A stretch of 64,000 bases of DNA from Larkinella terrae (GTDB lineage Bacteria; Bacteroidota; Bacteroidia; Cytophagales; Spirosomataceae): positions 310,001-374,000 of the forward strand of contig NZ_WJXZ01000012.1 in the NCBI RefSeq assembly GCF_009668025.1, written 5' to 3'. The translations under genes were made by a program, and so were the position numbers. Positions 1 through 64,000 of this stretch are shown here, piece by piece (within the stretch, counting starts at the first letter, position 1; each line of letters starts with the position of its first letter). The notes under the pieces are model-generated. The model was given only the letters and a program-made list of their open reading frames with translations, was not told the origin of the DNA and made no database searches.

Positions 1-2404
1 TCGCTGAAGCCGTGTTCGACGGCAACTGGTTGCCCAGCGTTCCGTAGGAAGCCCGGATTTTCAGGTTGTTGACGGCGTTCCGCAGCGGCTCGAAAAACGC
101 TTCGTCGCTGATCCGCCAGCCTGCCGACACGGAAGGGAAAAAACCGTACCGCCGACCTTCGCCAAACCGCGACGTTCCGTCATACCGCCCGTTGACTTCC
201 AGCAGGTATTTGCCGACATAATCGTAATTCACCCGGAAAAACGCGCCAAAGAGCGAATACTGGTACGAATCGCCCGACGAAAGCTGCTCGCCGGTTCCGA
301 GGTTCAGGTCGTTCAGGCTTTCCGACAACAGGTTTTTTCGCGCCCCAAACAGCCGTTGGTGTTTCTTCGATTCGTAGTTCATCCCCGCCGTGGCCGACAT
401 GTAATGCTTACCAAACGTGTGGTTATACGACGAATAGACGTTGGTGACGTTCATCGGGTCGAACCACATCGTTTTGCGGTATTGATCCACGTTGTAGTTC
501 GGCACCGTCGTCAGGATGCCCGGCTGAATCGAATATTGCGCCACGGCGGAGCGGTACCAGTCGTCGGCGATGTAAAACGAATACGAGTGGTTGGCGACCA
601 GATTCCAGGTTTTGGTAAAGTCAATCGTTACCGAGTTGATCGTCGTCAATTCATGGACCCCTTTCTTTCCGCCCGCAACGCCTTTCAGCAGGTTGGCAAA
701 CAGACCGTCACCGATGGAGTAGTTGTTTTTCAGGGTGTTATAGGTAGCGGTTCCGTCCGGATTGCGGGGCGCGTAGGCCGGTAAGGCGTGAACCGTGATG
801 GCGACGAAGTTGGCGTTGGCACCGCCTTCCAGACCGGGATAGGTGTATTTCGAATCGAAATATTGCGTGTTGTTGCTGACCTTCAGCCAAGGCGTCAGTT
901 GGGCGTTGATCTTGCTGCGGAGCGTATACGACGTAAACTTATCGGTGTTGATCCGCATAATCCCGTCTTTCTCGAAAATCGACCCGGACAGGAAATAATT
1001 GACTTTATCGGTTCCGCCGGACAAATTCAGGTTGTGCTGCCGCGACGGCTGGGTCATGTTAAACAGCGTGTTCCACCAGTCGTAGTTACCGTAGTAGTTG
1101 TAGATGTCCTTGCCGTTGACATTTTTGACGACCGTCCAGGGCCGGGCCGGATTTTCGGTTTTGTCGTACCGACGCGCTTCCAGTTCTTTATAGTCTTCTT
1201 CCGAATACCGGGTGTAGCTGTTTCCCGTGGCCCGGATGAAGGCTTCGTCGTTCATTTTGACGTAATCGTAGCCATTGGTCAGAAATTTGGTGCTCACGGT
1301 TGGTGTCGACCAGCCGAAGTTGTTGCTGTACGAAACGTTGGTTTTACCGTTTTTAGCGGTTTTGGTGGTCACCAGCACCACCCCAAATGCACCCCGCGCT
1401 CCGTAAATGGCCGAAGCGGCCGCATCTTTCAGCACCGATACCGATTCCACGTCGTTCGGGTTGATCCGGTTGATATCGCCCGGCACCCCGTCGATCAGCA
1501 CCAGCGGGCCTCCGCCGTTGATAGAGGTTTCCCCGCGCACGTTCAGGCTCCCGCCCTGTCCCGGCTGTCCGGTACTGAACGAAATGTTCAGGTTCGGAAT
1601 CATTCCCTGCAAAATCTGCGACATGTTGTTCAGCGGGCGGTTTTCGAGGTCTTTGGCCATCACCTGCGAAACCGCCCCCGTCAGGTTCACTTTTTTCTGC
1701 GTTCCGTAGCCCACCACCACCAGTTCTTCCAGGCTTTTGCTGTCGGGGTTTAAGGTCACGTTGATGGCCGAGCGGTTTCCAACCGTAATTTCCTGCGAAG
1801 CGTAACCCACAAAGCTGAAAATCAAAACCGCCGACGAATTCGGCACGGACAGTTCGTAGTTCCCGCTGCCGTCGGTGGTAGTTCCCCGCGTGGTTCCTTT
1901 TAGCACGACGGTCACCCCGGCCAGCGCTTCTTGCTGCCCATCGGCCGCCCGCACCGTTCCTTTCAGCCGGATTTCCTGACGAGCCAGGTAGGTTTCCATT
2001 TTGGTTTCCAGATTGGGCAGAAAAGACTCCGGTTTAAAGTTCTTTTCGCGGGCCAGCACAATCTGCTCGTTGATCACCTTGTAGGTAATACCACGCGGCA
2101 TGAGCAACTGGTCCAGCACGCGGGACAATTTCTGATTCTTTACATCGATCGAAACCGGCTCGCGGAGCGACACCCGGCTGCTGTACACAAACTTCGTATT
2201 GGCTTTTTCCTGGATCTGTTCCAGTGCTTCCTTGAGCGTAACATTCGTGAGATGAAGTGTCATATCCTTACTCAGGATCGACTGTGCCGCAATCTCCCGG
2301 CCGTAGCTGATGCCGGTCAGGAGCAGAGCAAGTATCCATTGAAGTAATCCGATACGCATGATTTTTCGCCAGTCGACCGACTGGTTTAGGATAGAATTTT
2401 GCAT
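1..2404 (-). CDS. SusC/RagA-type TonB-linked outer membrane receptor, C-terminus cut off by window edge
   Basis: About 800 residues are visible; the C-terminal half of the barrel lies beyond position 1. The chosen start is the ATG at 2404; a second in-frame Met at residue 17 precedes the hydrophobic signal segment (LLQWILALLLTG). The order is signal peptide, an STN domain (residues about 45-120, secretin/TonB N-terminal fold used for signalling to FecR), a carboxypeptidase-D-like regulatory domain (about 140-215), the SusC box LEELVVVGYGTQKK, a plug domain (SINGGGPLVLIDGVPGD) and the start of the barrel. Such proteins import glycans or other large nutrients across the outer membrane with energy from TonB. 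The STN domain fits the FecR and sigma genes just upstream on the same strand. A SusD partner would be expected left of the window and cannot be seen. The substrate is unknown. Confidence 0.93.
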   Translation of the reverse strand, partial: MQNSILNQSVDWRKIMRIGLLQWILALLLTGISYGREIAAQSILSKDMTLHLTNVTLKEALEQIQEKANTKFVYSSRVSLREPVSIDVKNQKLSRVLDQLLMPRGITYKVINEQIVLAREKNFKPESFLPNLETKMETYLARQEIRLKGTVRAADGQQEALAGVTVVLKGTTRGTTTDGSGNYELSVPNSSAVLIFSFVGYASQEITVGNRSAINVTLNPDSKSLEELVVVGYGTQKKVNLTGAVSQVMAKDLENRPLNNMSQILQGMIPNLNISFSTGQPGQGGSLNVRGETSINGGGPLVLIDGVPGDINRINPNDVESVSVLKDAAASAIYGARGAFGVVLVTTKTAKNGKTNVSYSNNFGWSTPTVSTKFLTNGYDYVKMNDEAFIRATGNSYTRYSEEDYKELEARRYDKTENPARPWTVVKNVNGKDIYNYYGNYDWWNTLFNMTQPSRQHNLNLSGGTDKVNYFLSGSIFEKDGIMRINTDKFTSYTLRSKINAQLTPWLKVSNNTQYFDSKYTYPGLEGGANANFVAITVHALPAYAPRNPDGTATYNTLKNNYSIGDGLFANLLKGVAGGKKGVHELTTINSVTIDFTKTWNLVANHSYSFYIADDWYRSAVAQYSIQPGILTTVPNYNVDQYRKTMWFDPMNVTNVYSSYNHTFGKHYMSATAGMNYESKKHQRLFGARKNLLSESLNDLNLGTGEQLSSGDSYQYSLFGAFFRVNYDYVGKYLLEVNGRYDGTSRFGEGRRYGFFPSVSAGWRISDEAFFEPLRNAVNNLKIRASYGTLGNQLPSNTASA

Positions 2405-2592
2405 AATTTTGATTGTCTGATAGTTAAGCGCTGTTGGATGAATGTCCCTTTTTGTCGGTGGCACGACGCGAAAGGGATTGTCGATTCGAACCGGGCGTGG
2501 TGGCACACGTCCGGTTTTTTTGTTCAGGGTGGCAGTGAGTAAAATGGGTTCATCGGAAAAGGTTGTCGTTGAAAATCATTCATTATAGAAGG

Positions 2593-3633
2593 TTATTCAG
2601 GTTCGCAGGGTAAGCCGTCCAGCGTCATGACCTTCCCGGAAAGGGTGTAGGTCGCATCCAGCGCAGTGCAGAGCATTTCCATGATGAAAGGCAGGGGCTG
2701 CTGCTCAAAATCCGCGTTGACGAGACAGGTGGCAATTTTCGGATTGGAAAACCGGATCTGGATGTTGAACCGTTTCTCCAGCTTTTTCGCGACCTGATCG
2801 AGCGGGGCATTCTCAAATACGATCGTTACGGGTTCGTAAATTTCTTTTTTGGCCTGCGCCGGAATGGCCGAAGACGTCAGGCGACGGGATGCGGTTTCGA
2901 AAATGGCCTGTTGTTGCGGTTTCAGGATCACCTGCTGCTCGTTTTCGTCCGGATCGGGCGCGCTCACCTGCACCCGGCCGGTTACCACCGAAATCCGGAA
3001 AACCGGTTGCGACGCCGGAGCCTTCACGTTAAAGCTGGTCCCCAAAACCTTGATCCGCATTTCCCCGCTCTCGATGAAGAAAGGGCGGTTTTTATCCTTT
3101 TTGACGTCGAAAAAACCTTCGCCCGAAAATACCACCTGCCGTTTGTCAGCCGCAAATGCTTTCGGATACGAGATCGAAGCGCCCGAATGCATCCAGACCG
3201 TGCTTTCGTCAGGTAGTTTGAACTTCACCAGTCGCGGTTCGCGGTTAACGAATTGAATCAGAGTAACCGGAGCCTTTTCTTTCACTTGCTGGGCGACGGT
3301 GGTCGGAACCGAAACCGGCTGGTGTGGATTCGTTGCATACCGGTAAGTGAAGTAGATGCCCAGTACGAGGGCAATCGAAGCCGCCAGCCCGGACACCCAG
3401 CGCCAGGGGAAGGGACGCACCAGCGGTTCTTCGTCAGGCTGAAGCTGACTCTGAATGTTTTCGAAGGTTTCCTGTTGCAACTGCTGTTGCTGCGATTCGG
3501 GCAGCGAATTCAGGAAATCCGGTTTTCCGTTCAGCGACGCATACCAGGCTTCGACCTGTTCCTTTTCCTGATCGGTGCATTGATTCCGTACGTATTTGTC
3601 TAATAGATGTGGTGAAATAGGCGGTGGCGGCAT
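2593..3633 (-). CDS. FecR-family anti-sigma factor
   Basis: This 346-residue inner-membrane regulator would hold an ECF sigma factor inactive until the STN domain of the cognate receptor signals. The N-terminal region (about 1-75, MPPPPISPHLLDKYV onward) is cytoplasmic, one membrane helix follows (about 80-97, GLAASIALVLGIYFTYRY), and the periplasmic FecR domain contains LPDESTVWMHSGASISYPK and GEGFFDVKKDKNRPF. The end resembles the C-terminal FecR/STN-like domain (about 265-335). The reading frame extends upstream to 3720, but the ATG at 3633 gives the typical N-terminus, so I use it. It lies between the receptor ending at the left edge and the sigma factor at 4747-5331, all on the minus strand. 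Confidence 0.9.
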   Translation of the reverse strand: MPPPPISPHLLDKYVRNQCTDQEKEQVEAWYASLNGKPDFLNSLPESQQQQLQQETFENIQSQLQPDEEPLVRPFPWRWVSGLAASIALVLGIYFTYRYATNPHQPVSVPTTVAQQVKEKAPVTLIQFVNREPRLVKFKLPDESTVWMHSGASISYPKAFAADKRQVVFSGEGFFDVKKDKNRPFFIESGEMRIKVLGTSFNVKAPASQPVFRISVVTGRVQVSAPDPDENEQQVILKPQQQAIFETASRRLTSSAIPAQAKKEIYEPVTIVFENAPLDQVAKKLEKRFNIQIRFSNPKIATCLVNADFEQQPLPFIMEMLCTALDATYTLSGKVMTLDGLPCEPE

Positions 3634-3805
3634 GGTTAGGAATGTTACAATCCCTAAGTCGCGCGCCGGAGGGGGAACCCTTAGTCGGATTGAAAAAAAA
3701 TTTCCGGCGGTGGCCGCCATCCGGAAAGCTCCCCGGTTTTTTCGTCAATTATAAAGTCAAACCCACCAGTTATCGACTCCGACCATTTCCGCGCCGGGCA
3801 GCATC

Positions 3806-3813
3806 TACCTTTG
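3806..3813 (+). promoter_or_regulatory. Candidate -7 promoter box (TACCTTTG) for the lipoprotein gene
   Basis: TACCTTTG matches the Bacteroidota -7 consensus TAnnTTTG exactly and ends 24 nt before the ATG at 3838. No clear TTG was seen at the usual -33 distance, so this is a moderate call. Confidence 0.45.
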
Positions 3814-3837
3814 TGTCATCGAAAACAACGAAGAATA

Positions 3838-4683
3838 ATGAACTTCCTGACCAAATGTACTGCGGCTGCCCTCTGCGTCCTGCTGGGACTGTCTTCCTGC
3901 GAAAACACCGAACTGGCTCCTGCCGAAACCGCAGCCCCCGAAACAGAGCTTCCGACTTCAAATTCAGAAGAATCGGCGAGCAGAAAACCGCTCTTCCTGA
4001 AAAAACTCGACGCCCGGACGCTTACGTATTTTCAGGGTGGCAAGCTCCGGAAAGTGACCCATTCGCCCAGCCAGTACAGCGAGTTTGAATACGGCCCGAA
4101 CTGGGTCAGTTCTACCTTGTTTATTAACCAGAAACGGGAGCAGAAACAGACTTTTTTGCTGAACGACAAAGGCAATTGCATTGAATCATACCTTTATTCA
4201 TATGATAGTCAGGGGATTACGGCAACCTTACAGCTTGTCCACGAATATGCGTACGATGCCGCCAATAAGTTGATTCGGATTAACCGGAAGAACACGCCCA
4301 ACGATCGCAAGCTGTTCTTTTACGATGCCAACGGTGACCTGTCCCGCGTTGAATGCTACAACGCCAGCAACGTCAAGACCGGCGAAAATACGTACAGCTA
4401 CGAACTGCCCGGCGTGGCGCGTCAGGTAGACCACGATCCGATCAATACATTTTACGGAATCAGCACGCAGGGCGAATTTCTGAACGTATTTGGCAAGACG
4501 AACAAGCACCTGCTGCGCCGATATTCGTTTAAAAATATGTATACAAACCAGGTCGTCGACGAGAAAATCCTGTATTATACCCTCAATTCGAACGGTTATG
4601 CCGCGAATTACACACAGTTTGACGTCGAAGCCAATGTGATGTTGCCGGGTAAGGTCAGCTATGAATACACAACCGCTCCCTGA
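3838..4683 (+). CDS. Putative lipoprotein of unknown function
   Basis: A 281-residue protein with a lipoprotein signal (hydrophobic run, then LGLSSC with the acylated Cys at residue 21). The mature part starts with a low-complexity Glu/Ala/Thr linker (about 22-55) and continues with short Tyr/Asp/Asn-rich beta-strand units such as YAYDAANKLIRI and FFYDANGDLSRVECYN. These recall RHS/YD-type or DUF4595-like repeats, but I cannot assign a family. The ATG at 3838 is chosen because the lipobox then falls at the correct distance; the frame is open back to 3811. It is transcribed against, and lies between, the FecR and sigma genes, so it may have been inserted into that pair. Function unknown. Confidence 0.75.
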   Translation: MNFLTKCTAAALCVLLGLSSCENTELAPAETAAPETELPTSNSEESASRKPLFLKKLDARTLTYFQGGKLRKVTHSPSQYSEFEYGPNWVSSTLFINQKREQKQTFLLNDKGNCIESYLYSYDSQGITATLQLVHEYAYDAANKLIRINRKNTPNDRKLFFYDANGDLSRVECYNASNVKTGENTYSYELPGVARQVDHDPINTFYGISTQGEFLNVFGKTNKHLLRRYSFKNMYTNQVVDEKILYYTLNSNGYAANYTQFDVEANVMLPGKVSYEYTTAP

Positions 4684-4715
4684 GAATTCCTTTCCGGTTC
4701 TTGTCTACTTCTTAA

Positions 4716-4742
4716 AAGCCGGGACTTTGCCTAACCCGGTTT
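4716..4742. terminator. Probable bidirectional terminator hairpin
   Basis: AAGCCGGG (4716-4723) pairs with CCCGGTTT (4735-4742), with one G-T pair and an 11-nt loop. It lies between the convergent lipoprotein and sigma-factor genes. On the minus strand the stem is followed by TTTTAAG, and on the plus strand by TTTGGG. Confidence 0.4.
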
Positions 4743-4746
4743 GGGT

Positions 4747-5331
4747 TCAGAAAAAAGAAATCAACAGGAAGACGTAGGCGAAATGCTCTTTCAGGTATTC
4801 CTTCAGCATCCGCAGCGCTTTGGTAATGTGCTGTTCTACGGTTTTTTCAGAAATCCCCAGTTGCAGCGCAATTTCGCGGTTTGAGTGCCCTTTCCGGCTC
4901 AGCAGAAACACTTCCTTGCATTTGGGAGGCAGGTGATAAAGTCCTTTTTCGTACCGGTCCTGCAGGTCGGACGTCAGGATTTGCTGATCCGTCAAGGCAA
5001 TGGAGTCGGCGCTCTGAACCTCCCATTGCGTGTAATGAAACCGGCGGGTATATTCTTTGCGGTAATGCGAAATAATGAGGTTTTTGGCACAGGAAAATAA
5101 ATAGGAACGGCAGCCCTGGACCGCACTCCGCTGGCGTTGCTGCCAGATCGAGACAAACAACTCCTGAACAATTTCCTGCGCGGCAAACTGATCGTTTACT
5201 TTGCTGAACGTGTAATTGAATAAAATCCGGAAATACCGGTTATAAAGTTCGGCAAACGCTGATTCGTCGTTGTGTTCGGCAATTGATTTCAGAATGTCTT
5301 CGTCGGAATAGGTGCTGTAAGATGAGTTCAT
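4747..5331 (-). CDS. ECF RNA polymerase sigma factor (Bacteroidetes expansion type)
   Basis: A 194-residue sigma-70 family protein with region 2 (about 24-90, including YFRILFNYTFSKVNDQFAAQ and QELFVSIWQQR) and region 4 helix-turn-helix (about 132-182, REIALQLGISEKTVEQHITK). It would direct RNA polymerase to the outer-membrane receptor gene once FecR releases it. It is on the same strand as FecR (2593-3633) and the receptor at the left edge. The protein ends in a strongly hydrophobic tail (FAYVFLLISFF), a feature shared with the sigma factor at 54355-54918. The start ATG at 5331 gives the normal length for the family. Confidence 0.93.
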   Translation of the reverse strand: MNSSYSTYSDEDILKSIAEHNDESAFAELYNRYFRILFNYTFSKVNDQFAAQEIVQELFVSIWQQRQRSAVQGCRSYLFSCAKNLIISHYRKEYTRRFHYTQWEVQSADSIALTDQQILTSDLQDRYEKGLYHLPPKCKEVFLLSRKGHSNREIALQLGISEKTVEQHITKALRMLKEYLKEHFAYVFLLISFF

Positions 5332-5561
5332 AGCCTGAATTTCCTAAATCCGTTTACGTAATTTGAAATGCGCTTTACAAAATTCGGTCTATTTATTAGT
5401 TTAATTGCGCTCTGAATTATTAAGGAATCGCACACTTTTTTTCTGCATGATAACAATAATTTAACTTAAATTCCAGACAGATTCTGATTATCGCCGGAGC
5501 GGAACGCCTGTCCGGTTTCTTTCAGCAATCGTTTTTTGAGATCGAAATGCGCGAATGATTC

Positions 5562-6722
5562 ATGTCCAAACTAACTGCAACCTCCGAAGGTAATCGCCGT
5601 TTACCAGCTATTGATAGCGTGAGGGGATTGATCATGCTTATCATGGCCCTGGATCATGTTCGTGATTTTTTTAGTTACACGTCCTATCGTGCAACCGACG
5701 TCACCCAAGCGTCGGTTTTTCTGTTTTTCACGCGCTGGGTGACGCATCTTTGTGCGCCCACATTCGTTTTCCTCTCCGGAATCAGCATTTTTCTTTATTA
5801 CCGGAAAACTGGCGATCTCAAAAAAACCAGTGTCTTTCTCCTGACGCGCGGGCTCTGGCTGATTGCCGTAGAAGTGTTGCTCATCAGTTTCATCCTGACG
5901 CAGGGCTACCAGCTCACGCTACTGGAGGTTATCTGGGCCATTGGCTGTTCCATGCTGCTGCTCGCTGCCCTGATCTGGCTTCCCCGCTCGCTTCAACTGG
6001 CCTTTTCACTTATCCTGATTTTCGGGCACAATGCGCTTCCGCTGGTGAAGGATACCTCAACCGATACGCTGCTCGCCTTGCTGCATCATCCGCCCTTTTT
6101 CATCAGCAAACCGCCCATTCTGGTCGCCTACACCATTGTTCCCTGGGTGGGCGTCATGCTGTTGGGGTATGCGATCGGTCCCTGGTTTACCGGTAACGCC
6201 CAAACGAGAGATAAGCTGTTACTACGGAGCGGTTTTTCAGCCCTGGTGCTTTTTATCGTACTGCGGTTTTTAAACAACTACGGCGACCCGGCTCCCTGGA
6301 GCGTTCAGGAACGGGGCGGCCTCTACACCTTTCTTTCCTTTCTTAACGTAACCAAATCTCCCCCATCGCTTCTGTTCCTGAGTCTCACGCTCGGTACCGC
6401 CAGCCTGTTGCTGGTGTTCGTTAATAAACTGTCGGCGGGTGTTAATCGGTTTTTCAGTATTTACGGGCGGGTGCCCTTCTTCTATTTTATCGTGCATCTG
6501 GCGGTGATCAGCCTGACATCCTACGTCTGGACGTACCTGGCGTTCGGCAGGGGCGTCAATCTTTCCTTTGTGAATCCCAGGGAGTGGCCCGCCGACTACA
6601 ACCCGAATTTAGGACGGGCCTATTGGGTCTGGTTGCTGCTCGTTGGTGTCCTTTATTTTCCCTGCCGCTGGTACGCGCGCTACAAATCAACCAGCAGGGC
6701 CTGGTGGGTTTCCTATTTATAA
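5562..6722 (+). CDS. DUF1624 / HGSNAT-like multi-pass membrane protein
   Basis: A 386-residue integral membrane protein with roughly ten hydrophobic segments. The N-terminal signature DSVRGLIMLIMALDHVRDFF is characteristic of the DUF1624 / heparan-alpha-glucosaminide N-acetyltransferase-like family, whose members are thought to transfer acyl groups across the membrane. The conserved Asp-His pair of that signature is present (residues about 33-34). In this window it is a single transcription unit with divergent neighbours: the sigma factor on the left and secA starting 257 bp downstream. The substrate cannot be deduced. Confidence 0.85.
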   Translation: MSKLTATSEGNRRLPAIDSVRGLIMLIMALDHVRDFFSYTSYRATDVTQASVFLFFTRWVTHLCAPTFVFLSGISIFLYYRKTGDLKKTSVFLLTRGLWLIAVEVLLISFILTQGYQLTLLEVIWAIGCSMLLLAALIWLPRSLQLAFSLILIFGHNALPLVKDTSTDTLLALLHHPPFFISKPPILVAYTIVPWVGVMLLGYAIGPWFTGNAQTRDKLLLRSGFSALVLFIVLRFLNNYGDPAPWSVQERGGLYTFLSFLNVTKSPPSLLFLSLTLGTASLLLVFVNKLSAGVNRFFSIYGRVPFFYFIVHLAVISLTSYVWTYLAFGRGVNLSFVNPREWPADYNPNLGRAYWVWLLLVGVLYFPCRWYARYKSTSRAWWVSYL

Positions 6723-6761
6723 GCGGTTATTAACTGCTGAAAATACCCAGATCTGAGCAAG

Positions 6762-6776
6762 AAACCGGCCCGGTTT
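6762..6776 (+). terminator. Possible short terminator hairpin after the DUF1624 gene
   Basis: AAACCG (6762-6767), loop GCC, CGGTTT (6771-6776), followed by TC and an A-rich run. The stem is only 6 bp, so support is weak. Confidence 0.3.
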
Positions 6777-6903
6777 TCAAAAACCGTAATGAATGATCGT
6801 CCATCTCTAAAAGCCGTCTATCTACGGATTAAGCTAATTTATACGCAAATAGGCTCGCTTTTCCAAAATCTCCGGAGCTACCGCAATGAAACTGATTCAG
6901 AAA

Positions 6904-6938
6904 TTGTTACTATTCTATGGTGCAAACCCCTAATTTTG
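6904..6938 (+). promoter_or_regulatory. Predicted secA promoter
   Basis: The -7 box TAATTTTG (6931-6938) matches TAnnTTTG exactly. A TTG at 6904-6906 could be the -33 element, with 24 nt between the two, slightly longer than usual. The secA ATG follows 40 nt after the -7 box. Confidence 0.5.
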
Positions 6939-6978
6939 CAGAACTTTATTGAAACATTCGATTAAATAGACTTCCAGA

Positions 6979-9900
6979 ATGATTAACCTCATAACCAAGA
7001 GCATTACGAAACTCTTCGGTACCAAGTCGGATCGGGACATCCGCGAACTGCTCCCGTACGTTGACAAGGTAAACGCCGAGTTTCAGAAATTACAGTCTCT
7101 ATCGAACGATGAACTCCGGAATGTGACGACGCAACTGAAGCAGGTCATCGCTCAACGGTTGCAACCCATCGATACCCAACTGACGGATCTTCATCAACAG
7201 GTTACGGATCAGCCCGACCTGGACGTCGATGCCAAACAGCGCATCTTCAACCAGATCGACAAACTCGATGCCGACCGGAACAAGGAACTGGAAGTGGTTT
7301 TGCTCGATATTCTGCCCCAGGCGTTTGCTGTCGTGAAAGAAACCGCCAAGCGGTTTAAGGAGAACGAACAACTGGAAGTAACGACGACTGACTTTGACCG
7401 GGAGTTCGCGGCCCGTAAAAAACACATTACCATCGACGGCGACAAGGCCTACTGGGCCAATAGCTGGGATGCCGCCGGAACCCTGATCAAATGGGACATG
7501 GTGCACTACGACGTGCAGATCATCGGAGGTACGGTTTTGCATCAGGGAAAAATTTCGGAAATGGCAACCGGGGAAGGTAAAACGCTGGTGGCCACATTCC
7601 CGGCTTACCTCAACGCCCTCGCCGGACGCGGTGTCCACATCGTAACGGTCAATGACTACCTCGCCAAACGCGACTCCGAGTGGATGGCGCCTTTGTTTGA
7701 GTTCCACGGCCTGCGTGTCGACTGCATCGATAAACACCAGCCGAACTCCTTCCCGCGCAAACAGGCGTATCTGGCCGATATTACCTACGGAACCAATAAC
7801 GAATTTGGCTTCGATTACCTGCGCGACAACATGGCGCGGGGCGTCGACGAACTCGTGCAGCGCAAACACCATTACGCAATGGTCGATGAGGTCGACTCCG
7901 TGTTGATCGACGACGCCCGGACGCCCTTGATTATTTCCGGTCCCGTGCCGCGCGGTGACGAGCAGGAATTTGCCGAACTGAAACCGCGCGTGGCCCGCGT
8001 GGCCGAAGTCCAGCGCAAACTGGTGCAGGACCTGCTGAACGATGCCAAAAAGAAAATTGCCGCCGGTGACGAAAAGGAAGGCGGTTTATCGCTGTTCCGC
8101 GCCCACCGGGGTCTGCCGAAATACAAACCGCTGATTAAATACCTCAGCGAAACCGGTGTAAAGGCGATCATGCAGAAAACCGAGTCGATCTACCTGGCCG
8201 AAAACCAGAAATTGATGCCCGAAGCCGACAAACCGTTGTATTTCACGATCGACGAACGGCACAACAGCATCGACCTGACGGAAAAAGGGATTGACTACAT
8301 CACCGGTTCGGGCGAAGATCCGAACTTCTTCATTCTGCCGGATTTGTCGATCGATCTCAACGCGATCGATAAAAGTACGGATCTCGACGAAAAGGAGAAG
8401 ATTCTCCACAAAGAATCGCTGATTCGGGATTATTCGGTGAAAACCCAGCGGATCAACACCGTCAACCAGTTGCTGAAAGCCTACAGCCTCTTCGAAATCA
8501 ACGTCGATTACGTCATCATGGATGGCAAAATCAAGATTGTCGATGAGCAAACCGGTCGGATCATGGAAGGTCGCCGGTGGTCGGACGGCTTGCACCAGGC
8601 CGTGGAAGCGAAGGAAGGCGTGAAAGTGGAAGACGCCACGCAAACCTACGCGACGGTGACGCTGCAAAACTACTTCCGGATGTACCACAAGCTGGCCGGG
8701 ATGACCGGTACGGCTGAAACCGAAGCCTCGGAATTCTGGACGATTTACAAACTCGACGTAGTCGTTATTCCGACAAACCGAAACATTATCCGGAAAGATG
8801 AGGAAGACAAAGTTTACCGCTCGGTTCGGGAAAAATACAACGCTGTCGTCGACGAAATTGTCAGTCTGGTCGAAAAAGGCCGCCCGGTGCTGGTCGGTAC
8901 GACTTCCGTTGAAAACTCCGAATTATTGAGCCGGATGTTGTCGCTGCGCAAGATTGCGCACCAGGTCCTGAACGCCAAGCAACACCAGCGCGAAGCCGAA
9001 ATTGTGGCCGAAGCCGGAAAACCGGGTACGGTTACAATTGCAACGAACATGGCTGGTCGGGGTACGGACATCAAGCTGACGCCTGAGTCGAAGGCGGCCG
9101 GTGGTCTGGCCATCGTCGGTACAGAACGGCACGAATCCCGGCGGGTCGACCGCCAGTTGCGCGGTCGGTCGGGTCGGCAGGGAGACCCCGGTACGACGCA
9201 GTTTTTTGTTTCGCTGGAAGACAGCCTGATGCGGTTATTCGGTTCCGACCGGATTGCCAAGGTGATGGACCGGATGGGTCTGGAAGAAGGCGAAGTGATT
9301 CAGCACTCGATGATTACGAAATCCATCGAACGGGCGCAGAAGAAAGTCGAAGAAAACAACTTCGGGATTCGGAAGCGGCTGCTGGAATACGACGACGTGA
9401 TGAACTACCAGCGGGAAGCCATCTACAAACGCCGTCGGAACGCCCTGTTTGGCGACCGGCTGGCGCTCGACATCGCCAACACGATGTACGACGTTTGCGA
9501 AGATCTGGTCAGCAACGCCGAAGGAAACTACGACGAACTGGCGCTGCAAACGCTGACGGCACTCGGGTTTGAAATCAGCATGAGCCGTGAAGAATTCAGC
9601 CGGTTGAAAGCGAAAGATCTGGCCCAGAAATTATACGAAGAAGCCGATCGGCATTACCACGACAAGAACAACGCCATCCGCGAGAAATCAGGACCGGTTT
9701 TAAAAGCCATTCTGGCCGAGCGGGGCGCAACCATTCAGGACATTGTCGTTCCGTTCTCCGACGGTCTGCGCGAACTGACGGTGGTCAACAACCTCCGCCG
9801 GACCGTCGAAACCGAAGGCCGCGAGCTGATCACGGAAATGGAAAAAGCCGTTTCGCTGTCCATCATCGATCAGGAGTGGAAAGAACACCTGCGCGAAATG

Positions 9901-10362
9901 GACGACCTGAAGCAATCGGTGCAGAATGCGGTTTTCGAACAGAAGGATCCGCTGCTGGTCTACAAGTTCGAGTCGGTCGAATTGTTCAAGCGGTTTTTGA
10001 GCAAAGTCAATTTCGATACGATCAGTTTCCTGACCAAAACCGATATTCCGGGTCAGGAAGCCGAGGAAGTGCAGCAGGAAGTTCGGCAAGCCCCGGCCCA
10101 GCGCCGTCCGGAACCGCAACCCGAGCTGCACACCAACAAGGAAGAAATCGACGAACCGGAAGTTGGCGGTCCGCAGGAATACGCCCGCCGGATGGCCGGT
10201 CAGCCAGCCGCCGAGAAACAGGCTCCCGTTCGGGTGGTGAAAGTGGCAAACCGCAACGAAAAGGTCAGTGTTCAGTACATGGACGGTACGATCAAGCGGG
10301 ATGTCAAGTACAAAGTCGTCGAAAACGACGTGCAAAGCGGCAAGGCGGTTTTGATTGATTAA
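6979..10362 (+). CDS. secA: Preprotein translocase ATPase SecA
   Basis: A 1127-residue SecA, the motor that pushes unfolded preproteins through SecYEG. The Walker A motif MATGEGKT is near residues 195-202, and Walker B DEVD is at 303-306, followed by [15 protein letters not shown]. The second nucleotide-binding fold carries [11 protein letters not shown] and [14 protein letters not shown], and the helical scaffold and wing domains follow. It is longer than the roughly 900-residue enterobacterial protein, as is usual in Bacteroidota, with extra sequence near residues 60-110 and 330-470. The C-terminal tail is proline- and glutamate-rich and lacks the Cys-rich zinc motif of the SecB-binding type. 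The gene stands alone; a hairpin repeat begins 3 nt after its stop codon. Confidence 0.98.
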
Positions 10363-10364
10363 AT

Positions 10365-10446
10365 AGCAGAGGGCAGAGGGGTAAGGGCAGAGGGTGGCTG
10401 ACGCGTTCTAGTTTTGCGAAGCACCCTTTGCCCTTACCCCTCTGCT
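10365..10446. repeat. Hairpin repeat, element A copy 1 (G-rich/C-rich arms), after secA
   Basis: The 5' arm at 10373-10395 (starting GCAGAGGGGTAAGGG) pairs with the 3' arm at 10423-10445 over 23 bp with one mismatch. The loop of 27 nt contains GCTGACGCG. An extra AGCAGAGG lies just 5' of the arm. The element begins 3 nt after the secA stop. Related copies lie inside coding sequence at 17037-17120 and 28891-28984, and a remnant is at 25394-25433. Confidence 0.85.
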
Positions 10447-10475
10447 TAACGCCCAAACCTTATGCGATAGAACCC

Positions 10476-11057
10476 ATGTCTGCTCAGCCGAAACCACACT
10501 ACACACCGGAACTTTATCTGGAACTGGAACGCAAAGCGGACCACAAGAGCGAGTATTTCAAAGGCGAAATATTCGCGATGGCTGGCGCATCTCGCAACCA
10601 CAATCGGATTAAGGAAAATCTCTCTATCGGAATTGGATCTTATTTGAAAGGGAAACGCTGTCAGTCCTTTTCGTCCGATATGCGGCTTCATATTCCTTCC
10701 AATTCGCTTTATACTTATCCCGATCTGGTCGTGGTCTGCGGAGAACCGCAGATGCTCGATGTTAATTTCGATACGCTGCTGAATCCGACAGTTATTGTTG
10801 AAGTGCTGTCCGGCAGTACGAAAGACTACGACCGCGGGAGTAAATTCATGCTGTACCGCAACATTCCTACTTTTCAGGAATACATTCTGATCGACTCCGA
10901 GCAGATTCGGGCGGAGGCCTGGTATAAACCGGATAACGGTTTCTGGACGTTGCGAACGGAAACCACGCTGGCTGACGATTCCCTGACCATTCAGACCCTT
11001 GATTTCACGCTGCCGTTGCGGGACATTTACGACCAGACCGTTGGCTTACTGAATTAA
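10476..11057 (+). CDS. Uma2-family (DUF820) PD-(D/E)xK nuclease-fold protein
   Basis: A 193-residue protein of the Uma2/DUF820 family, which has a restriction-endonuclease-like fold but an undefined cellular role and is often multicopy in Cytophagales and cyanobacteria. Visible family marks are the N-terminal [14 protein letters not shown], the acidic [10 protein letters not shown] (catalytic Asp about residue 83) and [20 protein letters not shown] (catalytic Glu about 105), then [14 protein letters not shown]. The frame is open from 10428, but the ATG at 10476 gives the normal N-terminus and leaves the upstream repeat non-coding. It is a single gene; nothing nearby indicates a partner. Confidence 0.88.
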
Positions 11058-11116
11058 ACCTTTCCGGGCATGGGTTCGTTGCGGCTCCTGATTCGTGTAT
11101 CTACAATAGTGTTGCG

Positions 11117-11181
11117 AAATCTTTCACAAAACCAATAAAGAAAGAAAGATTTTGTAGTATTGTTCCAATTTTCAATACTAC
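11117..11181. other. Two adjacent small inverted repeats in the gap before the KAS III gene
   Basis: AAATCTTTC (11117-11125) pairs with GAAAGATTT (11144-11152). Immediately after, GTAGTATTG (11154-11162) pairs with CAATACTAC (11173-11181), both perfect 9-bp stems. There is no clear T-tract. They could be a terminator for the Uma2 gene or a leader structure for the next gene. Confidence 0.4.
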
Positions 11182-11247
11182 GCTTTCCCGGAAATACTTA
11201 ATTTTCGGTGTGGAATCCCTAAGGCGGGCTCCCTTCTTTTATTTCGT

Positions 11248-12195
11248 ATGATGTATATTCATGCCGTTAGCCATTACTTTCCAAGCGAAGTAGTTGGAAA
11301 CGAACACTTTACTAAGCTCAACGGATTATCGAGCGACTGGATTATCGAACGGACCGGCATTCGGGAACGTCGCAAAGCGGCTCCCGACGAAAATACAAAC
11401 ACCATGGCGCTGGAAGCCGTCCGGCGGCTGTTCGACCAAACGACGATTGAACCTTCTCAGATTGACCTTATTGTTGGTGCCACGTACACCCCTTACGATA
11501 CCATAGTCACCCTGGCACACGTTGTCCAGCACAACCTGGGTGTTCCCGATATTCCGGTTATTTCGATATCAACGGCCTGTTCGTCGCTCATCAATGCGAT
11601 TGAAGTCGTCGAAGGGTATTTTGCCATGAATAAGGCGACGCTGGCGGTGGTCGTCGTTTCGGAACACAATACGGCTTATAACAACGAAACAGACACGATA
11701 TCGGGGCATTTATGGGGTGACGGCGCGGCCGCCCTGCTCATCTCCAAAGAGCGGATCAGCGACGACGACATGACAATCCACAGCATTATAACGGGTGGAG
11801 CGGCTACGAGCGGAAAGGCGGTCACCGGCGTGATGCTAAAACCGCTGGAGAATGGCGTTAGTATGCCCCACGGTCGCGACGTGTTCATCAATGCCTGCGT
11901 TTATATGCCGAAGGTGAGTGTGCAGGTGCTGGAAAAACACAACCTGACGATCGACGATGTGGATTACCTGATTCCGCACCAGGCCAACCTGCGCATCAGC
12001 CTGAACGTGATCAATACGTTGAAACTCCCCGAATCGAAACTGCTTTCCAATATTCAGAAGCTCGGCAATACGGGCTGCGCGGGCTGTGCCATTGCCCTTT
12101 CCGAAAACCGGGCGGTTTTCAAAAAAGGCCAGAACATTGTCCTGACGGTTTTCGGCGGAGGCTATTCGTTCGGCGCAATGCTGGTGGAAGCGTAA
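11248..12195 (+). CDS. 3-oxoacyl-ACP synthase III (FabH-like) family enzyme
   Basis: A 315-residue thiolase-fold condensing enzyme. The catalytic triad of KAS III is present: Cys111 in ISTACSSLINA, His244 in LIPHQANLRIS and Asn274 in LGNTGCAGCA. The N-terminal WIIERTGIRERR is typical of FabH. The family joins acetyl-CoA or another acyl-CoA to malonyl-ACP to start fatty-acid synthesis, but several homologues act in specialised pathways. No other fatty-acid gene is adjacent here (fabD is 28 kb away), so a role as the primary fabH is uncertain. ATG codons at residues 1 and 2 are alternative starts. Confidence 0.9.
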   Translation: MMYIHAVSHYFPSEVVGNEHFTKLNGLSSDWIIERTGIRERRKAAPDENTNTMALEAVRRLFDQTTIEPSQIDLIVGATYTPYDTIVTLAHVVQHNLGVPDIPVISISTACSSLINAIEVVEGYFAMNKATLAVVVVSEHNTAYNNETDTISGHLWGDGAAALLISKERISDDDMTIHSIITGGAATSGKAVTGVMLKPLENGVSMPHGRDVFINACVYMPKVSVQVLEKHNLTIDDVDYLIPHQANLRISLNVINTLKLPESKLLSNIQKLGNTGCAGCAIALSENRAVFKKGQNIVLTVFGGGYSFGAMLVEA

Positions 12196-12201
12196 ATAGG
12201 A

Positions 12202-12271
12202 GAATTATGGATTATGAACGATGAATTATGCGCTGCGGTAGCCAGAATTCATCGTTCATAATCCATAATTC
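12202..12271. repeat. Hairpin repeat, element B copy 1, perfect 26-bp stem
   Basis: The arm at 12202-12227 is the exact reverse complement of 12246-12271 (26 of 26). The 18-nt loop contains GCTGCGGTAGCCAG. It fills almost the whole gap between the convergent KAS III and M1 peptidase genes, starting 6 nt after one stop and ending 5 nt from the other. It could end transcription from both sides, although no uridine tract is needed to explain its conservation. Confidence 0.9.
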
Positions 12272-12276
12272 ATAAT

Positions 12277-14247
12277 TTAATTTGCCGTTGACGACGACGG
12301 CGCGGAGCTGTTTCGCCAGACGTTGTTTTTGGGATTGATGTCCGGAACCTGCTCATCCGGGTCGATGGTCACCGCGCGGATGGGAGCCGTAGTCGGTTGT
12401 TTGAAACTCCAGGTGCCGCCCCGCTGCCAGATTTCGACCGGCAGGTTGACCCGCGTTTTTTTGCCGCCCACTTCTTCAACTTCAACCGTCACCGGCATCG
12501 CCCACTTTTCCAGGTTTTCGATAGTAATCACCGAGCCTTTCTGCGGGTCCTGTTCGACGTACCGCACCTCTTTTACCGACTGATCCAGTTTCCAGGTTTC
12601 GAAGAAATACCCGCGCCAGAACCAGCCCAGGTCTTCCCCGGCCGCGTCCTCGATGGTCCGGAAAAAGTCGTACGGCGTCGGGTGCTTGAACGCCCAGCGC
12701 TGAACGTAGGTCTTGAAAGCAAAGTCAAACCGCTTCGGACCCAGCACCACATCGCGCAGCAGTTTCAGGCCCATTCCCGGTTTGTAATAGCCCATCACGC
12801 CCAGATGCAGCGGTTGCAGCACGTCGGGGATGGTCATAATTGGTTCGTCGATGTTGAATAAAGCCGGGGCAATGTCGTGCATCGTTCCCTTCTGCCGGTT
12901 ATATTCGCCTTTGTTGAAGTTCGCCGTCGAAAGCTGATTGATAAACGTATTGAAGCCCTCATCCATCCAGGCGTATTTCCGTTCGTTGTTACCCACAATC
13001 ATTGGGAACCAGTTGTGCCCAAACTCGTGGTCTGTAACGCCCCAGAGCGACTCTTTCTTGTCGCGCCGATCGCAGAAAACAATGCCGGGGTATTCCATGC
13101 CGCCCACAATACCGGCGACGTTGGTCGCGACCGGATACGAATATTCAAACAGGTAATTCGAGTAAAATTCAATACAGCCTTTGATGTATTCCGTCGAGCG
13201 GTTCCAGGAATCGTCACTGGCGCTTTCCGTCGGGTACGCCGACATCGCCAGCGCCTTTTTCCCGCTCGGCAGATTGATCCGGGCCGCATCCCACACAAAC
13301 GCTTTGGACGTGGCCCAGGCTACGTCGCGGGCATTCTGGCACCGGAACCGCCACGTCAGCCGACCGGTTTGTTTCGGGCGGCTTTGCGGGTCGTTCACCT
13401 CGTCCCGGGATCGGAGCAGCACGGTTTTGTCGCTGTTGCGGGCCAGCGCCAACCGCTTTTGCTGCTCGGCCGTCAGCACTTCCTGCGGGTTCAGCAATTC
13501 GCCGGAACCGACCACTAGGTGATTCCAGGGCACGTCGATCGCGTATTCAAAATCGCCGTATTCCAGGTAAAATTCACCAGCTCCGAGGTAAGGCAGCACA
13601 TTCCAGCCTTCAATGTCGTCGTAAACGCACATCCGCGGGTACCATTGCGCCATCTCGTAAATCAGGCCGTTGCGGGTTTGCGAAGTTCCCATTCGATCGG
13701 AACCGTAGGCCGGGATTTTAAACGAATACTCAATTTTTAACTTGATCACATCGCCACCCGGTTTCAGCGGTTCGCTCAGACGCACCTGCATCCGCGTATC
13801 GGTAACGAGGTAATCAACAGCTTTTGACTTTCCATCGATCGTGACGGACTGAATTGCAAAACCGCCCGAAAAACCGGTGTTGCCGTAACGACCACCGCGG
13901 ACGGGTGTTGTTTTGGTGGCCCGGGATGTATCCGAAAAAGCGTTCTGATCGAGTTGCAGCCACAAAAACGGCAGGGCTTCGGGGCTGTTGTTTTTATACG
14001 TGATTTCGACCTCGCCAGTCAGCACGTTTTTCTCATCGTCCAGGCGAGCGTTAATTTTATAATCGGCCCGGTTTTGCCAATAACGCGGTCCGGGATTCCC
14101 GCTGCCGGTCCGGTAATCGTTCCCGGGCTGCATATTGAAAAGCGGATGAAAAAGCTCGTGGGCGTCGTATTTGGAAGAAGTCCCGGATTGGGCCCGGACT
14201 TCAGTCAGCACGCAAAAAAATCCAATAAAAAAAAACAGTTTATTCAT
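12277..14247 (-). CDS. M1-family zinc metallopeptidase (gluzincin), secreted
   Basis: A 656-residue protein with a signal peptide (hydrophobic residues 4-16, cleavage near VRAQ). The catalytic core has HEFGH at 407-411 and the third zinc ligand Glu430 in WMDEGFNTF, the HExxH-18-E pattern of M1 peptidases. The exopeptidase GAMEN region is replaced by GGMEYP (about 382-387). The N-terminal part (about 55-260) is the beta-rich M1 domain that binds the substrate N-terminus. It probably trims peptides in the periplasm or outside the cell. It is monocistronic and converges on the KAS III gene across the element B hairpin. Confidence 0.93.
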
Positions 14248-14417
14248 GAAGTTGATTGATCTACGTAATCAGCAAACTAATTTAGAATGTATGGTTTTCC
14301 ACATAAACCGGTCGCCATCAGCCGATTTACATTTTTGAGCCATAAATTATAAACGTAAAACTGATCTTTTCTTCTTAATTACTAACGTTCCGAACAGCTT
14401 TTCATTTGGTGCGGTTT

Positions 14418-14624
14418 CTACATCTTAAACCAGTCGCGGAAACTGGCCGGCCGGTTTCCGAGGCAACTATACGCAATAGCCAGGAGAATATTCAAAATAA
14501 TCCCAATGCCGCCGGTGGCGATTTTTCCCCAAAAGCTCGGCGTTAAAAAAGCCAGCAACAAACCGGTGACTAACCAGGTAATGACCATCACAACAACGAC
14601 GACGGCTTTCAGGATTTTGACCAT
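14418..14624 (-). CDS. Small two-helix membrane protein, unknown function
   Basis: A 68-residue protein with two hydrophobic helices (about 4-28 and 36-53) separated by SFWGKIATGG, ending in a short charged tail (NRPASFRDWFKM). Its Met codon lies 1 nt from the stop of the upstream GT-C-like gene, which strongly suggests co-translation. No family could be assigned; a distant resemblance to small YqaE-like proteins is only topological. Confidence 0.65.
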   Translation of the reverse strand: MVKILKAVVVVVMVITWLVTGLLLAFLTPSFWGKIATGGIGIILNILLAIAYSCLGNRPASFRDWFKM

Positions 14625-14625
14625 G

Positions 14626-16302
14626 CTAGGGATTCGGTAGCCACGAAACGCGGGAATCCTTCGGCAACAGTTCCGGCCGGATTAACAGGTAACTTCCTGG
14701 TTCCGGAGCTTTTAACCGCCGGAACGCGCCCGACTCCGCGCTGTTCAGAAAAGTTGTAAAACCGCTATCCTGCGAAAAATACGTCTGCATATCCCGGGTC
14801 ATCAGGATAAAGTTAACGTTCTGCTCGTTCAGAAAACGGCCAAAGTCGGTATTGGGCTGGTACATTTCTACCCGAATCCAGCGCGGTTTCTGCTCCCGGC
14901 CATACAGAAAAATCCGGTACCACTCCCGTTCCAGTGAGGTGACGGTCCCATTGATCGAGAGGGATCGGATAAACCGGATGTTATCGGCCACGGGCGTGGG
15001 CCGCGTTTCTTTCTGTTGTTGAACGGTCTGAAAAACCACCCAGATCAGCATCAAACCGGCCAAACCGCCCAGCCAGACCGGCGATTGCACGACGCGTAAC
15101 TTGATGCTCCCCAGCAGGTAAGCAAAAACCGTAATCAGCCCGATGGCGTGGAAATATAGGTAGTGCGATCGCGGAAAAACGAGCACCACCGATGCCATCG
15201 ACGGAAAAAGCAGGATCAGCAGCGCCAGTTCTTTGCTGGTCAGTTTGATTCGTTTGCCGGTGAACTGTCGGAACGTTCCCGGCAAATCGACCAGTCCGAA
15301 AACGATTACCACCAGAAAACCGCCCAAAATCCATTTCCGGTAGGGCGAGGTCAGGTGCATCAGGGGCGTTTCGAAAATGACGCTTCCCAAAACCCGGAAT
15401 TCCGCCTTCGTTGTATTGACAATATTGGTCCAGAAATGCCGCAGAACCAGATCGGGATGCGCCCGGAAAGCGTCACTCATCGACTTGACGTCTTTGCCGA
15501 AAACATCGGAAATGAGCTTGAACTGTTCGACAATCGGAATGTCGATGGGCCGGTTATTCCAGGTGTTGTAGTTAATACTGAAATGCTGCACAAACGCGTC
15601 GAAGCTGCGATTGCTGCCCTTTTCGCCCTGCGCCAGCGGATTTCCGAAAAGGAAGAAAAAGACTACTACCAGCGCAGCAACACCCAATAAACCCGAAAAT
15701 GCGCTCAGGGAGCGGTTTTTGCCGCGTAACCCGGGAATGAAAAACGTTCCGGCAGCCAGACCAGCCGCCAGCAACATGGAAATGTAAAATTCCGGCCGGA
15801 CATACGCACACACCAAAGCCGTTACCGCCGTGATCAACAGCACATTCCGCGCCGACCACTCCCGCGCCTGAACCACACAAAGCCCCGCCAGCATCAGACA
15901 TAACGTGAAGGCCGAAATGCGCGGGTCCAGTTGCACACTCATGGTCGAAAACTGGAAACAGAGCGCACAGAACAGGCTGACGGCAAATCCCGATTTCCGC
16001 AGGTAGAGATACAAAAACAGCAACGCACCGGTCAGGATGATCAGCAAACGCCAGTTTAGGTAGAACAGATCGAGCGTATCGGGCGCAAAAACCTGCAAAA
16101 ACCGCAGCCAGGCCGCATAAAATGAACCCCACTGCGCCAGATACGGATCGGGCGGAAAGGTGTAGGTCAGCCCGGAAGCGAGGTACGTCATTTCGTCGCC
16201 GAAGGTCACGTCATACCGCCACGGCAGGTTATGAGTCAGCGCCAAACCGGAAATAATCAGCAGTAAAATACCCGTCAGAAGCCAGGCCAGTCGGTTTTTC
16301 AT
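14626..16302 (-). CDS. GT-C-type multi-pass membrane glycosyltransferase-like protein
   Basis: A 558-residue polytopic membrane protein with about 11-13 helices. After the first helix it carries GDEMTYLASGL; an acidic pair in the first periplasmic loop is the hallmark of the GT-C fold (ArnT/PMT/GT39-like lipid-phosphosugar transferases). A soluble domain of about 110 residues forms the C-terminus. The frame extends upstream to 16521 but that part overlaps the FAD/Fe-S gene and is not membrane-like, so the start is the ATG at 16302, 2 nt after the upstream stop. The acceptor and sugar are unknown. It lies between the oxidase gene and the 68-residue protein in an apparent operon. Confidence 0.78.
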   Translation of the reverse strand: MKNRLAWLLTGILLLIISGLALTHNLPWRYDVTFGDEMTYLASGLTYTFPPDPYLAQWGSFYAAWLRFLQVFAPDTLDLFYLNWRLLIILTGALLFLYLYLRKSGFAVSLFCALCFQFSTMSVQLDPRISAFTLCLMLAGLCVVQAREWSARNVLLITAVTALVCAYVRPEFYISMLLAAGLAAGTFFIPGLRGKNRSLSAFSGLLGVAALVVVFFFLFGNPLAQGEKGSNRSFDAFVQHFSINYNTWNNRPIDIPIVEQFKLISDVFGKDVKSMSDAFRAHPDLVLRHFWTNIVNTTKAEFRVLGSVIFETPLMHLTSPYRKWILGGFLVVIVFGLVDLPGTFRQFTGKRIKLTSKELALLILLFPSMASVVLVFPRSHYLYFHAIGLITVFAYLLGSIKLRVVQSPVWLGGLAGLMLIWVVFQTVQQQKETRPTPVADNIRFIRSLSINGTVTSLEREWYRIFLYGREQKPRWIRVEMYQPNTDFGRFLNEQNVNFILMTRDMQTYFSQDSGFTTFLNSAESGAFRRLKAPEPGSYLLIRPELLPKDSRVSWLPNP

Positions 16303-16304
16303 TC

Positions 16305-19304
16305 TCAAATAGCTAAAGCTTCGTAAAGGATTTCCGCCGGATGTTTGGCCTTGCGACCGGTTCCGTCCTTGATCTGGTGGCGGCAACTGGTTCCGGCGGC
16401 CGCAATGATCACGTCGTCGGCCTGTTTGCGCACGGTGGGGAACAGCACCAGTTCGCCAATTTTCATCGATACGTCGTAATGCTCGGCCTCGTAGCCAAAC
16501 GAACCGGCCATGCCGCAGCAACCCGACGGAATCAGTTGGACTTCGTAATTTTCGGGCAACGACAGCATTTTTTTCGACGGCACCAGCGACGAAACCGCTT
16601 TCTGCTGGCAGTGTCCGTGCAGTTTGATCAGCCGTTTTTCGGTCGTGAAGGCGGTTTTTGGAATGGCGCCCTTGTCAATCTCGCGGGCGATAAACTCCTC
16701 GAACGTCAGCGTGCTTTCGGAAATCCGACGGGCGTCGGCCACCAGCGACTCGTCGACCAGGTCCGGGTATTCGTCCCGAAACGTCAGAATGGCCGACGGT
16801 TCGATGCCCACCAGTGGCGTTTCGATGGTAATCAGGTCTTTCAGCAAACGGACGTTCTTTTCCGCCAGCTTCTTGGCCTGCCGCAGCAAGCCTTTCGACA
16901 AAGCCGCCCGCCCACTTTCGCCGTGTTCCGGAATGATTACCTCGTAGCCCAGTTTTTTCAACAGCGAAACCGCCTTTTTGCCCACTTCCACGTCGTTGTA
17001 GTTCGTAAACTCATCGCAGAAAAGGTAGAGTTTTTTGGCAGAGGGCAGAGGGCGAAGGGCTATTGAATTACCCTCAGCCCCATGCTCCATGCCCTCTCCC
17101 CTCTGCCCCATGCCCAACGCCCCTTTCGCCCACTTCCGCAGGGTTGTTGAATGCAGCAGCGGCATGGTGCGATCGGGATGAAAACCGATCACGCGGTTGG
17201 CAACCCGCCGGAGCGATTCCGTCCCCAAAACCGCATTGTAGGCCCAGGGAACCAGCGAAGCCAGCCCCGATAAGCTTGCAAAATTGGCAATCAGGCGGCT
17301 GCGAACCGGTACGCCATTCGCATCGTGGTAATGTTGCAGGAACTCCATTTTCAGCTTGGCCACGTCGACATTCGACGGACACTCGCCTTTACAGCCTTTG
17401 CAGGCCAGACACAGGTCGTATACTTCCTTGATCTCCTGGTTGTCAAAGCGGTTTTCCTTCGGCGAAAGCGTCAGCATTTCGCGGAGAATATTAGCCCGCG
17501 CCCGCGTCGTTTCTTTTTCGTTGCGGGTCGCCATATAACTGGGGCACATCGTGCCGCCCGACAGTTCGGTTTTGCGGCAGTCGCCGGAGCCATTGCACTG
17601 CTCGGCGTGTTGCAGGATATTTTGGTCCTGAAACCGGAAAAACGTTTTGAACTCCGGTGTCTGCTGCCCGGCTTCGTACCGCAGAAACGTGTCCATCGGG
17701 GGCGTTTCCACGATTTTGCCGGGATTGAAAATACCGTACGGGTCCCAGGTTTGCTTGATTTCCCGCATCAACTCGTAGTTTTTCGGGCCCACCATCAGCG
17801 GAATAAACTCGCCCCGCAACCGGCCGTCACCGTGTTCACCCGAAAGCGACCCGTCGTATTTTTTGACCAGCCGGGCAATTTCTTCGGCAATCATCCGGTA
17901 TTGCCGGTGACCTTCGGCGGTTTTCAGATTGATAATCGGCCGCAGGTGAATTTCGCCCGAACCGGCATGGGCGTAATGCACCGCCGACATGCTGTGTCGG
18001 GTCAGCACTTCATTGAAATCGCGGATGTAAGCAGGCAAATCGTGCACGTCGATGGCCGTGTCTTCGATTACCGCCACGGCTTTGGCATCACCCGGCAGGT
18101 TGGCCAGCAGACCCAGACCCGCTTTCCGCAACGTCCAGATTTTCTTGGTATCCTCGCCGTATAAAACCGGAAAATGATAGCCCAGGCCAGCCGCCCGCAT
18201 TTCAGCCTCCATTTTGACGGCCTGCGCGGCAATCTCATCGCGGGTCGTTCCGCCAAACTCCACCACCAGAATGGCCCCCGGATCGCCCTGCACGAAGAAG
18301 CGGTTTTTGCGCTGCTCGATATTGTCTTTCGTACACTCCAGAATATAATGATCGATCAGTTCAACGGCGCGGGGCTGATATTTCAGTGCAATCAGGTTGG
18401 CCCGCAGCGACTCATCGACGTCATTGAAATGCACACAAACCAAACCCAGTTCTTTGGGCGGCAGCGGCACCACATTCAGCTTGATCTCGGTCAGGAAACA
18501 GAGCGTTCCTTCCGATCCGGCAATGAGTTTACAGAAATTAAAGGCATCGGTTCCGGCCGTAAAAGGCTCCGTTTCAAGCAGTTCATCCAGCGCATAACCC
18601 GTGTTTCGCCGTTCGATGCTCCGTTTGGGAAACTGACTCCGGATTTCGGACTGGTTGGCCGGATTGGCCAGGATTTCGTTGGTTTTCAGGTATATTTTAT
18701 CCAGCAGCGACGCACTGCCGTTCTTCTGCGTACCGGCACTGATCAACTGGTCGAATTCGGCCGTGTCTAAACGACCGAACTCGGCTTCACTTCCGTCGGA
18801 CAGCAGGACTTTTACGGACAGCAAATGTTCCCGGGTTGAGCGATACACCACTGAATTGGAACCACAGGAATTGTTCCCGACCATTCCGCCGATCATCGCC
18901 CGGTTGGCCGTTGAGGTTTCCGGCCCAAAAAACAAACCGTACGGTTTTAGAAACAGGTTCAGTTCGTCGCGCACCACGCCGGGCTGCACGCGCACCCAGC
19001 GCTCCTGCTCATTCAGCTCAATAACTTGGGTGAAGTTTTTAGAAACATCGACGACAATTCCGCTGCCAACGACCTGCCCGGCCAATGAGGTTCCGGCCGT
19101 ACGGGGAATGAGCGAGGTGCGGTTTTCGCGGGCAAAGGCAATCAATTTTTTAAGATCGCCAATCGATTTCGGAACGGCAACCGCCAGCGGCATTTCACGG
19201 TAAGCGGAGGCATCGGTAGCATATAAAGTTCGCTGGGTGAAATCGGTGTAAAACTCACCCTCTAACTGCGTTGAAAGCTGTTGTAATCTATCCTGATTGA
19301 CCAT
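16305..19304 (-). CDS. FAD-linked oxidase fused to Fe-S and CCG domains (D-2-hydroxyacid dehydrogenase type)
   Basis: A 999-residue fusion related to YdiJ/D-lactate and D-2-hydroxyglutarate dehydrogenases. The FAD-binding type 4 domain (about 25-260) has RTAGTSLAGQVVGSG and GMVGNNSCGSNS, and the FAD-oxidase C domain (to about 540) has GSGEIHLRP and GEHGDGRLRGEF. Two 4Fe-4S clusters come from CNGSGDCRKTELSGGTMCP and CLACKGCKGECP. The C-terminal heterodisulfide-reductase-like region has HGHCQQKA and SGCCGMAGSFGYE. The ATG at 19304 is preferred to an upstream TTG. Between the Fe-S domain and the CCG region an insertion (about residues 727-756) encoded by hairpin element A interrupts the normal KWAK...KLYLFCDEF junction without breaking the frame. 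It probably oxidises a 2-hydroxyacid and passes electrons to quinone. Leads a three-gene operon. Confidence 0.92.
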   Translation of the reverse strand: MVNQDRLQQLSTQLEGEFYTDFTQRTLYATDASAYREMPLAVAVPKSIGDLKKLIAFARENRTSLIPRTAGTSLAGQVVGSGIVVDVSKNFTQVIELNEQERWVRVQPGVVRDELNLFLKPYGLFFGPETSTANRAMIGGMVGNNSCGSNSVVYRSTREHLLSVKVLLSDGSEAEFGRLDTAEFDQLISAGTQKNGSASLLDKIYLKTNEILANPANQSEIRSQFPKRSIERRNTGYALDELLETEPFTAGTDAFNFCKLIAGSEGTLCFLTEIKLNVVPLPPKELGLVCVHFNDVDESLRANLIALKYQPRAVELIDHYILECTKDNIEQRKNRFFVQGDPGAILVVEFGGTTRDEIAAQAVKMEAEMRAAGLGYHFPVLYGEDTKKIWTLRKAGLGLLANLPGDAKAVAVIEDTAIDVHDLPAYIRDFNEVLTRHSMSAVHYAHAGSGEIHLRPIINLKTAEGHRQYRMIAEEIARLVKKYDGSLSGEHGDGRLRGEFIPLMVGPKNYELMREIKQTWDPYGIFNPGKIVETPPMDTFLRYEAGQQTPEFKTFFRFQDQNILQHAEQCNGSGDCRKTELSGGTMCPSYMATRNEKETTRARANILREMLTLSPKENRFDNQEIKEVYDLCLACKGCKGECPSNVDVAKLKMEFLQHYHDANGVPVRSRLIANFASLSGLASLVPWAYNAVLGTESLRRVANRVIGFHPDRTMPLLHSTTLRKWAKGALGMGQRGEGMEHGAEGNSIALRPLPSAKKLYLFCDEFTNYNDVEVGKKAVSLLKKLGYEVIIPEHGESGRAALSKGLLRQAKKLAEKNVRLLKDLITIETPLVGIEPSAILTFRDEYPDLVDESLVADARRISESTLTFEEFIAREIDKGAIPKTAFTTEKRLIKLHGHCQQKAVSSLVPSKKMLSLPENYEVQLIPSGCCGMAGSFGYEAEHYDVSMKIGELVLFPTVRKQADDVIIAAAGTSCRHQIKDGTGRKAKHPAEILYEALAI
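17037..17120. repeat. Hairpin repeat, element A copy 2, inserted in frame in the FAD/Fe-S oxidase gene
   Basis: The arm at 17037-17053 (GGCAGAGGGCAGAGGGC) pairs with 17091-17107 over 17 bp with one mismatch. Read on the minus strand in the host frame it encodes GMGQRGEGMEHGAEG and then LRPLPSAKK. The flanking protein sequence is typical family sequence, so this stretch is the odd part. Compare the same peptide signature at 28891-28984. Confidence 0.85.
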
Positions 19305-19331
19305 AAGAGTCTTCGTCCGAAACCGAATCAA

Positions 19332-19846
19332 ATGTGGTTCGCAAAAATTTTAACAGTACCCGACCTTAAAGGTACAAATTTTTCCAGAATCGCATTCGAA
19401 ACCGGTAGTTAACAGACAACCGGGTGTGTTTAAAAAGTACAATTTTATCGGGCAAAGGACACCGGCAGAATAGGTTAATAACTAGGCGGTTAGCTTATCC
19501 TACTGGTCATATACATGCAATTTTGGCAGTGACTTCTGCCTCTATTTTTTTGATCGTCTTTCCTGCAATTATTTACAAAAATAAACACCAGAATAATTTT
19601 AGGGTTTCACCATTGTATTATACAGTTTATTTATTGTAATTTGCCCTATCAGATCGTAATTATGTTCTATAAAATACCGGAACGATACCATATACGTAAA
19701 TAGTTGAGCGTAAGAATAATCCGCTAAGCGAACAGCAAATCCATTGATTTGTCGGCGTTTAGCTATTGGTATGTTCTCTGCCGTATAGGAACCTGATTAT
19801 TGACTCTGACTGCGTCTTTCATTTCACCTATTCTAAAAGTTAACCT
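19332..19846. other. AT-rich intergenic region upstream of the SusC operon
   Basis: About 515 bp between divergent genes, clearly richer in A and T than its surroundings. On the minus strand TACCTTTA (19374-19367) is one base from the -7 consensus and may serve the oxidase operon. On the plus strand no exact TAnnTTTG was found; GTAATTTGC near 19636-19644 is the nearest resemblance. A 71-codon frame at 19424-19639 shows no convincing protein character. No strong inverted repeat was seen. Confidence 0.5.
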
Positions 19847-22800
19847 ATGATGAATCGCTTTATCGGATTCAATCATGGACGTAAAGAGGTTAGTCGGTCC
19901 GAAAAGCTAGGGGCAGCTCAGGCCAGCCGGAGCGGTTTTTTCCCGGCTATTTTACTCTCATTTACGTTCATTCTCTGCCTGAGCCTAAGCCAGGCTTTTG
20001 CTCAGGATCGTACCGTAACCGGTACCGTCACTTCATCAGAAGACAAAGTTCCGCTACCGGGCGTGACGGTTCAGTTGAAAGGAACCACCCGTGGAACCAA
20101 CACCGATGCCGAGGGGAAATACTCCCTCAGCAATGTTCCCGACAACGCTACCCTGGTTTTTAGCTTCATCGGGTTACAGAACCAGGAAGTCGCCGTAGGA
20201 AACCGCTCCGTGGTTGATGCTGTCCTGACTTCCGACACCAAATCACTGGAAGAAGTTGTGGTCGTTGGTTACGGAACTGCCAAGCGCAAAGACCTCACCG
20301 GTTCGGTTCAGCAGGTAACGGCCAAAGAATTCAACCCCGGTATCGTTCCGAACCCCCTGCAGGCCATTCAGGGAAAAGTAGCCGGTCTGGTCATTACGAT
20401 GCCTTCGGGTGATCCCAACCAGGCGCCGACCGTTCGGTTGCGTGGTTATACTTCACTGGCGGGCGGTAGTGATCCGCTGTACGTGGTCGATGGGGTAATC
20501 GGCGTACCGATTCAGACGGTTTCGCCAACGGATATCGAATCGATGGACGTGTTGAAAGATGCTTCGGCAGCCGCTATTTACGGTTCCCGGGCGGCCAACG
20601 GGGTCATTATCGTAACGACCAAACGTGGAAAATCCGGCAGAACGACGGTTACTTTCAACAATTATGTGGGTGTTGAAACCATCTCAAAACGGCTGGATTT
20701 ACTCGATGCACAAGGGTATCGCGATGCGGTTACCAAAATTAAAGGCGCGTCGGCCCTGACATCTGACAAAATCCGGTTTCCGGCAGGAAATTACGACACC
20801 GACTGGATCAAGGAAATCACCCGATTGGGTGTTACTACAAACCACGATCTGGCGATTTCGGGTGGATCTCCCGCTTTCAGTTACCGGGGTTCACTTAACT
20901 ACATCGGCCGGGAAGGGATCATCAAGAACACCGGTTTTAATCGGATAACCGGCCGGATCAACCTGGATCAGAAGGCATTGGATAACCGCCTGAACATTCA
21001 GTATAACCTCTCGGTGACGAACACCAACTCCAAACTGAACGACGGAGGCATTGTTGCTCAGGCAGTTACGTTCCTTCCGACCTTGCCCGTGGTTGACCCG
21101 ACCGGTGCCAACAACATCGGCGGTTATTACGAAGTCGGCGGTAGCTTCGATCTGGCCAACCCGGTTGCCATGATCAACAACCAGAATTTTGATCAGCAAA
21201 AACGGTTATTGATCGGAGGTGTTAACCTGCGCTACGAAGTAATCGACGGACTGACGCTGGGCGTTAACGGCGCGTTCCAGAACGAAAATACCGACGAAAG
21301 CCGCTCGCGGAACCGCGCGATTAAAGCGTTCCAGTCGGCCAACGGTGAATCGTACCGGAAAATGGATCAGAGCAACAACAAGCTCCTCGAACTGACCGCT
21401 ACCTACACCAAGTCGTTTGGTCAGAACAACAGCAACTTCTCGGTTTTGGGCGGTTATTCGTACCAGAACATTGTTTATGACGGTTTTCAGGCCCGGAACA
21501 CGCAATTCCTGACCAGTTCGTTGTCGTACAACAACCTGGGTCTCGGAGCGGGTACGTTGCTGAGTCCGGCATCCAACTACGCAACTTCGTATCGCAACGC
21601 GACAACGCTGGCATCGTTCTTTGGCCGGGCTACGCTGAACATGAACGACAAATACAACGTAACGGCCACGTTACGGCGCGATGGTAGTTCGAAATTCGGG
21701 GCGAACAACAAATGGGGGCTTTTCCCATCGGTTGGCGCGGGCTGGACGCTGACGAACGAAGATTTCTTCCCGAAATCGACCACGCTGAATTATTTGAAAC
21801 TGCGCGTGGGCTGGGGACAAACCGGGAACTCCGAAGGGTTGAAACCGTATCAGTCGCTCCAGTTGTACGGTCAGAAAGGTACCTACTACGATGGTAGCGT
21901 GGCCGACTTCCTGCCGGGTTACGGGATTACGCAAAATGCCAACCCGAACCTGAAATGGGAAGTGTTAACCACCTCCAACCTGGGGCTGGACTTTCAGTTG
22001 CTGAACGGACGGTTTTCGGGAACCCTCGAAGTTTATAACAAGACGACCAAAGACATGCTGTACCGGTATTCGGTACCGGCCGATGGGGTGAAATACTTCA
22101 CCAACTTCATCTGGGCCAACGTCGGAACCATGCGCAACCGGGGGATCGAACTTTCATTCGGAGGAGATATAGTCCAGAAAACCGATTTCAACTGGAATGC
22201 CCGGATCGTTGGCGCGTATAACAAAAACACGATTGTTAACCTGAAAAGCGCCGACTTCGACTCGGGTCTGATTCGCTTCAACGCCTTTGGCGGACGCGGT
22301 TTGTCGGATGTGTTTGCGTCATATCTGTGGCCGGGCCGTCCGCTGGGTGAGTTCAACAACGTTCCGACGTTCGTGAGCTACACCGCCGATGGAAAAGTGC
22401 TGCTGAAACCGGGTACGGGCGATCAACCCACAACGGACGTGAGCAAAGCTGATGCGGCCGCCGGAATTGCCAACCAGAACCCGATTGCGCAGGGCAACCC
22501 GCAGCCGTTCCTGACCGCTTCGTTCATCAACGGTTTTACGTACAAAAACTTCGATCTGAACTTCCAGTTACGCGGTTCCTTTGGCAACAAAATTCTGAAC
22601 AACCTGCGTTCGAACCTGATGATTCCGGGCTCAATCCTGGAAACCAACATGCTGAACGGTGTTGCAGATTTGCCAAAAGATTACGGTACCAACGTCTTGT
22701 CGACCTACTGGCTGGAGAACGGTACGTATGTTCGTCTGGATAACTGGCAAATCGGTTACAACATCAAGACGAGCAGCAAGTATCTGCAAGCCGCCCGGAT

Positions 22801-22978
22801 TTACATCGGTGGAAACAACCTCTTTACCTTCACGAAGTACAAAGGTGTCGATCCTGAACTTCAGGTAAAAGCGGATTTGCAAAACGAAAGTCAGTCACCG
22901 AACAACATCGGTCTGGACGTGAGTAATATTTATCCGAAAACCCGTTCGTTCCAACTGGGTGTTAACTTGACGTTCTGA
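19847..22978 (+). CDS. SusC/RagA-type TonB-linked outer membrane receptor (no STN domain)
   Basis: A 1043-residue receptor. After an extended N-terminus the signal segment lies at about 31-52 (ILCLSLSQAFAQ). It is followed directly by the carboxypeptidase-D-like domain (about 54-135, VTGTVTSSEDKVPLPGVTVQ), the SusC box LEEVVVVGYGTAKRK, the plug (SLAGGSDPLYVVDGVIG, SAAAIYGSRAANGVIIVTTK) and the 22-strand barrel ending in NLTF. Unlike the receptors at 1-2404 and 49795-53088 it has no STN domain and no FecR or sigma gene nearby, so its control must differ. It forms a pair with the SusD gene 33 bp downstream and heads a co-oriented locus with two FG-GAP lipoproteins and a haloperoxidase. Two consecutive ATGs (19847, 19850) are possible starts. 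Confidence 0.96.
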   Translation: MMNRFIGFNHGRKEVSRSEKLGAAQASRSGFFPAILLSFTFILCLSLSQAFAQDRTVTGTVTSSEDKVPLPGVTVQLKGTTRGTNTDAEGKYSLSNVPDNATLVFSFIGLQNQEVAVGNRSVVDAVLTSDTKSLEEVVVVGYGTAKRKDLTGSVQQVTAKEFNPGIVPNPLQAIQGKVAGLVITMPSGDPNQAPTVRLRGYTSLAGGSDPLYVVDGVIGVPIQTVSPTDIESMDVLKDASAAAIYGSRAANGVIIVTTKRGKSGRTTVTFNNYVGVETISKRLDLLDAQGYRDAVTKIKGASALTSDKIRFPAGNYDTDWIKEITRLGVTTNHDLAISGGSPAFSYRGSLNYIGREGIIKNTGFNRITGRINLDQKALDNRLNIQYNLSVTNTNSKLNDGGIVAQAVTFLPTLPVVDPTGANNIGGYYEVGGSFDLANPVAMINNQNFDQQKRLLIGGVNLRYEVIDGLTLGVNGAFQNENTDESRSRNRAIKAFQSANGESYRKMDQSNNKLLELTATYTKSFGQNNSNFSVLGGYSYQNIVYDGFQARNTQFLTSSLSYNNLGLGAGTLLSPASNYATSYRNATTLASFFGRATLNMNDKYNVTATLRRDGSSKFGANNKWGLFPSVGAGWTLTNEDFFPKSTTLNYLKLRVGWGQTGNSEGLKPYQSLQLYGQKGTYYDGSVADFLPGYGITQNANPNLKWEVLTTSNLGLDFQLLNGRFSGTLEVYNKTTKDMLYRYSVPADGVKYFTNFIWANVGTMRNRGIELSFGGDIVQKTDFNWNARIVGAYNKNTIVNLKSADFDSGLIRFNAFGGRGLSDVFASYLWPGRPLGEFNNVPTFVSYTADGKVLLKPGTGDQPTTDVSKADAAAGIANQNPIAQGNPQPFLTASFINGFTYKNFDLNFQLRGSFGNKILNNLRSNLMIPGSILETNMLNGVADLPKDYGTNVLSTYWLENGTYVRLDNWQIGYNIKTSSKYLQAARIYIGGNNLFTFTKYKGVDPELQVKADLQNESQSPNNIGLDVSNIYPKTRSFQLGVNLTF

Positions 22979-23011
22979 TCGTTGTTAATCAACTAATTAC
23001 CAACTACTAAC

Positions 23012-24493
23012 ATGTTTAATTCAACGATAAGAGTTTGGGGCGTTTGTCTGGTTCTGCTGCTGGCAGGCGAGGCTTGTACGAACCTTGACGAAAAAACCTA
23101 CGACGTTATTCCGACCGACCAGTTTGGGAGCACGGCGCAGCAACAGGCTGCGTTGATCGGTCCGTTGTATAGCGGTCTGGCCGATTATTACGGTAATAGC
23201 ACCAACTTAAACGCCGTGACGGATGAACAGATTGTTCCGACGCGCGGTGGTGACTGGAAAGACGGGGATAACTGGAAACGGCTCTACACGCATACCTGGG
23301 ACCCTACGACCGACAATGGACAGTTCAACGGCCCCTGGACTTGGTGTTACAACAACATCACCTCTATCAACCAGCAGTTGGGTTCCATTACCGACGAAGG
23401 CGTGAAAGCCGAGCTTCGGGCGTTACGCGCGTTCTTCCATTACAAGGCAATGGATATGTTCGGCAATGTGATCATTGCGGATCAGGTTGGAGCAGCTACT
23501 CCTGCTCAGAAAACCCGGACGGAAGTGTTCAGCTGGGTTGAAAAGGAACTGCTGGAGGTATACCCCAAATTGAGTTCAACGGTAGGTGGCGCCTATTACG
23601 GTCGCTTCAATAAGCCCGTTGTCAACATGATTCTGGCGAAAATGTACCTTAATGCGCAGGTTTATACGGGCACCCCCCGTTGGGCGGATGCGGTTGTACG
23701 CTGTGACAGCATCATCAAGTCGGGCAAGTTTTCGCTGACGGCAGATCTGCTGGATAACTTCAAAGTGCAGAACCAAAACTCCCCGGAAATCATTCTGGCG
23801 ACGCCTTTTGACAACTCGAAAAAAGGCGGTTTTAACATCCAGATGGCCACGTTGCACTACAAGCACCAGTTGACATACAACCTGCCGGCCGCTCCCTGGA
23901 ACGGTTTTGCGACGGTTGTTGAATTTTACAACTCGTTCTCGGCGCAGGATTTACGTAAGAAAATGTGGATTGTGGGTCAGCAGTACGACGCCAGCGGAAA
24001 AGCCCTGGACGATGACGGTATTCCGATGGTGATCACGCCGGAAATTCCAGCCTTCGAAATGCCCGCTGGCCCAGCCGGTCGTCTGGCAGGAGCCCGGAGC
24101 CAGAAATACGAAATCCAGAAGAACAACACCACCAACGACATGAGTAACGACTTCGTTATTTATCGTTTGGGCGACGTGTATCTGATGCGTGGGGAAGCCA
24201 ATTTCCGGCTGGGTAAAGTAGCCGATGCGTTAGCGGATTTCAATATCATCCGGAAACGGGCGGGCGTACCGGATTATACGGCGGCTCAGTTGACGCTGGA
24301 TGAAATTCTGGCCGAACGGGGACGTGAACTGGCGTGGGAATATCACCGCCGTCAGGACCTGATCCGGTTTGGGCAATTCAATAAAGCATGGCGGTTTAAA
24401 CCGGCTTCGGAGCCTTACCGGACGTTATTCCCGATTCCGAAAGATCAGATTTCATTGAACCCAAACCTGAAGCAAAATCCGGGGTATAACTGA
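23012..24493 (+). CDS. SusD/RagB-family outer membrane nutrient-binding lipoprotein
   Basis: A 493-residue lipoprotein, partner lid of the SusC channel just upstream. The signal peptide leads to a Cys at residue 22 (LLLAGEACTNLDEK). The N-terminal SusD domain has the tetratricopeptide-like helices (AELRALRAFFHYKAMDMFGNVI, shown here in part: AELRALRAFFHY), and the C-terminal SusD/RagB domain has YRLGDVYLMRGEANFRLG and RGRELAWEYHRRQDLIRFG, all typical. The protein ends in FPIPKDQISLNPNLKQNPGY, the normal terminus of the family. A strong terminator follows. The ligand cannot be predicted. Confidence 0.95.
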   Translation: MFNSTIRVWGVCLVLLLAGEACTNLDEKTYDVIPTDQFGSTAQQQAALIGPLYSGLADYYGNSTNLNAVTDEQIVPTRGGDWKDGDNWKRLYTHTWDPTTDNGQFNGPWTWCYNNITSINQQLGSITDEGVKAELRALRAFFHYKAMDMFGNVIIADQVGAATPAQKTRTEVFSWVEKELLEVYPKLSSTVGGAYYGRFNKPVVNMILAKMYLNAQVYTGTPRWADAVVRCDSIIKSGKFSLTADLLDNFKVQNQNSPEIILATPFDNSKKGGFNIQMATLHYKHQLTYNLPAAPWNGFATVVEFYNSFSAQDLRKKMWIVGQQYDASGKALDDDGIPMVITPEIPAFEMPAGPAGRLAGARSQKYEIQKNNTTNDMSNDFVIYRLGDVYLMRGEANFRLGKVADALADFNIIRKRAGVPDYTAAQLTLDEILAERGRELAWEYHRRQDLIRFGQFNKAWRFKPASEPYRTLFPIPKDQISLNPNLKQNPGYN

Positions 24494-24508
24494 TAAACAC
24501 TTGTTTTC

Positions 24509-24540
24509 CTGAAAAAGCCCGGTTCTCCGGGCTTTTTCAG
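24509..24540 (+). terminator. Strong Rho-independent-like terminator of the SusC-SusD operon
   Basis: CTGAAAAAGCCCGG (24509-24522), loop TTCT, CCGGGCTTTTTCAG (24527-24540): a perfect 14-bp stem with the T-run forming part of the descending arm. It begins 16 nt after the SusD stop codon. Confidence 0.8.
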
Positions 24541-24563
24541 TTGTAGTGGAACGAACCTAAATG

Positions 24564-24625
24564 TCTTAAAGGGCACTGTTCGCATTGAGTGGTTATCACA
24601 AAGTCCTTTTAGGGGATTTAGGGGC
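24564..24625. repeat. Diverged repeat, element E outer part, without the inner hairpin
   Basis: The segment with GAGTGGTTATCACAAAGT and CTTTTAGGGGATTTAGGG resembles the two flanks of the composite repeat at 43957-44132 (GAGTGGTTGTTATACAAAGT and CTTTAGGGGATTTAGGG). Here the two flanks are directly joined. It lies between the SusD terminator and the first FG-GAP gene. Confidence 0.5.
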
Positions 24626-24695
24626 AGCTAAAACCGCCCTAAACGAAATTTATTGAGTATCTTTAAAACCTGATTTTGCCAGTCTGCCACCGTTC

Positions 24696-27600
24696 ATGCG
24701 TTATTGGATTCTAGTTGTCTTGTTGTCTGCGCTGATGGGCTGTCAGTCCTCGAACGGTCCATCCGAAGAACCGCTTTTTGAAAAATTATCGCCGGAAACG
24801 ACCCATATTACCTTCACCAACTCGGTCGTCGACGACAAGGACTTCAACATTTTCAATTACCGGAATTTCTACAACGGCGGGGGCGTCGCCATCGGTGACG
24901 TTAACAACGACGGTTTTCCCGACATCTACCTGATTGCCAACATGGGCGAAAACCGCCTGTACCTTAACAAGGCAAAACAGGGCGCGGCTCCGCTTGAATT
25001 TGCAGACGTTACGGCCAGAGCGGGCGTTGCCGGAAAACGGGCGTGGAGTACCGGGGCCACCTTTGCCGACGTCAACGGCGACGGTTTGCTGGATTTATAC
25101 GTCTGCAACGCCGGAATCCGACCCGGCGACGATCGCGGTAATGAGCTGTTTATCAACAACGGAATTGGCAAAGACGGAATTCCAACCTTCACCGAGCAGG
25201 CCGCCGACTACGGCCTGGACGATCACGGCTACTCGACTCATGCCGCCTTCTTCGACTACGACCGCGACGGTGATCTGGACATGTACCTGCTCAACAACAG
25301 CTTCATGCCCGTCGGCAAACTCGGTTACGCCAACATCCGCTCCGAGCGCGATCCACTGGGTGGCCACAAATTGTTTCGGAATGACATGGTGTCGGGCAAT
25401 GGGCAAAGAGGTAAAAAAGAAGCCCCCCCTGCCAAACCGCACTTCACCGATATCAGCGAGCAGGCCGGGATTTACGGCAGTCTGATCGGTTTTGGGCTGG
25501 GCATCACGATTGGTGATGTGAACGACGACAACTGGCTGGACATTTACATCTCCAACGATTTTTACGAACGCGATTACCTGTACCTGAACAACCACGACGG
25601 CACGTTTCGGGAGTCGGTCAAGGATGCAATGCCGCACCTGAGCCTGTCGTCGATGGGGGCCGACGTGGCCGATGTTAACAACGATGGACGGCTGGATATT
25701 TTCGTGACGGATATGCTGCCGGGGAATGACGTGCGGCTGAAAAAAACCGGTGCGTTCGAGAATTACGACCTGCAGGAAATCAAACTGTCGCGGGATTTTC
25801 ATTACCAGTACATGCAGAATATGCTGCATCTGAATCAGGGCAATGAACCCGGTTCCGGCAAAACAACCGTGCCGCTGTTCAGCGACGTGGCCCGGTTTTC
25901 GGGCGTTCACGCGACGGACTGGAGCTGGGGTGCGTTGATTTTCGACATGGACAACGACGGCCGGAAGGATATTTTTGTCGCCAACGGAATTGCCAAAGAC
26001 GTGACGGATCAGGATTTTATCCACTTCCTAGCCGACCGCGAAAACATGGCCCAAATCGCCCGTCAGCGCGAATTCAACTTCAAGGAATTTCTCGACAAAG
26101 CTCCGTCCGAACCCATTCCCAATTACGCGTTCCGCAACGAAGGGAATCTGGCTTTTTCCAATAAAGCCGCCAGTTGGGGCTTGGGCGAACCGAATTTCTC
26201 GAACGGCGCGGCTTACGGCGATCTCGACAACGACGGCGATCTGGATCTGGTGGTGAATAACGTCAACTCGCCGGTTTCGGTTTTCAAAAACGGTTCGGTC
26301 GAGAAAAACAAGACGAATTACCTGCGCGTCAAGCTGGCTGGTGAAGCTCAAAACCGCAACGCCATCGGAGCGCGGGTTTTCGTTTACCAGAAAGGCCAGA
26401 TGCAGGTGTTGCAGCAAATGCCGAACCGCGGTTTTCAGTCGTCGGTCGACCTGAACTTACTGTTTGGGTTGGGTACCAACAGCCTGATCGACTCGCTGAC
26501 GGTCGTCTGGCCGAACGACCGAATGCAGACCCTGCGACAGCCGAAAGCGAACCAGCTCCTGACCCTCAGCCAAAAAGATGCGACCGGTTTCTGGAAACCC
26601 GAAAAACCGCTCACAAAACCGCTCTTTCGGGATGTGACGGCGGTTTCCGGCCTGAATTACCGGCACGAAGAAAGTCCGTTTGTGGATTACAACCGCGATC
26701 CGCTCCTGAAACAAATGCTCTCGACCAGCGGCCCGGCGATGGCCACCGGCGACGTTAACGGCGACGGGCTGGATGATGTCTTTTTCGGGGGGGCTTTCGG
26801 AAAACCGCACCGGCTTTTTGTGCAGCAATCCGCCGGAAAATTCATCGAGAAAACGCCACCGGTTTTTCGGCAGGATGTAACGTACGAAGCTGTCGATGCG
26901 GTTTTCTTCGACGCCGACGGCGACCAGGATCTGGATTTATACGTCGTGTCGGGCAGTAATGAGTTTGAAGCGGAAGCCGACGAACTGCTCGACCGCCTGT
27001 ATCTCAACGACGGCAAGGGCGGTTTTACGCGCGATGAACGCTTGCCGAACCTGAAAGCCAGCGGTTCCTGCGTAGCCGCTGCCGACTTCGACCGCGATGG
27101 CGACGTGGATTTGTTTGTGGGTACGCGCCTGATTCCGGGCAAATACGGTTTGAATCCGCCCAGTTACCTGCTCACCAACGACGGAACCGGTAATTTCAAG
27201 AATTACACGAAACGGTATCTGTCGGAAGTCGAGAAGTTGGGCATGGTAACCGACGCCACCTGGTCCGATCTGAACGGCGACGGTTTTCCCGAACTCATTG
27301 TGGTGGGCGACTGGATGCCAATTACCATTTTTCAAAATCAGCGCGGCAAACTCACTACAGCTGAGACGCCTAAACTTGCCGACTCGACCACGCCCGCTTC
27401 CGGCTGGTGGAATTGCGTTAAAGCGGGCGATGTGGACGGCGACGGGGACACGGATCTGGTGGTCGGCAATTTGGGGCTTAATTCCCGGATCAAAGCGACG
27501 GCTAAAATACCGGCGGAACTCTACACGGCCGACTTTGACCAGAACGGCAGCCTGGAACAAATCATCAATTGTGCCGACGAAACCGGTACGCTGTATCCGA

Positions 27601-28103
27601 TGGTATTGAAACAGGATTTGCAGAAAGAAATGCCCGCTATCAAGAAAAAATACCTCAAATTCACGGATTTCGCGGGCAAAAGACTCAACGAGATCCTGGA
27701 CGAAAAACAACTGCAAAGTGCCGTCGTGCAGCGCGCGTATACGGGCGAATCGGTGGTTTTGCTAAACGATGGAAAAGGGCATTTCACAATTAAGCCGTTG
27801 CCGAAAGAAGCGCAGTTTTCGCCAGTTTGCGGCATTGAAATTTCCGACCTCGACGGTGACCAAAAGCCGGATCTGGTTCTGACCGGCAACTTTTACGATG
27901 TTTTGCCCGAAATTGGCCGGTACGACGCCAGTTACGGCCTGGTTTTGCTGGGGAAAGGCAAAAACGGCTGGCAGCCGCTCAACCCAACCGCATCCGGTTT
28001 CATCGTCCACGGTCAGGTCCGGCACTTGGCGCGGCTGAAACAGGGGCAGTTTGTTGCCGTAAAAAATAATGATAAAGTACAAGTTCTTGAACTGAAGGAT
28101 TAA
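24696..28103 (+). CDS. FG-GAP/VCBS-repeat lipoprotein with ASPIC/UnbV domain (CRTAC1-like), copy 1
   Basis: A 1135-residue exported lipoprotein (LSALMGC, Cys16). It contains two halves of seven-bladed-propeller type FG-GAP repeats, each with calcium-binding DxDxDG-like loops such as DVNNDGFPDIYL, DVNGDGLLDLYV, DYDRDGDLDMYL and DLDNDGDLDLVV. An ASPIC/UnbV segment (about 545-625, NRGFQSSVDLNLLFGLG) sits between them. The family is thought to mediate binding at the cell surface. It is paralogous over its full length to the next gene. At residues about 233-246 it carries GNGQRGKKEAPPA, which looks like a trimmed form of the element A insertion seen at the same site in copy 2. A 103-bp hairpin-bearing gap separates the two copies. 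Confidence 0.92.
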   Translation: MRYWILVVLLSALMGCQSSNGPSEEPLFEKLSPETTHITFTNSVVDDKDFNIFNYRNFYNGGGVAIGDVNNDGFPDIYLIANMGENRLYLNKAKQGAAPLEFADVTARAGVAGKRAWSTGATFADVNGDGLLDLYVCNAGIRPGDDRGNELFINNGIGKDGIPTFTEQAADYGLDDHGYSTHAAFFDYDRDGDLDMYLLNNSFMPVGKLGYANIRSERDPLGGHKLFRNDMVSGNGQRGKKEAPPAKPHFTDISEQAGIYGSLIGFGLGITIGDVNDDNWLDIYISNDFYERDYLYLNNHDGTFRESVKDAMPHLSLSSMGADVADVNNDGRLDIFVTDMLPGNDVRLKKTGAFENYDLQEIKLSRDFHYQYMQNMLHLNQGNEPGSGKTTVPLFSDVARFSGVHATDWSWGALIFDMDNDGRKDIFVANGIAKDVTDQDFIHFLADRENMAQIARQREFNFKEFLDKAPSEPIPNYAFRNEGNLAFSNKAASWGLGEPNFSNGAAYGDLDNDGDLDLVVNNVNSPVSVFKNGSVEKNKTNYLRVKLAGEAQNRNAIGARVFVYQKGQMQVLQQMPNRGFQSSVDLNLLFGLGTNSLIDSLTVVWPNDRMQTLRQPKANQLLTLSQKDATGFWKPEKPLTKPLFRDVTAVSGLNYRHEESPFVDYNRDPLLKQMLSTSGPAMATGDVNGDGLDDVFFGGAFGKPHRLFVQQSAGKFIEKTPPVFRQDVTYEAVDAVFFDADGDQDLDLYVVSGSNEFEAEADELLDRLYLNDGKGGFTRDERLPNLKASGSCVAAADFDRDGDVDLFVGTRLIPGKYGLNPPSYLLTNDGTGNFKNYTKRYLSEVEKLGMVTDATWSDLNGDGFPELIVVGDWMPITIFQNQRGKLTTAETPKLADSTTPASGWWNCVKAGDVDGDGDTDLVVGNLGLNSRIKATAKIPAELYTADFDQNGSLEQIINCADETGTLYPMVLKQDLQKEMPAIKKKYLKFTDFAGKRLNEILDEKQLQSAVVQRAYTGESVVLLNDGKGHFTIKPLPKEAQFSPVCGIEISDLDGDQKPDLVLTGNFYDVLPEIGRYDASYGLVLLGKGKNGWQPLNPTASGFIVHGQVRHLARLKQGQFVAVKNNDKVQVLELKD
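25394..25433. repeat. Probable remnant of element A inside FG-GAP copy 1
   Basis: GGGCAATGGGCAAAGAGGTA is similar to the 5' end of the element A insertion at the matching codon positions of copy 2 (GCATGGGGCAGAGGGATAA), and CCTGCCAAACCGCA resembles its 3' boundary. The interior, including most of the hairpin, is absent. The reading frame is the same. Confidence 0.5.
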
Positions 28104-28109
28104 CCGTCT

Positions 28110-28205
28110 TGAACCGGGATTACGCGGATTAAAAGATTAAGAGGATGTAAAAGAAGCTTGCGGAGCCAATCTTCTTAATCCTTTAATCCGCGTAATCCCG
28201 GTTCA
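28110..28205. repeat. Hairpin repeat, element C copy 1, between the two FG-GAP genes
   Basis: The arm at 28110-28146 pairs with 28169-28205 over 37 bp with two mismatches; the arm contains GGGATTACGCGGATTAAA. The 22-nt loop contains GCTTGCGGAGCCA. The element begins 7 nt after the stop of copy 1 and ends 10 nt before the ATG of copy 2, so it occupies the whole gap. Confidence 0.9.
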
Positions 28206-28215
28206 GAAATTGATT

Positions 28216-31200
28216 ATGAAACAACTCAGTCTCTTTTTTATAACCGTAACGTTACTGACATCTGGTTGCAAACAGTTGGGTTCTTCGTCCGAAAAACCGC
28301 TTTTTCAATCGCTGGATTCGACCCGGACGGGCATCGGTTTTGTCAATCGGGTTCAGAATACCGATCAGTTTAACATCATCGATTACCTGTATTTCTACAA
28401 CGGCGCGGGTGTGGCCGCTGGCGACATCAACAACGACGGGCTGAGCGATCTGTATTTTGTCTCGAACCAGGGCAAAAACAGGCTTTATCTCAACAAAGGC
28501 GGAATGAAGTTCGAAGACATCACGCAGAAAGCCGGGGTCGAGGGCTTTTCGGATTGGCAGACGGGTGTCACGATGGCCGACGTCAACGGCGATGGCTGGC
28601 TGGATATTTACGTGTGCGCCGTCGGTAATTTCAAAGGACTGGAAGGTTCTAACGAGCTGTATATCAACAATCAGGACGGCACATTTACTGAAAAAGCCGC
28701 CGAATACGGATTGGACTTTACCGGTTTTTCGACGCAAGCTGCTTTCTTCGACTACGACCACGATGGCGATCTGGATTGCTACCTGCTCAACCACGCCGTC
28801 CATACCTCCCGCAGCTACGACCGCGTCACCGCCCGGAATCTACGCCAGAATGAATCCGGTGATTACCTGTTTCGGAATGATTTAGCAAAGAGCATGGGGC
28901 AGAGGGATAAGGGCAGAGGGGTGGGAGCAAATGAGAACCTCTCCGCCCCTCCGCCCCATGCCCTTACCCCTCTGCCCTCTGCCCAAAAACCGCATTTCAC
29001 CAACGTCAGCGAGCAGGCCGGGATTTTTGGGGCGGCAATGGGGTATGGACTGGGCATTTCGGTAGCGGATCTGAACAACGATGGCTGGGAAGATATTTAC
29101 GTTTCCAACGATTTTCACGAGGACGATTACTACTACATCAACAACGGCAAGGGCGGTTTTACAGAAAGTGTTCGGAAGGCGTTTGCACACGTCAGCCGGT
29201 TTTCGATGGGCAACGATGTGGCCGATGTCAATAACGATGGTTATCCGGATGTGGTCACGCTCGATATGTATCCCGAAGACGAAACCGTCGAGAAAATGTC
29301 GCTGGGCGAAGATCCGCTGGATATTTATCTCTACAAACTGAGCTTCGGTTACATGAACCAGTACAGCCGCAACTGTTTACAAATCAGTCAGTCAGGTAAA
29401 AAATTCATCGAAGTTGGGGCGATGGCTGGTGTTGCCGCTACCGACTGGAGCTGGTCGCCCCTGCTGGCCGATTACGACAACGACGGCATCAAGGATCTTT
29501 TCATTTCCAACGGGATTGCCCGGCGGCCCAACGACCTTGATTATGTGAAATACGCGTCCGACGACTCGTTGCGGTATGCGATGGAAACGTCCAAATCCGT
29601 CGATCAAAAGGCGATTTCGCTGATGCCTGAAGGCAAGGTGCATAACTATTTATACAAAGGTTCGTCTGACCTCCGGTTTGCCGACAAATCACTAGCGTGG
29701 GGTTTTGAAAAACCGACCTTTTCGAACGGGGCGGTTTATGCCGATCTGGACAACGACGGCGATCTGGATCTGGTTACGAACAACATCAACGACCCGGCCG
29801 ATCTCTATCAGAATCAGGCGAACGAACTGTTTCCCAATCATCACTACCTGAAAATCAGGCTTCAGGGTGATTCGCCGAACGCGTTTGGCGTGGGAGCAAA
29901 AGTGGTTCTGAAAACAAAAACCGGTTTGCAGCTCCAGCAACTGATGCCAACGCGCGGTTTTGAATCGTCCGTTGAGCCGGTTTTGACGTTTGGTTTGGGT
30001 GAAACTGCTACTGTCGATTCACTGATCGTGATCTGGCCGAACCAGAAAATGGAAATTCAAACCGGCGTAAAAGCCAATCAAACGCTGACGCTGAAGCAAA
30101 CGGCGGCCCGGCAGGATGTTGGCCCGTTTCGATTCACAGCCCCGGACCCCAAACCGCTCTTTGAGGACGTTACCAATCAGACGCCCATTGCGTATCAACA
30201 CCACGAAAATACCTATTTCGATTTTGTCCGCGAATCGTTGATGCCGTTCAAGGTGTCAGCGGAGGGCCCCAGGCTGGCCGTTGGCGACGTCAATGGTGAC
30301 GGGCGGGACGATTTTTACGCGGCCGGTGCCAAATGGCAACCCGGCAGTTTGCAGATTCAGCAGCCCGACGGGCGGTTTAGGACCAGTTACCAGCCGGTTT
30401 TTCAGGCGGATTCGACCTACGAGGACGTTGATGCGGTTTTCTTTGATGCTGATGGCGATAAGGATCTGGATTTGTACGTGGTTTCGGGTGGCAACGAATT
30501 TTTCGAGAAAATGACTGAGCAATTCGACCGCCTGTATTTGAACGACGGCAAAGGAAATTTCAGCCGTTCGACCGGTTTGCCGCCGATGTACGACAACAAA
30601 AGCTGCGTTCGGCCGGTCGATCTGGACGGAGACGGCGATTTGGATTTGTTCGTTGGTGGCCGCGTGACGGCGTTTGCGTACGGAAAAATTCCGAATTCCT
30701 ACCTGCTGATCAATGACGGAAAAGGCCGTTTTACGGATAAAACGGATCAACTGGCACCGGAACTGCGGAAAGCCGGGCTGGTGACGGATGCAATCTGGAT
30801 GGATTACGACCAGGACAAAGACCTCGATCTGGTGGTGGCCGGCGACTGGATGCCCATTCGCGTGTTCGCCAACCAGAAGGGAAAACTGGAAGCGGTTAAA
30901 AGCATTACCGACGAAAATACGCCCCTGAACGGTTTCTGGCAGTGTTTGACCGCTGCCGATTTCGACCGCGACGGTGATCTGGATCTGGTCGCCGGTAATC
31001 TCGGACTGAATACCAAATTCATTAAGCAACCCGAACCACGCCTGAAAATGTGGGTGAAGGATTTTGACAAAAACGGTAGCGTCGATCAGGTCCTGGCCTA
31101 CCAGCGCAATGGAAAAAACTGGTTTCCGGTCAATTTTAAAGATGAATTGGGCAAACAGATGCCGTCCATTATCAACAAGCGGTTTACGAACTACACGGCT

Positions 31201-31656
31201 TTTGCCGGAAAACCGGTCGATGAGTTATTTGAAAGCAGCGAATTGAAAGACGCCGAAGAACACGAAGTCAATCAGTTTGCCTCGGTTTACCTTGAAAATC
31301 AAGGCAATGGCCATTTTGTAGTTCATACCTTGCCGATGCTGGCGCAGGTTTCCAAGTTGTTTGCCCTCCGGGCCGACGATATCGACAACGACGGTTTTCC
31401 GGATGTGCTGGCGGGTGGAAATTTCTACGGGGTCAGTACATATCAGGGGCGCTATGATGCCAATTACGGCTTATTCCTCAAAAATAACGGAAGAAAAGCG
31501 GCTAATTCGAACCGGTTTACAGCTTTATCGCCGTTTGCGAGCGGTTTTCTGCTCGACGGTGAAGTCCGCGACATCAAACCGATTCGGGTTTCCGGTGTGC
31601 CGCTGTGGCTCGTTGCCCGCAACGACACGACGATGCAGGTGTTTCGAAAAAAATGA
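28216..31656 (+). CDS. FG-GAP/VCBS-repeat lipoprotein with ASPIC/UnbV domain (CRTAC1-like), copy 2
   Basis: A 1146-residue lipoprotein (TLLTSGC, Cys18), paralogue of the preceding gene with the same domain order: FG-GAP propeller, ASPIC/UnbV (about 560-640, TRGFESSVEPVLTFGLG), second FG-GAP region. Calcium-type loops include DINNDGLSDLYF, DVNGDGWLDIYV, DYDHDGDLDCYL and DLDGDGDLDLFV. Start: the ATG at 28216; the frame opens with a TTG at 28210. Residues about 226-256 are an insertion encoded by element A (SMGQRDKGRGVGANENL ... LTPLPSAQK) that makes the site about 19 residues longer than in copy 1 while keeping the frame. Such tandem FG-GAP genes next to SusC/SusD suggest a surface complex for an unknown ligand. 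Confidence 0.92.
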   Translation: MKQLSLFFITVTLLTSGCKQLGSSSEKPLFQSLDSTRTGIGFVNRVQNTDQFNIIDYLYFYNGAGVAAGDINNDGLSDLYFVSNQGKNRLYLNKGGMKFEDITQKAGVEGFSDWQTGVTMADVNGDGWLDIYVCAVGNFKGLEGSNELYINNQDGTFTEKAAEYGLDFTGFSTQAAFFDYDHDGDLDCYLLNHAVHTSRSYDRVTARNLRQNESGDYLFRNDLAKSMGQRDKGRGVGANENLSAPPPHALTPLPSAQKPHFTNVSEQAGIFGAAMGYGLGISVADLNNDGWEDIYVSNDFHEDDYYYINNGKGGFTESVRKAFAHVSRFSMGNDVADVNNDGYPDVVTLDMYPEDETVEKMSLGEDPLDIYLYKLSFGYMNQYSRNCLQISQSGKKFIEVGAMAGVAATDWSWSPLLADYDNDGIKDLFISNGIARRPNDLDYVKYASDDSLRYAMETSKSVDQKAISLMPEGKVHNYLYKGSSDLRFADKSLAWGFEKPTFSNGAVYADLDNDGDLDLVTNNINDPADLYQNQANELFPNHHYLKIRLQGDSPNAFGVGAKVVLKTKTGLQLQQLMPTRGFESSVEPVLTFGLGETATVDSLIVIWPNQKMEIQTGVKANQTLTLKQTAARQDVGPFRFTAPDPKPLFEDVTNQTPIAYQHHENTYFDFVRESLMPFKVSAEGPRLAVGDVNGDGRDDFYAAGAKWQPGSLQIQQPDGRFRTSYQPVFQADSTYEDVDAVFFDADGDKDLDLYVVSGGNEFFEKMTEQFDRLYLNDGKGNFSRSTGLPPMYDNKSCVRPVDLDGDGDLDLFVGGRVTAFAYGKIPNSYLLINDGKGRFTDKTDQLAPELRKAGLVTDAIWMDYDQDKDLDLVVAGDWMPIRVFANQKGKLEAVKSITDENTPLNGFWQCLTAADFDRDGDLDLVAGNLGLNTKFIKQPEPRLKMWVKDFDKNGSVDQVLAYQRNGKNWFPVNFKDELGKQMPSIINKRFTNYTAFAGKPVDELFESSELKDAEEHEVNQFASVYLENQGNGHFVVHTLPMLAQVSKLFALRADDIDNDGFPDVLAGGNFYGVSTYQGRYDANYGLFLKNNGRKAANSNRFTALSPFASGFLLDGEVRDIKPIRVSGVPLWLVARNDTTMQVFRKK
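28891..28984. repeat. Hairpin repeat, element A copy 3, inserted in frame in FG-GAP copy 2
   Basis: The arm at 28897-28915 (GGGCAGAGGGATAAGGGCA) pairs with 28959-28977 over 19 bp with one mismatch, and outer bases extend the pairing imperfectly. In the host frame it encodes MGQRDKGRGVG at its start and LTPLPSAQK at its end, nearly the same peptides as the insertion at 17037-17120. Confidence 0.88.
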
Positions 31657-31657
31657 A

Positions 31658-31711
31658 GAATGACTGACGACGAATGAGCTACCGCATCCAACCATTCATC
31701 GTTCATCATTC
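31658..31711. repeat. Hairpin repeat, element B copy 2 (imperfect, reverse orientation)
   Basis: 31658-31676 pairs with 31693-31711 over 19 positions with four mismatches. The sequence continues to about 31726 with the ATTCATAATCCATAATC typical of element B. The loop read on the minus strand has ATGCGGTAGCT, matching the GCTGCGGTAGC loop of copy 1 at 12228-12245. It begins 2 nt after the stop of FG-GAP copy 2. Confidence 0.7.
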
Positions 31712-31736
31712 ATAATCCATAATCTTTGAGAAGGTC

Positions 31737-31772
31737 TTGTGTATCAGATATACCTTTTTTAAGGTAAATTTG
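31737..31772 (+). promoter_or_regulatory. Predicted promoter of the haloperoxidase-like gene
   Basis: The -7 box TAAATTTG (31765-31772) matches TAnnTTTG exactly, and TTG at 31737-31739 may be the -33 element (25-nt spacing). The ATG at 31806 follows 33 nt later. So this gene may be transcribed on its own as well as from upstream. Confidence 0.5.
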
Positions 31773-31805
31773 TAGTCCTCTTGTACTTATTGATTCGTGC
31801 AGTTC

Positions 31806-33158
31806 ATGAAAAACGATAAACTGTGGGTTTTCTTTCTAGTTGGCTTGTGGATTTTTGCCGGTTGCCAGCCCAAAGCCACGCCCGAAGAATACAACGCCAA
31901 AGCCGCCGAACCGGAACGTTATCACCAGTGTGTCAAACAGTTGACGGACGTTATTATCCACGACATTTTCTCACCACCGGTTGCCAGCCGGATTTATGGC
32001 TACGCCAATCTGGCCGGTTATGAAGCGATGGTGCCGGGTCAGTCGGGTTATGAATCGCTGAGCGGAAAACTTCGAAACTTTACCGCCCCACCCAAGCCCG
32101 AACCGGGTCAGGAATACTGTTTTCCGCTCGCCAGCACCCGGGCTTTTCTAACCGTTGGCCGCAATTTGACGTTTTCCGGCGATATGTTCGACGGTTTTGA
32201 AAAGAAATTTTATGATGATTATAAGGCCATTGGCGTTCCCGACGACGTAATCGAGCGTTCGATGGCGTACGGGGAAGCCGTCGCCAAACACATCATGGAG
32301 TTTGCGAGCAAGGATTCGTACAAGCAAACGCGCGGTTTTAAACACACCGTTACCAACGCGGAAGGGACCTGGGTGCCAACGCCCCCGGCCTACATGGAAG
32401 CCGCCGAGCCGAAATGGATGAAAATCCGCTGCTGGGTGATGGATACCTGCTCGCAATTTATGCCGCCCAAAGCCATACCGTATAACATGACGAAGGGAAG
32501 TCCGTTCTACAAGCTGGCCGACGAAGTGTATCAGTTAGGTATCCATCAAACCGAGGAACAGCGTAAAATTGCGTTTTTCTGGGACGATAATGCCTTCGTG
32601 ATGAATGTGGCCGGGCACGTTTCGTACGCTTCCAAAAAAATGACGCCGGGCGGTCACTGGCTGGCCATTGCGGCAACCATTGCCCGACAGCAAAAAGCGG
32701 ATTTTGCCAAGAGCGTACAGGCTTACACCCTGACCGCCTTTGCCCTGGCCGACGGTTTTATCAGTTGCTGGGATGAAAAATACCGCAGTAACCGCATCCG
32801 GCCCGAAACCGTGATCAACAAATTTATCGATCCGAAGTGGACGCCCTACCTCCAGACTCCGCCGTTTCCGGAATATACCAGCGGCCACAGCGTGATTTCA
32901 GCCGCTGCCGCCGAAGTATTGACCCTGCTGTACGGCGATAATGTTGCCTTCACCGACTCGACGGAAAACCCGTACGGCCACGGAGTGCGCTCGTTCAAGT
33001 CGTTCCGGGATGCCGCAATTGAAGCTTCCTATAGCCGGTTATACGGCGGGATTCACTTCCGCGATGCCCTGGAACTCGGCAATGTGCAAGGCCGGAAAGT
33101 CGGTGAGTACGTGGTGGAAAAACTAGCTCCCAAGAAACAGGTTGCCCTCGGACGGTAA
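31806..33158 (+). CDS. Vanadium-dependent haloperoxidase / PAP2-superfamily lipoprotein
   Basis: A 450-residue lipoprotein (WIFAGC, Cys20) with the three active-site motifs of the vanadium haloperoxidase and acid-phosphatase superfamily: K325-x6-R332-P333 (KYRSNRIRP), SGH at 359-361 in PEYTSGHSV, and S410-R411-x5-H417 (SRLYGGIHF). These residues bind vanadate or phosphate. Family members either oxidise halides with peroxide or remove phosphate from lipids, and sequence alone cannot separate the two here. The ATG at 31806 is preferred to the GTG at 31797. It is the last gene of the co-oriented SusC/SusD/FG-GAP group. Confidence 0.88.
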   Translation: MKNDKLWVFFLVGLWIFAGCQPKATPEEYNAKAAEPERYHQCVKQLTDVIIHDIFSPPVASRIYGYANLAGYEAMVPGQSGYESLSGKLRNFTAPPKPEPGQEYCFPLASTRAFLTVGRNLTFSGDMFDGFEKKFYDDYKAIGVPDDVIERSMAYGEAVAKHIMEFASKDSYKQTRGFKHTVTNAEGTWVPTPPAYMEAAEPKWMKIRCWVMDTCSQFMPPKAIPYNMTKGSPFYKLADEVYQLGIHQTEEQRKIAFFWDDNAFVMNVAGHVSYASKKMTPGGHWLAIAATIARQQKADFAKSVQAYTLTAFALADGFISCWDEKYRSNRIRPETVINKFIDPKWTPYLQTPPFPEYTSGHSVISAAAAEVLTLLYGDNVAFTDSTENPYGHGVRSFKSFRDAAIEASYSRLYGGIHFRDALELGNVQGRKVGEYVVEKLAPKKQVALGR

Positions 33159-33199
33159 TTCAGGCCCTATTTACTATATCAATCACCACCATCTTGTCC

Positions 33200-33841
33200 A
33201 TGTTGACCATCCGGGATTTTAGTAAATCGTACCACAACCGGTTGGTGCTGGCGATTCCGCAGGCCGATTTCCCGCCGGGTATTCATTGGATAAAAGGCCG
33301 CAACGGTTCGGGGAAAACAACCTTTTTTCGGTCCGTTGCGGGCCTGCTACCGTTCGAAGGAACGCTGATCCTGGATGAAAAATATGACATCCGAAAGCAA
33401 CCGGTCGATTACCGCCTGCGGGTTAATTACGGCGAAGCCGAACCTGTTTACCCCCAATTTCTGACGGCCTGGGAGCTGATCCGCTGGGTGGCTGCCACCA
33501 AACGTGCGCCCGATCAGCAGGTCGACGAGTTGATTGAATTGTTCGGAATCCGGGATTTTATGAAAACGCCGATCGGCACGTATTCGAGCGGGATGCTCAA
33601 AAAAACGTCGCTGGTGCTGGCTTTTCTGGGAAAACCGCACCTTATTCTGCTCGACGAACCGCTCATCACGCTCGACCACGCAACTACGCGGGTCGTCATC
33701 GAACGCATCCGGCAACAACGTCAGCAGGGCGTGAGTTTTCTGCTGTCGACGCACCAGGACGTTGACCCTTCGGAATTACCGGTCGATTCGGTCTGGATTG
33801 TGCAACAACAAACTCTGTCGCTCATCGCACAACCAGCCTGA
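33200..33841 (+). CDS. ABC transporter ATP-binding protein
   Basis: A 213-residue ATPase with Walker A GRNGSGKTT, signature YSSGMLKKTS (a divergent LSGGQ), Walker B LILLDEP and the switch histidine in LLSTHQD. It is short and resembles ATPases of small exporters of the CcmA/YhaQ type. The ATG at 33200 is chosen over the TTG at 33194. The stop is 2 nt before the next gene, its probable membrane partner. Confidence 0.9.
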   Translation: MLTIRDFSKSYHNRLVLAIPQADFPPGIHWIKGRNGSGKTTFFRSVAGLLPFEGTLILDEKYDIRKQPVDYRLRVNYGEAEPVYPQFLTAWELIRWVAATKRAPDQQVDELIELFGIRDFMKTPIGTYSSGMLKKTSLVLAFLGKPHLILLDEPLITLDHATTRVVIERIRQQRQQGVSFLLSTHQDVDPSELPVDSVWIVQQQTLSLIAQPA

Positions 33842-33843
33842 TT

Positions 33844-34950
33844 ATGACTGCCTTATGGACGCTCCCGGAAAAGCTGATCGTGCGCCAGTTTTACCTGCAA
33901 AATACCGGCCTGTTCATCGTGGTTTTGATGCTCGGTTTCGGCTTTCTGAGTTCCAACGAGCACATTGCACTCGCCACGTACGCGGTACATGACGTTTTCT
34001 TTCTGACGGGCTACCTTGTGTGCTGGCTGCTCTATACGGTTTACGCCATCCGGTTCAGCCTGCGGCTTTTCCAAACTACGGATTTGTTGCAACTTTTCCG
34101 GCTCATCCCGCCCGTCAAACGCGTAATTATTCTGTATTTACTCCACCTGCAATTGCTGGCTCCCGTTATCCTGTATGCCGGTTTTGTCCTTTGGGTCGGC
34201 AGCAGGCAAAACACGACACTGGCCAACGGAATCATCCTGCTGGCGGTTGGAATTTTCTCAATTCTGCCATTGCCGTTCGTAGAACGGGTGTTGCGGAACC
34301 CGAATCTGGAGCAGTTCACCGGCAATCTGGGTGCCTGGCTCCGGCAACGGCTGAGTACACCGTACAGTTTATTTTTCGTTCGCTACCTCTTCCGTGACCA
34401 ACCAGCAACCCTGTTGCTGACAAAAACCGGTTCCTGTCTGGTAACCATCGGGGTGCTGGCCCTCTACCCTACTGACGACTATGACATTCGTTTACTTTCC
34501 CTGGGCATGTTGCTGTCGGCGGCTTTTCACGCGGGGATTATTTTTGAACTGTATCAATTTGAAGCGACCCAGTTACTTTTATTACGCAATTTGCCCCTGT
34601 CAATCACCAGGCGGCTAATGAATTACGTCGGAATCATTGCATTGATTGTCAGCCCCGAAGCGGTTTTGCTGATTTATAATCACCCGAAGGAGGTTTCCGT
34701 TCCAGCTATAATCGGCGTTTGGGCGTTTGGGCTTGGTTTATTGATGCTGCAATACGTTACCCTGCTGTCCCGACACCACGACCGCGACCGGTTTATGGGC
34801 CGGTTATTCTGGCCGATTATCGCCTGTTTTTTGCTGATTATGTACCGATTGCCGGTCTGGGGACTAGCCGTTACCAGCCTGATCGCAGCTTCGGCGCTAT
34901 TCGTTTTCAAGTATTACAACTCATCCTGGGAAACCGGGGAGACAGAATAA
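33844..34950 (+). CDS. Putative ABC transporter membrane subunit
   Basis: A 368-residue polytopic protein with about nine to ten hydrophobic helices (for example FIVVLMLGFGFL, VFFLTGYLVCWLLYTVYA and LLLAVGIF-like runs). It shares no strong motif but follows the ATP-binding gene by 2 nt, so the two probably form one transporter. Several Bacteroidota exporters have this two-gene form. Substrate unknown; a role in exporting a lipid, peptide or drug is only a guess. A terminator follows and the convergent TetR gene lies beyond it. Confidence 0.75.
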   Translation: MTALWTLPEKLIVRQFYLQNTGLFIVVLMLGFGFLSSNEHIALATYAVHDVFFLTGYLVCWLLYTVYAIRFSLRLFQTTDLLQLFRLIPPVKRVIILYLLHLQLLAPVILYAGFVLWVGSRQNTTLANGIILLAVGIFSILPLPFVERVLRNPNLEQFTGNLGAWLRQRLSTPYSLFFVRYLFRDQPATLLLTKTGSCLVTIGVLALYPTDDYDIRLLSLGMLLSAAFHAGIIFELYQFEATQLLLLRNLPLSITRRLMNYVGIIALIVSPEAVLLIYNHPKEVSVPAIIGVWAFGLGLLMLQYVTLLSRHHDRDRFMGRLFWPIIACFLLIMYRLPVWGLAVTSLIAASALFVFKYYNSSWETGETE

Positions 34951-34952
34951 AA

Positions 34953-34987
34953 AAACCGATAGCGCCTTTTAAAGCGACTATCGGTTT
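34953..34987. terminator. Bidirectional terminator between ABC permease and TetR genes
   Basis: AAACCGATAG (34953-34962) pairs with CTATCGGTTT (34978-34987), 10 bp with a 15-nt loop that can pair further (GCGC...GCG). It lies 3 nt after the permease stop and before the convergent TetR gene. Confidence 0.6.
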
Positions 34988-35015
34988 GGACAGAGAAAAT
35001 AGTAATAGCAATTTC

Positions 35016-35684
35016 TTACCAGTACGTGGACGGAACGCCCGTCTGATGCACTTCCAGCGACACATTTTCGGATTGTACCGCCATGCGGTTTAGGGCGGTA
35101 TAAATAACGCGCACGGCTTCTTCGATTCGGTGCCAGCCTTCTTCGGTCGAGAGATTAATCCCGATCATCGTCCGGTTATTTTTCGACAAAAGCGTCAAGT
35201 ACGACATGGCGCCGGTCATAATTGCCGAAACTGCCTGAAAATCAGCGCCCTTTACGTAGGCAAGCTGACCAACCATCCGGGTCAGTTCTTCGTCGTAGGC
35301 GGCACTGGCCTCGGCGGCCATCTGGCTCTCTTCGGCTACCGTTGCTTTCAGGACCTGGAAAGCCGCCGGGAACTGCCGGAAAAACCGGTAGGTGTGTACC
35401 AATTGTTTATACCAAAGTTTGGATAGATCATTCTCGTGAACCGGACGCAGTTGCTCCAGCGTGGCCGGACTGAGTAACGGAAACAATCGCCCCATTTTAA
35501 TGTAATGAGTCAGAAGTCCGTCCAGGCCACCAAAATAGCGATAGATGAGTACCTTACTGACTCCGGCTTTTTCAGAAATTCGGTTGATCCCAATTCCCTC
35601 AATCCCTTTTTCTGCGATCACTTCTTCAAGGGCATTAATAATTCTTTGTGAAGTTTGCGCACGGTTGCGTTTTAATTTTTCCAT
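35016..35684 (-). CDS. TetR-family transcriptional regulator
   Basis: A 222-residue regulator. The N-terminal helix-turn-helix (about 15-60) reads ALEEVIAEKGIEGIG and NRISEKAGVSKVLIYRYFGG, the typical TetR DNA-binding pattern. The remainder is a helical ligand-binding domain with no identifiable specificity. The start at 35684 (MEKLKRNRAQTSQRIINA) fits the usual length. It converges on the ABC transporter genes, which it might control, but no operator was found to support that. Confidence 0.88.
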   Translation of the reverse strand: MEKLKRNRAQTSQRIINALEEVIAEKGIEGIGINRISEKAGVSKVLIYRYFGGLDGLLTHYIKMGRLFPLLSPATLEQLRPVHENDLSKLWYKQLVHTYRFFRQFPAAFQVLKATVAEESQMAAEASAAYDEELTRMVGQLAYVKGADFQAVSAIMTGAMSYLTLLSKNNRTMIGINLSTEEGWHRIEEAVRVIYTALNRMAVQSENVSLEVHQTGVPSTYW

Positions 35685-35787
35685 CGGTAAGAGATTATTA
35701 GCTTTCAGTCACTAATCAGACGCAAGGCGATCAAAAAAGTCACATAGAAGTTACAAAAATCTTCAGAAACGAATCATCACACCGCCG

Positions 35788-36048
35788 TTACGCGTTCTGA
35801 CGGCTTTTGATGAGCGCCATAATCCCCAAAATCACCAGAGCTCCGAGGAAGGCCGTCAGAATCCGGGCGGGTAATTCGGAGAGTCCCAGTACGGTTTGTA
35901 AGTCGCTGCCTAACAGCCAGCTACCCACAAAGCTACCTGCAATTCCGAGTAGAATCTGAATCCAGATTGAGAAAGAAAAACGTTTGAAAACCAGGTCGGC
36001 CAACCAGCCCGCTACGGCTCCCACTAAGATGGTAACAAGAATTCCCAT
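35788..36048 (-). CDS. GlsB/YeaQ/YmgE-family small membrane protein
   Basis: An 86-residue protein with three hydrophobic segments and the glycine-rich family pattern (LVGAVAGWLADLVF, ILLGIAGSFVGSWLLG). The family is annotated as transglycosylase-associated or stress-response membrane proteins, with no established reaction. It is a single gene between the TetR regulator and the sdh operon, on the same strand as both. Confidence 0.85.
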   Translation of the reverse strand: MGILVTILVGAVAGWLADLVFKRFSFSIWIQILLGIAGSFVGSWLLGSDLQTVLGLSELPARILTAFLGALVILGIMALIKSRQNA

Positions 36049-36182
36049 GACTTCCGAGATTTTTAAAATGGATAAAATGAACGCACTTTACGTCAATCGA
36101 TTAGAATGATTGTTTTATCCAGACGCGGAATCCGCTTCGAAGTCACACTTGATGTTCTATTTTTCTAGAAATGGTAACAAAA

Positions 36183-36209
36183 AACGCCCGACCATGCTGG
36201 ACGGGCGTT
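36183..36209 (-). terminator. Terminator of the sdhCAB operon
   Basis: AACGCCCG (36183-36190) pairs with CGGGCGTT (36202-36209), and the stem can extend inward. Read on the minus strand it is followed by TTTTTTGTT, a good U-tract, 25 nt after the sdhB stop. Confidence 0.7.
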
Positions 36210-36233
36210 CTAAGAGTAAACCCGAGGGACTGT

Positions 36234-36986
36234 TTATGCGTTGTTCGATGCCAATTTTGCACCCAGGTATTCGCGGTTCAACCGGGCGATGTGATCCAGC
36301 GAAATGGATTTTGGACATTCCACTGAACAGGCGCCCGTGAACGAGCAGGCTCCGAAACCTTCGGCGTCCATCTGAGCCACCATGCGTTCGGCCCGTAGCT
36401 GGTGTTCGGCGTGACCTTGCGGCAAAACCGCCAGCTGAGAAATCTTGGCAGCCGTAAAAAGCATCGCTGACGCGTTTTTACAGGCGGCAACGCAGGCTCC
36501 ACAACCGATACATTGGGCCGCATCCATCGCTTCATCCGCAATTTCGCGCGGAATCAGGATGTCGTTGGCATCCGGTGCCGAACCCGTGTTCACCGAAACA
36601 TACCCACCGGCCTGAATAATCCGATCGAACGCTTCACGATCAACCACCAAATCCTTGATCACCGGAAAGGCCCGTGCCCGCCAGGGTTCCACCACGATGG
36701 TATCGCCATCGTTGAAACTCCGCATGTGCAGCTGGCAGGTGGTCGTACCGGTTTCCGGACCGTGGGGCCGGCCATTGATGTACATCGAGCACATGCCGCA
36801 GATTCCTTCGCGACAGTCGTGATCAAACGCCACCGGTTCTTCCCCTTTGTGGGATAATTCTTCGTTCAAAACGTCGAACATTTCCAGAAAAGACATATCC
36901 GGCGAAACATCCGACAGTTTATAATCCACCATTTTGCCTGGTGTTTGGCTATTTTTTTGTCTCCAGACTTTTAAGGCAATATTCAT
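36234..36986 (-). CDS. sdhB: Succinate dehydrogenase / fumarate reductase iron-sulfur subunit
   Basis: A 250-residue protein that carries electrons between the flavoprotein and the membrane anchor of complex II. The 2Fe-2S ligands are in [19 protein letters not shown] and TTTCQLHM; the 4Fe-4S ligands in [13 protein letters not shown]; and the 3Fe-4S ligands in [14 protein letters not shown]. The type matches the Bacteroidota enzyme that works with menaquinone and a single cytochrome b anchor. It is the last gene of sdhCAB, 62 bp after sdhA, and is followed by a terminator. Confidence 0.96.
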
Positions 36987-37048
36987 TTTGTATGACGTCT
37001 GAGCCTAAGGTTTAAACCGTTACTTGTTAAACCTTAAACGTTTAACCC

Positions 37049-39019
37049 TTATTTATAACTCCGCTGTGTCAGTTTAACGGTCTCAAACTTCAGCATTTCC
37101 TTGTGCAGCTTTTCGGGCTGATTCGGGCCTTTGTATTCCCAGGCCGCCACGTAGGTATAATGCTCGTCGTCGCGTTTGGCCTCACCGTCTTCGGTCGAAT
37201 ATTCCTCCCGGAAGTGGCCTCCACAGGATTCATTCCGGTTCAGTGCGTCGTCGACCATCAGTTCGCCCAGTTCGAGGAAGTCAGCCACGCGGGATGCCTG
37301 TTCCAGCGCCGGATTCAGTTCCATGTCGCTGCCGGTCAACCGCAGGTTGGTCCAGAATTCCTTGCGCAGGTCCTGAATCATCTTCTTGGCTTTCGCCAGT
37401 CCTTCCGCGTTCCGCGCCATTCCGCAATATTCCCACATGATGTGGCCCAACTGCCGGTGGAATTCTTCAGCGGTTTTGTCGCCTTTGATCGACAGCATGC
37501 GCGAAATCGTGTCATTCACGGTTTGCTCGGCATCTTTGAAAGCCGGGTGCGTCGTCGGGATTTTATCGGCCGGGCCGATCGTCGCCAGGTAGTCGCCCAG
37601 CGTATACGGAATGACGAAATAACCGTCGGCCAGCCCCTGCATCAGCGCCGAAGCACCCAGCCGGTTGGCTCCGTGATCGGAGAAGTTGGCTTCGCCCAGC
37701 GCATACAGACCCGGAACGTTCGTCATCAGGTTGTAATCGACCCACAAACCGCCCATCGTGTAGTGAACGGCGGGGTAAATTTTCATCGGCGTTTCGTACG
37801 GATCTTCGTCCACGATTTTCTCGTACATCTCAAAAAGGTTGCCGTATTTGGCTTCAATCACCTTTTTGCTGTCGCGTTTAATCGCATCGGCAAAGTCGAG
37901 GTAAACCGCCAGACCCGAGGCCGCAACGCCCCGGCCTTCGTCGCAGACGTTTTTCGCGTTTCGCGAAGCCACGTCGCGCGGCACCAGGTTCCCGAACGAC
38001 GGATACCGGCGTTCCAGGAAATAATCGCGGTCTTCTTCCTTGATATCTTTCGCCTTGATTTCGCCTTTCTGGACTTTCTCGGCTATTTCTTTCGTTTTCG
38101 GTACCCAAACCCGGCCGTCGTTCCGCAGCGACTCCGACATCAGCGTCAGCTTCGACTGGTATTTTCCTTTGACCGGGATACAGGTCGGGTGGATTTGCGT
38201 GAAGCACGGATTGCCAAACAACGCCCCTTTTTTGTGGGCCCGCCAGGCCGCCGTTACGTTGGAACCCATCGCGTTGGTCGACAGGTAAAAAACGTTGCCG
38301 TAACCGCCCGTACACAGCAAAACCGCATGTCCCGAGTGGGATTCGATTTTACCGGTAACCAGGTTGCGGGTGATGATACCGCGCGCTTTCCCCCCTTCAA
38401 TAACGAGGTCGAGCATTTCGGTGCGCGGGAACAATTTCACTTTCCCGTTGGCGACCTGACGGCTCAGCGCACTGTAAGCCCCCAGCAGCAACTGCTGACC
38501 GGTCTGGCCCCGCGCGTAGAACGTCCGCGATACCTGCGAACCACCGAAAGACCGGTTGGCCAGCGCTCCGCCGTATTCACGGGCAAACGGAACGCCCTGC
38601 GCCACGCACTGGTCGATGATGTTGACACTGACTTCGGCCAGCCGGTGAACGTTGCTTTCACGCGCCCGGTAGTCACCCCCTTTGATGGTGTCGTAGAACA
38701 GCCGGAAAACGCTGTCGCCGTCGTTCTGGTAATTTTTAGCCGCGTTGATACCGCCCTGAGCCGCAATACTGTGCGCCCGGCGCGGGCTGTCCTGAAAGCA
38801 GAACGCCTTGACGTTGTAGCCCAGTTCGCCCAATGCAGCCGCAGCCGACGCCCCGGCCAGACCGGTTCCGACAACGATAATCTCGTATTTCCGTTTGTTG
38901 GCCGGGTTGACCAGCTTCAGGTTAAATTTATGTTTCGCCCACTTTTCAGCTAAGGGGCCTTCCGGAGCCTTTGAGTCCAGCTTGATTCCGGTTTCTTGCT
39001 CTTCTAGTACGTCGATCAT
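37049..39019 (-). CDS. sdhA: Succinate dehydrogenase / fumarate reductase flavoprotein subunit
   Basis: A 656-residue catalytic subunit that oxidises succinate to fumarate. The FAD-binding GxGxxG is in [19 protein letters not shown] near the N-terminus (about 50-70), and the flavin-linking His lies in [18 protein letters not shown]. The active-site region has [20 protein letters not shown], with catalytic Arg and His residues in conserved surroundings ([20 protein letters not shown] in the capping region, quoted in part: [12 protein letters not shown]). Length and order (C-A-B) match Bacteroidota complex II. It lies 44 bp after sdhC. Confidence 0.97.
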
Positions 39020-39063
39020 AGACAGATACGGTTCAATTCTACTTCAATAAAACCCTGTGCTGA

Positions 39064-39798
39064 TTAAAAAAGAATGTGGTGCACTTTCAGGTAAATGAAA
39101 ACCGGCATGGCGGCAAACAGGGCCGGAATGACGACTCCAAATCCGTAGGTACCCAAAAACTCGATAAGCGGAGAGTACTTTTTATGGCGCAGCCCCAATG
39201 TCTGGAAACCGCTTTGAAAACCGTGTACGAGGTGAAATGACAAGGCCACCATCGACACCACATACAGCACCACATACCAGAGGTACGAGAACGCAAAGGT
39301 CGTTACGGCATACAGGTTTTTGATCGGTTCGCCGTCGTACGTTACTTCCGGAATCGATCCCGCCGTGACCGTCTCACCGTTCAGAACGACCGGTCCGAAG
39401 TGCATCGTATACCAGAACGTCCGCATGTGAATGACGATGAAAATCAGAATGATAGTTCCCAGAATCCCCATGTTCCGCGACGTCCAGTGGCTGTTGGCTT
39501 CCGGTTTCTGGTAAGCATATTTAACGGGACGCGAAGCCTGATTGTGCCGTGTCAGCACCAGCGCCATCACGGCATGAACGATAATGGATGTGTACAGCAG
39601 GTAAGAAATGGTTTTAATGACCGGATTGTGCGTCATAAAGTAGCTGTACTCATTGAAGGACTGGCCCTCATCGCCTTTGAACAATTGCAGGTTCCCAACC
39701 AGGTGAACAATCAGGAACGAGCACAAAAACAGCCCCGTCAGCGACATGACAACTTTGCGACCGAGGGAGCTGGAAAGTGTTGTTGTTACCCAAGACAT
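39064..39798 (-). CDS. sdhC: Succinate dehydrogenase cytochrome b subunit (membrane anchor)
   Basis: A 244-residue protein with five hydrophobic helices (for example LTGLFLCSFLIVHLVGNL, ISYLLYTSIIVHAVMALVL, LGTIILIFIVIHMRTF, FSYLWYVVLYVVSMVALSFHL). Histidines in these helices (VHL, VHAV, IHMR, FHLVHG) are the likely heme ligands of the di-heme type B anchor. It begins the sdhCAB operon and would pass electrons to menaquinone. The long extramembrane loop between helices three and four (about 130-165) is a usual feature of the Bacteroidota form. Confidence 0.94.
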   Translation of the reverse strand: MSWVTTTLSSSLGRKVVMSLTGLFLCSFLIVHLVGNLQLFKGDEGQSFNEYSYFMTHNPVIKTISYLLYTSIIVHAVMALVLTRHNQASRPVKYAYQKPEANSHWTSRNMGILGTIILIFIVIHMRTFWYTMHFGPVVLNGETVTAGSIPEVTYDGEPIKNLYAVTTFAFSYLWYVVLYVVSMVALSFHLVHGFQSGFQTLGLRHKKYSPLIEFLGTYGFGVVIPALFAAMPVFIYLKVHHILF

Positions 39799-39860
39799 AT
39801 AGCGAAATCAAAAAAAAATGTGTAGTAAACCGGCTTGAAAATTAACCGATTCGTAGAGGT

Positions 39861-39891
39861 CAAAACTACAGCACAAAGCAATTCGAACCAA
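39861..39891 (-). promoter_or_regulatory. Predicted sdhCAB promoter
   Basis: On the minus strand TTG (39891-39889), a 20-nt spacer and TAGTTTTG (39868-39861) match the Bacteroidota -33/-7 elements exactly. The sdhC ATG is about 62 nt downstream. Confidence 0.65.
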
Positions 39892-40023
39892 AAAAACCCC
39901 GTTTTTTTACGCTTATTTGGAATCAATAAAAGGTTGCTAACTTCCTCTATTGGGTAACATATGAATCTCTAATTCTGTTCTCCCGTTATCGAATAAGAAT
40001 AGGATTATTTTAAGCAACTCAGC

Positions 40024-40416
40024 ATGGAGATTATTGCCTTTGATGGCGTCTGCAATTTATGCAATGGTGCCGTCAATTTCATTATTGACCACGACCCGAA
40101 AAACCGCTTCCGGTTTGTGGCCCTGCAATCCGAAACCGGTCGGGAGTTGCTAAACCGCTACCCGCCCGCGAATAGTCCCGTAGACAGTATCGTACTGATC
40201 CGAAACGGGCAGTCGCTCGTCAAGTCCGATGCCGCCCTGGCGATTGCCCGGCACCTGAGCGGAGCCTGGCCGGTTTTAACCGTTTTCAGAATCATCCCCC
40301 GGTTTTTGCGCGATGCGGCTTACGATCTGATTGCCCGAAACCGCTACCGGTTTTTCGGTAAACTGGATGCCTGCCGCCTGCCCACTCCGGAGTTAAAGGC
40401 GCGTTTTTTGGAATAA
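40024..40416 (+). CDS. DCC-family thiol-disulfide oxidoreductase-like protein (DUF393)
   Basis: A 130-residue protein with the family signature DGVCNLCNGAVNFI; the CxxC-type pair is Cys10 and Cys13, just after the N-terminal strand (FDGVC). The fold is thioredoxin-like, and members are thought to shuttle thiol-disulfide bonds, but no partner is known. The C-terminal part (ARNRYRFFGKLDACRLPTPE) is typical of the family. It is a single gene on the opposite strand to sdhC. Confidence 0.85.
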   Translation: MEIIAFDGVCNLCNGAVNFIIDHDPKNRFRFVALQSETGRELLNRYPPANSPVDSIVLIRNGQSLVKSDAALAIARHLSGAWPVLTVFRIIPRFLRDAAYDLIARNRYRFFGKLDACRLPTPELKARFLE

Positions 40417-40441
40417 TTACCGGAAGCCTGTTACTTTGTCT

Positions 40442-40534
40442 GAACTGGGATTACGCGGATTAAAGGATTAATTGGGATATAAAAGATTTCAGTAGGCAAT
40501 CCTCTTAATCCTTTAATCCGCGTAATCCCAGTTC
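40442..40534. repeat. Hairpin repeat, element C copy 2, perfect 30-bp stem
   Basis: 40442-40471 is the exact reverse complement of 40505-40534 (30 bp, with a loop of 33 nt). The arm has GGGATTACGCGGATTAAAGG, as in copy 1 at 28110-28205. It lies 25 nt after the DCC stop and ends 17 nt before the fabD ATG. Confidence 0.9.
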
Positions 40535-40551
40535 TAGACACTATTTAGACT

Positions 40552-41466
40552 ATGAAAAAAGCCTATATTTTCCCCGGTCAGGGAGCGCAGTTTACCGGCA
40601 TGGGACTGGGATTGTACCAGCAATCCGAAAAAGCGAAGTACCTGTTCGAGCAGGCCAATCACATTCTTGGCTTTGAAATCACGAAGGTGATGTTCGAAGG
40701 CACCGAGGAGGAGTTGAAACAGACGAATGTGACGCAACCCGCCATTTTTCTGCATTCTGTTATTCTGGCCCAAACCGTGGAGGACTTTGCGCCCGATCGG
40801 TTCGACGTTTCGATGGTGGCCGGGCATTCGCTGGGTGAATTTTCGGCCCTGGTAGCGGCTGGTGGTTTGTCGTTCGAAGACGGTTTGCGGCTGGTGGCAC
40901 AGCGGGCCAGCGCTATGCAGAAAGCCTGTGAGCTCAATCCGTCGACGATGGCGGCCGTGTTGGGCCTCGACGATGCGACCATTGAGCGGATCTGTCTGGA
41001 AGTAGCCACCGAATCGAAATTTACCGAAGTGGTGATTCCGGCCAACTACAATTGCCCCGGTCAGGTGGTGATTTCCGGGTCGCTGGAGGGTGTCCGGCTG
41101 GCAGGTGAAAAACTGAAAGCGGCCGGTGCCAAACGGGTGCTGCCCCTGCAGGTGGGCGGAGCCTTTCACTCCCCCCTGATGGAACCGGCCCGCGAAGAAC
41201 TGGCGCACGCCATCCAGACGACGCCGTTCAGCCAGCCGCGCTGCCCGATTTACCAGAACGTGAACGCCAAACCGGCCACCGATGTCGAAGTCATCAAAAC
41301 AAATCTGATCGCCCAACTCACCGCTCCGGTTCGCTGGACCCAGTCTGTGGAAGTGATGGGCGCTGATGGCGCTACGGTTTTTGTCGAATGTGGACCGGGT
41401 AAAGTTCTTCAGGGACTCGTCAAAAAAATACTTCCAACCGCCGAAACGCAGGGCGTAATTAGTTAA
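40552..41466 (+). CDS. fabD: Malonyl-CoA:ACP transacylase
   Basis: A 304-residue FabD, which moves the malonyl group from CoA to acyl carrier protein for fatty-acid synthesis. The oxyanion-hole glutamine lies in FPGQGAQFTGMG near the start, the nucleophile Ser93 is in GHSLGE, and the partner His206 is in GGAFHSPLM. Start and length are standard. The C-terminal tail (AETQGVIS) and its TAA abut element D, which may have supplied the stop codon. No other fab gene is adjacent. Confidence 0.96.
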   Translation: MKKAYIFPGQGAQFTGMGLGLYQQSEKAKYLFEQANHILGFEITKVMFEGTEEELKQTNVTQPAIFLHSVILAQTVEDFAPDRFDVSMVAGHSLGEFSALVAAGGLSFEDGLRLVAQRASAMQKACELNPSTMAAVLGLDDATIERICLEVATESKFTEVVIPANYNCPGQVVISGSLEGVRLAGEKLKAAGAKRVLPLQVGGAFHSPLMEPAREELAHAIQTTPFSQPRCPIYQNVNAKPATDVEVIKTNLIAQLTAPVRWTQSVEVMGADGATVFVECGPGKVLQGLVKKILPTAETQGVIS

Positions 41467-41468
41467 GA

Positions 41469-41540
41469 GTTAGGAGTTAAAAGTGAAGAGTTAGCTAACG
41501 CGAGCTGAAAATTCATAACTCTTCACTCTTCACTCCTAAC
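41469..41540. repeat. Hairpin repeat, element D, between fabD and tRNA-Gln
   Basis: 41469-41492 pairs with 41517-41540 over 24 bp with two mismatches; the arm reads GTTAGGAGTTAAAAGTGAAG. The loop contains GCTAACGCGAGCTGA. It begins 2 nt after the fabD stop codon. Confidence 0.85.
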
Positions 41541-41556
41541 TTTTTTATTGGTCTAC

Positions 41557-41588
41557 TTGCTTTTTTTAGTGCAGAAACGCTATCTTTG
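41557..41588 (+). promoter_or_regulatory. Predicted tRNA-Gln promoter
   Basis: TTG (41557-41559), a 21-nt spacer and TATCTTTG (41581-41588), an exact match to TAnnTTTG. The mature tRNA starts 11 nt after the box. Confidence 0.7.
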
Positions 41589-41598
41589 CACTCGCAAT

Positions 41599-41670
41599 TG
41601 CCGGGTCGTCTAAGGGTAGGACGACAGATTTTGGTTCTGTTTGTGAGGGTTCGAATCCTTCCCCGGCAAC
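41599..41670 (+). tRNA. trnQ: tRNA-Gln (anticodon TTG)
   Basis: A 72-nt cloverleaf. The acceptor stem TGCCGGG (41599-41605) pairs with CCCGGCA (41663-41669) and the discriminator is A. The anticodon stem ACAGA/TCTGT encloses the loop TTTTGGT, with anticodon TTG, which reads glutamine codons CAA and CAG. The T-arm is GAGGG TTCGAAT CCTTC. The CCA end is not encoded. Confidence 0.96.
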
Positions 41671-41683
41671 TGACAAAAAATAA

Positions 41684-41716
41684 AAACCGCTAACTCGTTA
41701 AGAATTAGCGGTTTTA
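41684..41716. terminator. Terminator after tRNA-Gln, probably bidirectional
   Basis: AAAACCGCTAA (41684-41694) pairs perfectly with TTAGCGGTTTT (41706-41716), followed by ATTATTTTT. It lies 13 nt after the tRNA and could also serve the minus-strand gene ending at 41789. Confidence 0.75.
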
Positions 41717-41788
41717 TTATTTTTAAGCTGACCATTTGATCGAAGAAGAGCAGACCACACTTCTGATTCTCAGTGCATTGATTCCACC

Positions 41789-42772
41789 TTATTCTTGCTC
41801 TTTCAGCTTTTTCTTCACATAATCGGCCGGATATTGCAGGGCGATCTCGCGGATTTTGAAACTGAACTCTGTAAAAGTTTCCTCCCAAAGCCGGGCTTCT
41901 TCCGGCGTGTATTCGTAAAAACCGTGCGCGTTGGCTACTCCCCTGCCGCCACTTTTGACAATGTCATCAATCAGTTTGGGGACTTCCGTGCTGTTGTTGA
42001 GCGTCGGCAGCAGGTCTTTCATCACGGTATGATAAGCCGGAACGCCCGTTAGATCCATCCAGCGGAAAACGCCCACCAGCGTCATGAAATAGCCCGCGTT
42101 GTTGCGGCACGAACGGTCCACATCCTCCACCGTCGCGTAACCATTTTCGACCAGACTGATCGCTTCCCGGTACATGGCGTACATCAGGCGGTTGGTGATA
42201 AAACCGGCAATGTCTTTCCGGACCAGAATCGGTTCTTTCCGCCAAAAATGAGCCAGCTCGTACAGATACTCGCCCTGCGAAACCGCGCTGTCGTCTCCGC
42301 ATATGATTTCCAGAAATCGGGTCGTGTGGGCAGGTTCGGCCCAGTGCAGGCCAAAAAACCGCTTCGGATGCTGCGTCAGTTTCTGCAACACGCTGATCGG
42401 AATGGCCGACGTATTGCTCGCCAGCAGCGCGTCGGGCGCAATCACCCGCTCCACTTTCTGGTACACCGACTCCTTGATCGCCCGGTTTTCGATGGTACAC
42501 TCGATCACCAGCTGACAGGGTCGAAGTTCCTGATAATCCTCGGTAATGATCAGATTACTTAAATAATGATCCGGTTGCTGATCGATCAAACCGTGCTGCA
42601 GCGATCGTTCGAGGTGATCCTGAATCCGGGTCAGGGCGTGGATCAGATCGTCGGGAATCGGCGCGACGGCCACCACGGGATGCCCCGCAATCAGTAAACA
42701 GGTGGTAATGCTGCATCCCATCAGCCCAAGGCCAACGATGCCAACCGGAATTTCTTGCGGAATAAGGGTCAT
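41789..42772 (-). CDS. 3-hydroxyacyl-CoA dehydrogenase-family protein
   Basis: A 327-residue NAD-dependent dehydrogenase. The Rossmann motif is VGIVGLGLMGCSITTCLLIA (about 10-29). The family pattern NTSAIPIS and the catalytic HWAEPAHTTRFLE region (His about 146) follow, then GFITNRLMYAMYREAISLVE in the C-terminal helical domain. It probably oxidises or reduces a 3-hydroxyacyl-CoA, but the sugar-related genes upstream might mean a different 3-hydroxyacid. It starts 26 bp after the Gfo/Idh/MocA gene on the same strand and is the last of the second Sus locus. Confidence 0.85.
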   Translation of the reverse strand: MTLIPQEIPVGIVGLGLMGCSITTCLLIAGHPVVAVAPIPDDLIHALTRIQDHLERSLQHGLIDQQPDHYLSNLIITEDYQELRPCQLVIECTIENRAIKESVYQKVERVIAPDALLASNTSAIPISVLQKLTQHPKRFFGLHWAEPAHTTRFLEIICGDDSAVSQGEYLYELAHFWRKEPILVRKDIAGFITNRLMYAMYREAISLVENGYATVEDVDRSCRNNAGYFMTLVGVFRWMDLTGVPAYHTVMKDLLPTLNNSTEVPKLIDDIVKSGGRGVANAHGFYEYTPEEARLWEETFTEFSFKIREIALQYPADYVKKKLKEQE

Positions 42773-42798
42773 TCGTAAAATCTGGTTAACTCGTTCAC

Positions 42799-43881
42799 TT
42801 ACAGGACAACAACCTGGCCCGTCCGCACCGATTCGTCACAGGCAAAAGCAATCCGCAGGCTGTTGACGGCGTCATGCATGTGATCCGTCAGGTCAATATT
42901 TTCCCGAATCGATTTCAGGAAATACCGCTGCTCGCGGTTGCAAAGTTCCTGATGATCAGGCTCGTCTTCCAGATTAATCCAGGTATCGGGTTTGGCGAAT
43001 TTCTCGTTGGCGTCCAGATCCGAATGATGCACCCGGATCGACTCGGTTTTGGTGTGCGCTTCGATGGACGACGACTTGCCTTCGCCCCCGGCCTCTTTGG
43101 CTACGATGGAAACGCTGCCTTTCGGACCGAAAACATCCTTGACAAAAAAGGCGGTTTCGCTGACCATCGGTCCCCATCCCGCTTCGTACCAACCCACCGA
43201 CCCGTCGTCGAACCGAATCTGGAGCTGGCCGTAGTTGTAGTTATCGGCGGGGATTTCGTCCGTCAGCCGGGCACCTATGGCGTAAACCTGAACCGGTTTC
43301 GAACGCGTCATCTGGCACATCACGTCGATGTAATGCACTCCGCAATCCACGATTGGGCTGAGGCTTTTCATCAAATTCCGGTGCAGCGTCCACATGCTGG
43401 TGTCGCTCTGCTGGTTGAGGTTCATTCGCATCACGAGCGGTTTTCCCACCTCGTGTGAAAGCGCCACAAATTTCTCCCAGGACGGATGGTGCCGCAAAAT
43501 ATAGCCGACCACCAGCTTTTTCCCGGCTTTCACCGCAGCTGCCACCACGCGCTCAGCTCCCGCCACCGAGTCGGCGACCGGTTTTTCAATAAAAACATGG
43601 CACCCGGCCTCAAACGATTTCACCGCAAATTCCTCGTGCGTATCCGGATAGGTGGAGATACAAACGGCATCCGGTTGAGTGGTTGCCAGGGCCTTGTCGA
43701 AATCGCTGAACAGCGGATACCCGCCCCCTAGTTTTTCATTCAGCACTTCCTTGCTTTTGCCGGTGGAGACGATGCCGCAGATTTCAAAGCCTTCCAGGTT
43801 GTGGTAGGCCGTTGCGTGCGAGGAACCCATGTTTCCGCATCCCACCACCAGGACGCGTAACGGTTTTGACTGATCAGACAT
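42799..43881 (-). CDS. Gfo/Idh/MocA-family oxidoreductase
   Basis: A 360-residue NAD(P)-dependent sugar oxidoreductase. The N-terminal Rossmann fold has VVGCGNMGSSHATAYHN, the EKP signature is in FIEKPVADS, and DCGVHYIDV marks the catalytic region (Asp/His). The C-terminal domain (from about 140) is the usual substrate-binding sheet. Relatives oxidise or reduce sugars and inositols, often at C3. Its neighbours, a DUF1080 hydrolase and a cytochrome-type dehydrogenase, make a 3-keto-sugar route plausible. No signal peptide, so cytoplasmic. Confidence 0.9.
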   Translation of the reverse strand: MSDQSKPLRVLVVGCGNMGSSHATAYHNLEGFEICGIVSTGKSKEVLNEKLGGGYPLFSDFDKALATTQPDAVCISTYPDTHEEFAVKSFEAGCHVFIEKPVADSVAGAERVVAAAVKAGKKLVVGYILRHHPSWEKFVALSHEVGKPLVMRMNLNQQSDTSMWTLHRNLMKSLSPIVDCGVHYIDVMCQMTRSKPVQVYAIGARLTDEIPADNYNYGQLQIRFDDGSVGWYEAGWGPMVSETAFFVKDVFGPKGSVSIVAKEAGGEGKSSSIEAHTKTESIRVHHSDLDANEKFAKPDTWINLEDEPDHQELCNREQRYFLKSIRENIDLTDHMHDAVNSLRIAFACDESVRTGQVVVL

Positions 43882-43956
43882 TACAAATTTCGGTTAATCG
43901 GTTTTTGGGTTTTATTGCCCCTAAAGGGAACTTTTGCATCTAACATAGGTCTGTCC

Positions 43957-44132
43957 AAATCCCCTTTAGGGCAGGACTGTTAAGTGCTCGAGTGGTTGTT
44001 ATACAAAGTAACAATTTCCGGGTTGCCCCCAACCCCCTAAAGGGGGCTTAAATATCTGGATTTGAAAGCCCCCTTTAGGGGGTTGGGGGCAAATTTTAAC
44101 AGCACTTAACAGCCCTACCCTTTAGGGGATTT
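43957..44132. repeat. Composite hairpin repeat, element E copy 1 (nested)
   Basis: The inner hairpin has 44023-44049 exactly complementary to 44066-44092 (27 bp, loop 16 nt), arms CCCCCAACCCCCTAAAGGGG. The outer flanks pair too: CTGTTAAGTGCT (43977-43988) with AGCACTTAACAG (44101-44112), and the AAATCCCCTTTAGGG side (43957 on) pairs imperfectly with 44118-44132. Lies between the DUF1080 and Gfo/Idh/MocA genes, with a further GCCCCTAAAGGG at 43917. Confidence 0.85.
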
Positions 44133-44145
44133 AGGGTCAAATTTA

Positions 44146-44946
44146 TTATTTCCGTAAAGGAACCAATTCTACTTTTCTAACAAACATCTCGGCTCCTTCT
44201 GATTGGATCTGGATGCGGCCTTTCGAGGGCTTTACCTGCGTCGCCTGATTGACCAGTACGCCGTTCACATAAATGGAAATCCGGTCCCCGTCGGCGACGC
44301 AAACCATCGTATTCCATTCGTAAAGCGGTTTTTCAACGTCTTTCGCGCCCCGAAATCCCTTGACATCTTTCCAGTCCGGATCGCGGTCAAACCAGTCGAT
44401 ACGGCCACTGTGGATGGTGACGGGCGTACCCGAAGGCGAAAAAACGCGCCCCCCGCCTTCTTTCTGGGGGGCAATGTTGGCCGTCAGGGCGTAATTGTCG
44501 CTGCCGTCGCCAACGACCAGAAAATCACCGGTTCCACCTTCGATGATCTGGCATTCGATGGAGCGCATCCAGATGCCGCGATACCCGCCATCCGGCCCGG
44601 TCGAGTGCAGGAGAACGCCGTTGTCGCGCGCCCGGTCGGCCCGGGGCGCATAGGTGTTGTCGCCCCATTTGAACTCCACAGTCAGCGTGTAATTCTCGTA
44701 TTCCTCGTCGGTAATGATGCTGCCGTATTCCTCGCCCGAGACGTGAATCAGGCCGTTTTCTACCGTGAATACATTTTTTACGTCGTTCTCACGGCCCCGT
44801 TTTTCCACAAACCGGTACCACCCTTTCAGGTTTTTTCCGTTGAAAAGCCGGACGGTTTTTGGCCGTTTCGACTGCGCCGTGGTTTCGCCCGCCATCACGA
44901 ACAGGCAAAGGATTGCAGCCAGAAATTTAAGATTTAATTTCCCCAT
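44146..44946 (-). CDS. DUF1080 / 3-keto-disaccharide hydrolase-family secreted protein
   Basis: A 266-residue protein with a signal peptide (LAAILCLFVMAGETTAQ). The rest is one DUF1080 domain, a concanavalin-like beta-sandwich, with the signatures LFNGKNLKGWYR, ENDVKNVFTVENGLIHVSG, YENYTLTVEFKWGD and NGVLLHSTGPDGGYRG (quoted in parts). Members cleave 3-keto-glycosides or bind sugars at the cell surface. Its place between the cytochrome dehydrogenase and the Gfo/Idh/MocA gene supports such a pathway. The hairpin repeats on both sides separate it from its neighbours within the operon. Confidence 0.88.
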   Translation of the reverse strand: MGKLNLKFLAAILCLFVMAGETTAQSKRPKTVRLFNGKNLKGWYRFVEKRGRENDVKNVFTVENGLIHVSGEEYGSIITDEEYENYTLTVEFKWGDNTYAPRADRARDNGVLLHSTGPDGGYRGIWMRSIECQIIEGGTGDFLVVGDGSDNYALTANIAPQKEGGGRVFSPSGTPVTIHSGRIDWFDRDPDWKDVKGFRGAKDVEKPLYEWNTMVCVADGDRISIYVNGVLVNQATQVKPSKGRIQIQSEGAEMFVRKVELVPLRK

Positions 44947-44988
44947 TTGTAAGTGACTGTCTAAACTTTATAATTTCCCTTCTTTCGC

Positions 44989-45058
44989 GTTGCCCCCAAC
45001 CCCCTAAAGGGGGCTTTAATCGGTGTGCTAAAGCCCCCTTTAGGGGGTTGGGGGCAAC
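44989..45058. repeat. Hairpin repeat, element E copy 2, perfect 30-bp stem
   Basis: 44989-45018 is the exact reverse complement of 45029-45058 with a loop of only 10 nt (ATCGGTGTGC). The arm is nearly identical to the inner hairpin of element E copy 1. It lies between the PVC-type dehydrogenase stop and the DUF1080 start. Confidence 0.92.
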
Positions 45059-45126
45059 ATAGAAAACATGATTTACTATTTTTGGACAATCTCTAAGCTA
45101 TTTTTTGTCTCCGAAGCGGTTTTGGG

Positions 45127-48100
45127 TTATTTTTTCTGACTGGCCTGAATCATCCGGTCGATCCGGTACGGAAGGGCTTCGAGAAAAGCGATCAGGTGGG
45201 CCATTTCGGTTGGGTTGAGTTGCTGGTCCAGACCCGGCGGCATCATCGATAGGGTCTGCGGTTCAATGGCCGTGATCTCTGATCGGGCAATCCGTAAACC
45301 GGGTGCCGGACCGAGTTCAATCACCACTGATTCAGGCAGTTGTTCCTTGATGATACCCACGTACGAAGTGGTTTTGGTCACCACCCGCGAGGTTTCGTAT
45401 TCCCGCGCAAAGCTGGCGCTCGGATACACAATGGCTTCCAGAATGTCGTGTTGCGAGCGGATTTCGCCAATATTGGTCAGGTCGGGGCCAAACCGCCCGC
45501 CTTCCGGTCCTACGGAGTGGCAGGTGTAGCAGGATGCTTTGCCGAAAAACAGCTTGCGCCCTTCGCCCACATCGCCCCCCTTCAGTTGCGTTTCCAGCTT
45601 TTGCAAATGCGCCAGCCGGTCGGCGTGGAGCGATTTCAGCTTGGCGAGCAGCGGTTCGGCCATCGTCTGCACCGAAGCGGGAAATGGTTTGAGCAGGTTT
45701 TGAAAATCCTGTTCCGGCAGGTTATCCAGTCGTCCCGAAACCGCTTTTAGGGCTGTCATGAGTTCCTGACCCACTTTTTCATCCTTATTCCCTTCAAAAG
45801 CACCCAGCAGGGGCGGCAGCAGAAAGGCGTCCGTCTGGCCGATCCGGGTGCGGGCAATGACCAGTAGCTGGTCGTTGGTCAGTTCGGCGCGGTTTAATAA
45901 CCGCACGGCCTGTTGCCGCACCGGCGAATCAAATTCCGGACCGAGGTAATTCAGCAGCAGTTGAAACTCTTGTTCCGAAAGGGCGGGCGACGACGTGATC
46001 CGCGCGCTCAGGGCTTTCAGCCGGAAACCGACCGGCGTTTTTTCCGACTGCACAATCTGATCCAGTTTCTGATCGACGGCCTTGATGCGCCGGGATTCGA
46101 TCAATCCCAAAAGCGGAGAAAGAACCGCATCGTCGGTCGTTTGGAACTGGTTTCCGATTTCGGTTACCCAGGCATCCGGAAGTTTTTTCAGCGTGCCTTT
46201 CGCCATCACATCCAGCAGCAAAACTTTCCGCGCCGATGTCGTCGTCGAACTGGCCAGCTGCGCAACGACGAAGTTCTGCAACGCCGGTTCCTTGATAAAC
46301 GTCAGCATCAGATCCCGAACCGAGTTGGCGTCGGCATCCGAAAGCGCCGGATTTTTCAGGCTTTTTTCCAGAAAACCGATCACCACATCCGACCATTCGG
46401 GGTGATGGGAAGCGATCCAGATACCGGTTTTCTGGATTTCCGGTTCACGAGCGGTCAGGGCTGCAGCCAGGTGGGTTTTCAGGAGCGGTTTTCCGTCCAT
46501 CTGGTCCAGCGCAATCAGGGCGGCAATTCGGGTTTTGGCTGAAGGACTTTCCAGCGCCTTGACCAGCAAATCCGTATTTTTCAACAGCATCAGCGAATAA
46601 ATGAGGGCATGTCCAACAAACCGGTCGCCGTTGGTGGCGGCCGCACTCAGCAAAGCCGGTACGGCCTTTGGATCGCCGATCTGCCCCAGCGCCGTAGCCG
46701 CCTGACGGCGAACGGGCAGCGCATCTTTCTGCACCAACTGAATGAGTTTACTGACCGAACCGGCGTCTTTTTTCAAGCCCAGCGCACGTGTTGCCGCCAC
46801 CCGAACCGTGCTGCTCTTGTCGTTCAGGGCATTCCGAACCCCGTTCCAGGCGGCTGGCGTATTGATGCGGGACAGCGCAAAAACCGCCGATGCCCGCATA
46901 TTTTCATCTTTCAAAACCGGCAGGGCGTTGAGAATCGGACTCACGGCCGCATTTCCGCGTAAAATTAATTCCTCGATCGCGTTGTCCCGAACCGCCGGTC
47001 TTGCGTCGTTGAGGTGGCTTACCAGGGCCTGCGGAGTCTGTTTGGCCAGCGCCAGCTTTTTTCCCCAGGCATCGTTGGGCTTGTCAACTCCGGTTTTTCG
47101 GATGCGGTAAATGCCGCCCGCCACTTCCGGTTTGGCCACCCGCGACAGCGGACAACCTTCGATGAACCAACCGCCCGTCACGACCATGAGCATACTGCCG
47201 TCGGCATCCTGAACCACATCCGTCGGGTGCGAATCCGAACTGAACGACTTCAGAAAGACTTCATCGGTAGTTTTGTAGGAAGCTCCATCGGGCGAAACGA
47301 CGTGCCGCATGATCCGCCCGGTATTGAATTCGGCATTGAACAGATTGCCCTGATAAGCACTGCCAAAACCGTTCCCCCGGTAGCGGACGATGCCCGAAGG
47401 CGCCACCCGGGGCATTTTGGTCATCACCGGCATCAGGTCGCCGGTCAGTTTCAGGCCGTCTTCGGCAATCACCGGATTCGGTTTGGGATACGTGCCGCCT
47501 TCCACCCAGTGCATGAGCGCATCCCGCTGCCCATCCTGCGGATCGACAAAGTACGTCATGGTGCCAATGGTTTCGCCCGAGGGCATGAAGGCAATTTCAA
47601 TGGAATTATCAAAACCGCCCCCCGACATCGATTCCAGACCGGTTCCGTCCGGGCGACAACGCCAGATTCGGGCGCTTTTTCCCTTCAACGCCTGCCCTTC
47701 TTTAGTGGTAATCGAAAAACCCCGGCGGGCATCGGTAAGGTACAGCCAGCCGTCGGGCCCGAAAAACGGTCCGCCCAGCGTGGCTCCATTGGCGTGAAGC
47801 GTCCAGCCGGTCAGAATAGTTTCTTTTTTATCGGATACGCCATCATTATTGGTATCGGTGTATTTAACCAGATTGGGCGATTCGGCCACGTACAAACTGC
47901 CCTGGTAAAAGACGCCCCCTTTGGGAAACGGGATGTGATCGGCAAAAATCCGGCTTTTTTCAAACTGGCCGTCTTCGTCCAAATCTTCCAGCAGACGAAT
48001 GTGGTACGAGGGTTCAGCCAGCATTTTTTCAGTTCCCATCACGTTGGGGCCGGTTGACTCAAAGACAAAAAGCCGCCCGGCACCGTCGAAGCTCGCAAAC

Positions 48101-48282
48101 ATCGGATACGACAGCAAGTCCGGCGCTACCGCCCGTTCAATGGTAAAGCCTTCCGGTACCTGAAAACCGAGTGTCTCGTGGGGTTTCTTTTCGGTCGATG
48201 CGGTCAGGCAGACCCCCGCGAGCAGAAAAAGTCCCCCCTGAATCAGTCGGTGTAACTTACTGGTAAAAAAAGACGTGAGCAT
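45127..48282 (-). CDS. PVC-type heme-binding dehydrogenase with HEAT repeats and C-terminal cytochrome c
   Basis: A 1051-residue exported protein (N-terminal hydrophobic segment LIQGGLFLLAGVCLTAS). Residues about 35-400 form a beta-propeller of the glucose/sorbosone-dehydrogenase-like type (GFQVPEGFTIERAVAPDLLS, AFMPSGETIGTMTYF). Residues about 425-680 are HEAT repeats (AATRALGLKKDAG, AATALGQIGDPKAVPALL). The C-terminal cytochrome c domain has the heme motif C917-YTC-H921 (ASCYTCHSVGPEGG). It would oxidise a sugar-like substrate in the periplasm and pass electrons through its heme. It lies between SusD and the DUF1080 gene on the same strand, so the sugar is probably brought in by that Sus pair. 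Confidence 0.88.
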   Translation of the reverse strand: MLTSFFTSKLHRLIQGGLFLLAGVCLTASTEKKPHETLGFQVPEGFTIERAVAPDLLSYPMFASFDGAGRLFVFESTGPNVMGTEKMLAEPSYHIRLLEDLDEDGQFEKSRIFADHIPFPKGGVFYQGSLYVAESPNLVKYTDTNNDGVSDKKETILTGWTLHANGATLGGPFFGPDGWLYLTDARRGFSITTKEGQALKGKSARIWRCRPDGTGLESMSGGGFDNSIEIAFMPSGETIGTMTYFVDPQDGQRDALMHWVEGGTYPKPNPVIAEDGLKLTGDLMPVMTKMPRVAPSGIVRYRGNGFGSAYQGNLFNAEFNTGRIMRHVVSPDGASYKTTDEVFLKSFSSDSHPTDVVQDADGSMLMVVTGGWFIEGCPLSRVAKPEVAGGIYRIRKTGVDKPNDAWGKKLALAKQTPQALVSHLNDARPAVRDNAIEELILRGNAAVSPILNALPVLKDENMRASAVFALSRINTPAAWNGVRNALNDKSSTVRVAATRALGLKKDAGSVSKLIQLVQKDALPVRRQAATALGQIGDPKAVPALLSAAATNGDRFVGHALIYSLMLLKNTDLLVKALESPSAKTRIAALIALDQMDGKPLLKTHLAAALTAREPEIQKTGIWIASHHPEWSDVVIGFLEKSLKNPALSDADANSVRDLMLTFIKEPALQNFVVAQLASSTTTSARKVLLLDVMAKGTLKKLPDAWVTEIGNQFQTTDDAVLSPLLGLIESRRIKAVDQKLDQIVQSEKTPVGFRLKALSARITSSPALSEQEFQLLLNYLGPEFDSPVRQQAVRLLNRAELTNDQLLVIARTRIGQTDAFLLPPLLGAFEGNKDEKVGQELMTALKAVSGRLDNLPEQDFQNLLKPFPASVQTMAEPLLAKLKSLHADRLAHLQKLETQLKGGDVGEGRKLFFGKASCYTCHSVGPEGGRFGPDLTNIGEIRSQHDILEAIVYPSASFAREYETSRVVTKTTSYVGIIKEQLPESVVIELGPAPGLRIARSEITAIEPQTLSMMPPGLDQQLNPTEMAHLIAFLEALPYRIDRMIQASQKK

Positions 48283-48332
48283 ACGTAAGGTGCTAAGGTG
48301 ATTGGAAAAAGTGGTGTGGATAGGTTATTCGA

Positions 48333-49787
48333 CTAGGGATTCTGGACCAGGTTCTTATTGATATTAACCTCTCGTTCAGGAATATAGAAAATTATCCGCG
48401 GACTTGTCGGCTCCACCCGGAAATGAAAATTGTCGGTGCCGTGTAAACCGGGATAGGCCCGAACCAGTGGCAGGTTGTTCCGATAGAGATCGCCCGGCCG
48501 GTGGCCTTCAAAAGCCAGTTCCATCCGGCGTTCTTCCAGCACCACATTGAATACACTGCCCCGGCCTTTTAGGTCATCGACCGTATAAAGTGCCTTCCCA
48601 CTCAGTCCGGCGCGGGTCCGGATGGTGTTCACATCGTTGATCGCCAGTTGGTTCTGACCGGTTTTTGCGTAGGCTTCCGCCCGGTTGAGGTACATTTCCG
48701 CCAACCGCAGGTAAACCGGCGAACTCAGGTTGGCGATTCCCTCCTGCCAGTTGAATTTGTTCACGAAATACTGCGGTGAGGTGCCCCGGTATTGCAGTTT
48801 GCCGTTGATGTAATGGGGCGTAATGAACGCCAGGCGCGCATCTTCCGGGTGTTCGTTGAGCAATTCCCAAAACGTCTGCGATGCGTAGTATTCGCCCCAG
48901 CCGGTCGAGAGCGTAACGGGATCGTTGTAATACAGTGAACCGACCGAATTCTTGTCCTTGTTGTCCGCCAGCGTGTGCCGGAAGTTGAAAATTGTTTCGG
49001 GGTTGGTTTCGGGCACCAGCGTCGGCGATTTTTTGTAAACGTCAGTGGAGGCCAACTGATAGCGTTTGGAATCCATGACCTTGTTGGCGTACAAAATGGC
49101 ATTGGCGTTGTCTTCCATGTACAGGTAAATGCGGGATAAAAGCGCTTCAGCCACCTCTTTGGAGGCAAAATTGGCGTTCTTCGGCTCCTTCATCAAAACC
49201 GCTGCCTGTAGTAAATCCTTGATTACCTGCGTATAAACCTCTTTGACTGTGTTGCGTTTAGGGTATTGTTCCACCTCGCCACCGAGCAGTACCGGCACAC
49301 CGGGGCTTTCGCCTTTGTTCTGCGCATACGGCCGCCCGAACAGGCGAACCAGATTGAAGTGGGCCAGCGCCCTCAGGAAAAGATTTTCTCCTTTGAGCTG
49401 GTCCAGTGCCGCCGATTCGCCATCCCGGATTTTGTTAATAATCAGGTTCGTGCCATAAATCAGCTTGTAGGATTGCGCCCAGAAATCCCGGGTCGGATAC
49501 ATGGCCGGTATGTGCAGATACGAAGCCGCCAGCGACGCCTGATCGCCGTCGGCCCCGCTCTGCACGACGTTATCGCCCGGCCATTCGTTCAGGGTCAGGA
49601 AATGCCGGGTGTACGCTTCGGTCACCAGCATGGCGTAATTGCCGTAGGTCGCAATCTGAATATCGGCGGGCGTGGCCAGGGCCACTTCGTTTGACTTGCT
49701 GTCGTAAGGCTGCAAATCGTTTTCGCAGGCCGACAACCCGATCAGCAGGGCCACCAGCGTATTTCTGACGAGTAGGGTTGTTTTCAT
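48333..49787 (-). CDS. SusD/RagB-family outer membrane nutrient-binding lipoprotein
   Basis: A 484-residue lipoprotein (LIGLSAC, Cys21) that would cap the adjacent SusC channel. The TPR-like region has RALAHFNLVRLFGRPYAQN and the family C-terminal part has YLRLAEMYLNRAEAYAKTG and LEERRMELAFEGHRPGDLYR. It starts 7 bp after the SusC stop on the same strand and ends with YIPEREVNINKNLVQNP, a normal terminus. Ligand unknown, but the next genes suggest a sugar or glycoside. Confidence 0.95.
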   Translation of the reverse strand: MKTTLLVRNTLVALLIGLSACENDLQPYDSKSNEVALATPADIQIATYGNYAMLVTEAYTRHFLTLNEWPGDNVVQSGADGDQASLAASYLHIPAMYPTRDFWAQSYKLIYGTNLIINKIRDGESAALDQLKGENLFLRALAHFNLVRLFGRPYAQNKGESPGVPVLLGGEVEQYPKRNTVKEVYTQVIKDLLQAAVLMKEPKNANFASKEVAEALLSRIYLYMEDNANAILYANKVMDSKRYQLASTDVYKKSPTLVPETNPETIFNFRHTLADNKDKNSVGSLYYNDPVTLSTGWGEYYASQTFWELLNEHPEDARLAFITPHYINGKLQYRGTSPQYFVNKFNWQEGIANLSSPVYLRLAEMYLNRAEAYAKTGQNQLAINDVNTIRTRAGLSGKALYTVDDLKGRGSVFNVVLEERRMELAFEGHRPGDLYRNNLPLVRAYPGLHGTDNFHFRVEPTSPRIIFYIPEREVNINKNLVQNP

Positions 49788-49794
49788 GATCCGG

Positions 49795-52700
49795 TTAGAA
49801 GCCTAAAGTGATACCGAATAACAGTTTCCGACTGATGGGGTATTTGATGCTGGAAATTCCGCCCGAAGCGCCCAGCACCACCTCCGGATCCATCCCTGAA
49901 AACTTGCTGAAGGTCAGCAGATTGTCGCCACTGATTACGAATTTTACCTGTTCCGCCCGGAGTTTTTTGGCGATCAGATCCGGCAGTTGGTATGACAGAC
50001 TGACGTTCCGCAGCCGGATGTAACTGCCGTCTTCCAGAAAGCGGGACGATGGCTGGTTGGAATTTTTATTACCGCCAAAAACCGGTTTCGGATGCGTGGC
50101 CTGATCGCCCGGTTTTTCCCAGCGACTCCAGCCGTCGGCCAGCACCATGCTGTTGTAGGAATAATAGGCTCCGTCCGAATCGAACAACTGGCGGGAGGTG
50201 TGGTAAATCTGGTTGCCGCTGACAAAATTGAAGAACGCAAACAGGGTAAAGCCTTTGTAGCTCAGGGTATTGCTCAACCCGCCCGTAAAATCCGGCGAGG
50301 CCGATCCGAGGTTTTGCTGCGTGGCTTCACTGTACGAGTTGGTCGTGGTCCGGATCTGCTCACCGCTGGAACCCGTCGTGATTTTCTCCCAGAGCGGATC
50401 GCCGTTGGCGGGATCTACCCCCATCCATTTGCGCATGTTCCAGGTATACAGTTGCTGTCCTTCGCTGATGAGCAGATTGCCCTGCCGGATATCCTTGCCC
50501 TGATCGAGAATCAGCACTTTGCTGCGGTTGAAGGCGATGTTAAAACCGGTTTCCCAGCGGAACCGGCCAGCGAGGTTGACGCTGGTCAGGTTCAGTTCCA
50601 GCCCCCGGTTTCGGACAGAACCAACGTTGCGGGTCACCGTGTTAAAACCGCTCGTGAACGGTAATTCAACATTCAGCAGCAGGCCGTCCGTGGTTTTGTT
50701 GTAGACGTCCAGATTGAGCATCAGCCGTTTGAACAGGCCCACGTCCAGGCCAACGTTCAGGCTTTTGGCTTTTTCCCAGGTCAGGTCCTTGTTGTCCATC
50801 TGGAAGGGATACGCCCCCGAATTACCGGCATACTGGGTCGCAAAACTGTACAGCCCGAGCGACTGGTAATTGCCAATCTCGGCGTTGCCCGTCACCCCGT
50901 AACTGGCCCTGATTTTGAGCAGATCGACCAGGCTCGGCAGGCTCAGAAACCGCTCGTTACTCAAAATCCAGGAAGCGCCCAGCGTATAAAAATTGCCCGA
51001 CCGGTTATTGGCCCCGAAGCGCGATGACGACTCGTTGATGTAGGAACCGACGGCAAAGTATTTGTTATCGTAGTTGTAGTCCAGTTGCACCAGCCCCTTG
51101 CTGAAGGAGTTCTCGTCGAGACTGCCGGTGGCCGCCAGAATCCGCGAAGCCGTATTCATGACGTGCAAACCGGGGGCGAACCCTTCGCCGGTAGTCGAAT
51201 TGTTTTGCAGTTTATTCTTCTCGGCTTCGGCCACGGCCAGGGCACTGAGACCGTGCTTACCGAAATTCTTCTCGTACCGCAACCGGTTCGACGTAATCAG
51301 TGACAGGTTATCGATAAAACCGTTCGCGAGCCGCCCGAGCCCTTTTCCGGTTTTCGACCGAATGTCGTAGTACAATTCGCTGCGGGTGCTTCCGTAACTA
51401 ACCCGGTTATAAGTTGAAAAGGTCAGATTCGGCAGAATGTGGTATTCCAGGTTCAGGTCGCCATCCAGCCCGACACCGTTGGATTGATTCAGGTTGTATT
51501 GCCAGCTATGCAGAAAGTTTTCCTGTTCGCGGCCGTACCAGCCGCCCTCGGTTCCCCGCTTCAGCGTTCCGTCCGCCAGATACGGATTATCCCACGGAAT
51601 GTTATTATACACCCCATACAATGCGCTCGAACCGGACGGTCCGGCCGGATCAGATTCCTGCTGACTTAGTCGCCCGTTCAGCTTGAAGTTCAGCGAAAGC
51701 TTTTCGTTGATGTTGTGGGTCACGTTGGTCCGCAGGTTGTACCGCTTCAATCCGTTGTGCCGCAGTGTTCCTTCTTCGTTGTAATAATTCCCGGCCACGT
51801 AAAACCGGGTTTTCTCCGAACCACCCGACAGCGACAGCACGTAATTCTGCGTCAGCCCCGTCCGGAACGCCAGATCCCGCCAGTTTGTATTTTGCTGCGT
51901 CACGCTCACCGGAACTTCCTTGTCAAACCGGTCGGTGGGGTAAAAACTCTTCTCGTAATCGTATAACTGCTGCGAATCCATCACCCGGAATTTGCCGGAG
52001 GTTGCGTGATTAAAACCGGTCGTGGCCGAAAAATCGACGCGCGTTTTGCCGCTTTTTCCCGATTTGGTAGTGATGATGATCACGCCGTTGGCCGCCCGCG
52101 ATCCGTACAAACCGGTGGCAGCCGCATCTTTCAGGATGGTGATGGACTCCACGTCATTCGGATTGGCGTTTCCGCCGATGATGCCGTCCACGACGTACAA
52201 CGGCCCCGAACCGGCAGTAATGGAACTCGATCCGCGCACGACAATGGTGGGCGTCGCATTCGGATCGCCGGAGGAATTAGAGACTATGATGCCCGGCGCT
52301 TTTCCCTGCAACAGACTCGTGGTGTTGTTCGACGTCACATCGTTGAGCTGCTTGCCGGTTACGACAGCGACCGAACTCGACAACTGCGAAAGCTGCTTGG
52401 ACGAATACCCAACCACGACAACCTCGCTCAAGGCTTTTGTTTCTTCGACCAGTTGGACATCGATCCGGTTTCGTCCTTCCACCGGAATCTCCTGCCGGGA
52501 AAAACCGATGTACGAGAAAACCAGAGTTCCGGTGGCGTCGGGCAGCGAAATGGTGTAGCGTCCATCTTTGTCGGTGGTTGTTCCGATGGACGTTCCTTTC
52601 AGAATGACGTTGACGCCCGGCAATCCCCCGCTCTGCTTGGCGTCGGTAACGGTTCCGGTGATCGTCACCACGTCGCGGGCGGGATTTCGGAGCTGGTAAA

Positions 52701-53088
52701 TTACTTGACTGGCTCCCGGACCAGATTCGGCTCCTCCGGCCGGTTCCGAAATAATGTAAAAATTATCCCGCAGCTTTTTGTAGGTCAACCCGAAAGGCGG
52801 CAGCAGATTGTCGAGCGTGCGCTCCAGTGAGTTGAATTTTCGGATTTTCTGGACGATCTTCTTGTCCAGCAATTGCGCATCGAACAGAAAAGAAACCTTG
52901 AACTGTTTCTCCAGGTCCAGAATTTTACTCTCCAGCGTCTGGATCGAAACCGGGCGGTTTCGCTCGGCCGCTCCCTTGGCCCCCAACCGCTCTCCCGAAC
53001 GACCCAAAGCAAAATTCTGGGCGTGAATTTCGGCCGCCATCAGGAACAGAAGTCCGATTAAGCAAAGATGCGTAGTGATTCGTTTCAT
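49795..53088 (-). CDS. SusC/RagA-type TonB-linked outer membrane receptor with STN domain
   Basis: A 1097-residue receptor. The signal peptide is LCLIGLLFLMAAEIHAQ; an STN domain follows (about 62-115, LEKQFKVSFLFDAQLL and NSLERTLDNLLPPFGLTY). Next are the carboxypeptidase-D-like domain (about 140-225, ITGTVTDAKQSGGLPGVNV), the SusC box LSEVVVVGYSSK and the plug (SITAGSGPLYVVDGIIG), and the beta barrel ending in LFGITLGF. The STN domain agrees with the FecR and sigma genes just upstream (53187-54918), giving a complete signalling cascade: ligand in the receptor, then FecR, then sigma, then transcription. It is followed by its SusD partner. Confidence 0.96.
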   Translation of the reverse strand: MKRITTHLCLIGLLFLMAAEIHAQNFALGRSGERLGAKGAAERNRPVSIQTLESKILDLEKQFKVSFLFDAQLLDKKIVQKIRKFNSLERTLDNLLPPFGLTYKKLRDNFYIISEPAGGAESGPGASQVIYQLRNPARDVVTITGTVTDAKQSGGLPGVNVILKGTSIGTTTDKDGRYTISLPDATGTLVFSYIGFSRQEIPVEGRNRIDVQLVEETKALSEVVVVGYSSKQLSQLSSSVAVVTGKQLNDVTSNNTTSLLQGKAPGIIVSNSSGDPNATPTIVVRGSSSITAGSGPLYVVDGIIGGNANPNDVESITILKDAAATGLYGSRAANGVIIITTKSGKSGKTRVDFSATTGFNHATSGKFRVMDSQQLYDYEKSFYPTDRFDKEVPVSVTQQNTNWRDLAFRTGLTQNYVLSLSGGSEKTRFYVAGNYYNEEGTLRHNGLKRYNLRTNVTHNINEKLSLNFKLNGRLSQQESDPAGPSGSSALYGVYNNIPWDNPYLADGTLKRGTEGGWYGREQENFLHSWQYNLNQSNGVGLDGDLNLEYHILPNLTFSTYNRVSYGSTRSELYYDIRSKTGKGLGRLANGFIDNLSLITSNRLRYEKNFGKHGLSALAVAEAEKNKLQNNSTTGEGFAPGLHVMNTASRILAATGSLDENSFSKGLVQLDYNYDNKYFAVGSYINESSSRFGANNRSGNFYTLGASWILSNERFLSLPSLVDLLKIRASYGVTGNAEIGNYQSLGLYSFATQYAGNSGAYPFQMDNKDLTWEKAKSLNVGLDVGLFKRLMLNLDVYNKTTDGLLLNVELPFTSGFNTVTRNVGSVRNRGLELNLTSVNLAGRFRWETGFNIAFNRSKVLILDQGKDIRQGNLLISEGQQLYTWNMRKWMGVDPANGDPLWEKITTGSSGEQIRTTTNSYSEATQQNLGSASPDFTGGLSNTLSYKGFTLFAFFNFVSGNQIYHTSRQLFDSDGAYYSYNSMVLADGWSRWEKPGDQATHPKPVFGGNKNSNQPSSRFLEDGSYIRLRNVSLSYQLPDLIAKKLRAEQVKFVISGDNLLTFSKFSGMDPEVVLGASGGISSIKYPISRKLLFGITLGF

Positions 53089-53186
53089 ACGTGTACGGCT
53101 AAATGGTTGTATTTAGTGGGCATAGTAGTCACGTTTAGCTGCCGATGAGAGCCGGTTTTAAAAAGCAGAAGATGTATGAGAAGTAC

Positions 53187-54206
53187 CTAAAGCGTCTTGT
53201 CTGTCAAATAAATGTTCTGATCTTGCTTGCGTACGGTCAGCCGACAGGTTTCCGCAATGCCTTCCAGCAGCATATCCACATTATCCGTCGGAATCGAACC
53301 GGAAATCCGCCGGTTCAGCAATTCAGGCTGCCCCACGTTGACCGACAGCCCGTAGGTTTCGTTGAGCATGGTGACAATGTCCTGCAGGGAAGTATTCTTG
53401 AAAATCAATTTGTGCTCGGTCCAGGCGGAATACAGCGTCGGATCGACCTGTTTCCGGGTATAGTGCACCGGAATCTTAGCAAATTCGACCAGGTCGCCAG
53501 GTTTCAGCAGCAGCGTATCCTTACCTTTCGCCTGTTCCAGGTTGCACTGCACCCGCCCCTCATTCAGCACCACCCGCGTTCCTAATTTCCGTTTGGAAAC
53601 CGTAAACTGCGTTCCCAGCACTTCCACGCTGAAATCGTCGGCCGTCCGGACCTTAAACCGGCGGTTGTCGTGGGTGTGAACCACCCGGAAATACCCTTCA
53701 CCCCGCAGGCTCACCTCCCGGGTCTGCCCTTCGGCCCAGGCTTTCGGGTACGAAATCTCGGAGTTCCCGTTCAGCATCACCATCGACCCGTCCGGCAACT
53801 TGATTTCGCGCGTCTGACCGTACGGCGTTGTCAGCGTAATCCGTTCAATACCGCTCCCGGACGAGGATGACGACGGACGGTACTGGTAAATAATGGCCGT
53901 TGCAATCAGCAAACCAATGAAAACAGCGGCCATTCGATACACGCGGGATTGCCAGAACCGGCCGGTTTGCGCGGGTGTGTGCAACGGAACAACGGTCTGA
54001 TCTTCTTCCCGCTGCGCAATCCGGGATTCGATGCCGGCCAGCAGCCGATCTTCCAGAAATTGCCGGGTGTTGCTGCTCAGCTCTTCCGTGAAATTGGCCT
54101 GGGTTTCAAGCTCCTGATACCAGTGCTCCAGCTCCGCCCGTTCGGAGGCCGTGCTGGTCTGGGTTTTGTTGCGCTCCAGCAAATACTGTAACCGTTGCTT
54201 ATCCAT
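53187..54206 (-). CDS. FecR-family anti-sigma factor
   Basis: A 339-residue regulator. The cytoplasmic N-terminus (about 1-85) has YLLERNKTQTSTASERAELEHW (quoted in part: SERAELEHWYQELE), one membrane helix is at about 92-108 (MAAVFIGLLIATAIIYQY), and the FecR domain has TPYGQTREIKLPDGSMVML and GEGYFRVVHTHDNRRF. The C-terminal domain (about 270-335) resembles the STN-interacting segment. It sits between the sigma gene and the SusC receptor on the same strand, so it most likely serves them. Confidence 0.93.
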   Translation of the reverse strand: MDKQRLQYLLERNKTQTSTASERAELEHWYQELETQANFTEELSSNTRQFLEDRLLAGIESRIAQREEDQTVVPLHTPAQTGRFWQSRVYRMAAVFIGLLIATAIIYQYRPSSSSSGSGIERITLTTPYGQTREIKLPDGSMVMLNGNSEISYPKAWAEGQTREVSLRGEGYFRVVHTHDNRRFKVRTADDFSVEVLGTQFTVSKRKLGTRVVLNEGRVQCNLEQAKGKDTLLLKPGDLVEFAKIPVHYTRKQVDPTLYSAWTEHKLIFKNTSLQDIVTMLNETYGLSVNVGQPELLNRRISGSIPTDNVDMLLEGIAETCRLTVRKQDQNIYLTDKTL

Positions 54207-54354
54207 TGCGATCCCTCGAATCAGTCATCGTTTCGCTTTCTGACTGTATAGTCGCGCAAGTCGCAGGATACCGCCAAAAAATCAGAAAAATATTTGAAAT
54301 ATTTTTTAATGACCTAGAGATCAAAAGATTGACTGAAACACGGCTGCGTTCCTA

Positions 54355-54918
54355 TCAATTATCAAACAGATAGAAAGCGACCGCGATTACGTAGTCTTTC
54401 AGGTAGATGCGCAGGAGTTGCAGGGCTTTACTCATCTGCTTTTCGACGGTATCGATGGGTAAATTCAGGAGCGTGGAAATTTCCCGGTAGGTGAGATTCT
54501 GGTGGCGACTTAACTGATAAACCGTCCGGTATTTTTCGGGAAGTTGTTCGAGACTGTTCCTGTAAGCAGCCGCCAGTTCTTCGTAATAGAGCTGATCTTC
54601 AACCGGATTCGACGGTTCAGGCGGCCGGTTTGTTACATAATTGAGGTGATTTCGCTGCACAAACTGCGTACGGAGGTGGCTAAAAATCTGGTTGCGCAGG
54701 GCGGTGAATAAATACGACTCCAGCGACGACGTGATCACCAGCGATTCGCGCCGGGCCCAGAGTTGGGCAAAGAGCTCCTGAACAATTTCTTCCGTTTCTT
54801 CCCGCGACTGCAATCGTTTATACGCACTGTCGAACAACCTGCGCCAGTAGGTCCGGTACAGTTGCTCAAAAGCTTGCCGTTCTCCTTGCTGTAGCCGGAC
54901 GATCAACGGCTCTTCCAT
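54355..54918 (-). CDS. ECF RNA polymerase sigma factor (Bacteroidetes expansion type)
   Basis: A 187-residue sigma factor with region 2 (about 10-80, QLYRTYWRRLFDSAYKRL and EEIVQELFAQLWARRE) and region 4 helix-turn-helix (about 120-172, TYREISTLLNLPIDTVEKQM). It heads the minus-strand Sus locus and would switch it on after release by FecR. As in the other sigma factor of the window, the C-terminal tail is hydrophobic (YVIAVAFYLFDN), which could touch the membrane or FecR. Start ATG at 54918 gives the usual length. Confidence 0.93.
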   Translation of the reverse strand: MEEPLIVRLQQGERQAFEQLYRTYWRRLFDSAYKRLQSREETEEIVQELFAQLWARRESLVITSSLESYLFTALRNQIFSHLRTQFVQRNHLNYVTNRPPEPSNPVEDQLYYEELAAAYRNSLEQLPEKYRTVYQLSRHQNLTYREISTLLNLPIDTVEKQMSKALQLLRIYLKDYVIAVAFYLFDN

Positions 54919-55107
54919 AGCGAAAGTCGGGTGAGGTAGTATTACTCCTTGTGGATAATAAGCAACAATCTTACACTATTTCTTCCACGTAATCAAGTAC
55001 ATAGGTCGACAAGTCTTTTTCCTTTCTAAATAACATCCTGAAACATTTCTTTCCCGGAGCACATTCGTATGCCTACATACTATCTTTACAAAAAGATCAT
55101 TACTGGC

Positions 55108-56178
55108 ATGCCAACCCTCCGTCTGGAACTCACCACACCACCGACCGACGACAACCGCCCCGTGTTTGTCTCCGGCAATTTTTGCCAGTGGTTCCCGGAT
55201 GTGGAGCGGTTTCGGATGCGGCTGATAAGACCTGGGAAATACGAACTTGAGCTTCCGTCCGATCTGACGGCCCGGGCTCCGCTGGAATACAAATACACGC
55301 GCGGCAGCTGGGATTCGGTCGAGCTGGATCAAAGCGGAGAAGCTGTGCCCAACCGGATTTCCCGGCGCCAGACCGGGACGCGCCGGGATGTTGTGCCCCA
55401 TTGGCGATGGTACGGTTTGCCGTTTAACCCGGCTTTTCTGCCCAAAGTCAGTCTGGTCAGCGACGCGTTTGAAATGCCGCAACTCAACCGAAACCGCCGG
55501 ATTCGGGTGTTACTGCCGTATGATTACGACGCTTCCGACACGCGTTACCCGGTTTTGTACCTGAACGATGGACAAAATCTGTTTGGCGAAGGCTCGGCAT
55601 TTGGGAACTGGACGATCGACCAGAAACTGGCGGTTCTGGCGCACCGGCATCACCGCAAACTGATCATTGTCGCCGTCGATCACGGTGAAAGTGAACGCAT
55701 TGCCGAGTTTCTGCCCTACAACACGCGGCTGGCCGACGGCCAGGGTCGGCCGTTCCTCGATTTTATCGTCCACACCTTGAAACCGCACATCGACGCTCAG
55801 TATCGAACGCTGCCGGAGCGTTCGCACACCGGCATGGGCGGTAGTTCGATGGGCGGTTTAATCAGCGTGTATGCCGGTTTGCTTCACCCCGCGACCTTCG
55901 GTCGCCTGATGATTTTCTCGCCTTCGTTGTGGGCTGCTCCCAAAGTGTATTCCGACGCCCTGCGGTTTTCCTATCACGAGCCCACAAAAGTGTATTTGTA
56001 CGGCGGGAAACAGGAATCGAAATACATGGTTCCGGCCATTCAGCGGTTGCAGGAATCGCTGCTGCGGAAGGGCCACAAACAACCCCAGATCCACCTTTCC
56101 GTCGATCCGAGAGGCAAACACAACGAAAACCGCTGGGGTCGGGAATTTCCGCAGGCCGTGGAATGGTTGTTTTTTTGA
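55108..56178 (+). CDS. Alpha/beta-hydrolase esterase with N-terminal E-set (CBM48-like) domain
   Basis: A 356-residue protein (369 if the upstream ATG at 55069 is used; I prefer 55108 because the domain starts there and a TATCTTTA -7-like box lies between the two). The N-terminal E-set/CBM48-like part (about 1-90) has RPVFVSGNFCQWFPD and LEYKYTRGSWDSVELD. The C-terminal putative esterase (COG2819/EntE-type) has YPVLYLNDGQNLFGEG and the nucleophile Ser in GGSSMGGLISVYAG (Ser260 by the longer numbering), with a His in KHNENRWGREFP near the end. It probably cleaves an ester in the cytoplasm; no signal peptide. The M17 peptidase gene follows 28 bp later on the same strand. Confidence 0.82.
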   Translation: MPTLRLELTTPPTDDNRPVFVSGNFCQWFPDVERFRMRLIRPGKYELELPSDLTARAPLEYKYTRGSWDSVELDQSGEAVPNRISRRQTGTRRDVVPHWRWYGLPFNPAFLPKVSLVSDAFEMPQLNRNRRIRVLLPYDYDASDTRYPVLYLNDGQNLFGEGSAFGNWTIDQKLAVLAHRHHRKLIIVAVDHGESERIAEFLPYNTRLADGQGRPFLDFIVHTLKPHIDAQYRTLPERSHTGMGGSSMGGLISVYAGLLHPATFGRLMIFSPSLWAAPKVYSDALRFSYHEPTKVYLYGGKQESKYMVPAIQRLQESLLRKGHKQPQIHLSVDPRGKHNENRWGREFPQAVEWLFF

Positions 56179-56206
56179 TCGCTATTTTGCGCTACCTTGT
56201 TTCCTT

Positions 56207-57697
56207 ATGCAAATCCGACTGACTCCCCATCAACCGCTGTCGGCCCCAACGGTCGTTATTCCGGTTGAAAAAACTGATGATGTAACCGAAACGCTGAACA
56301 GACTCGCCAACCGGTTTTCCATTCCATCGTCCGTTCTGGAACACGATTTCAAAGCCGATTTCAAAGAAGTTCTGCCGCTTTACCAGGCCGACGGCCGGAA
56401 AATTTACCTGCTGGGTTTGGGTAAAGAGCCGACGGCGATGGTCTGGCTGCGGGCGTTTCGGGAGTTTTTTTTCCGGCAAAAAGAGCGGTTGACCGCAACC
56501 GTCGGCCTTGACCTGAGCGGTTTTTCCGCTCATGTTATTGAAAGCGTGGTGCTTGGCATTCGCTGGGGCGGTTACGATTTGAAACTGCACGTTACGGACA
56601 AACCCAAAACCGCCGATTTTTATACCGAAGAAGGTTTACTGGAGATATACACTCCTGATAATCAGCAAAAAGCCGCCGAAGAAGTTTTGGCCCGCGCCGA
56701 AGCCATCGCGGCCACGCATCGCCAGATTCTGGATTTGATGAATTCGCCGTCCAATTACAAAATACCGCAGGTTTTGGCCGACTGGGCGGTGGCTTCCGGG
56801 CAGCAATACGGGTATTCGGTAACGGTTTTTGACAAAGCAGAAATCGAACGACAGGGGCTTCTGGCCTTGCTGAGTGTCAACAAAGGCAGCGAACATCCGC
56901 CGGTTTTCATCATCGCCGAATACAAACCCGACAACCTGCCGGACGCTAAAAAAGTGGGGCTGGTCGGCAAAGGCGTTACGTTCGATACGGGCGGTATTTC
57001 CATCAAACCGTCGACCGGTATGCACCTGATGAAGAGCGACATGGGCGGGGCGGCAGCGGTTTTGGGAACGATGGAAGTGGCCGCCAAACTTCAGTTGCCG
57101 GTGCACCTGATCGGGATTATTCCCTCGACGGAAAACATGGTCGATGGAGCCGCCACCAAACCTGGCGACGTCATCGGGTCATACCTCGGCAAAACCATCG
57201 AAGTGATCGACACCGATGCGGAAGGGCGCATCATTCTGGCCGACGGTTTGGGTTACATGGTGCGGAATTTTCAACCCGATGTCCTGATCGACCTGGCGAC
57301 CCTGACCGGAAGCGTAATCGGCACGCTGGGCTACCATGCCGCCGGTTTGTTCAGCAACAACGACGAGCTGACCAGCCAGTTGCTCAAATCCGCCACCGAA
57401 ACCGGCGAACGCTTGTGGCCGTTGCCGCTCTGGGATGTTTACAAGGAAGACATTCAATCGGATGTGGCCGATCTGAAAAATTTCAGCGGAAAACCGATGG
57501 CCGGAGCGATCAGTGCCGCTAAATTTCTGGAAGTATTCACGGAGTCGCACCCCGCCTGGGCGCACCTGGACATTGCCGGAATGGCATTTACGGACACCGA
57601 ATTCGGAACGCAAAAGAACGCGACCGGTTTTGGAATCCGGTTACTGATTGATTTTTTAAGAAGTGAATTTAGGGTTGAAAAGGGCGCTGATGGCTAA
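56207..57697 (+). CDS. M17-family leucyl aminopeptidase
   Basis: A 496-residue cytosolic aminopeptidase. The di-metal active site is formed by residues in KGVTFDTGGISIKPSTGMH (Lys and Asp), MKSDMGGAAAVLG and NTDAEGRIILADGL as DTDAEGRIILADGL, all characteristic of M17. The N-terminal domain (about 1-150) is less conserved. It removes N-terminal residues such as leucine. The last 11 residues (SEFRVEKGADG) lie beyond the usual end (LIDFLR), and the TAA is inside the start of element F, so the repeat seems to have extended the protein. Confidence 0.93.
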   Translation: MQIRLTPHQPLSAPTVVIPVEKTDDVTETLNRLANRFSIPSSVLEHDFKADFKEVLPLYQADGRKIYLLGLGKEPTAMVWLRAFREFFFRQKERLTATVGLDLSGFSAHVIESVVLGIRWGGYDLKLHVTDKPKTADFYTEEGLLEIYTPDNQQKAAEEVLARAEAIAATHRQILDLMNSPSNYKIPQVLADWAVASGQQYGYSVTVFDKAEIERQGLLALLSVNKGSEHPPVFIIAEYKPDNLPDAKKVGLVGKGVTFDTGGISIKPSTGMHLMKSDMGGAAAVLGTMEVAAKLQLPVHLIGIIPSTENMVDGAATKPGDVIGSYLGKTIEVIDTDAEGRIILADGLGYMVRNFQPDVLIDLATLTGSVIGTLGYHAAGLFSNNDELTSQLLKSATETGERLWPLPLWDVYKEDIQSDVADLKNFSGKPMAGAISAAKFLEVFTESHPAWAHLDIAGMAFTDTEFGTQKNATGFGIRLLIDFLRSEFRVEKGADG

Positions 57698-57822
57698 ACA
57701 TGGTTTTAATGTTGGATGGTTAAGAATGGTTGAATGATTTTCCGCTAACCGTTTTTTAACCATTTAGCCATTTAACCATACTAACAATCCAGCCATTTCA
57801 ACCATTTAACTATCAGAACCAT
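57692..57822. repeat. Repeat region, element F (ATGGTTAAATGG-type units, imperfect hairpin)
   Basis: The region holds ATGGTTAAGAATGGTTGAATG on the left (about 57714-57735) and, in reverse complement, TATGGTTAAATGGCTAAATGG on the right (57760-57781), giving an imperfect hairpin around TTCCGCTAACCG. More units of the same type continue to 57822, 9 nt before the next ATG. Confidence 0.6.
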
Positions 57823-57830
57823 CAACATCC

Positions 57831-59045
57831 ATGAGCCAGCCATTATCATTTCTCTGTATCTCAACGTATTTCAAAGGCGAAGCTTTCCTGCGTACCTGCA
57901 AGGAAGCCGGAAACACCGTGTATTTGCTGACGTACGAGAAACTGGCTGATCATCCGTGGCCCCGGGAAGCCGTTGACGAGTTTTTTTACCTGCCGTCGCA
58001 GGACAATTCGTCGCAGAATCTGGATCGGATGATCAATGGGTTGGCGCACACAATGCGGTCGCGGAAGATCGATCGGGTGGTGGCGATGGATGATTTTGAC
58101 GTGGAAAAGGCCGCACTGGTGCGCGAAACGTTCCGGATTCCGGGTATGGGCCAAACCACGGCCCGGTTTTTCCGGGATAAACTGGCAATGCGGATGCGGG
58201 CGTCGGCGGAAGGCATTCGGGTTCCGGCCTTCAGCAGTCTGTTTCACGACGAAACGATTACGGAATTTCTGCGGAACACCGAAGCGCCCTGGCTTATCAA
58301 ACCACGTTCAGAAGCTTCGGCGACCGGTATCAAAAAAGTGCATTCGCTGGACGAAGCCTGGCAGGTGATTCATTCGCTGGGCGACAACCGGCATCAGTTT
58401 CTGATCGAGCAGTTCAAACCGGGGCGGGTTTTTCACGTCGATTCGCTGTCGCAGGATGGTAAAACGATTTTCACCCGCGCCAGCCAATACCTGGCCACGC
58501 CGATGGAAGTGGCCCACGGCGGGGGTGTTTTCCGGACGGCGATTTTACCGTTCGATTCCGACGAAGCCAGAAAATTGTACCAGTTGAACGATGCGGTTTT
58601 GAGCGCATTCCGGATGCAATACAGCGCGTCGCACTCTGAATACATCCGGGGTGATCACGATGGCGAGTATTATTTTCTGGAAACTTCGTCGCGTGTGGGA
58701 GGTGCCAACATTGCGGAACTGGTGGAAGTGTCGTCGGGCATCAGCCTGTGGGCCGAGTGGGCGAAGCTCGAAACCGCCATGGCACGCAACGAACCGTATC
58801 AATTGCCGGAGGTGCAAAACCACTATGCCGGTTTGATTATTTCGCTGGCTCGCCAGCAGTGGCCCAACACCGACGGTTTTACGGATGAGGAAATCGTTTG
58901 GCGCATGAAGAAGGAACACCACGTCGGTTTCATTGTCAAATCGCCGGACCGCGAGCGCGTTTTGCAACTTCTCGACCAATATATGGCCCGGATTTACCAG
59001 GAATACCACGCATCCGCGCCGGTTCCGGATAAGCCGACGAATTAA
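57831..59045 (+). CDS. ATP-grasp-domain protein
   Basis: A 404-residue protein with the ATP-grasp fold: an N-terminal pre-ATP domain (about 1-115, CISTYFKGEAFLRTCKEAGN), the ATP-binding core (about 118-330) with WLIKPRSEASATGIKKV and FLIEQFKPGRVFHVDS, and the metal-binding end YYFLETSSRVGGANI. ATP-grasp enzymes join a carboxylate to an amine or thiol with ATP. No specific pathway is indicated by its neighbours. Its stop codon (59043-59045) overlaps the stop of the convergent MutS-like gene (59042-59044). Confidence 0.85.
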   Translation: MSQPLSFLCISTYFKGEAFLRTCKEAGNTVYLLTYEKLADHPWPREAVDEFFYLPSQDNSSQNLDRMINGLAHTMRSRKIDRVVAMDDFDVEKAALVRETFRIPGMGQTTARFFRDKLAMRMRASAEGIRVPAFSSLFHDETITEFLRNTEAPWLIKPRSEASATGIKKVHSLDEAWQVIHSLGDNRHQFLIEQFKPGRVFHVDSLSQDGKTIFTRASQYLATPMEVAHGGGVFRTAILPFDSDEARKLYQLNDAVLSAFRMQYSASHSEYIRGDHDGEYYFLETSSRVGGANIAELVEVSSGISLWAEWAKLETAMARNEPYQLPEVQNHYAGLIISLARQQWPNTDGFTDEEIVWRMKKEHHVGFIVKSPDRERVLQLLDQYMARIYQEYHASAPVPDKPTN

Positions 59046-60850
59046 TTCTCCTGAAACTTATGCATCTGAATCCCAATGGATTCCATTAACTGGCTGGCGT
59101 TGAAGCTGCGGCAAACACCGGTTCGCAACTGGTAGTCGAAATGCAGCTTGCCGTCGATCACGTCAGAGTTGAAGCTGTAATTGTGGACAAACGGGTGCGT
59201 AGCCGCCAGGTCGCCCAGCTCCACGTCGTGGGTGGATACAAAACCGGAAGCTGAGGTTTCGTGTAATTGCAGAATCAACGCCCGCGCGCCCCGGTGCCGG
59301 TCGGCGGAGTTGGTACCTTTCAGAATTTCGTCGAGAAAATACAAAACCGGCCAGTTTGTCGATTGCCGCGTCCGGTCGATGAGCGCTTTCAGGCGTTTCA
59401 GTTCGGCATAAAACGACGAGGTGTTTTCCTCCAGTGAATCCTGCGTCCGCATGCTCGTGAAGACCTGAACCGGCGAACAGAGCAGTTTTTCGGCCGCCAC
59501 CACCGAACCGGCCAGCGCCAGCACCACATTCGTCCCGATGGTCCGCAGAAACGTGCTTTTCCCGGACATATTCGAACCGGTAATCAAAATCGTCTGGCCG
59601 TTTCCGTTAATTTCCAGCGAATTTGCGACGCCTTTGTTCGCCATCAGCATCGGGTGCCGGGCCTGTTGGGCATCGAGCTGCATGGTGTCGTCGGTAAACT
59701 CCGGAACCGCGTATTCGGGATGGGCGTACGCTAAACCGGCCAGACTAGTCAAGGCTTCGGCTTCAGCCAGGGCGTCGAGCCAGTCGTTCAGGTGCGGGCC
59801 GTACGTTTTTTTCCAACGGTCGAGCGCCTGTAAATAATGAATGTCCCAAAGCGTAAAAATCCCGATCAGGAGAAAAAAATACGGATTTCGACGGAAATTC
59901 AGGTTTTCGACCAAACCGCTCAGTTTCCCGATGGCATCCGAGGCCGAGCGCGAATGGAGACTCGTAATTTCCTGTAAACGATGCAGAATAGCCGAAGTAA
60001 ACCGCGGATTTTCAAGGTGTTTCAGCAGATCACGGTAGGTTTTCAGCGTCTGCGACATGGCGAACGTTTGCTCACTCACGTTCTTGGCCCGTTCGGAAAT
60101 TTGGCCTAACAGCAGCACGTGAAACAGCAGCGAGATCGTTACGGCCCAACCGGGCAGCGTTCCGGCGAACCAGAACACCACCAGTGTTAAGGTGATGGCG
60201 GGAAACAGCCAGCGAATGATCGTAAAATAACCCGGCAACGGATCGGCGGGTTTGGTTGCCCAGGTTTTCAGCTCGTCGGGAGCTTCGCCAACGGTTGGGT
60301 TCAGGTACGCCAGAGCCGCCAGTTCCTGCCGCCAGTCGAGCAGCGGTTTTAGTTCGGCCACGGCATCCTGCCGGAGCACCACCTCGCTGATGGGCACGGG
60401 CGAGAGCAGGTAATTTGCCAGTTTTCGGCTTCCTTCGTAGGTATATGTCCGGTTCAGGAGCCGAAAAAGGGAATGATTGCCAAAAATGTCGAGGTCACCG
60501 GCGTAGGGATGGCCGGGATCGGCAAACTCCAGACCGGTTTCGGGACGCAGGAATTTACGTTCCAGCCGGGCGGTTTCGTCGCGATTGATGAACGCCAGCC
60601 AGCGGGCGCGATCCCGTCGGCGCTGAACGGCCTGGTGGCGTTTCAGCAAGACCAGAAAACCGGCAATGCCGAGCAAACCGACACCAATAGCCAGACCGGT
60701 TTGCCCCCGATCGATCAGAAAATAAAGCAGAAAAGCGGCACCGACAAACCAGGCAACCCGAATGATTGCCAGCCGGTTATAACCAGCCCGGGCCTTTAAT
60801 TCTTCCTGCAGAAATTGCGTTTCGCGTTCGGCGAAAATGGAATGGGGCAT
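59042..60850 (-). CDS. MutS-related ATPase with transmembrane helices
   Basis: A 602-residue protein whose C-terminal half (about 290-600) is a MutS-type ATPase: Walker A GSNMSGKSTFLRTIG (about 424-438), Walker B YFLDEILKGTNSADRHRG and ALILQLHETSASGFVSTHDVEL. The N-terminal mismatch-recognition domain of MutS is missing. Instead there are hydrophobic helices at about 30-68 (VGAAFLLYFLIDRG, GVGLLGIAGFLVLLK), 213-250 (ITLTLVVFWFAGTLPGWAV) and about 325-340 (YFFLLIGIFTLWDI). Members of this group are common in Bacteroidota and have no proven role. It overlaps the Fur gene by one base, so they form an operon. Confidence 0.88.
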   Translation of the reverse strand: MPHSIFAERETQFLQEELKARAGYNRLAIIRVAWFVGAAFLLYFLIDRGQTGLAIGVGLLGIAGFLVLLKRHQAVQRRRDRARWLAFINRDETARLERKFLRPETGLEFADPGHPYAGDLDIFGNHSLFRLLNRTYTYEGSRKLANYLLSPVPISEVVLRQDAVAELKPLLDWRQELAALAYLNPTVGEAPDELKTWATKPADPLPGYFTIIRWLFPAITLTLVVFWFAGTLPGWAVTISLLFHVLLLGQISERAKNVSEQTFAMSQTLKTYRDLLKHLENPRFTSAILHRLQEITSLHSRSASDAIGKLSGLVENLNFRRNPYFFLLIGIFTLWDIHYLQALDRWKKTYGPHLNDWLDALAEAEALTSLAGLAYAHPEYAVPEFTDDTMQLDAQQARHPMLMANKGVANSLEINGNGQTILITGSNMSGKSTFLRTIGTNVVLALAGSVVAAEKLLCSPVQVFTSMRTQDSLEENTSSFYAELKRLKALIDRTRQSTNWPVLYFLDEILKGTNSADRHRGARALILQLHETSASGFVSTHDVELGDLAATHPFVHNYSFNSDVIDGKLHFDYQLRTGVCRSFNASQLMESIGIQMHKFQEN

Positions 60851-61281
60851 TAGCGCGCGATATTTTTATTACAAAGCGAACACACGCCCTGAATCAATAA
60901 ATTGGTTTCTTTACGGCTATAGCCAGAGGGTAAATTCACGGCCGGAATCAGCGTATTTTCCAGACAGGTCGTCTGGCCGCAGGTTTCGCACTTGAAATGA
61001 ACGTGATCGTGGTGGTGGTGATCGTGGGCGCAGGCTTCGCGGCAGAGTGCATATTTCAAACCGCCTTCGTCGTCCAGCACTTTGTGCAGAATACCTTTGT
61101 CGACAAACGTTTTCAATGTCCGGTAAATCGTCACCCGGTCGAAGTCGTCTTTCAGGCTTTCTTCAATGTCGTGGTGCGCCAGCGCGTAATTGGCGGTAAA
61201 AAACGTATCCAAAACCTCCTCCCGACAACTGGTGTGTCGCAGGTGAAAGTCATCCAAAGTCTGTTTAATGGCCGTGTTCAT
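60850..61281 (-). CDS. Fur-family metal-dependent transcriptional regulator
   Basis: A 143-residue repressor. The winged-helix domain (about 1-80) has HTSCREEVLDTFFTANYALA and TIYRTLKTFVDKGILHKVLD. The histidine-rich metal region AHDHHHHDHVHFKCETCG and the CxxC pairs (CETC, CSLC near the end) bind zinc or iron. Whether it is a Fur, Zur or PerR-type sensor cannot be told from this sequence. It is 24 bp from the ABC exporter gene upstream and one base overlaps the MutS-like gene downstream. Confidence 0.9.
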   Translation of the reverse strand: MNTAIKQTLDDFHLRHTSCREEVLDTFFTANYALAHHDIEESLKDDFDRVTIYRTLKTFVDKGILHKVLDDEGGLKYALCREACAHDHHHHDHVHFKCETCGQTTCLENTLIPAVNLPSGYSRKETNLLIQGVCSLCNKNIAR

Positions 61282-61305
61282 GGAATGAAAAGCCGGGGTG
61301 GCTCA

Positions 61306-63120
61306 TTAACTATCCGTCGTTTCAAACTGTAATTTAACCAGATTTGCGTACAAACCGTCTTCGAGCATGCTTAATTCTTCATGCGTACCGGTTTCGCTGA
61401 TCTGGCCTTCGCGAATCACGTAAATCGTGTCTACCTTCCGAATCGTGGCCAGCCGGTGCGCAATGATAATCGTCGTGCGGTTTTGCATCAGTTCGTCCAG
61501 CGCTTCCTGCACGAGCCGCTCCGACTCCGCGTCGAGCGAACTGGTGGCTTCGTCCAGCACCAGAATGGCCGGATTTTTTAGAATGGCGCGGGCAATGGCG
61601 ATCCGCTGCCGCTGACCACCCGACAGCTTAACGCCCCGCTCGCCCACAACCGTCTGGAATTTCTCCGGAAACGATTCGATAAAGTCCAGCGCGTTGGCTT
61701 TCCGGGCCGCATCCATCACTTCATCGGCGGTTGCTCCCGGTTTTCCGTATTGAATATTTTCAAAAATCGTACCGCCAAACAGAATCACTTCCTGCGGCAC
61801 AACGGCAATGTTCTGACGCAAATACCGAATGTCGATGTCCTGAATCGGTCGGCCATCGACGGTAATCAAACCGCTACTTGTGGTATAATACCGCAGCAGC
61901 AACTGCACAATCGTCGATTTCCCGGCTCCGCTCTGGCCCACCAGCGCAATTTTGTGCCCTGCCGGAACCTGCAACGAAATGCCTTTCAACACGTTCACAT
62001 CGGGCCGCGAGGGATACGAAAAATGAATGTTGCTGAATTTGATATCGCCGTGTAACGGAACCGCCAGCGCGATTTGTTCGGTCGCCGGAAGGTCCACTTC
62101 GGAGGGTTCCTCCAGAATATCCAGAATCCGTTCCGAAGCGCCGATGGTCCGCTGAATCTGGGCGTACAGATCGCCCAAACCACCGACCGCTCCGCCGATG
62201 TACATCGTGTAAATCACAAACGTGACCAGCTGCGCAAACGTCAGTTCGCCCGCCAGCATCAGTTGCGCCCCGTACCAGACCACGCCGACAATTCCGCCAA
62301 ACAACGCAAAAACGATGAATGACACAAAACTACCCCGGAAATTGGCCACCCGAAGCGAGTTCTGAACCACTTTATCGAGCGCCGTCGAATACCGCCGGAC
62401 CTCGTACGGTTCATTCGTAAAGGCTTTGACGACGCTCACCGACTGTAGGGTTTCTTCGACCACGACGTTGGCCTGCGCCAGTTCGTCCTGGGCTTTTTTC
62501 GACAGTTTCCGAATGTATCTTCCGAAAAAAATAGCCGCGATGATCACGACCGGAATCGTGGCCAGCATAAAACCGGTCAGCTTCAACGAGGTGAACGAAA
62601 TCAGGGCCACACCGGCCAGCAGGGTGATGATCTGGCGGAGAAATTCGGCGATTGTTGTCGATAAAACGTCCTGCAACTGCGTTACGTCCGACGAAATGCG
62701 GCTGGTGAGTTCACCCACGCGCCGTTGTTCGAAGAAATGGATCGGCAGCGTGATGATTTTCTGGTAAACCGCCCGCCGGACATCCGCCATCGACCGCTCG
62801 CTGACCTGCGCGAACAGGTACACCCGCGCAAACGAAAATACCGACTGAATCACCAGCAATCCGAACAAAAGCAGCGTTACCTGGTTCAGCGAACCGGCGG
62901 CCATCTTGCTCTCAACCACTTTCAGGATATCGCCCAGCAGTTTCGGAAACACCATCGTGGTAGCCGACGACAGCAGCAAAAACACCAGTCCCGTAATGAA
63001 ATACCCCCGGTACGGTTTGATAAACCGGAATAACCGCAGCGATTTCTGCAACGCATCCCGCGTCAGTTTTATTTTTTTATCTTCCTCGTTCCCATCGGAA
63101 CCCCAACCTCGCTTTGCCAT
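61306..63120 (-). CDS. ABC transporter, fused permease and ATPase (MsbA/exporter type)
   Basis: A 604-residue half-transporter: six-helix transmembrane domain (about 35-320, FITGLVFLLLSSATTMVF, LTGFMLATIPVVIIAAIFFG) and a C-terminal ATPase with Walker A GQSGAGKST, Q-loop, signature LSGGQRQRIAIARA and Walker B ILVLDEATSSLD. It works as a dimer to export lipids, peptides or drugs. The substrate is not evident. It lies just upstream of the Fur-type gene on the same strand. Confidence 0.93.
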   Translation of the reverse strand: MAKRGWGSDGNEEDKKIKLTRDALQKSLRLFRFIKPYRGYFITGLVFLLLSSATTMVFPKLLGDILKVVESKMAAGSLNQVTLLLFGLLVIQSVFSFARVYLFAQVSERSMADVRRAVYQKIITLPIHFFEQRRVGELTSRISSDVTQLQDVLSTTIAEFLRQIITLLAGVALISFTSLKLTGFMLATIPVVIIAAIFFGRYIRKLSKKAQDELAQANVVVEETLQSVSVVKAFTNEPYEVRRYSTALDKVVQNSLRVANFRGSFVSFIVFALFGGIVGVVWYGAQLMLAGELTFAQLVTFVIYTMYIGGAVGGLGDLYAQIQRTIGASERILDILEEPSEVDLPATEQIALAVPLHGDIKFSNIHFSYPSRPDVNVLKGISLQVPAGHKIALVGQSGAGKSTIVQLLLRYYTTSSGLITVDGRPIQDIDIRYLRQNIAVVPQEVILFGGTIFENIQYGKPGATADEVMDAARKANALDFIESFPEKFQTVVGERGVKLSGGQRQRIAIARAILKNPAILVLDEATSSLDAESERLVQEALDELMQNRTTIIIAHRLATIRKVDTIYVIREGQISETGTHEELSMLEDGLYANLVKLQFETTDS

Positions 63121-63165
63121 TTTTAATGTTTCTGACAGGGTCGGCTAACCGCCCATTTTATTGTA

Positions 63166-64000
63166 TTAGTTATCGTCTTTTAATCCCTTGTACCCGGATT
63201 TTTCGAAAATATCCCGGGCATTGCTATTGTCCATCAGGGCTTTAATGCCCGGATCTTTTTCATCGTAATATTTCCCGACAATCCGCCAGCCCAGCCAGCG
63301 GCCAATGGCGCCGGGGCTTTTGTTGCTGATTTCGGCGGTGAAAGGCCGCTCGGACATATACCGGTTTTTAATCGCCGGATTTACTTCAAAAAGCAGTTTG
63401 GCGTCGATGAAATAGGCCCAGATGTCGGATTGAACGTTGTTCGTTTGCGTCAGTTGCTGATCCGTATAGCCAATAATCAGGCTGTCGGGTGTTTCGGGCA
63501 GCATCTCTTTCGTGAAAACGTAGCCTTTTCCGTAATAAATCATATCGGCCAGCAGCGTCTGGTCCTGCTGATTGGTTTTGTTAAACCGGTCGGACAGGGC
63601 GAAGACAATGGTGGGCACGATGAACTCTTTCTGATACCGGCGCAAAATGTAGGCCGGTAGCCCCCGGGGGCGGTATTTGGCCTTCGGTCCCGCGAAATAA
63701 TCCAATCCGATCACGACCAGCGTGTCGCTGATGACCAGGTCCGGGCCCATAAAACCGGAGATCATGGTAGCTACCTTCGGCGGTTTGAAATCCGGGAAAT
63801 TTTCGTGAATCCGGTTGAACGATTCCGACAGCAAACCCTGAATGTCGCCGAGGGTTCCAAACTCCGCATTTACCTGCTTGTACAATACGTCAAGCTCCTT
63901 ATCGTTAACTCGTTTGAGTAATTCGCTCACCAGAGCCGTGTCTTTGCCGAAGGTGGTTGTGCCGAAGTAGACCTGAGCAATGTCCTTGTGTTTGTCCAGC
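63166..64000 (-). CDS. gldB: GldB-like gliding-motility lipoprotein, N-terminus cut off by window edge
   Basis: About 278 residues are visible. The frame continues past the right edge (the apparent start at 63930 is a GTG inside a longer frame), so the lipoprotein signal is not seen. The core resembles GldB: DTLVVIGLDYFAGPKAKYRP, LPAYILRRYQKEFIVP, LLADMIYYGKGYVFTKEMLP (quoted in part) and GAIGRWLGWRIVGKYYDE. GldB is needed for the type 9 secretion-linked gliding machinery in flavobacteria. It is upstream of the ABC exporter gene, on the same strand, 45 bp apart. Confidence 0.85.
   Translation of the reverse strand, partial: LDKHKDIAQVYFGTTTFGKDTALVSELLKRVNDKELDVLYKQVNAEFGTLGDIQGLLSESFNRIHENFPDFKPPKVATMISGFMGPDLVISDTLVVIGLDYFAGPKAKYRPRGLPAYILRRYQKEFIVPTIVFALSDRFNKTNQQDQTLLADMIYYGKGYVFTKEMLPETPDSLIIGYTDQQLTQTNNVQSDIWAYFIDAKLLFEVNPAIKNRYMSERPFTAEISNKSPGAIGRWLGWRIVGKYYDEKDPGIKALMDNSNARDIFEKSGYKGLKDDN

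Follow-up and report, generated by a model that had tools for sequence, protein, structure and literature searches.

Degenerate heptad hairpins lie in frame in unrelated proteins of Larkinella terrae, probably through survival of stop-free copies

The genome of Larkinella terrae contains a dispersed hairpin, termed element A, which is composed of degenerate 7 bp units and has no fixed sequence. Eleven of its 38 well-formed copies are located inside ORFs, and every one of these is in frame and free of stop codons. This pattern is real and not a chance effect; it is explained by the survival, in permissive protein loops, of in-frame copies belonging to a stop-free heptad family. It appears that repetitive 'junk' DNA keeps supplying proteins with new loops. 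Palindromes which are read in frame within proteins are best known from Rickettsia. The case described here lies outside that genus, in the Bacteroidota, and offers a simple, testable rule: with a unit of seven bases, stop content alone would set gene residency, and the frame would be irrelevant.

Within the 64 000-nucleotide stretch of DNA that was analysed (the window), one copy of element A is found at 17037–17123 on the minus strand, in the ORF for an FAD/Fe–S oxidase (16305–19331, minus strand). The protein contains FAD-oxidase_C, FAD_binding_4 and 4Fe-4S domains and matches part of the model for the D-2-hydroxyglutarate dehydrogenase YdiJ. Its closest relatives are those of Larkinella rosea and L. 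knui (91% identity), followed by Fibrisoma, Spirosoma and Dyadobacter. The copy translates as ...KGALGMGQRGEGMEHGAEGNSIALRPLPSAKKLYLF... and encodes GMGQRGEGMEHGAEGNSIALRPLPSAK in the linker; the oxidase reads GMGQRGEGMEHGAEGNSIALRPLPSAKK at this site. In the AlphaFold2 model, the insert (residues 732–755) is flanked by a helix and by the strand that opens the C-terminal domain, has pLDDT values below 50 and is predicted to be disordered. Another copy (28891–28984, plus strand) is in frame in the gene for a lipoprotein with FG-GAP/UnbV_ASPIC repeats (28210–31656, plus strand). The original prediction had stated that both copies are in frame in unrelated hosts on opposite strands and have the peptide pattern MGQR...PLPSA(K/Q)K in common, which was confirmed by reading both ORFs directly. 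Agreement in frame between two copies is about a 1-in-3 event and is weak evidence by itself. That they represent two independent insertions is not clear: GQRA-type peptides occur at the oxidase linker elsewhere, and decayed heptads (GGCAATGGGCAAAGAGG...CCCCCCCTGCC, NGQRGKKEAPPA; 25396–25433, plus strand) are present at the homologous site of an FG-GAP paralogue (24696–28103). An intergenic copy (10366–10445), with heptad arms around the core TGGCTGACGC (10395–10404), begins 3 bp past the stop codon of a gene which looks SecA-like from its N-terminal sequence, and lies ahead of a Uma2 gene. A second palindromic repeat, GAACCGGGATTACGCGGATTAAA(A/G)GATTAAGAGGAT, occurs in inverted pairs at 28106–28204, just before the FG-GAP gene, and again at 40494–40539.

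The core GGGCAGAGGG has 76 matches in the 7.85 Mb genome, compared with three for the reversed control. The left arm of element A consists of G-rich 7 bp units (GGGCAGA, GGGCATG, GGGCATA, GGGGTAA, GGGCGTT, GGGCTTG and others) whose order is not fixed. The loop is mostly unconserved, and the right arm is complementary to the left one, which results in a hairpin. A strong fold was found for nearly all of the 38 copies, which are 45–160 bp long. When arms were ranked as partners, a copy's own partner came first in 10 of 37 copies, where 1 was expected (p = 4e-8). Copies were collected by sequence pattern; the copy definitions are heuristic, and the catalogue of 38 is not exhaustive. The arms differ from copy to copy, and a fixed transposon-like element with conserved ends was rejected for this reason. 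The fixed element sequence assumed originally thus gives way to arms of degenerate 7 bp units in variable order. The palindromic core TGGCTGACGC is found in the loop of four of the 38 copies. It is repeated throughout the genus, with 79 matches here (26 for the control) and 191 in the congener G003 (38 for the control), and also in some other genera of the family.

Based on a hexamer coding model and the ORF map, 11 copies were assigned to ORFs and 27 to intergenic regions. The intragenic set includes a degenerate copy (L037), and a copy at the 5' end of a long ORF (L038) was counted as intergenic. The hosts are isoleucyl- and valyl-tRNA synthetase (IleRS and ValRS), UvrA, Mfd, the fused isobutyryl-CoA mutase IcmF, a CrtD-like carotenoid desaturase, a DUF4011/AAA helicase, the FAD/Fe–S oxidase and three FG-GAP proteins. 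At a chance of one-third for each copy, the probability that all 11 are in frame is 6e-6. Of the six frames of the intergenic copies, 46% are free of stops; an insertion placed at random in a gene would thus be expected to combine an open reading with the correct frame in only about 15% of cases. No split genes were detected at intergenic copies: the same-strand flanking ORF pairs which were checked belong to different Pfam families or have one side unassigned. Nor were frameshifted host genes found among the intergenic copies. Behaviour resembling that of Rickettsia palindromic elements (RPE), as suggested originally from the two window copies, is therefore seen genome-wide, in 11 of 11 intragenic copies and even in IleRS and ValRS. 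In one FG-GAP protein (L037:3025–3172), the degenerate heptad copy ends in a poly-G stretch read as poly-Pro, possibly a phase-variable tract or an assembly artefact.

Most of the 27 intergenic copies have a stop or start codon no more than about 10 bp away. At six loci (L040, L043, L044, L046, L060 and L068), elements are found 0–10 bp past the stop codons of ORFs whose ends look like those of paralogous ABC-type permeases, several of them ending in NPVKSLRSE. At L046, the start codon of the next ORF is located at the end of the last CCCCATG unit of the element. At L038:3039–3118 (genome contig C4, about 229.6 kb), element A seems to supply the start codon of an M1-peptidase-like gene and also the beginning of its sequence, which resembles a signal peptide (MVTPHPLPPALCPLLLILFVRIASAQS). 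The same has been reported for a MITE of Yersinia (PMC2229807).

The unit length has consequences for reading. As 7 equals 1 modulo 3, each successive unit is read one phase further on, and if one frame of a perfect single-heptad tandem contains a stop, then so do the other two frames of that strand. Perfect tandems of GGGCAGA, GGGCATG, GGGCGTT and GGGCTTG have no stop in any of the six frames, while a perfect GAGTTAA tandem is closed in all six. The G-arms of the intragenic copies are read in the GQR phase (nine), the AEG phase (six) and the GRG phase (two), and the C-arms in the PSA phase (seven) and the PLP phase (five), with the Leu-Cys phase absent (0/12). Since GGGCAGA is open in six frames and all three phases are in use, there is no privileged coding frame, and the MGQR and PLPSA peptides common to both window copies are the commonest heptads translated in the commonest phase. 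That the element is selected for a frame compatible with coding, one of two explanations proposed in the original prediction, is not upheld by these data. Frameshifts and the occurrence of all three frames had been named there as observations against the proposal; the three frames do occur, whereas frameshifts of host genes were not found. The absence of the Leu-Cys phase and the uneven use of the others leave mild selection at the peptide level as a possibility.

The other explanation, survival of compatible insertions only, fits both the 11 of 11 result and the distribution of a stop-rich family. GAGTTAAGAGT, from the GAGTTAA family, has 85–128 matches in the congeners G002, G003, G004 and G006 (0 for the control), compared with 25 here. 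Only one of 50 GAGTTAA copies in G003 is intragenic, in contrast to 11 of 38 GGGCAGA-type copies here (Fisher p = 3e-4), a comparison of two species as well as two families. Stop trinucleotides are contained in 3 of 11 sense G-arms of the intragenic copies and in 34 of 54 intergenic G-arms (p = 0.045). The contrast in stop content between the families is suggestive of survival filtering rather than of selection for frame.

To describe the insert sites, we aligned them with those of eight congeners, except for the FG-GAP gene of L041, which was aligned with four. The sites are hypervariable loops. The Mfd loop has 28 residues here and 8 in six congeners. The UvrA loop is built from GGGCAGA heptads here, from GAGTTAA-type heptads in G002–G005, and from purine-rich repeats in L. 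rosea and G006. In some loops (FG-GAP protein L041, IcmF), related sequence is present in L. rosea, and the copies there may have been in place for long and have been rewritten, instead of being recent insertions. The linker of the FAD oxidase is variable across many Bacteroidota and often contains 7 bp repeats of other families: GGAGTGA in Spirosoma telluris, ATGACAG in Chitinophagales and relatives, and AATTAAG in Dyadobacter luteus. Lag-7 identity in these linkers is 0.42 versus 0.23 in the upstream control, lag 7 being the best in 19 of 47. For the pooled congener loops the signal is weak (0.30 versus 0.23), because most of them hold no heptads. The same peptide in homologues from distant genera had also been named as an argument against the original proposal, and this was found in part: the FAD oxidases of Spirosoma validum and Runella carry GQRA-type peptides at the same linker. 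What recurs is the site rather than one recent event. Strong hairpin z-scores were obtained for some of the coding loops only, namely UvrA of G002 (−10.7), of G004 (−3.8) and of L. terrae (−3.5) and the FAD linker of S. telluris (−5.2), and not for the purine-rich loops. With different heptad families in the same loops of sister species, the origin of fast-evolving protein loops can be tested directly, as can the still unexplained abundance of 7-base repeats among bacteria.

Replacement of units is also seen outside genes. At the secA–Uma2 junction, a hairpin just past the stop codon is present in L. terrae, L. rosea and G003, and the core TGGCTGAC is common to all three. The arm beside it is of the GCAGAGG type here, of the GTTTATA type in L. 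rosea and of the GTTTACG/GTTTTCA type in G003, with four units aligned in register and without gaps across the three species. At other loci, the core present at secA–Uma2 in G003 is flanked by GAGTTAA arms. A similar picture emerges at the purE–lysM junction, where the L. terrae core is more degenerate, and the lptF–eamA junction appears to be empty in G003. In this comparison of one genome per species, the junctions would fit either persistence of the hairpin with replacement of its arms by units from the vocabulary of the species, or repeated insertion at the same spot. A broader proposal is that rewriting happens in place at dispersed hairpins, those in protein-coding loops among them: both arms would be converted unit for unit and in register into the 7-nucleotide vocabulary of the species, with the core retained. 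We consider this unlikely; if it were true, a concerted process in steps of seven nucleotides would repeatedly rewrite protein loops with the frame kept. At two junctions which hold element A here, L. rosea has a different palindrome (CGTACCCACGGAC...GTCCGTGGGTAC; L309 and L315).

Taken together, element A is probably a non-autonomous hairpin, dispersed through the genome, with arms that consist of degenerate 7 bp arrays and draw on a species-specific vocabulary. It would spread by copying between loci and would accumulate where it is tolerated, beside stop and start codons and, in genes, in surface loops that are already variable. There, purifying selection may act as a filter, leaving those copies which keep the frame and lack an in-frame stop; a stop-free family such as GGGCAGA would be pre-adapted to read-through in any frame. 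The complementarity of the arms may be maintained by template switching (quasipalindrome correction) or by conversion. Alternatively, element A may be a true mobile element of the MITE or RPE kind, inserted whole by a dedicated or borrowed transposase, with heptad variation as later decay. Dispersal in both orientations, the patchy distribution among genomes (GGGCAGAGGG has 76 matches here, 4–11 in eight congeners and 70 in G031, from another genus of the family) and the apparently empty lptF–eamA junction of G003 speak for it. We nevertheless regard it as doubtful, as there are no conserved ends, no visible target duplication and no associated transposase; moreover, arms are more alike within one copy than between copies, and decay does not explain why whole heptad families are swapped at orthologous sites while the core stays. 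Inverted arms are present, and no target-site duplication was seen by eye at Mfd and lptF–eamA in a comparison across species, with one genome for each. No transposase linked to element A was found. Three Y1/RAYT (Y1_Tnp) genes are present, none of them flanked by heptads or the core TGGCTGACGC, and mobilization by RAYT was rejected because these genes carry other palindromes. Each of the three RAYT-like loci (L179, L180 and L181) has its own distinct palindromic repeats, and part of the L180-type palindrome (CCCACGGTTTGAACCGTGGG) is also present next to the element at L048. In G031 (L149–L178), GGGCAGAGGG cores are combined with GGTACTTT/AAAGTACC spacers to form larger arrays, most of them intergenic. 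This genome was rejected as a replicate of in-frame insertion: its heptads have GGTACTTT spacers, and no clear in-frame intragenic copy was seen among the loci read.

Two further explanations were considered. Local slippage in steps of 7 bp could act in each loop separately, without movement between loci, G-rich low-complexity loops converging on the same heptads by mutation bias. According to Mrazek (2007), as cited in PMC4679880, many bacterial genomes have heptads as their most frequent long simple repeats, for which slippage of the polymerase was proposed, and the lag-7 periodicity with different units in linkers of many Bacteroidota is in line with this. We judge it improbable, since a single vocabulary is used at some 40 dispersed loci here and another in sister species (GGGCAGA, 76 versus 4–11; GAGTTAA, 25 versus 85–128), and slippage alone would not create inverted arms matched within each element. 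Selection of the encoded peptide, with GQR/PSA serving as a useful hydrophilic linker read in a single favoured frame, would account for the location of the inserts in linkers, for the prevalence of the GQR and PSA phases and for the missing Leu-Cys phase. It is very hard to reconcile with the AEG, GRG and PLP phases, with unrelated peptides in orthologous loops of sister species and with a majority of intergenic copies, and we give it little credence. Survival of in-frame, stop-free copies at tolerated sites is the reading which we prefer.

In the open-access literature searched (subscription papers were outside the search), we found no description of heptad hairpins inside protein genes of Bacteroidota, which makes the novelty provisional. 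Several known systems have features in common with element A. The core TGGCTGACGC...GCGTCAGCCA forms a REP-like palindrome that recurs across the genus and in some genera elsewhere in the family, but unlike in REP/RAYT systems, the three Y1/RAYT genes of L. terrae have neither this core nor heptads at their flanks. Dispersed heptamers, G-rich or otherwise, near stop and start codons are known as GGGNATC and GGGGA(C/T)T in Xanthomonas and Nostoc (PMC4692102) and as TAACTGA in Beggiatoaceae (PMC4679880). They are described as direct repeats, whereas the units of element A occur in inverted pairs which form hairpins, 11 of 38 inside genes. The Correia/NEMIS elements of Neisseria follow the same rule of stop content for gene occupancy, the 107 bp form with an open frame being fused to genes and the 155 bp form, with stops in all frames, remaining intergenic (PMC2229807). 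Unlike element A, they are MITEs of fixed sequence with terminal inverted repeats and target duplication.

RPE are dispersed hairpins of about 100 bp, located in frame in unrelated conserved proteins and in intergenic regions (Ogata et al., 2000; reviewed in PMC10969869 and PMC2229807), and their families are described as having an ORF of their own with a conserved peptide (PMC10969869, PMC2229807). Element A likewise forms dispersed stem–loops in frame in unrelated protein genes and also between genes. It differs in having neither a fixed consensus nor a single peptide, in using all three phases, in units that change between sister species, and in its host, Larkinella (Spirosomataceae, Bacteroidota) instead of Rickettsia. 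Thus, element A works like an RPE but is not a member of this group. The closest architecture is that of the cyanobacterial heptanucleotide hairpins, including STRR, which also have a stem of complementary 7-nucleotide repeats. In the P6b stem of the Nostoc trnL intron, heptanucleotides of Class I (TDNGATT) and Class II (NNTGAGT) replace one another without a change in fold (PMC4476775), just as the unit class is replaced at the same stem across Larkinella (secA–Uma2, purE–lysM and the UvrA loop). In contrast to this intron RNA stem, element A is dispersed over many loci and is found in frame inside protein genes.
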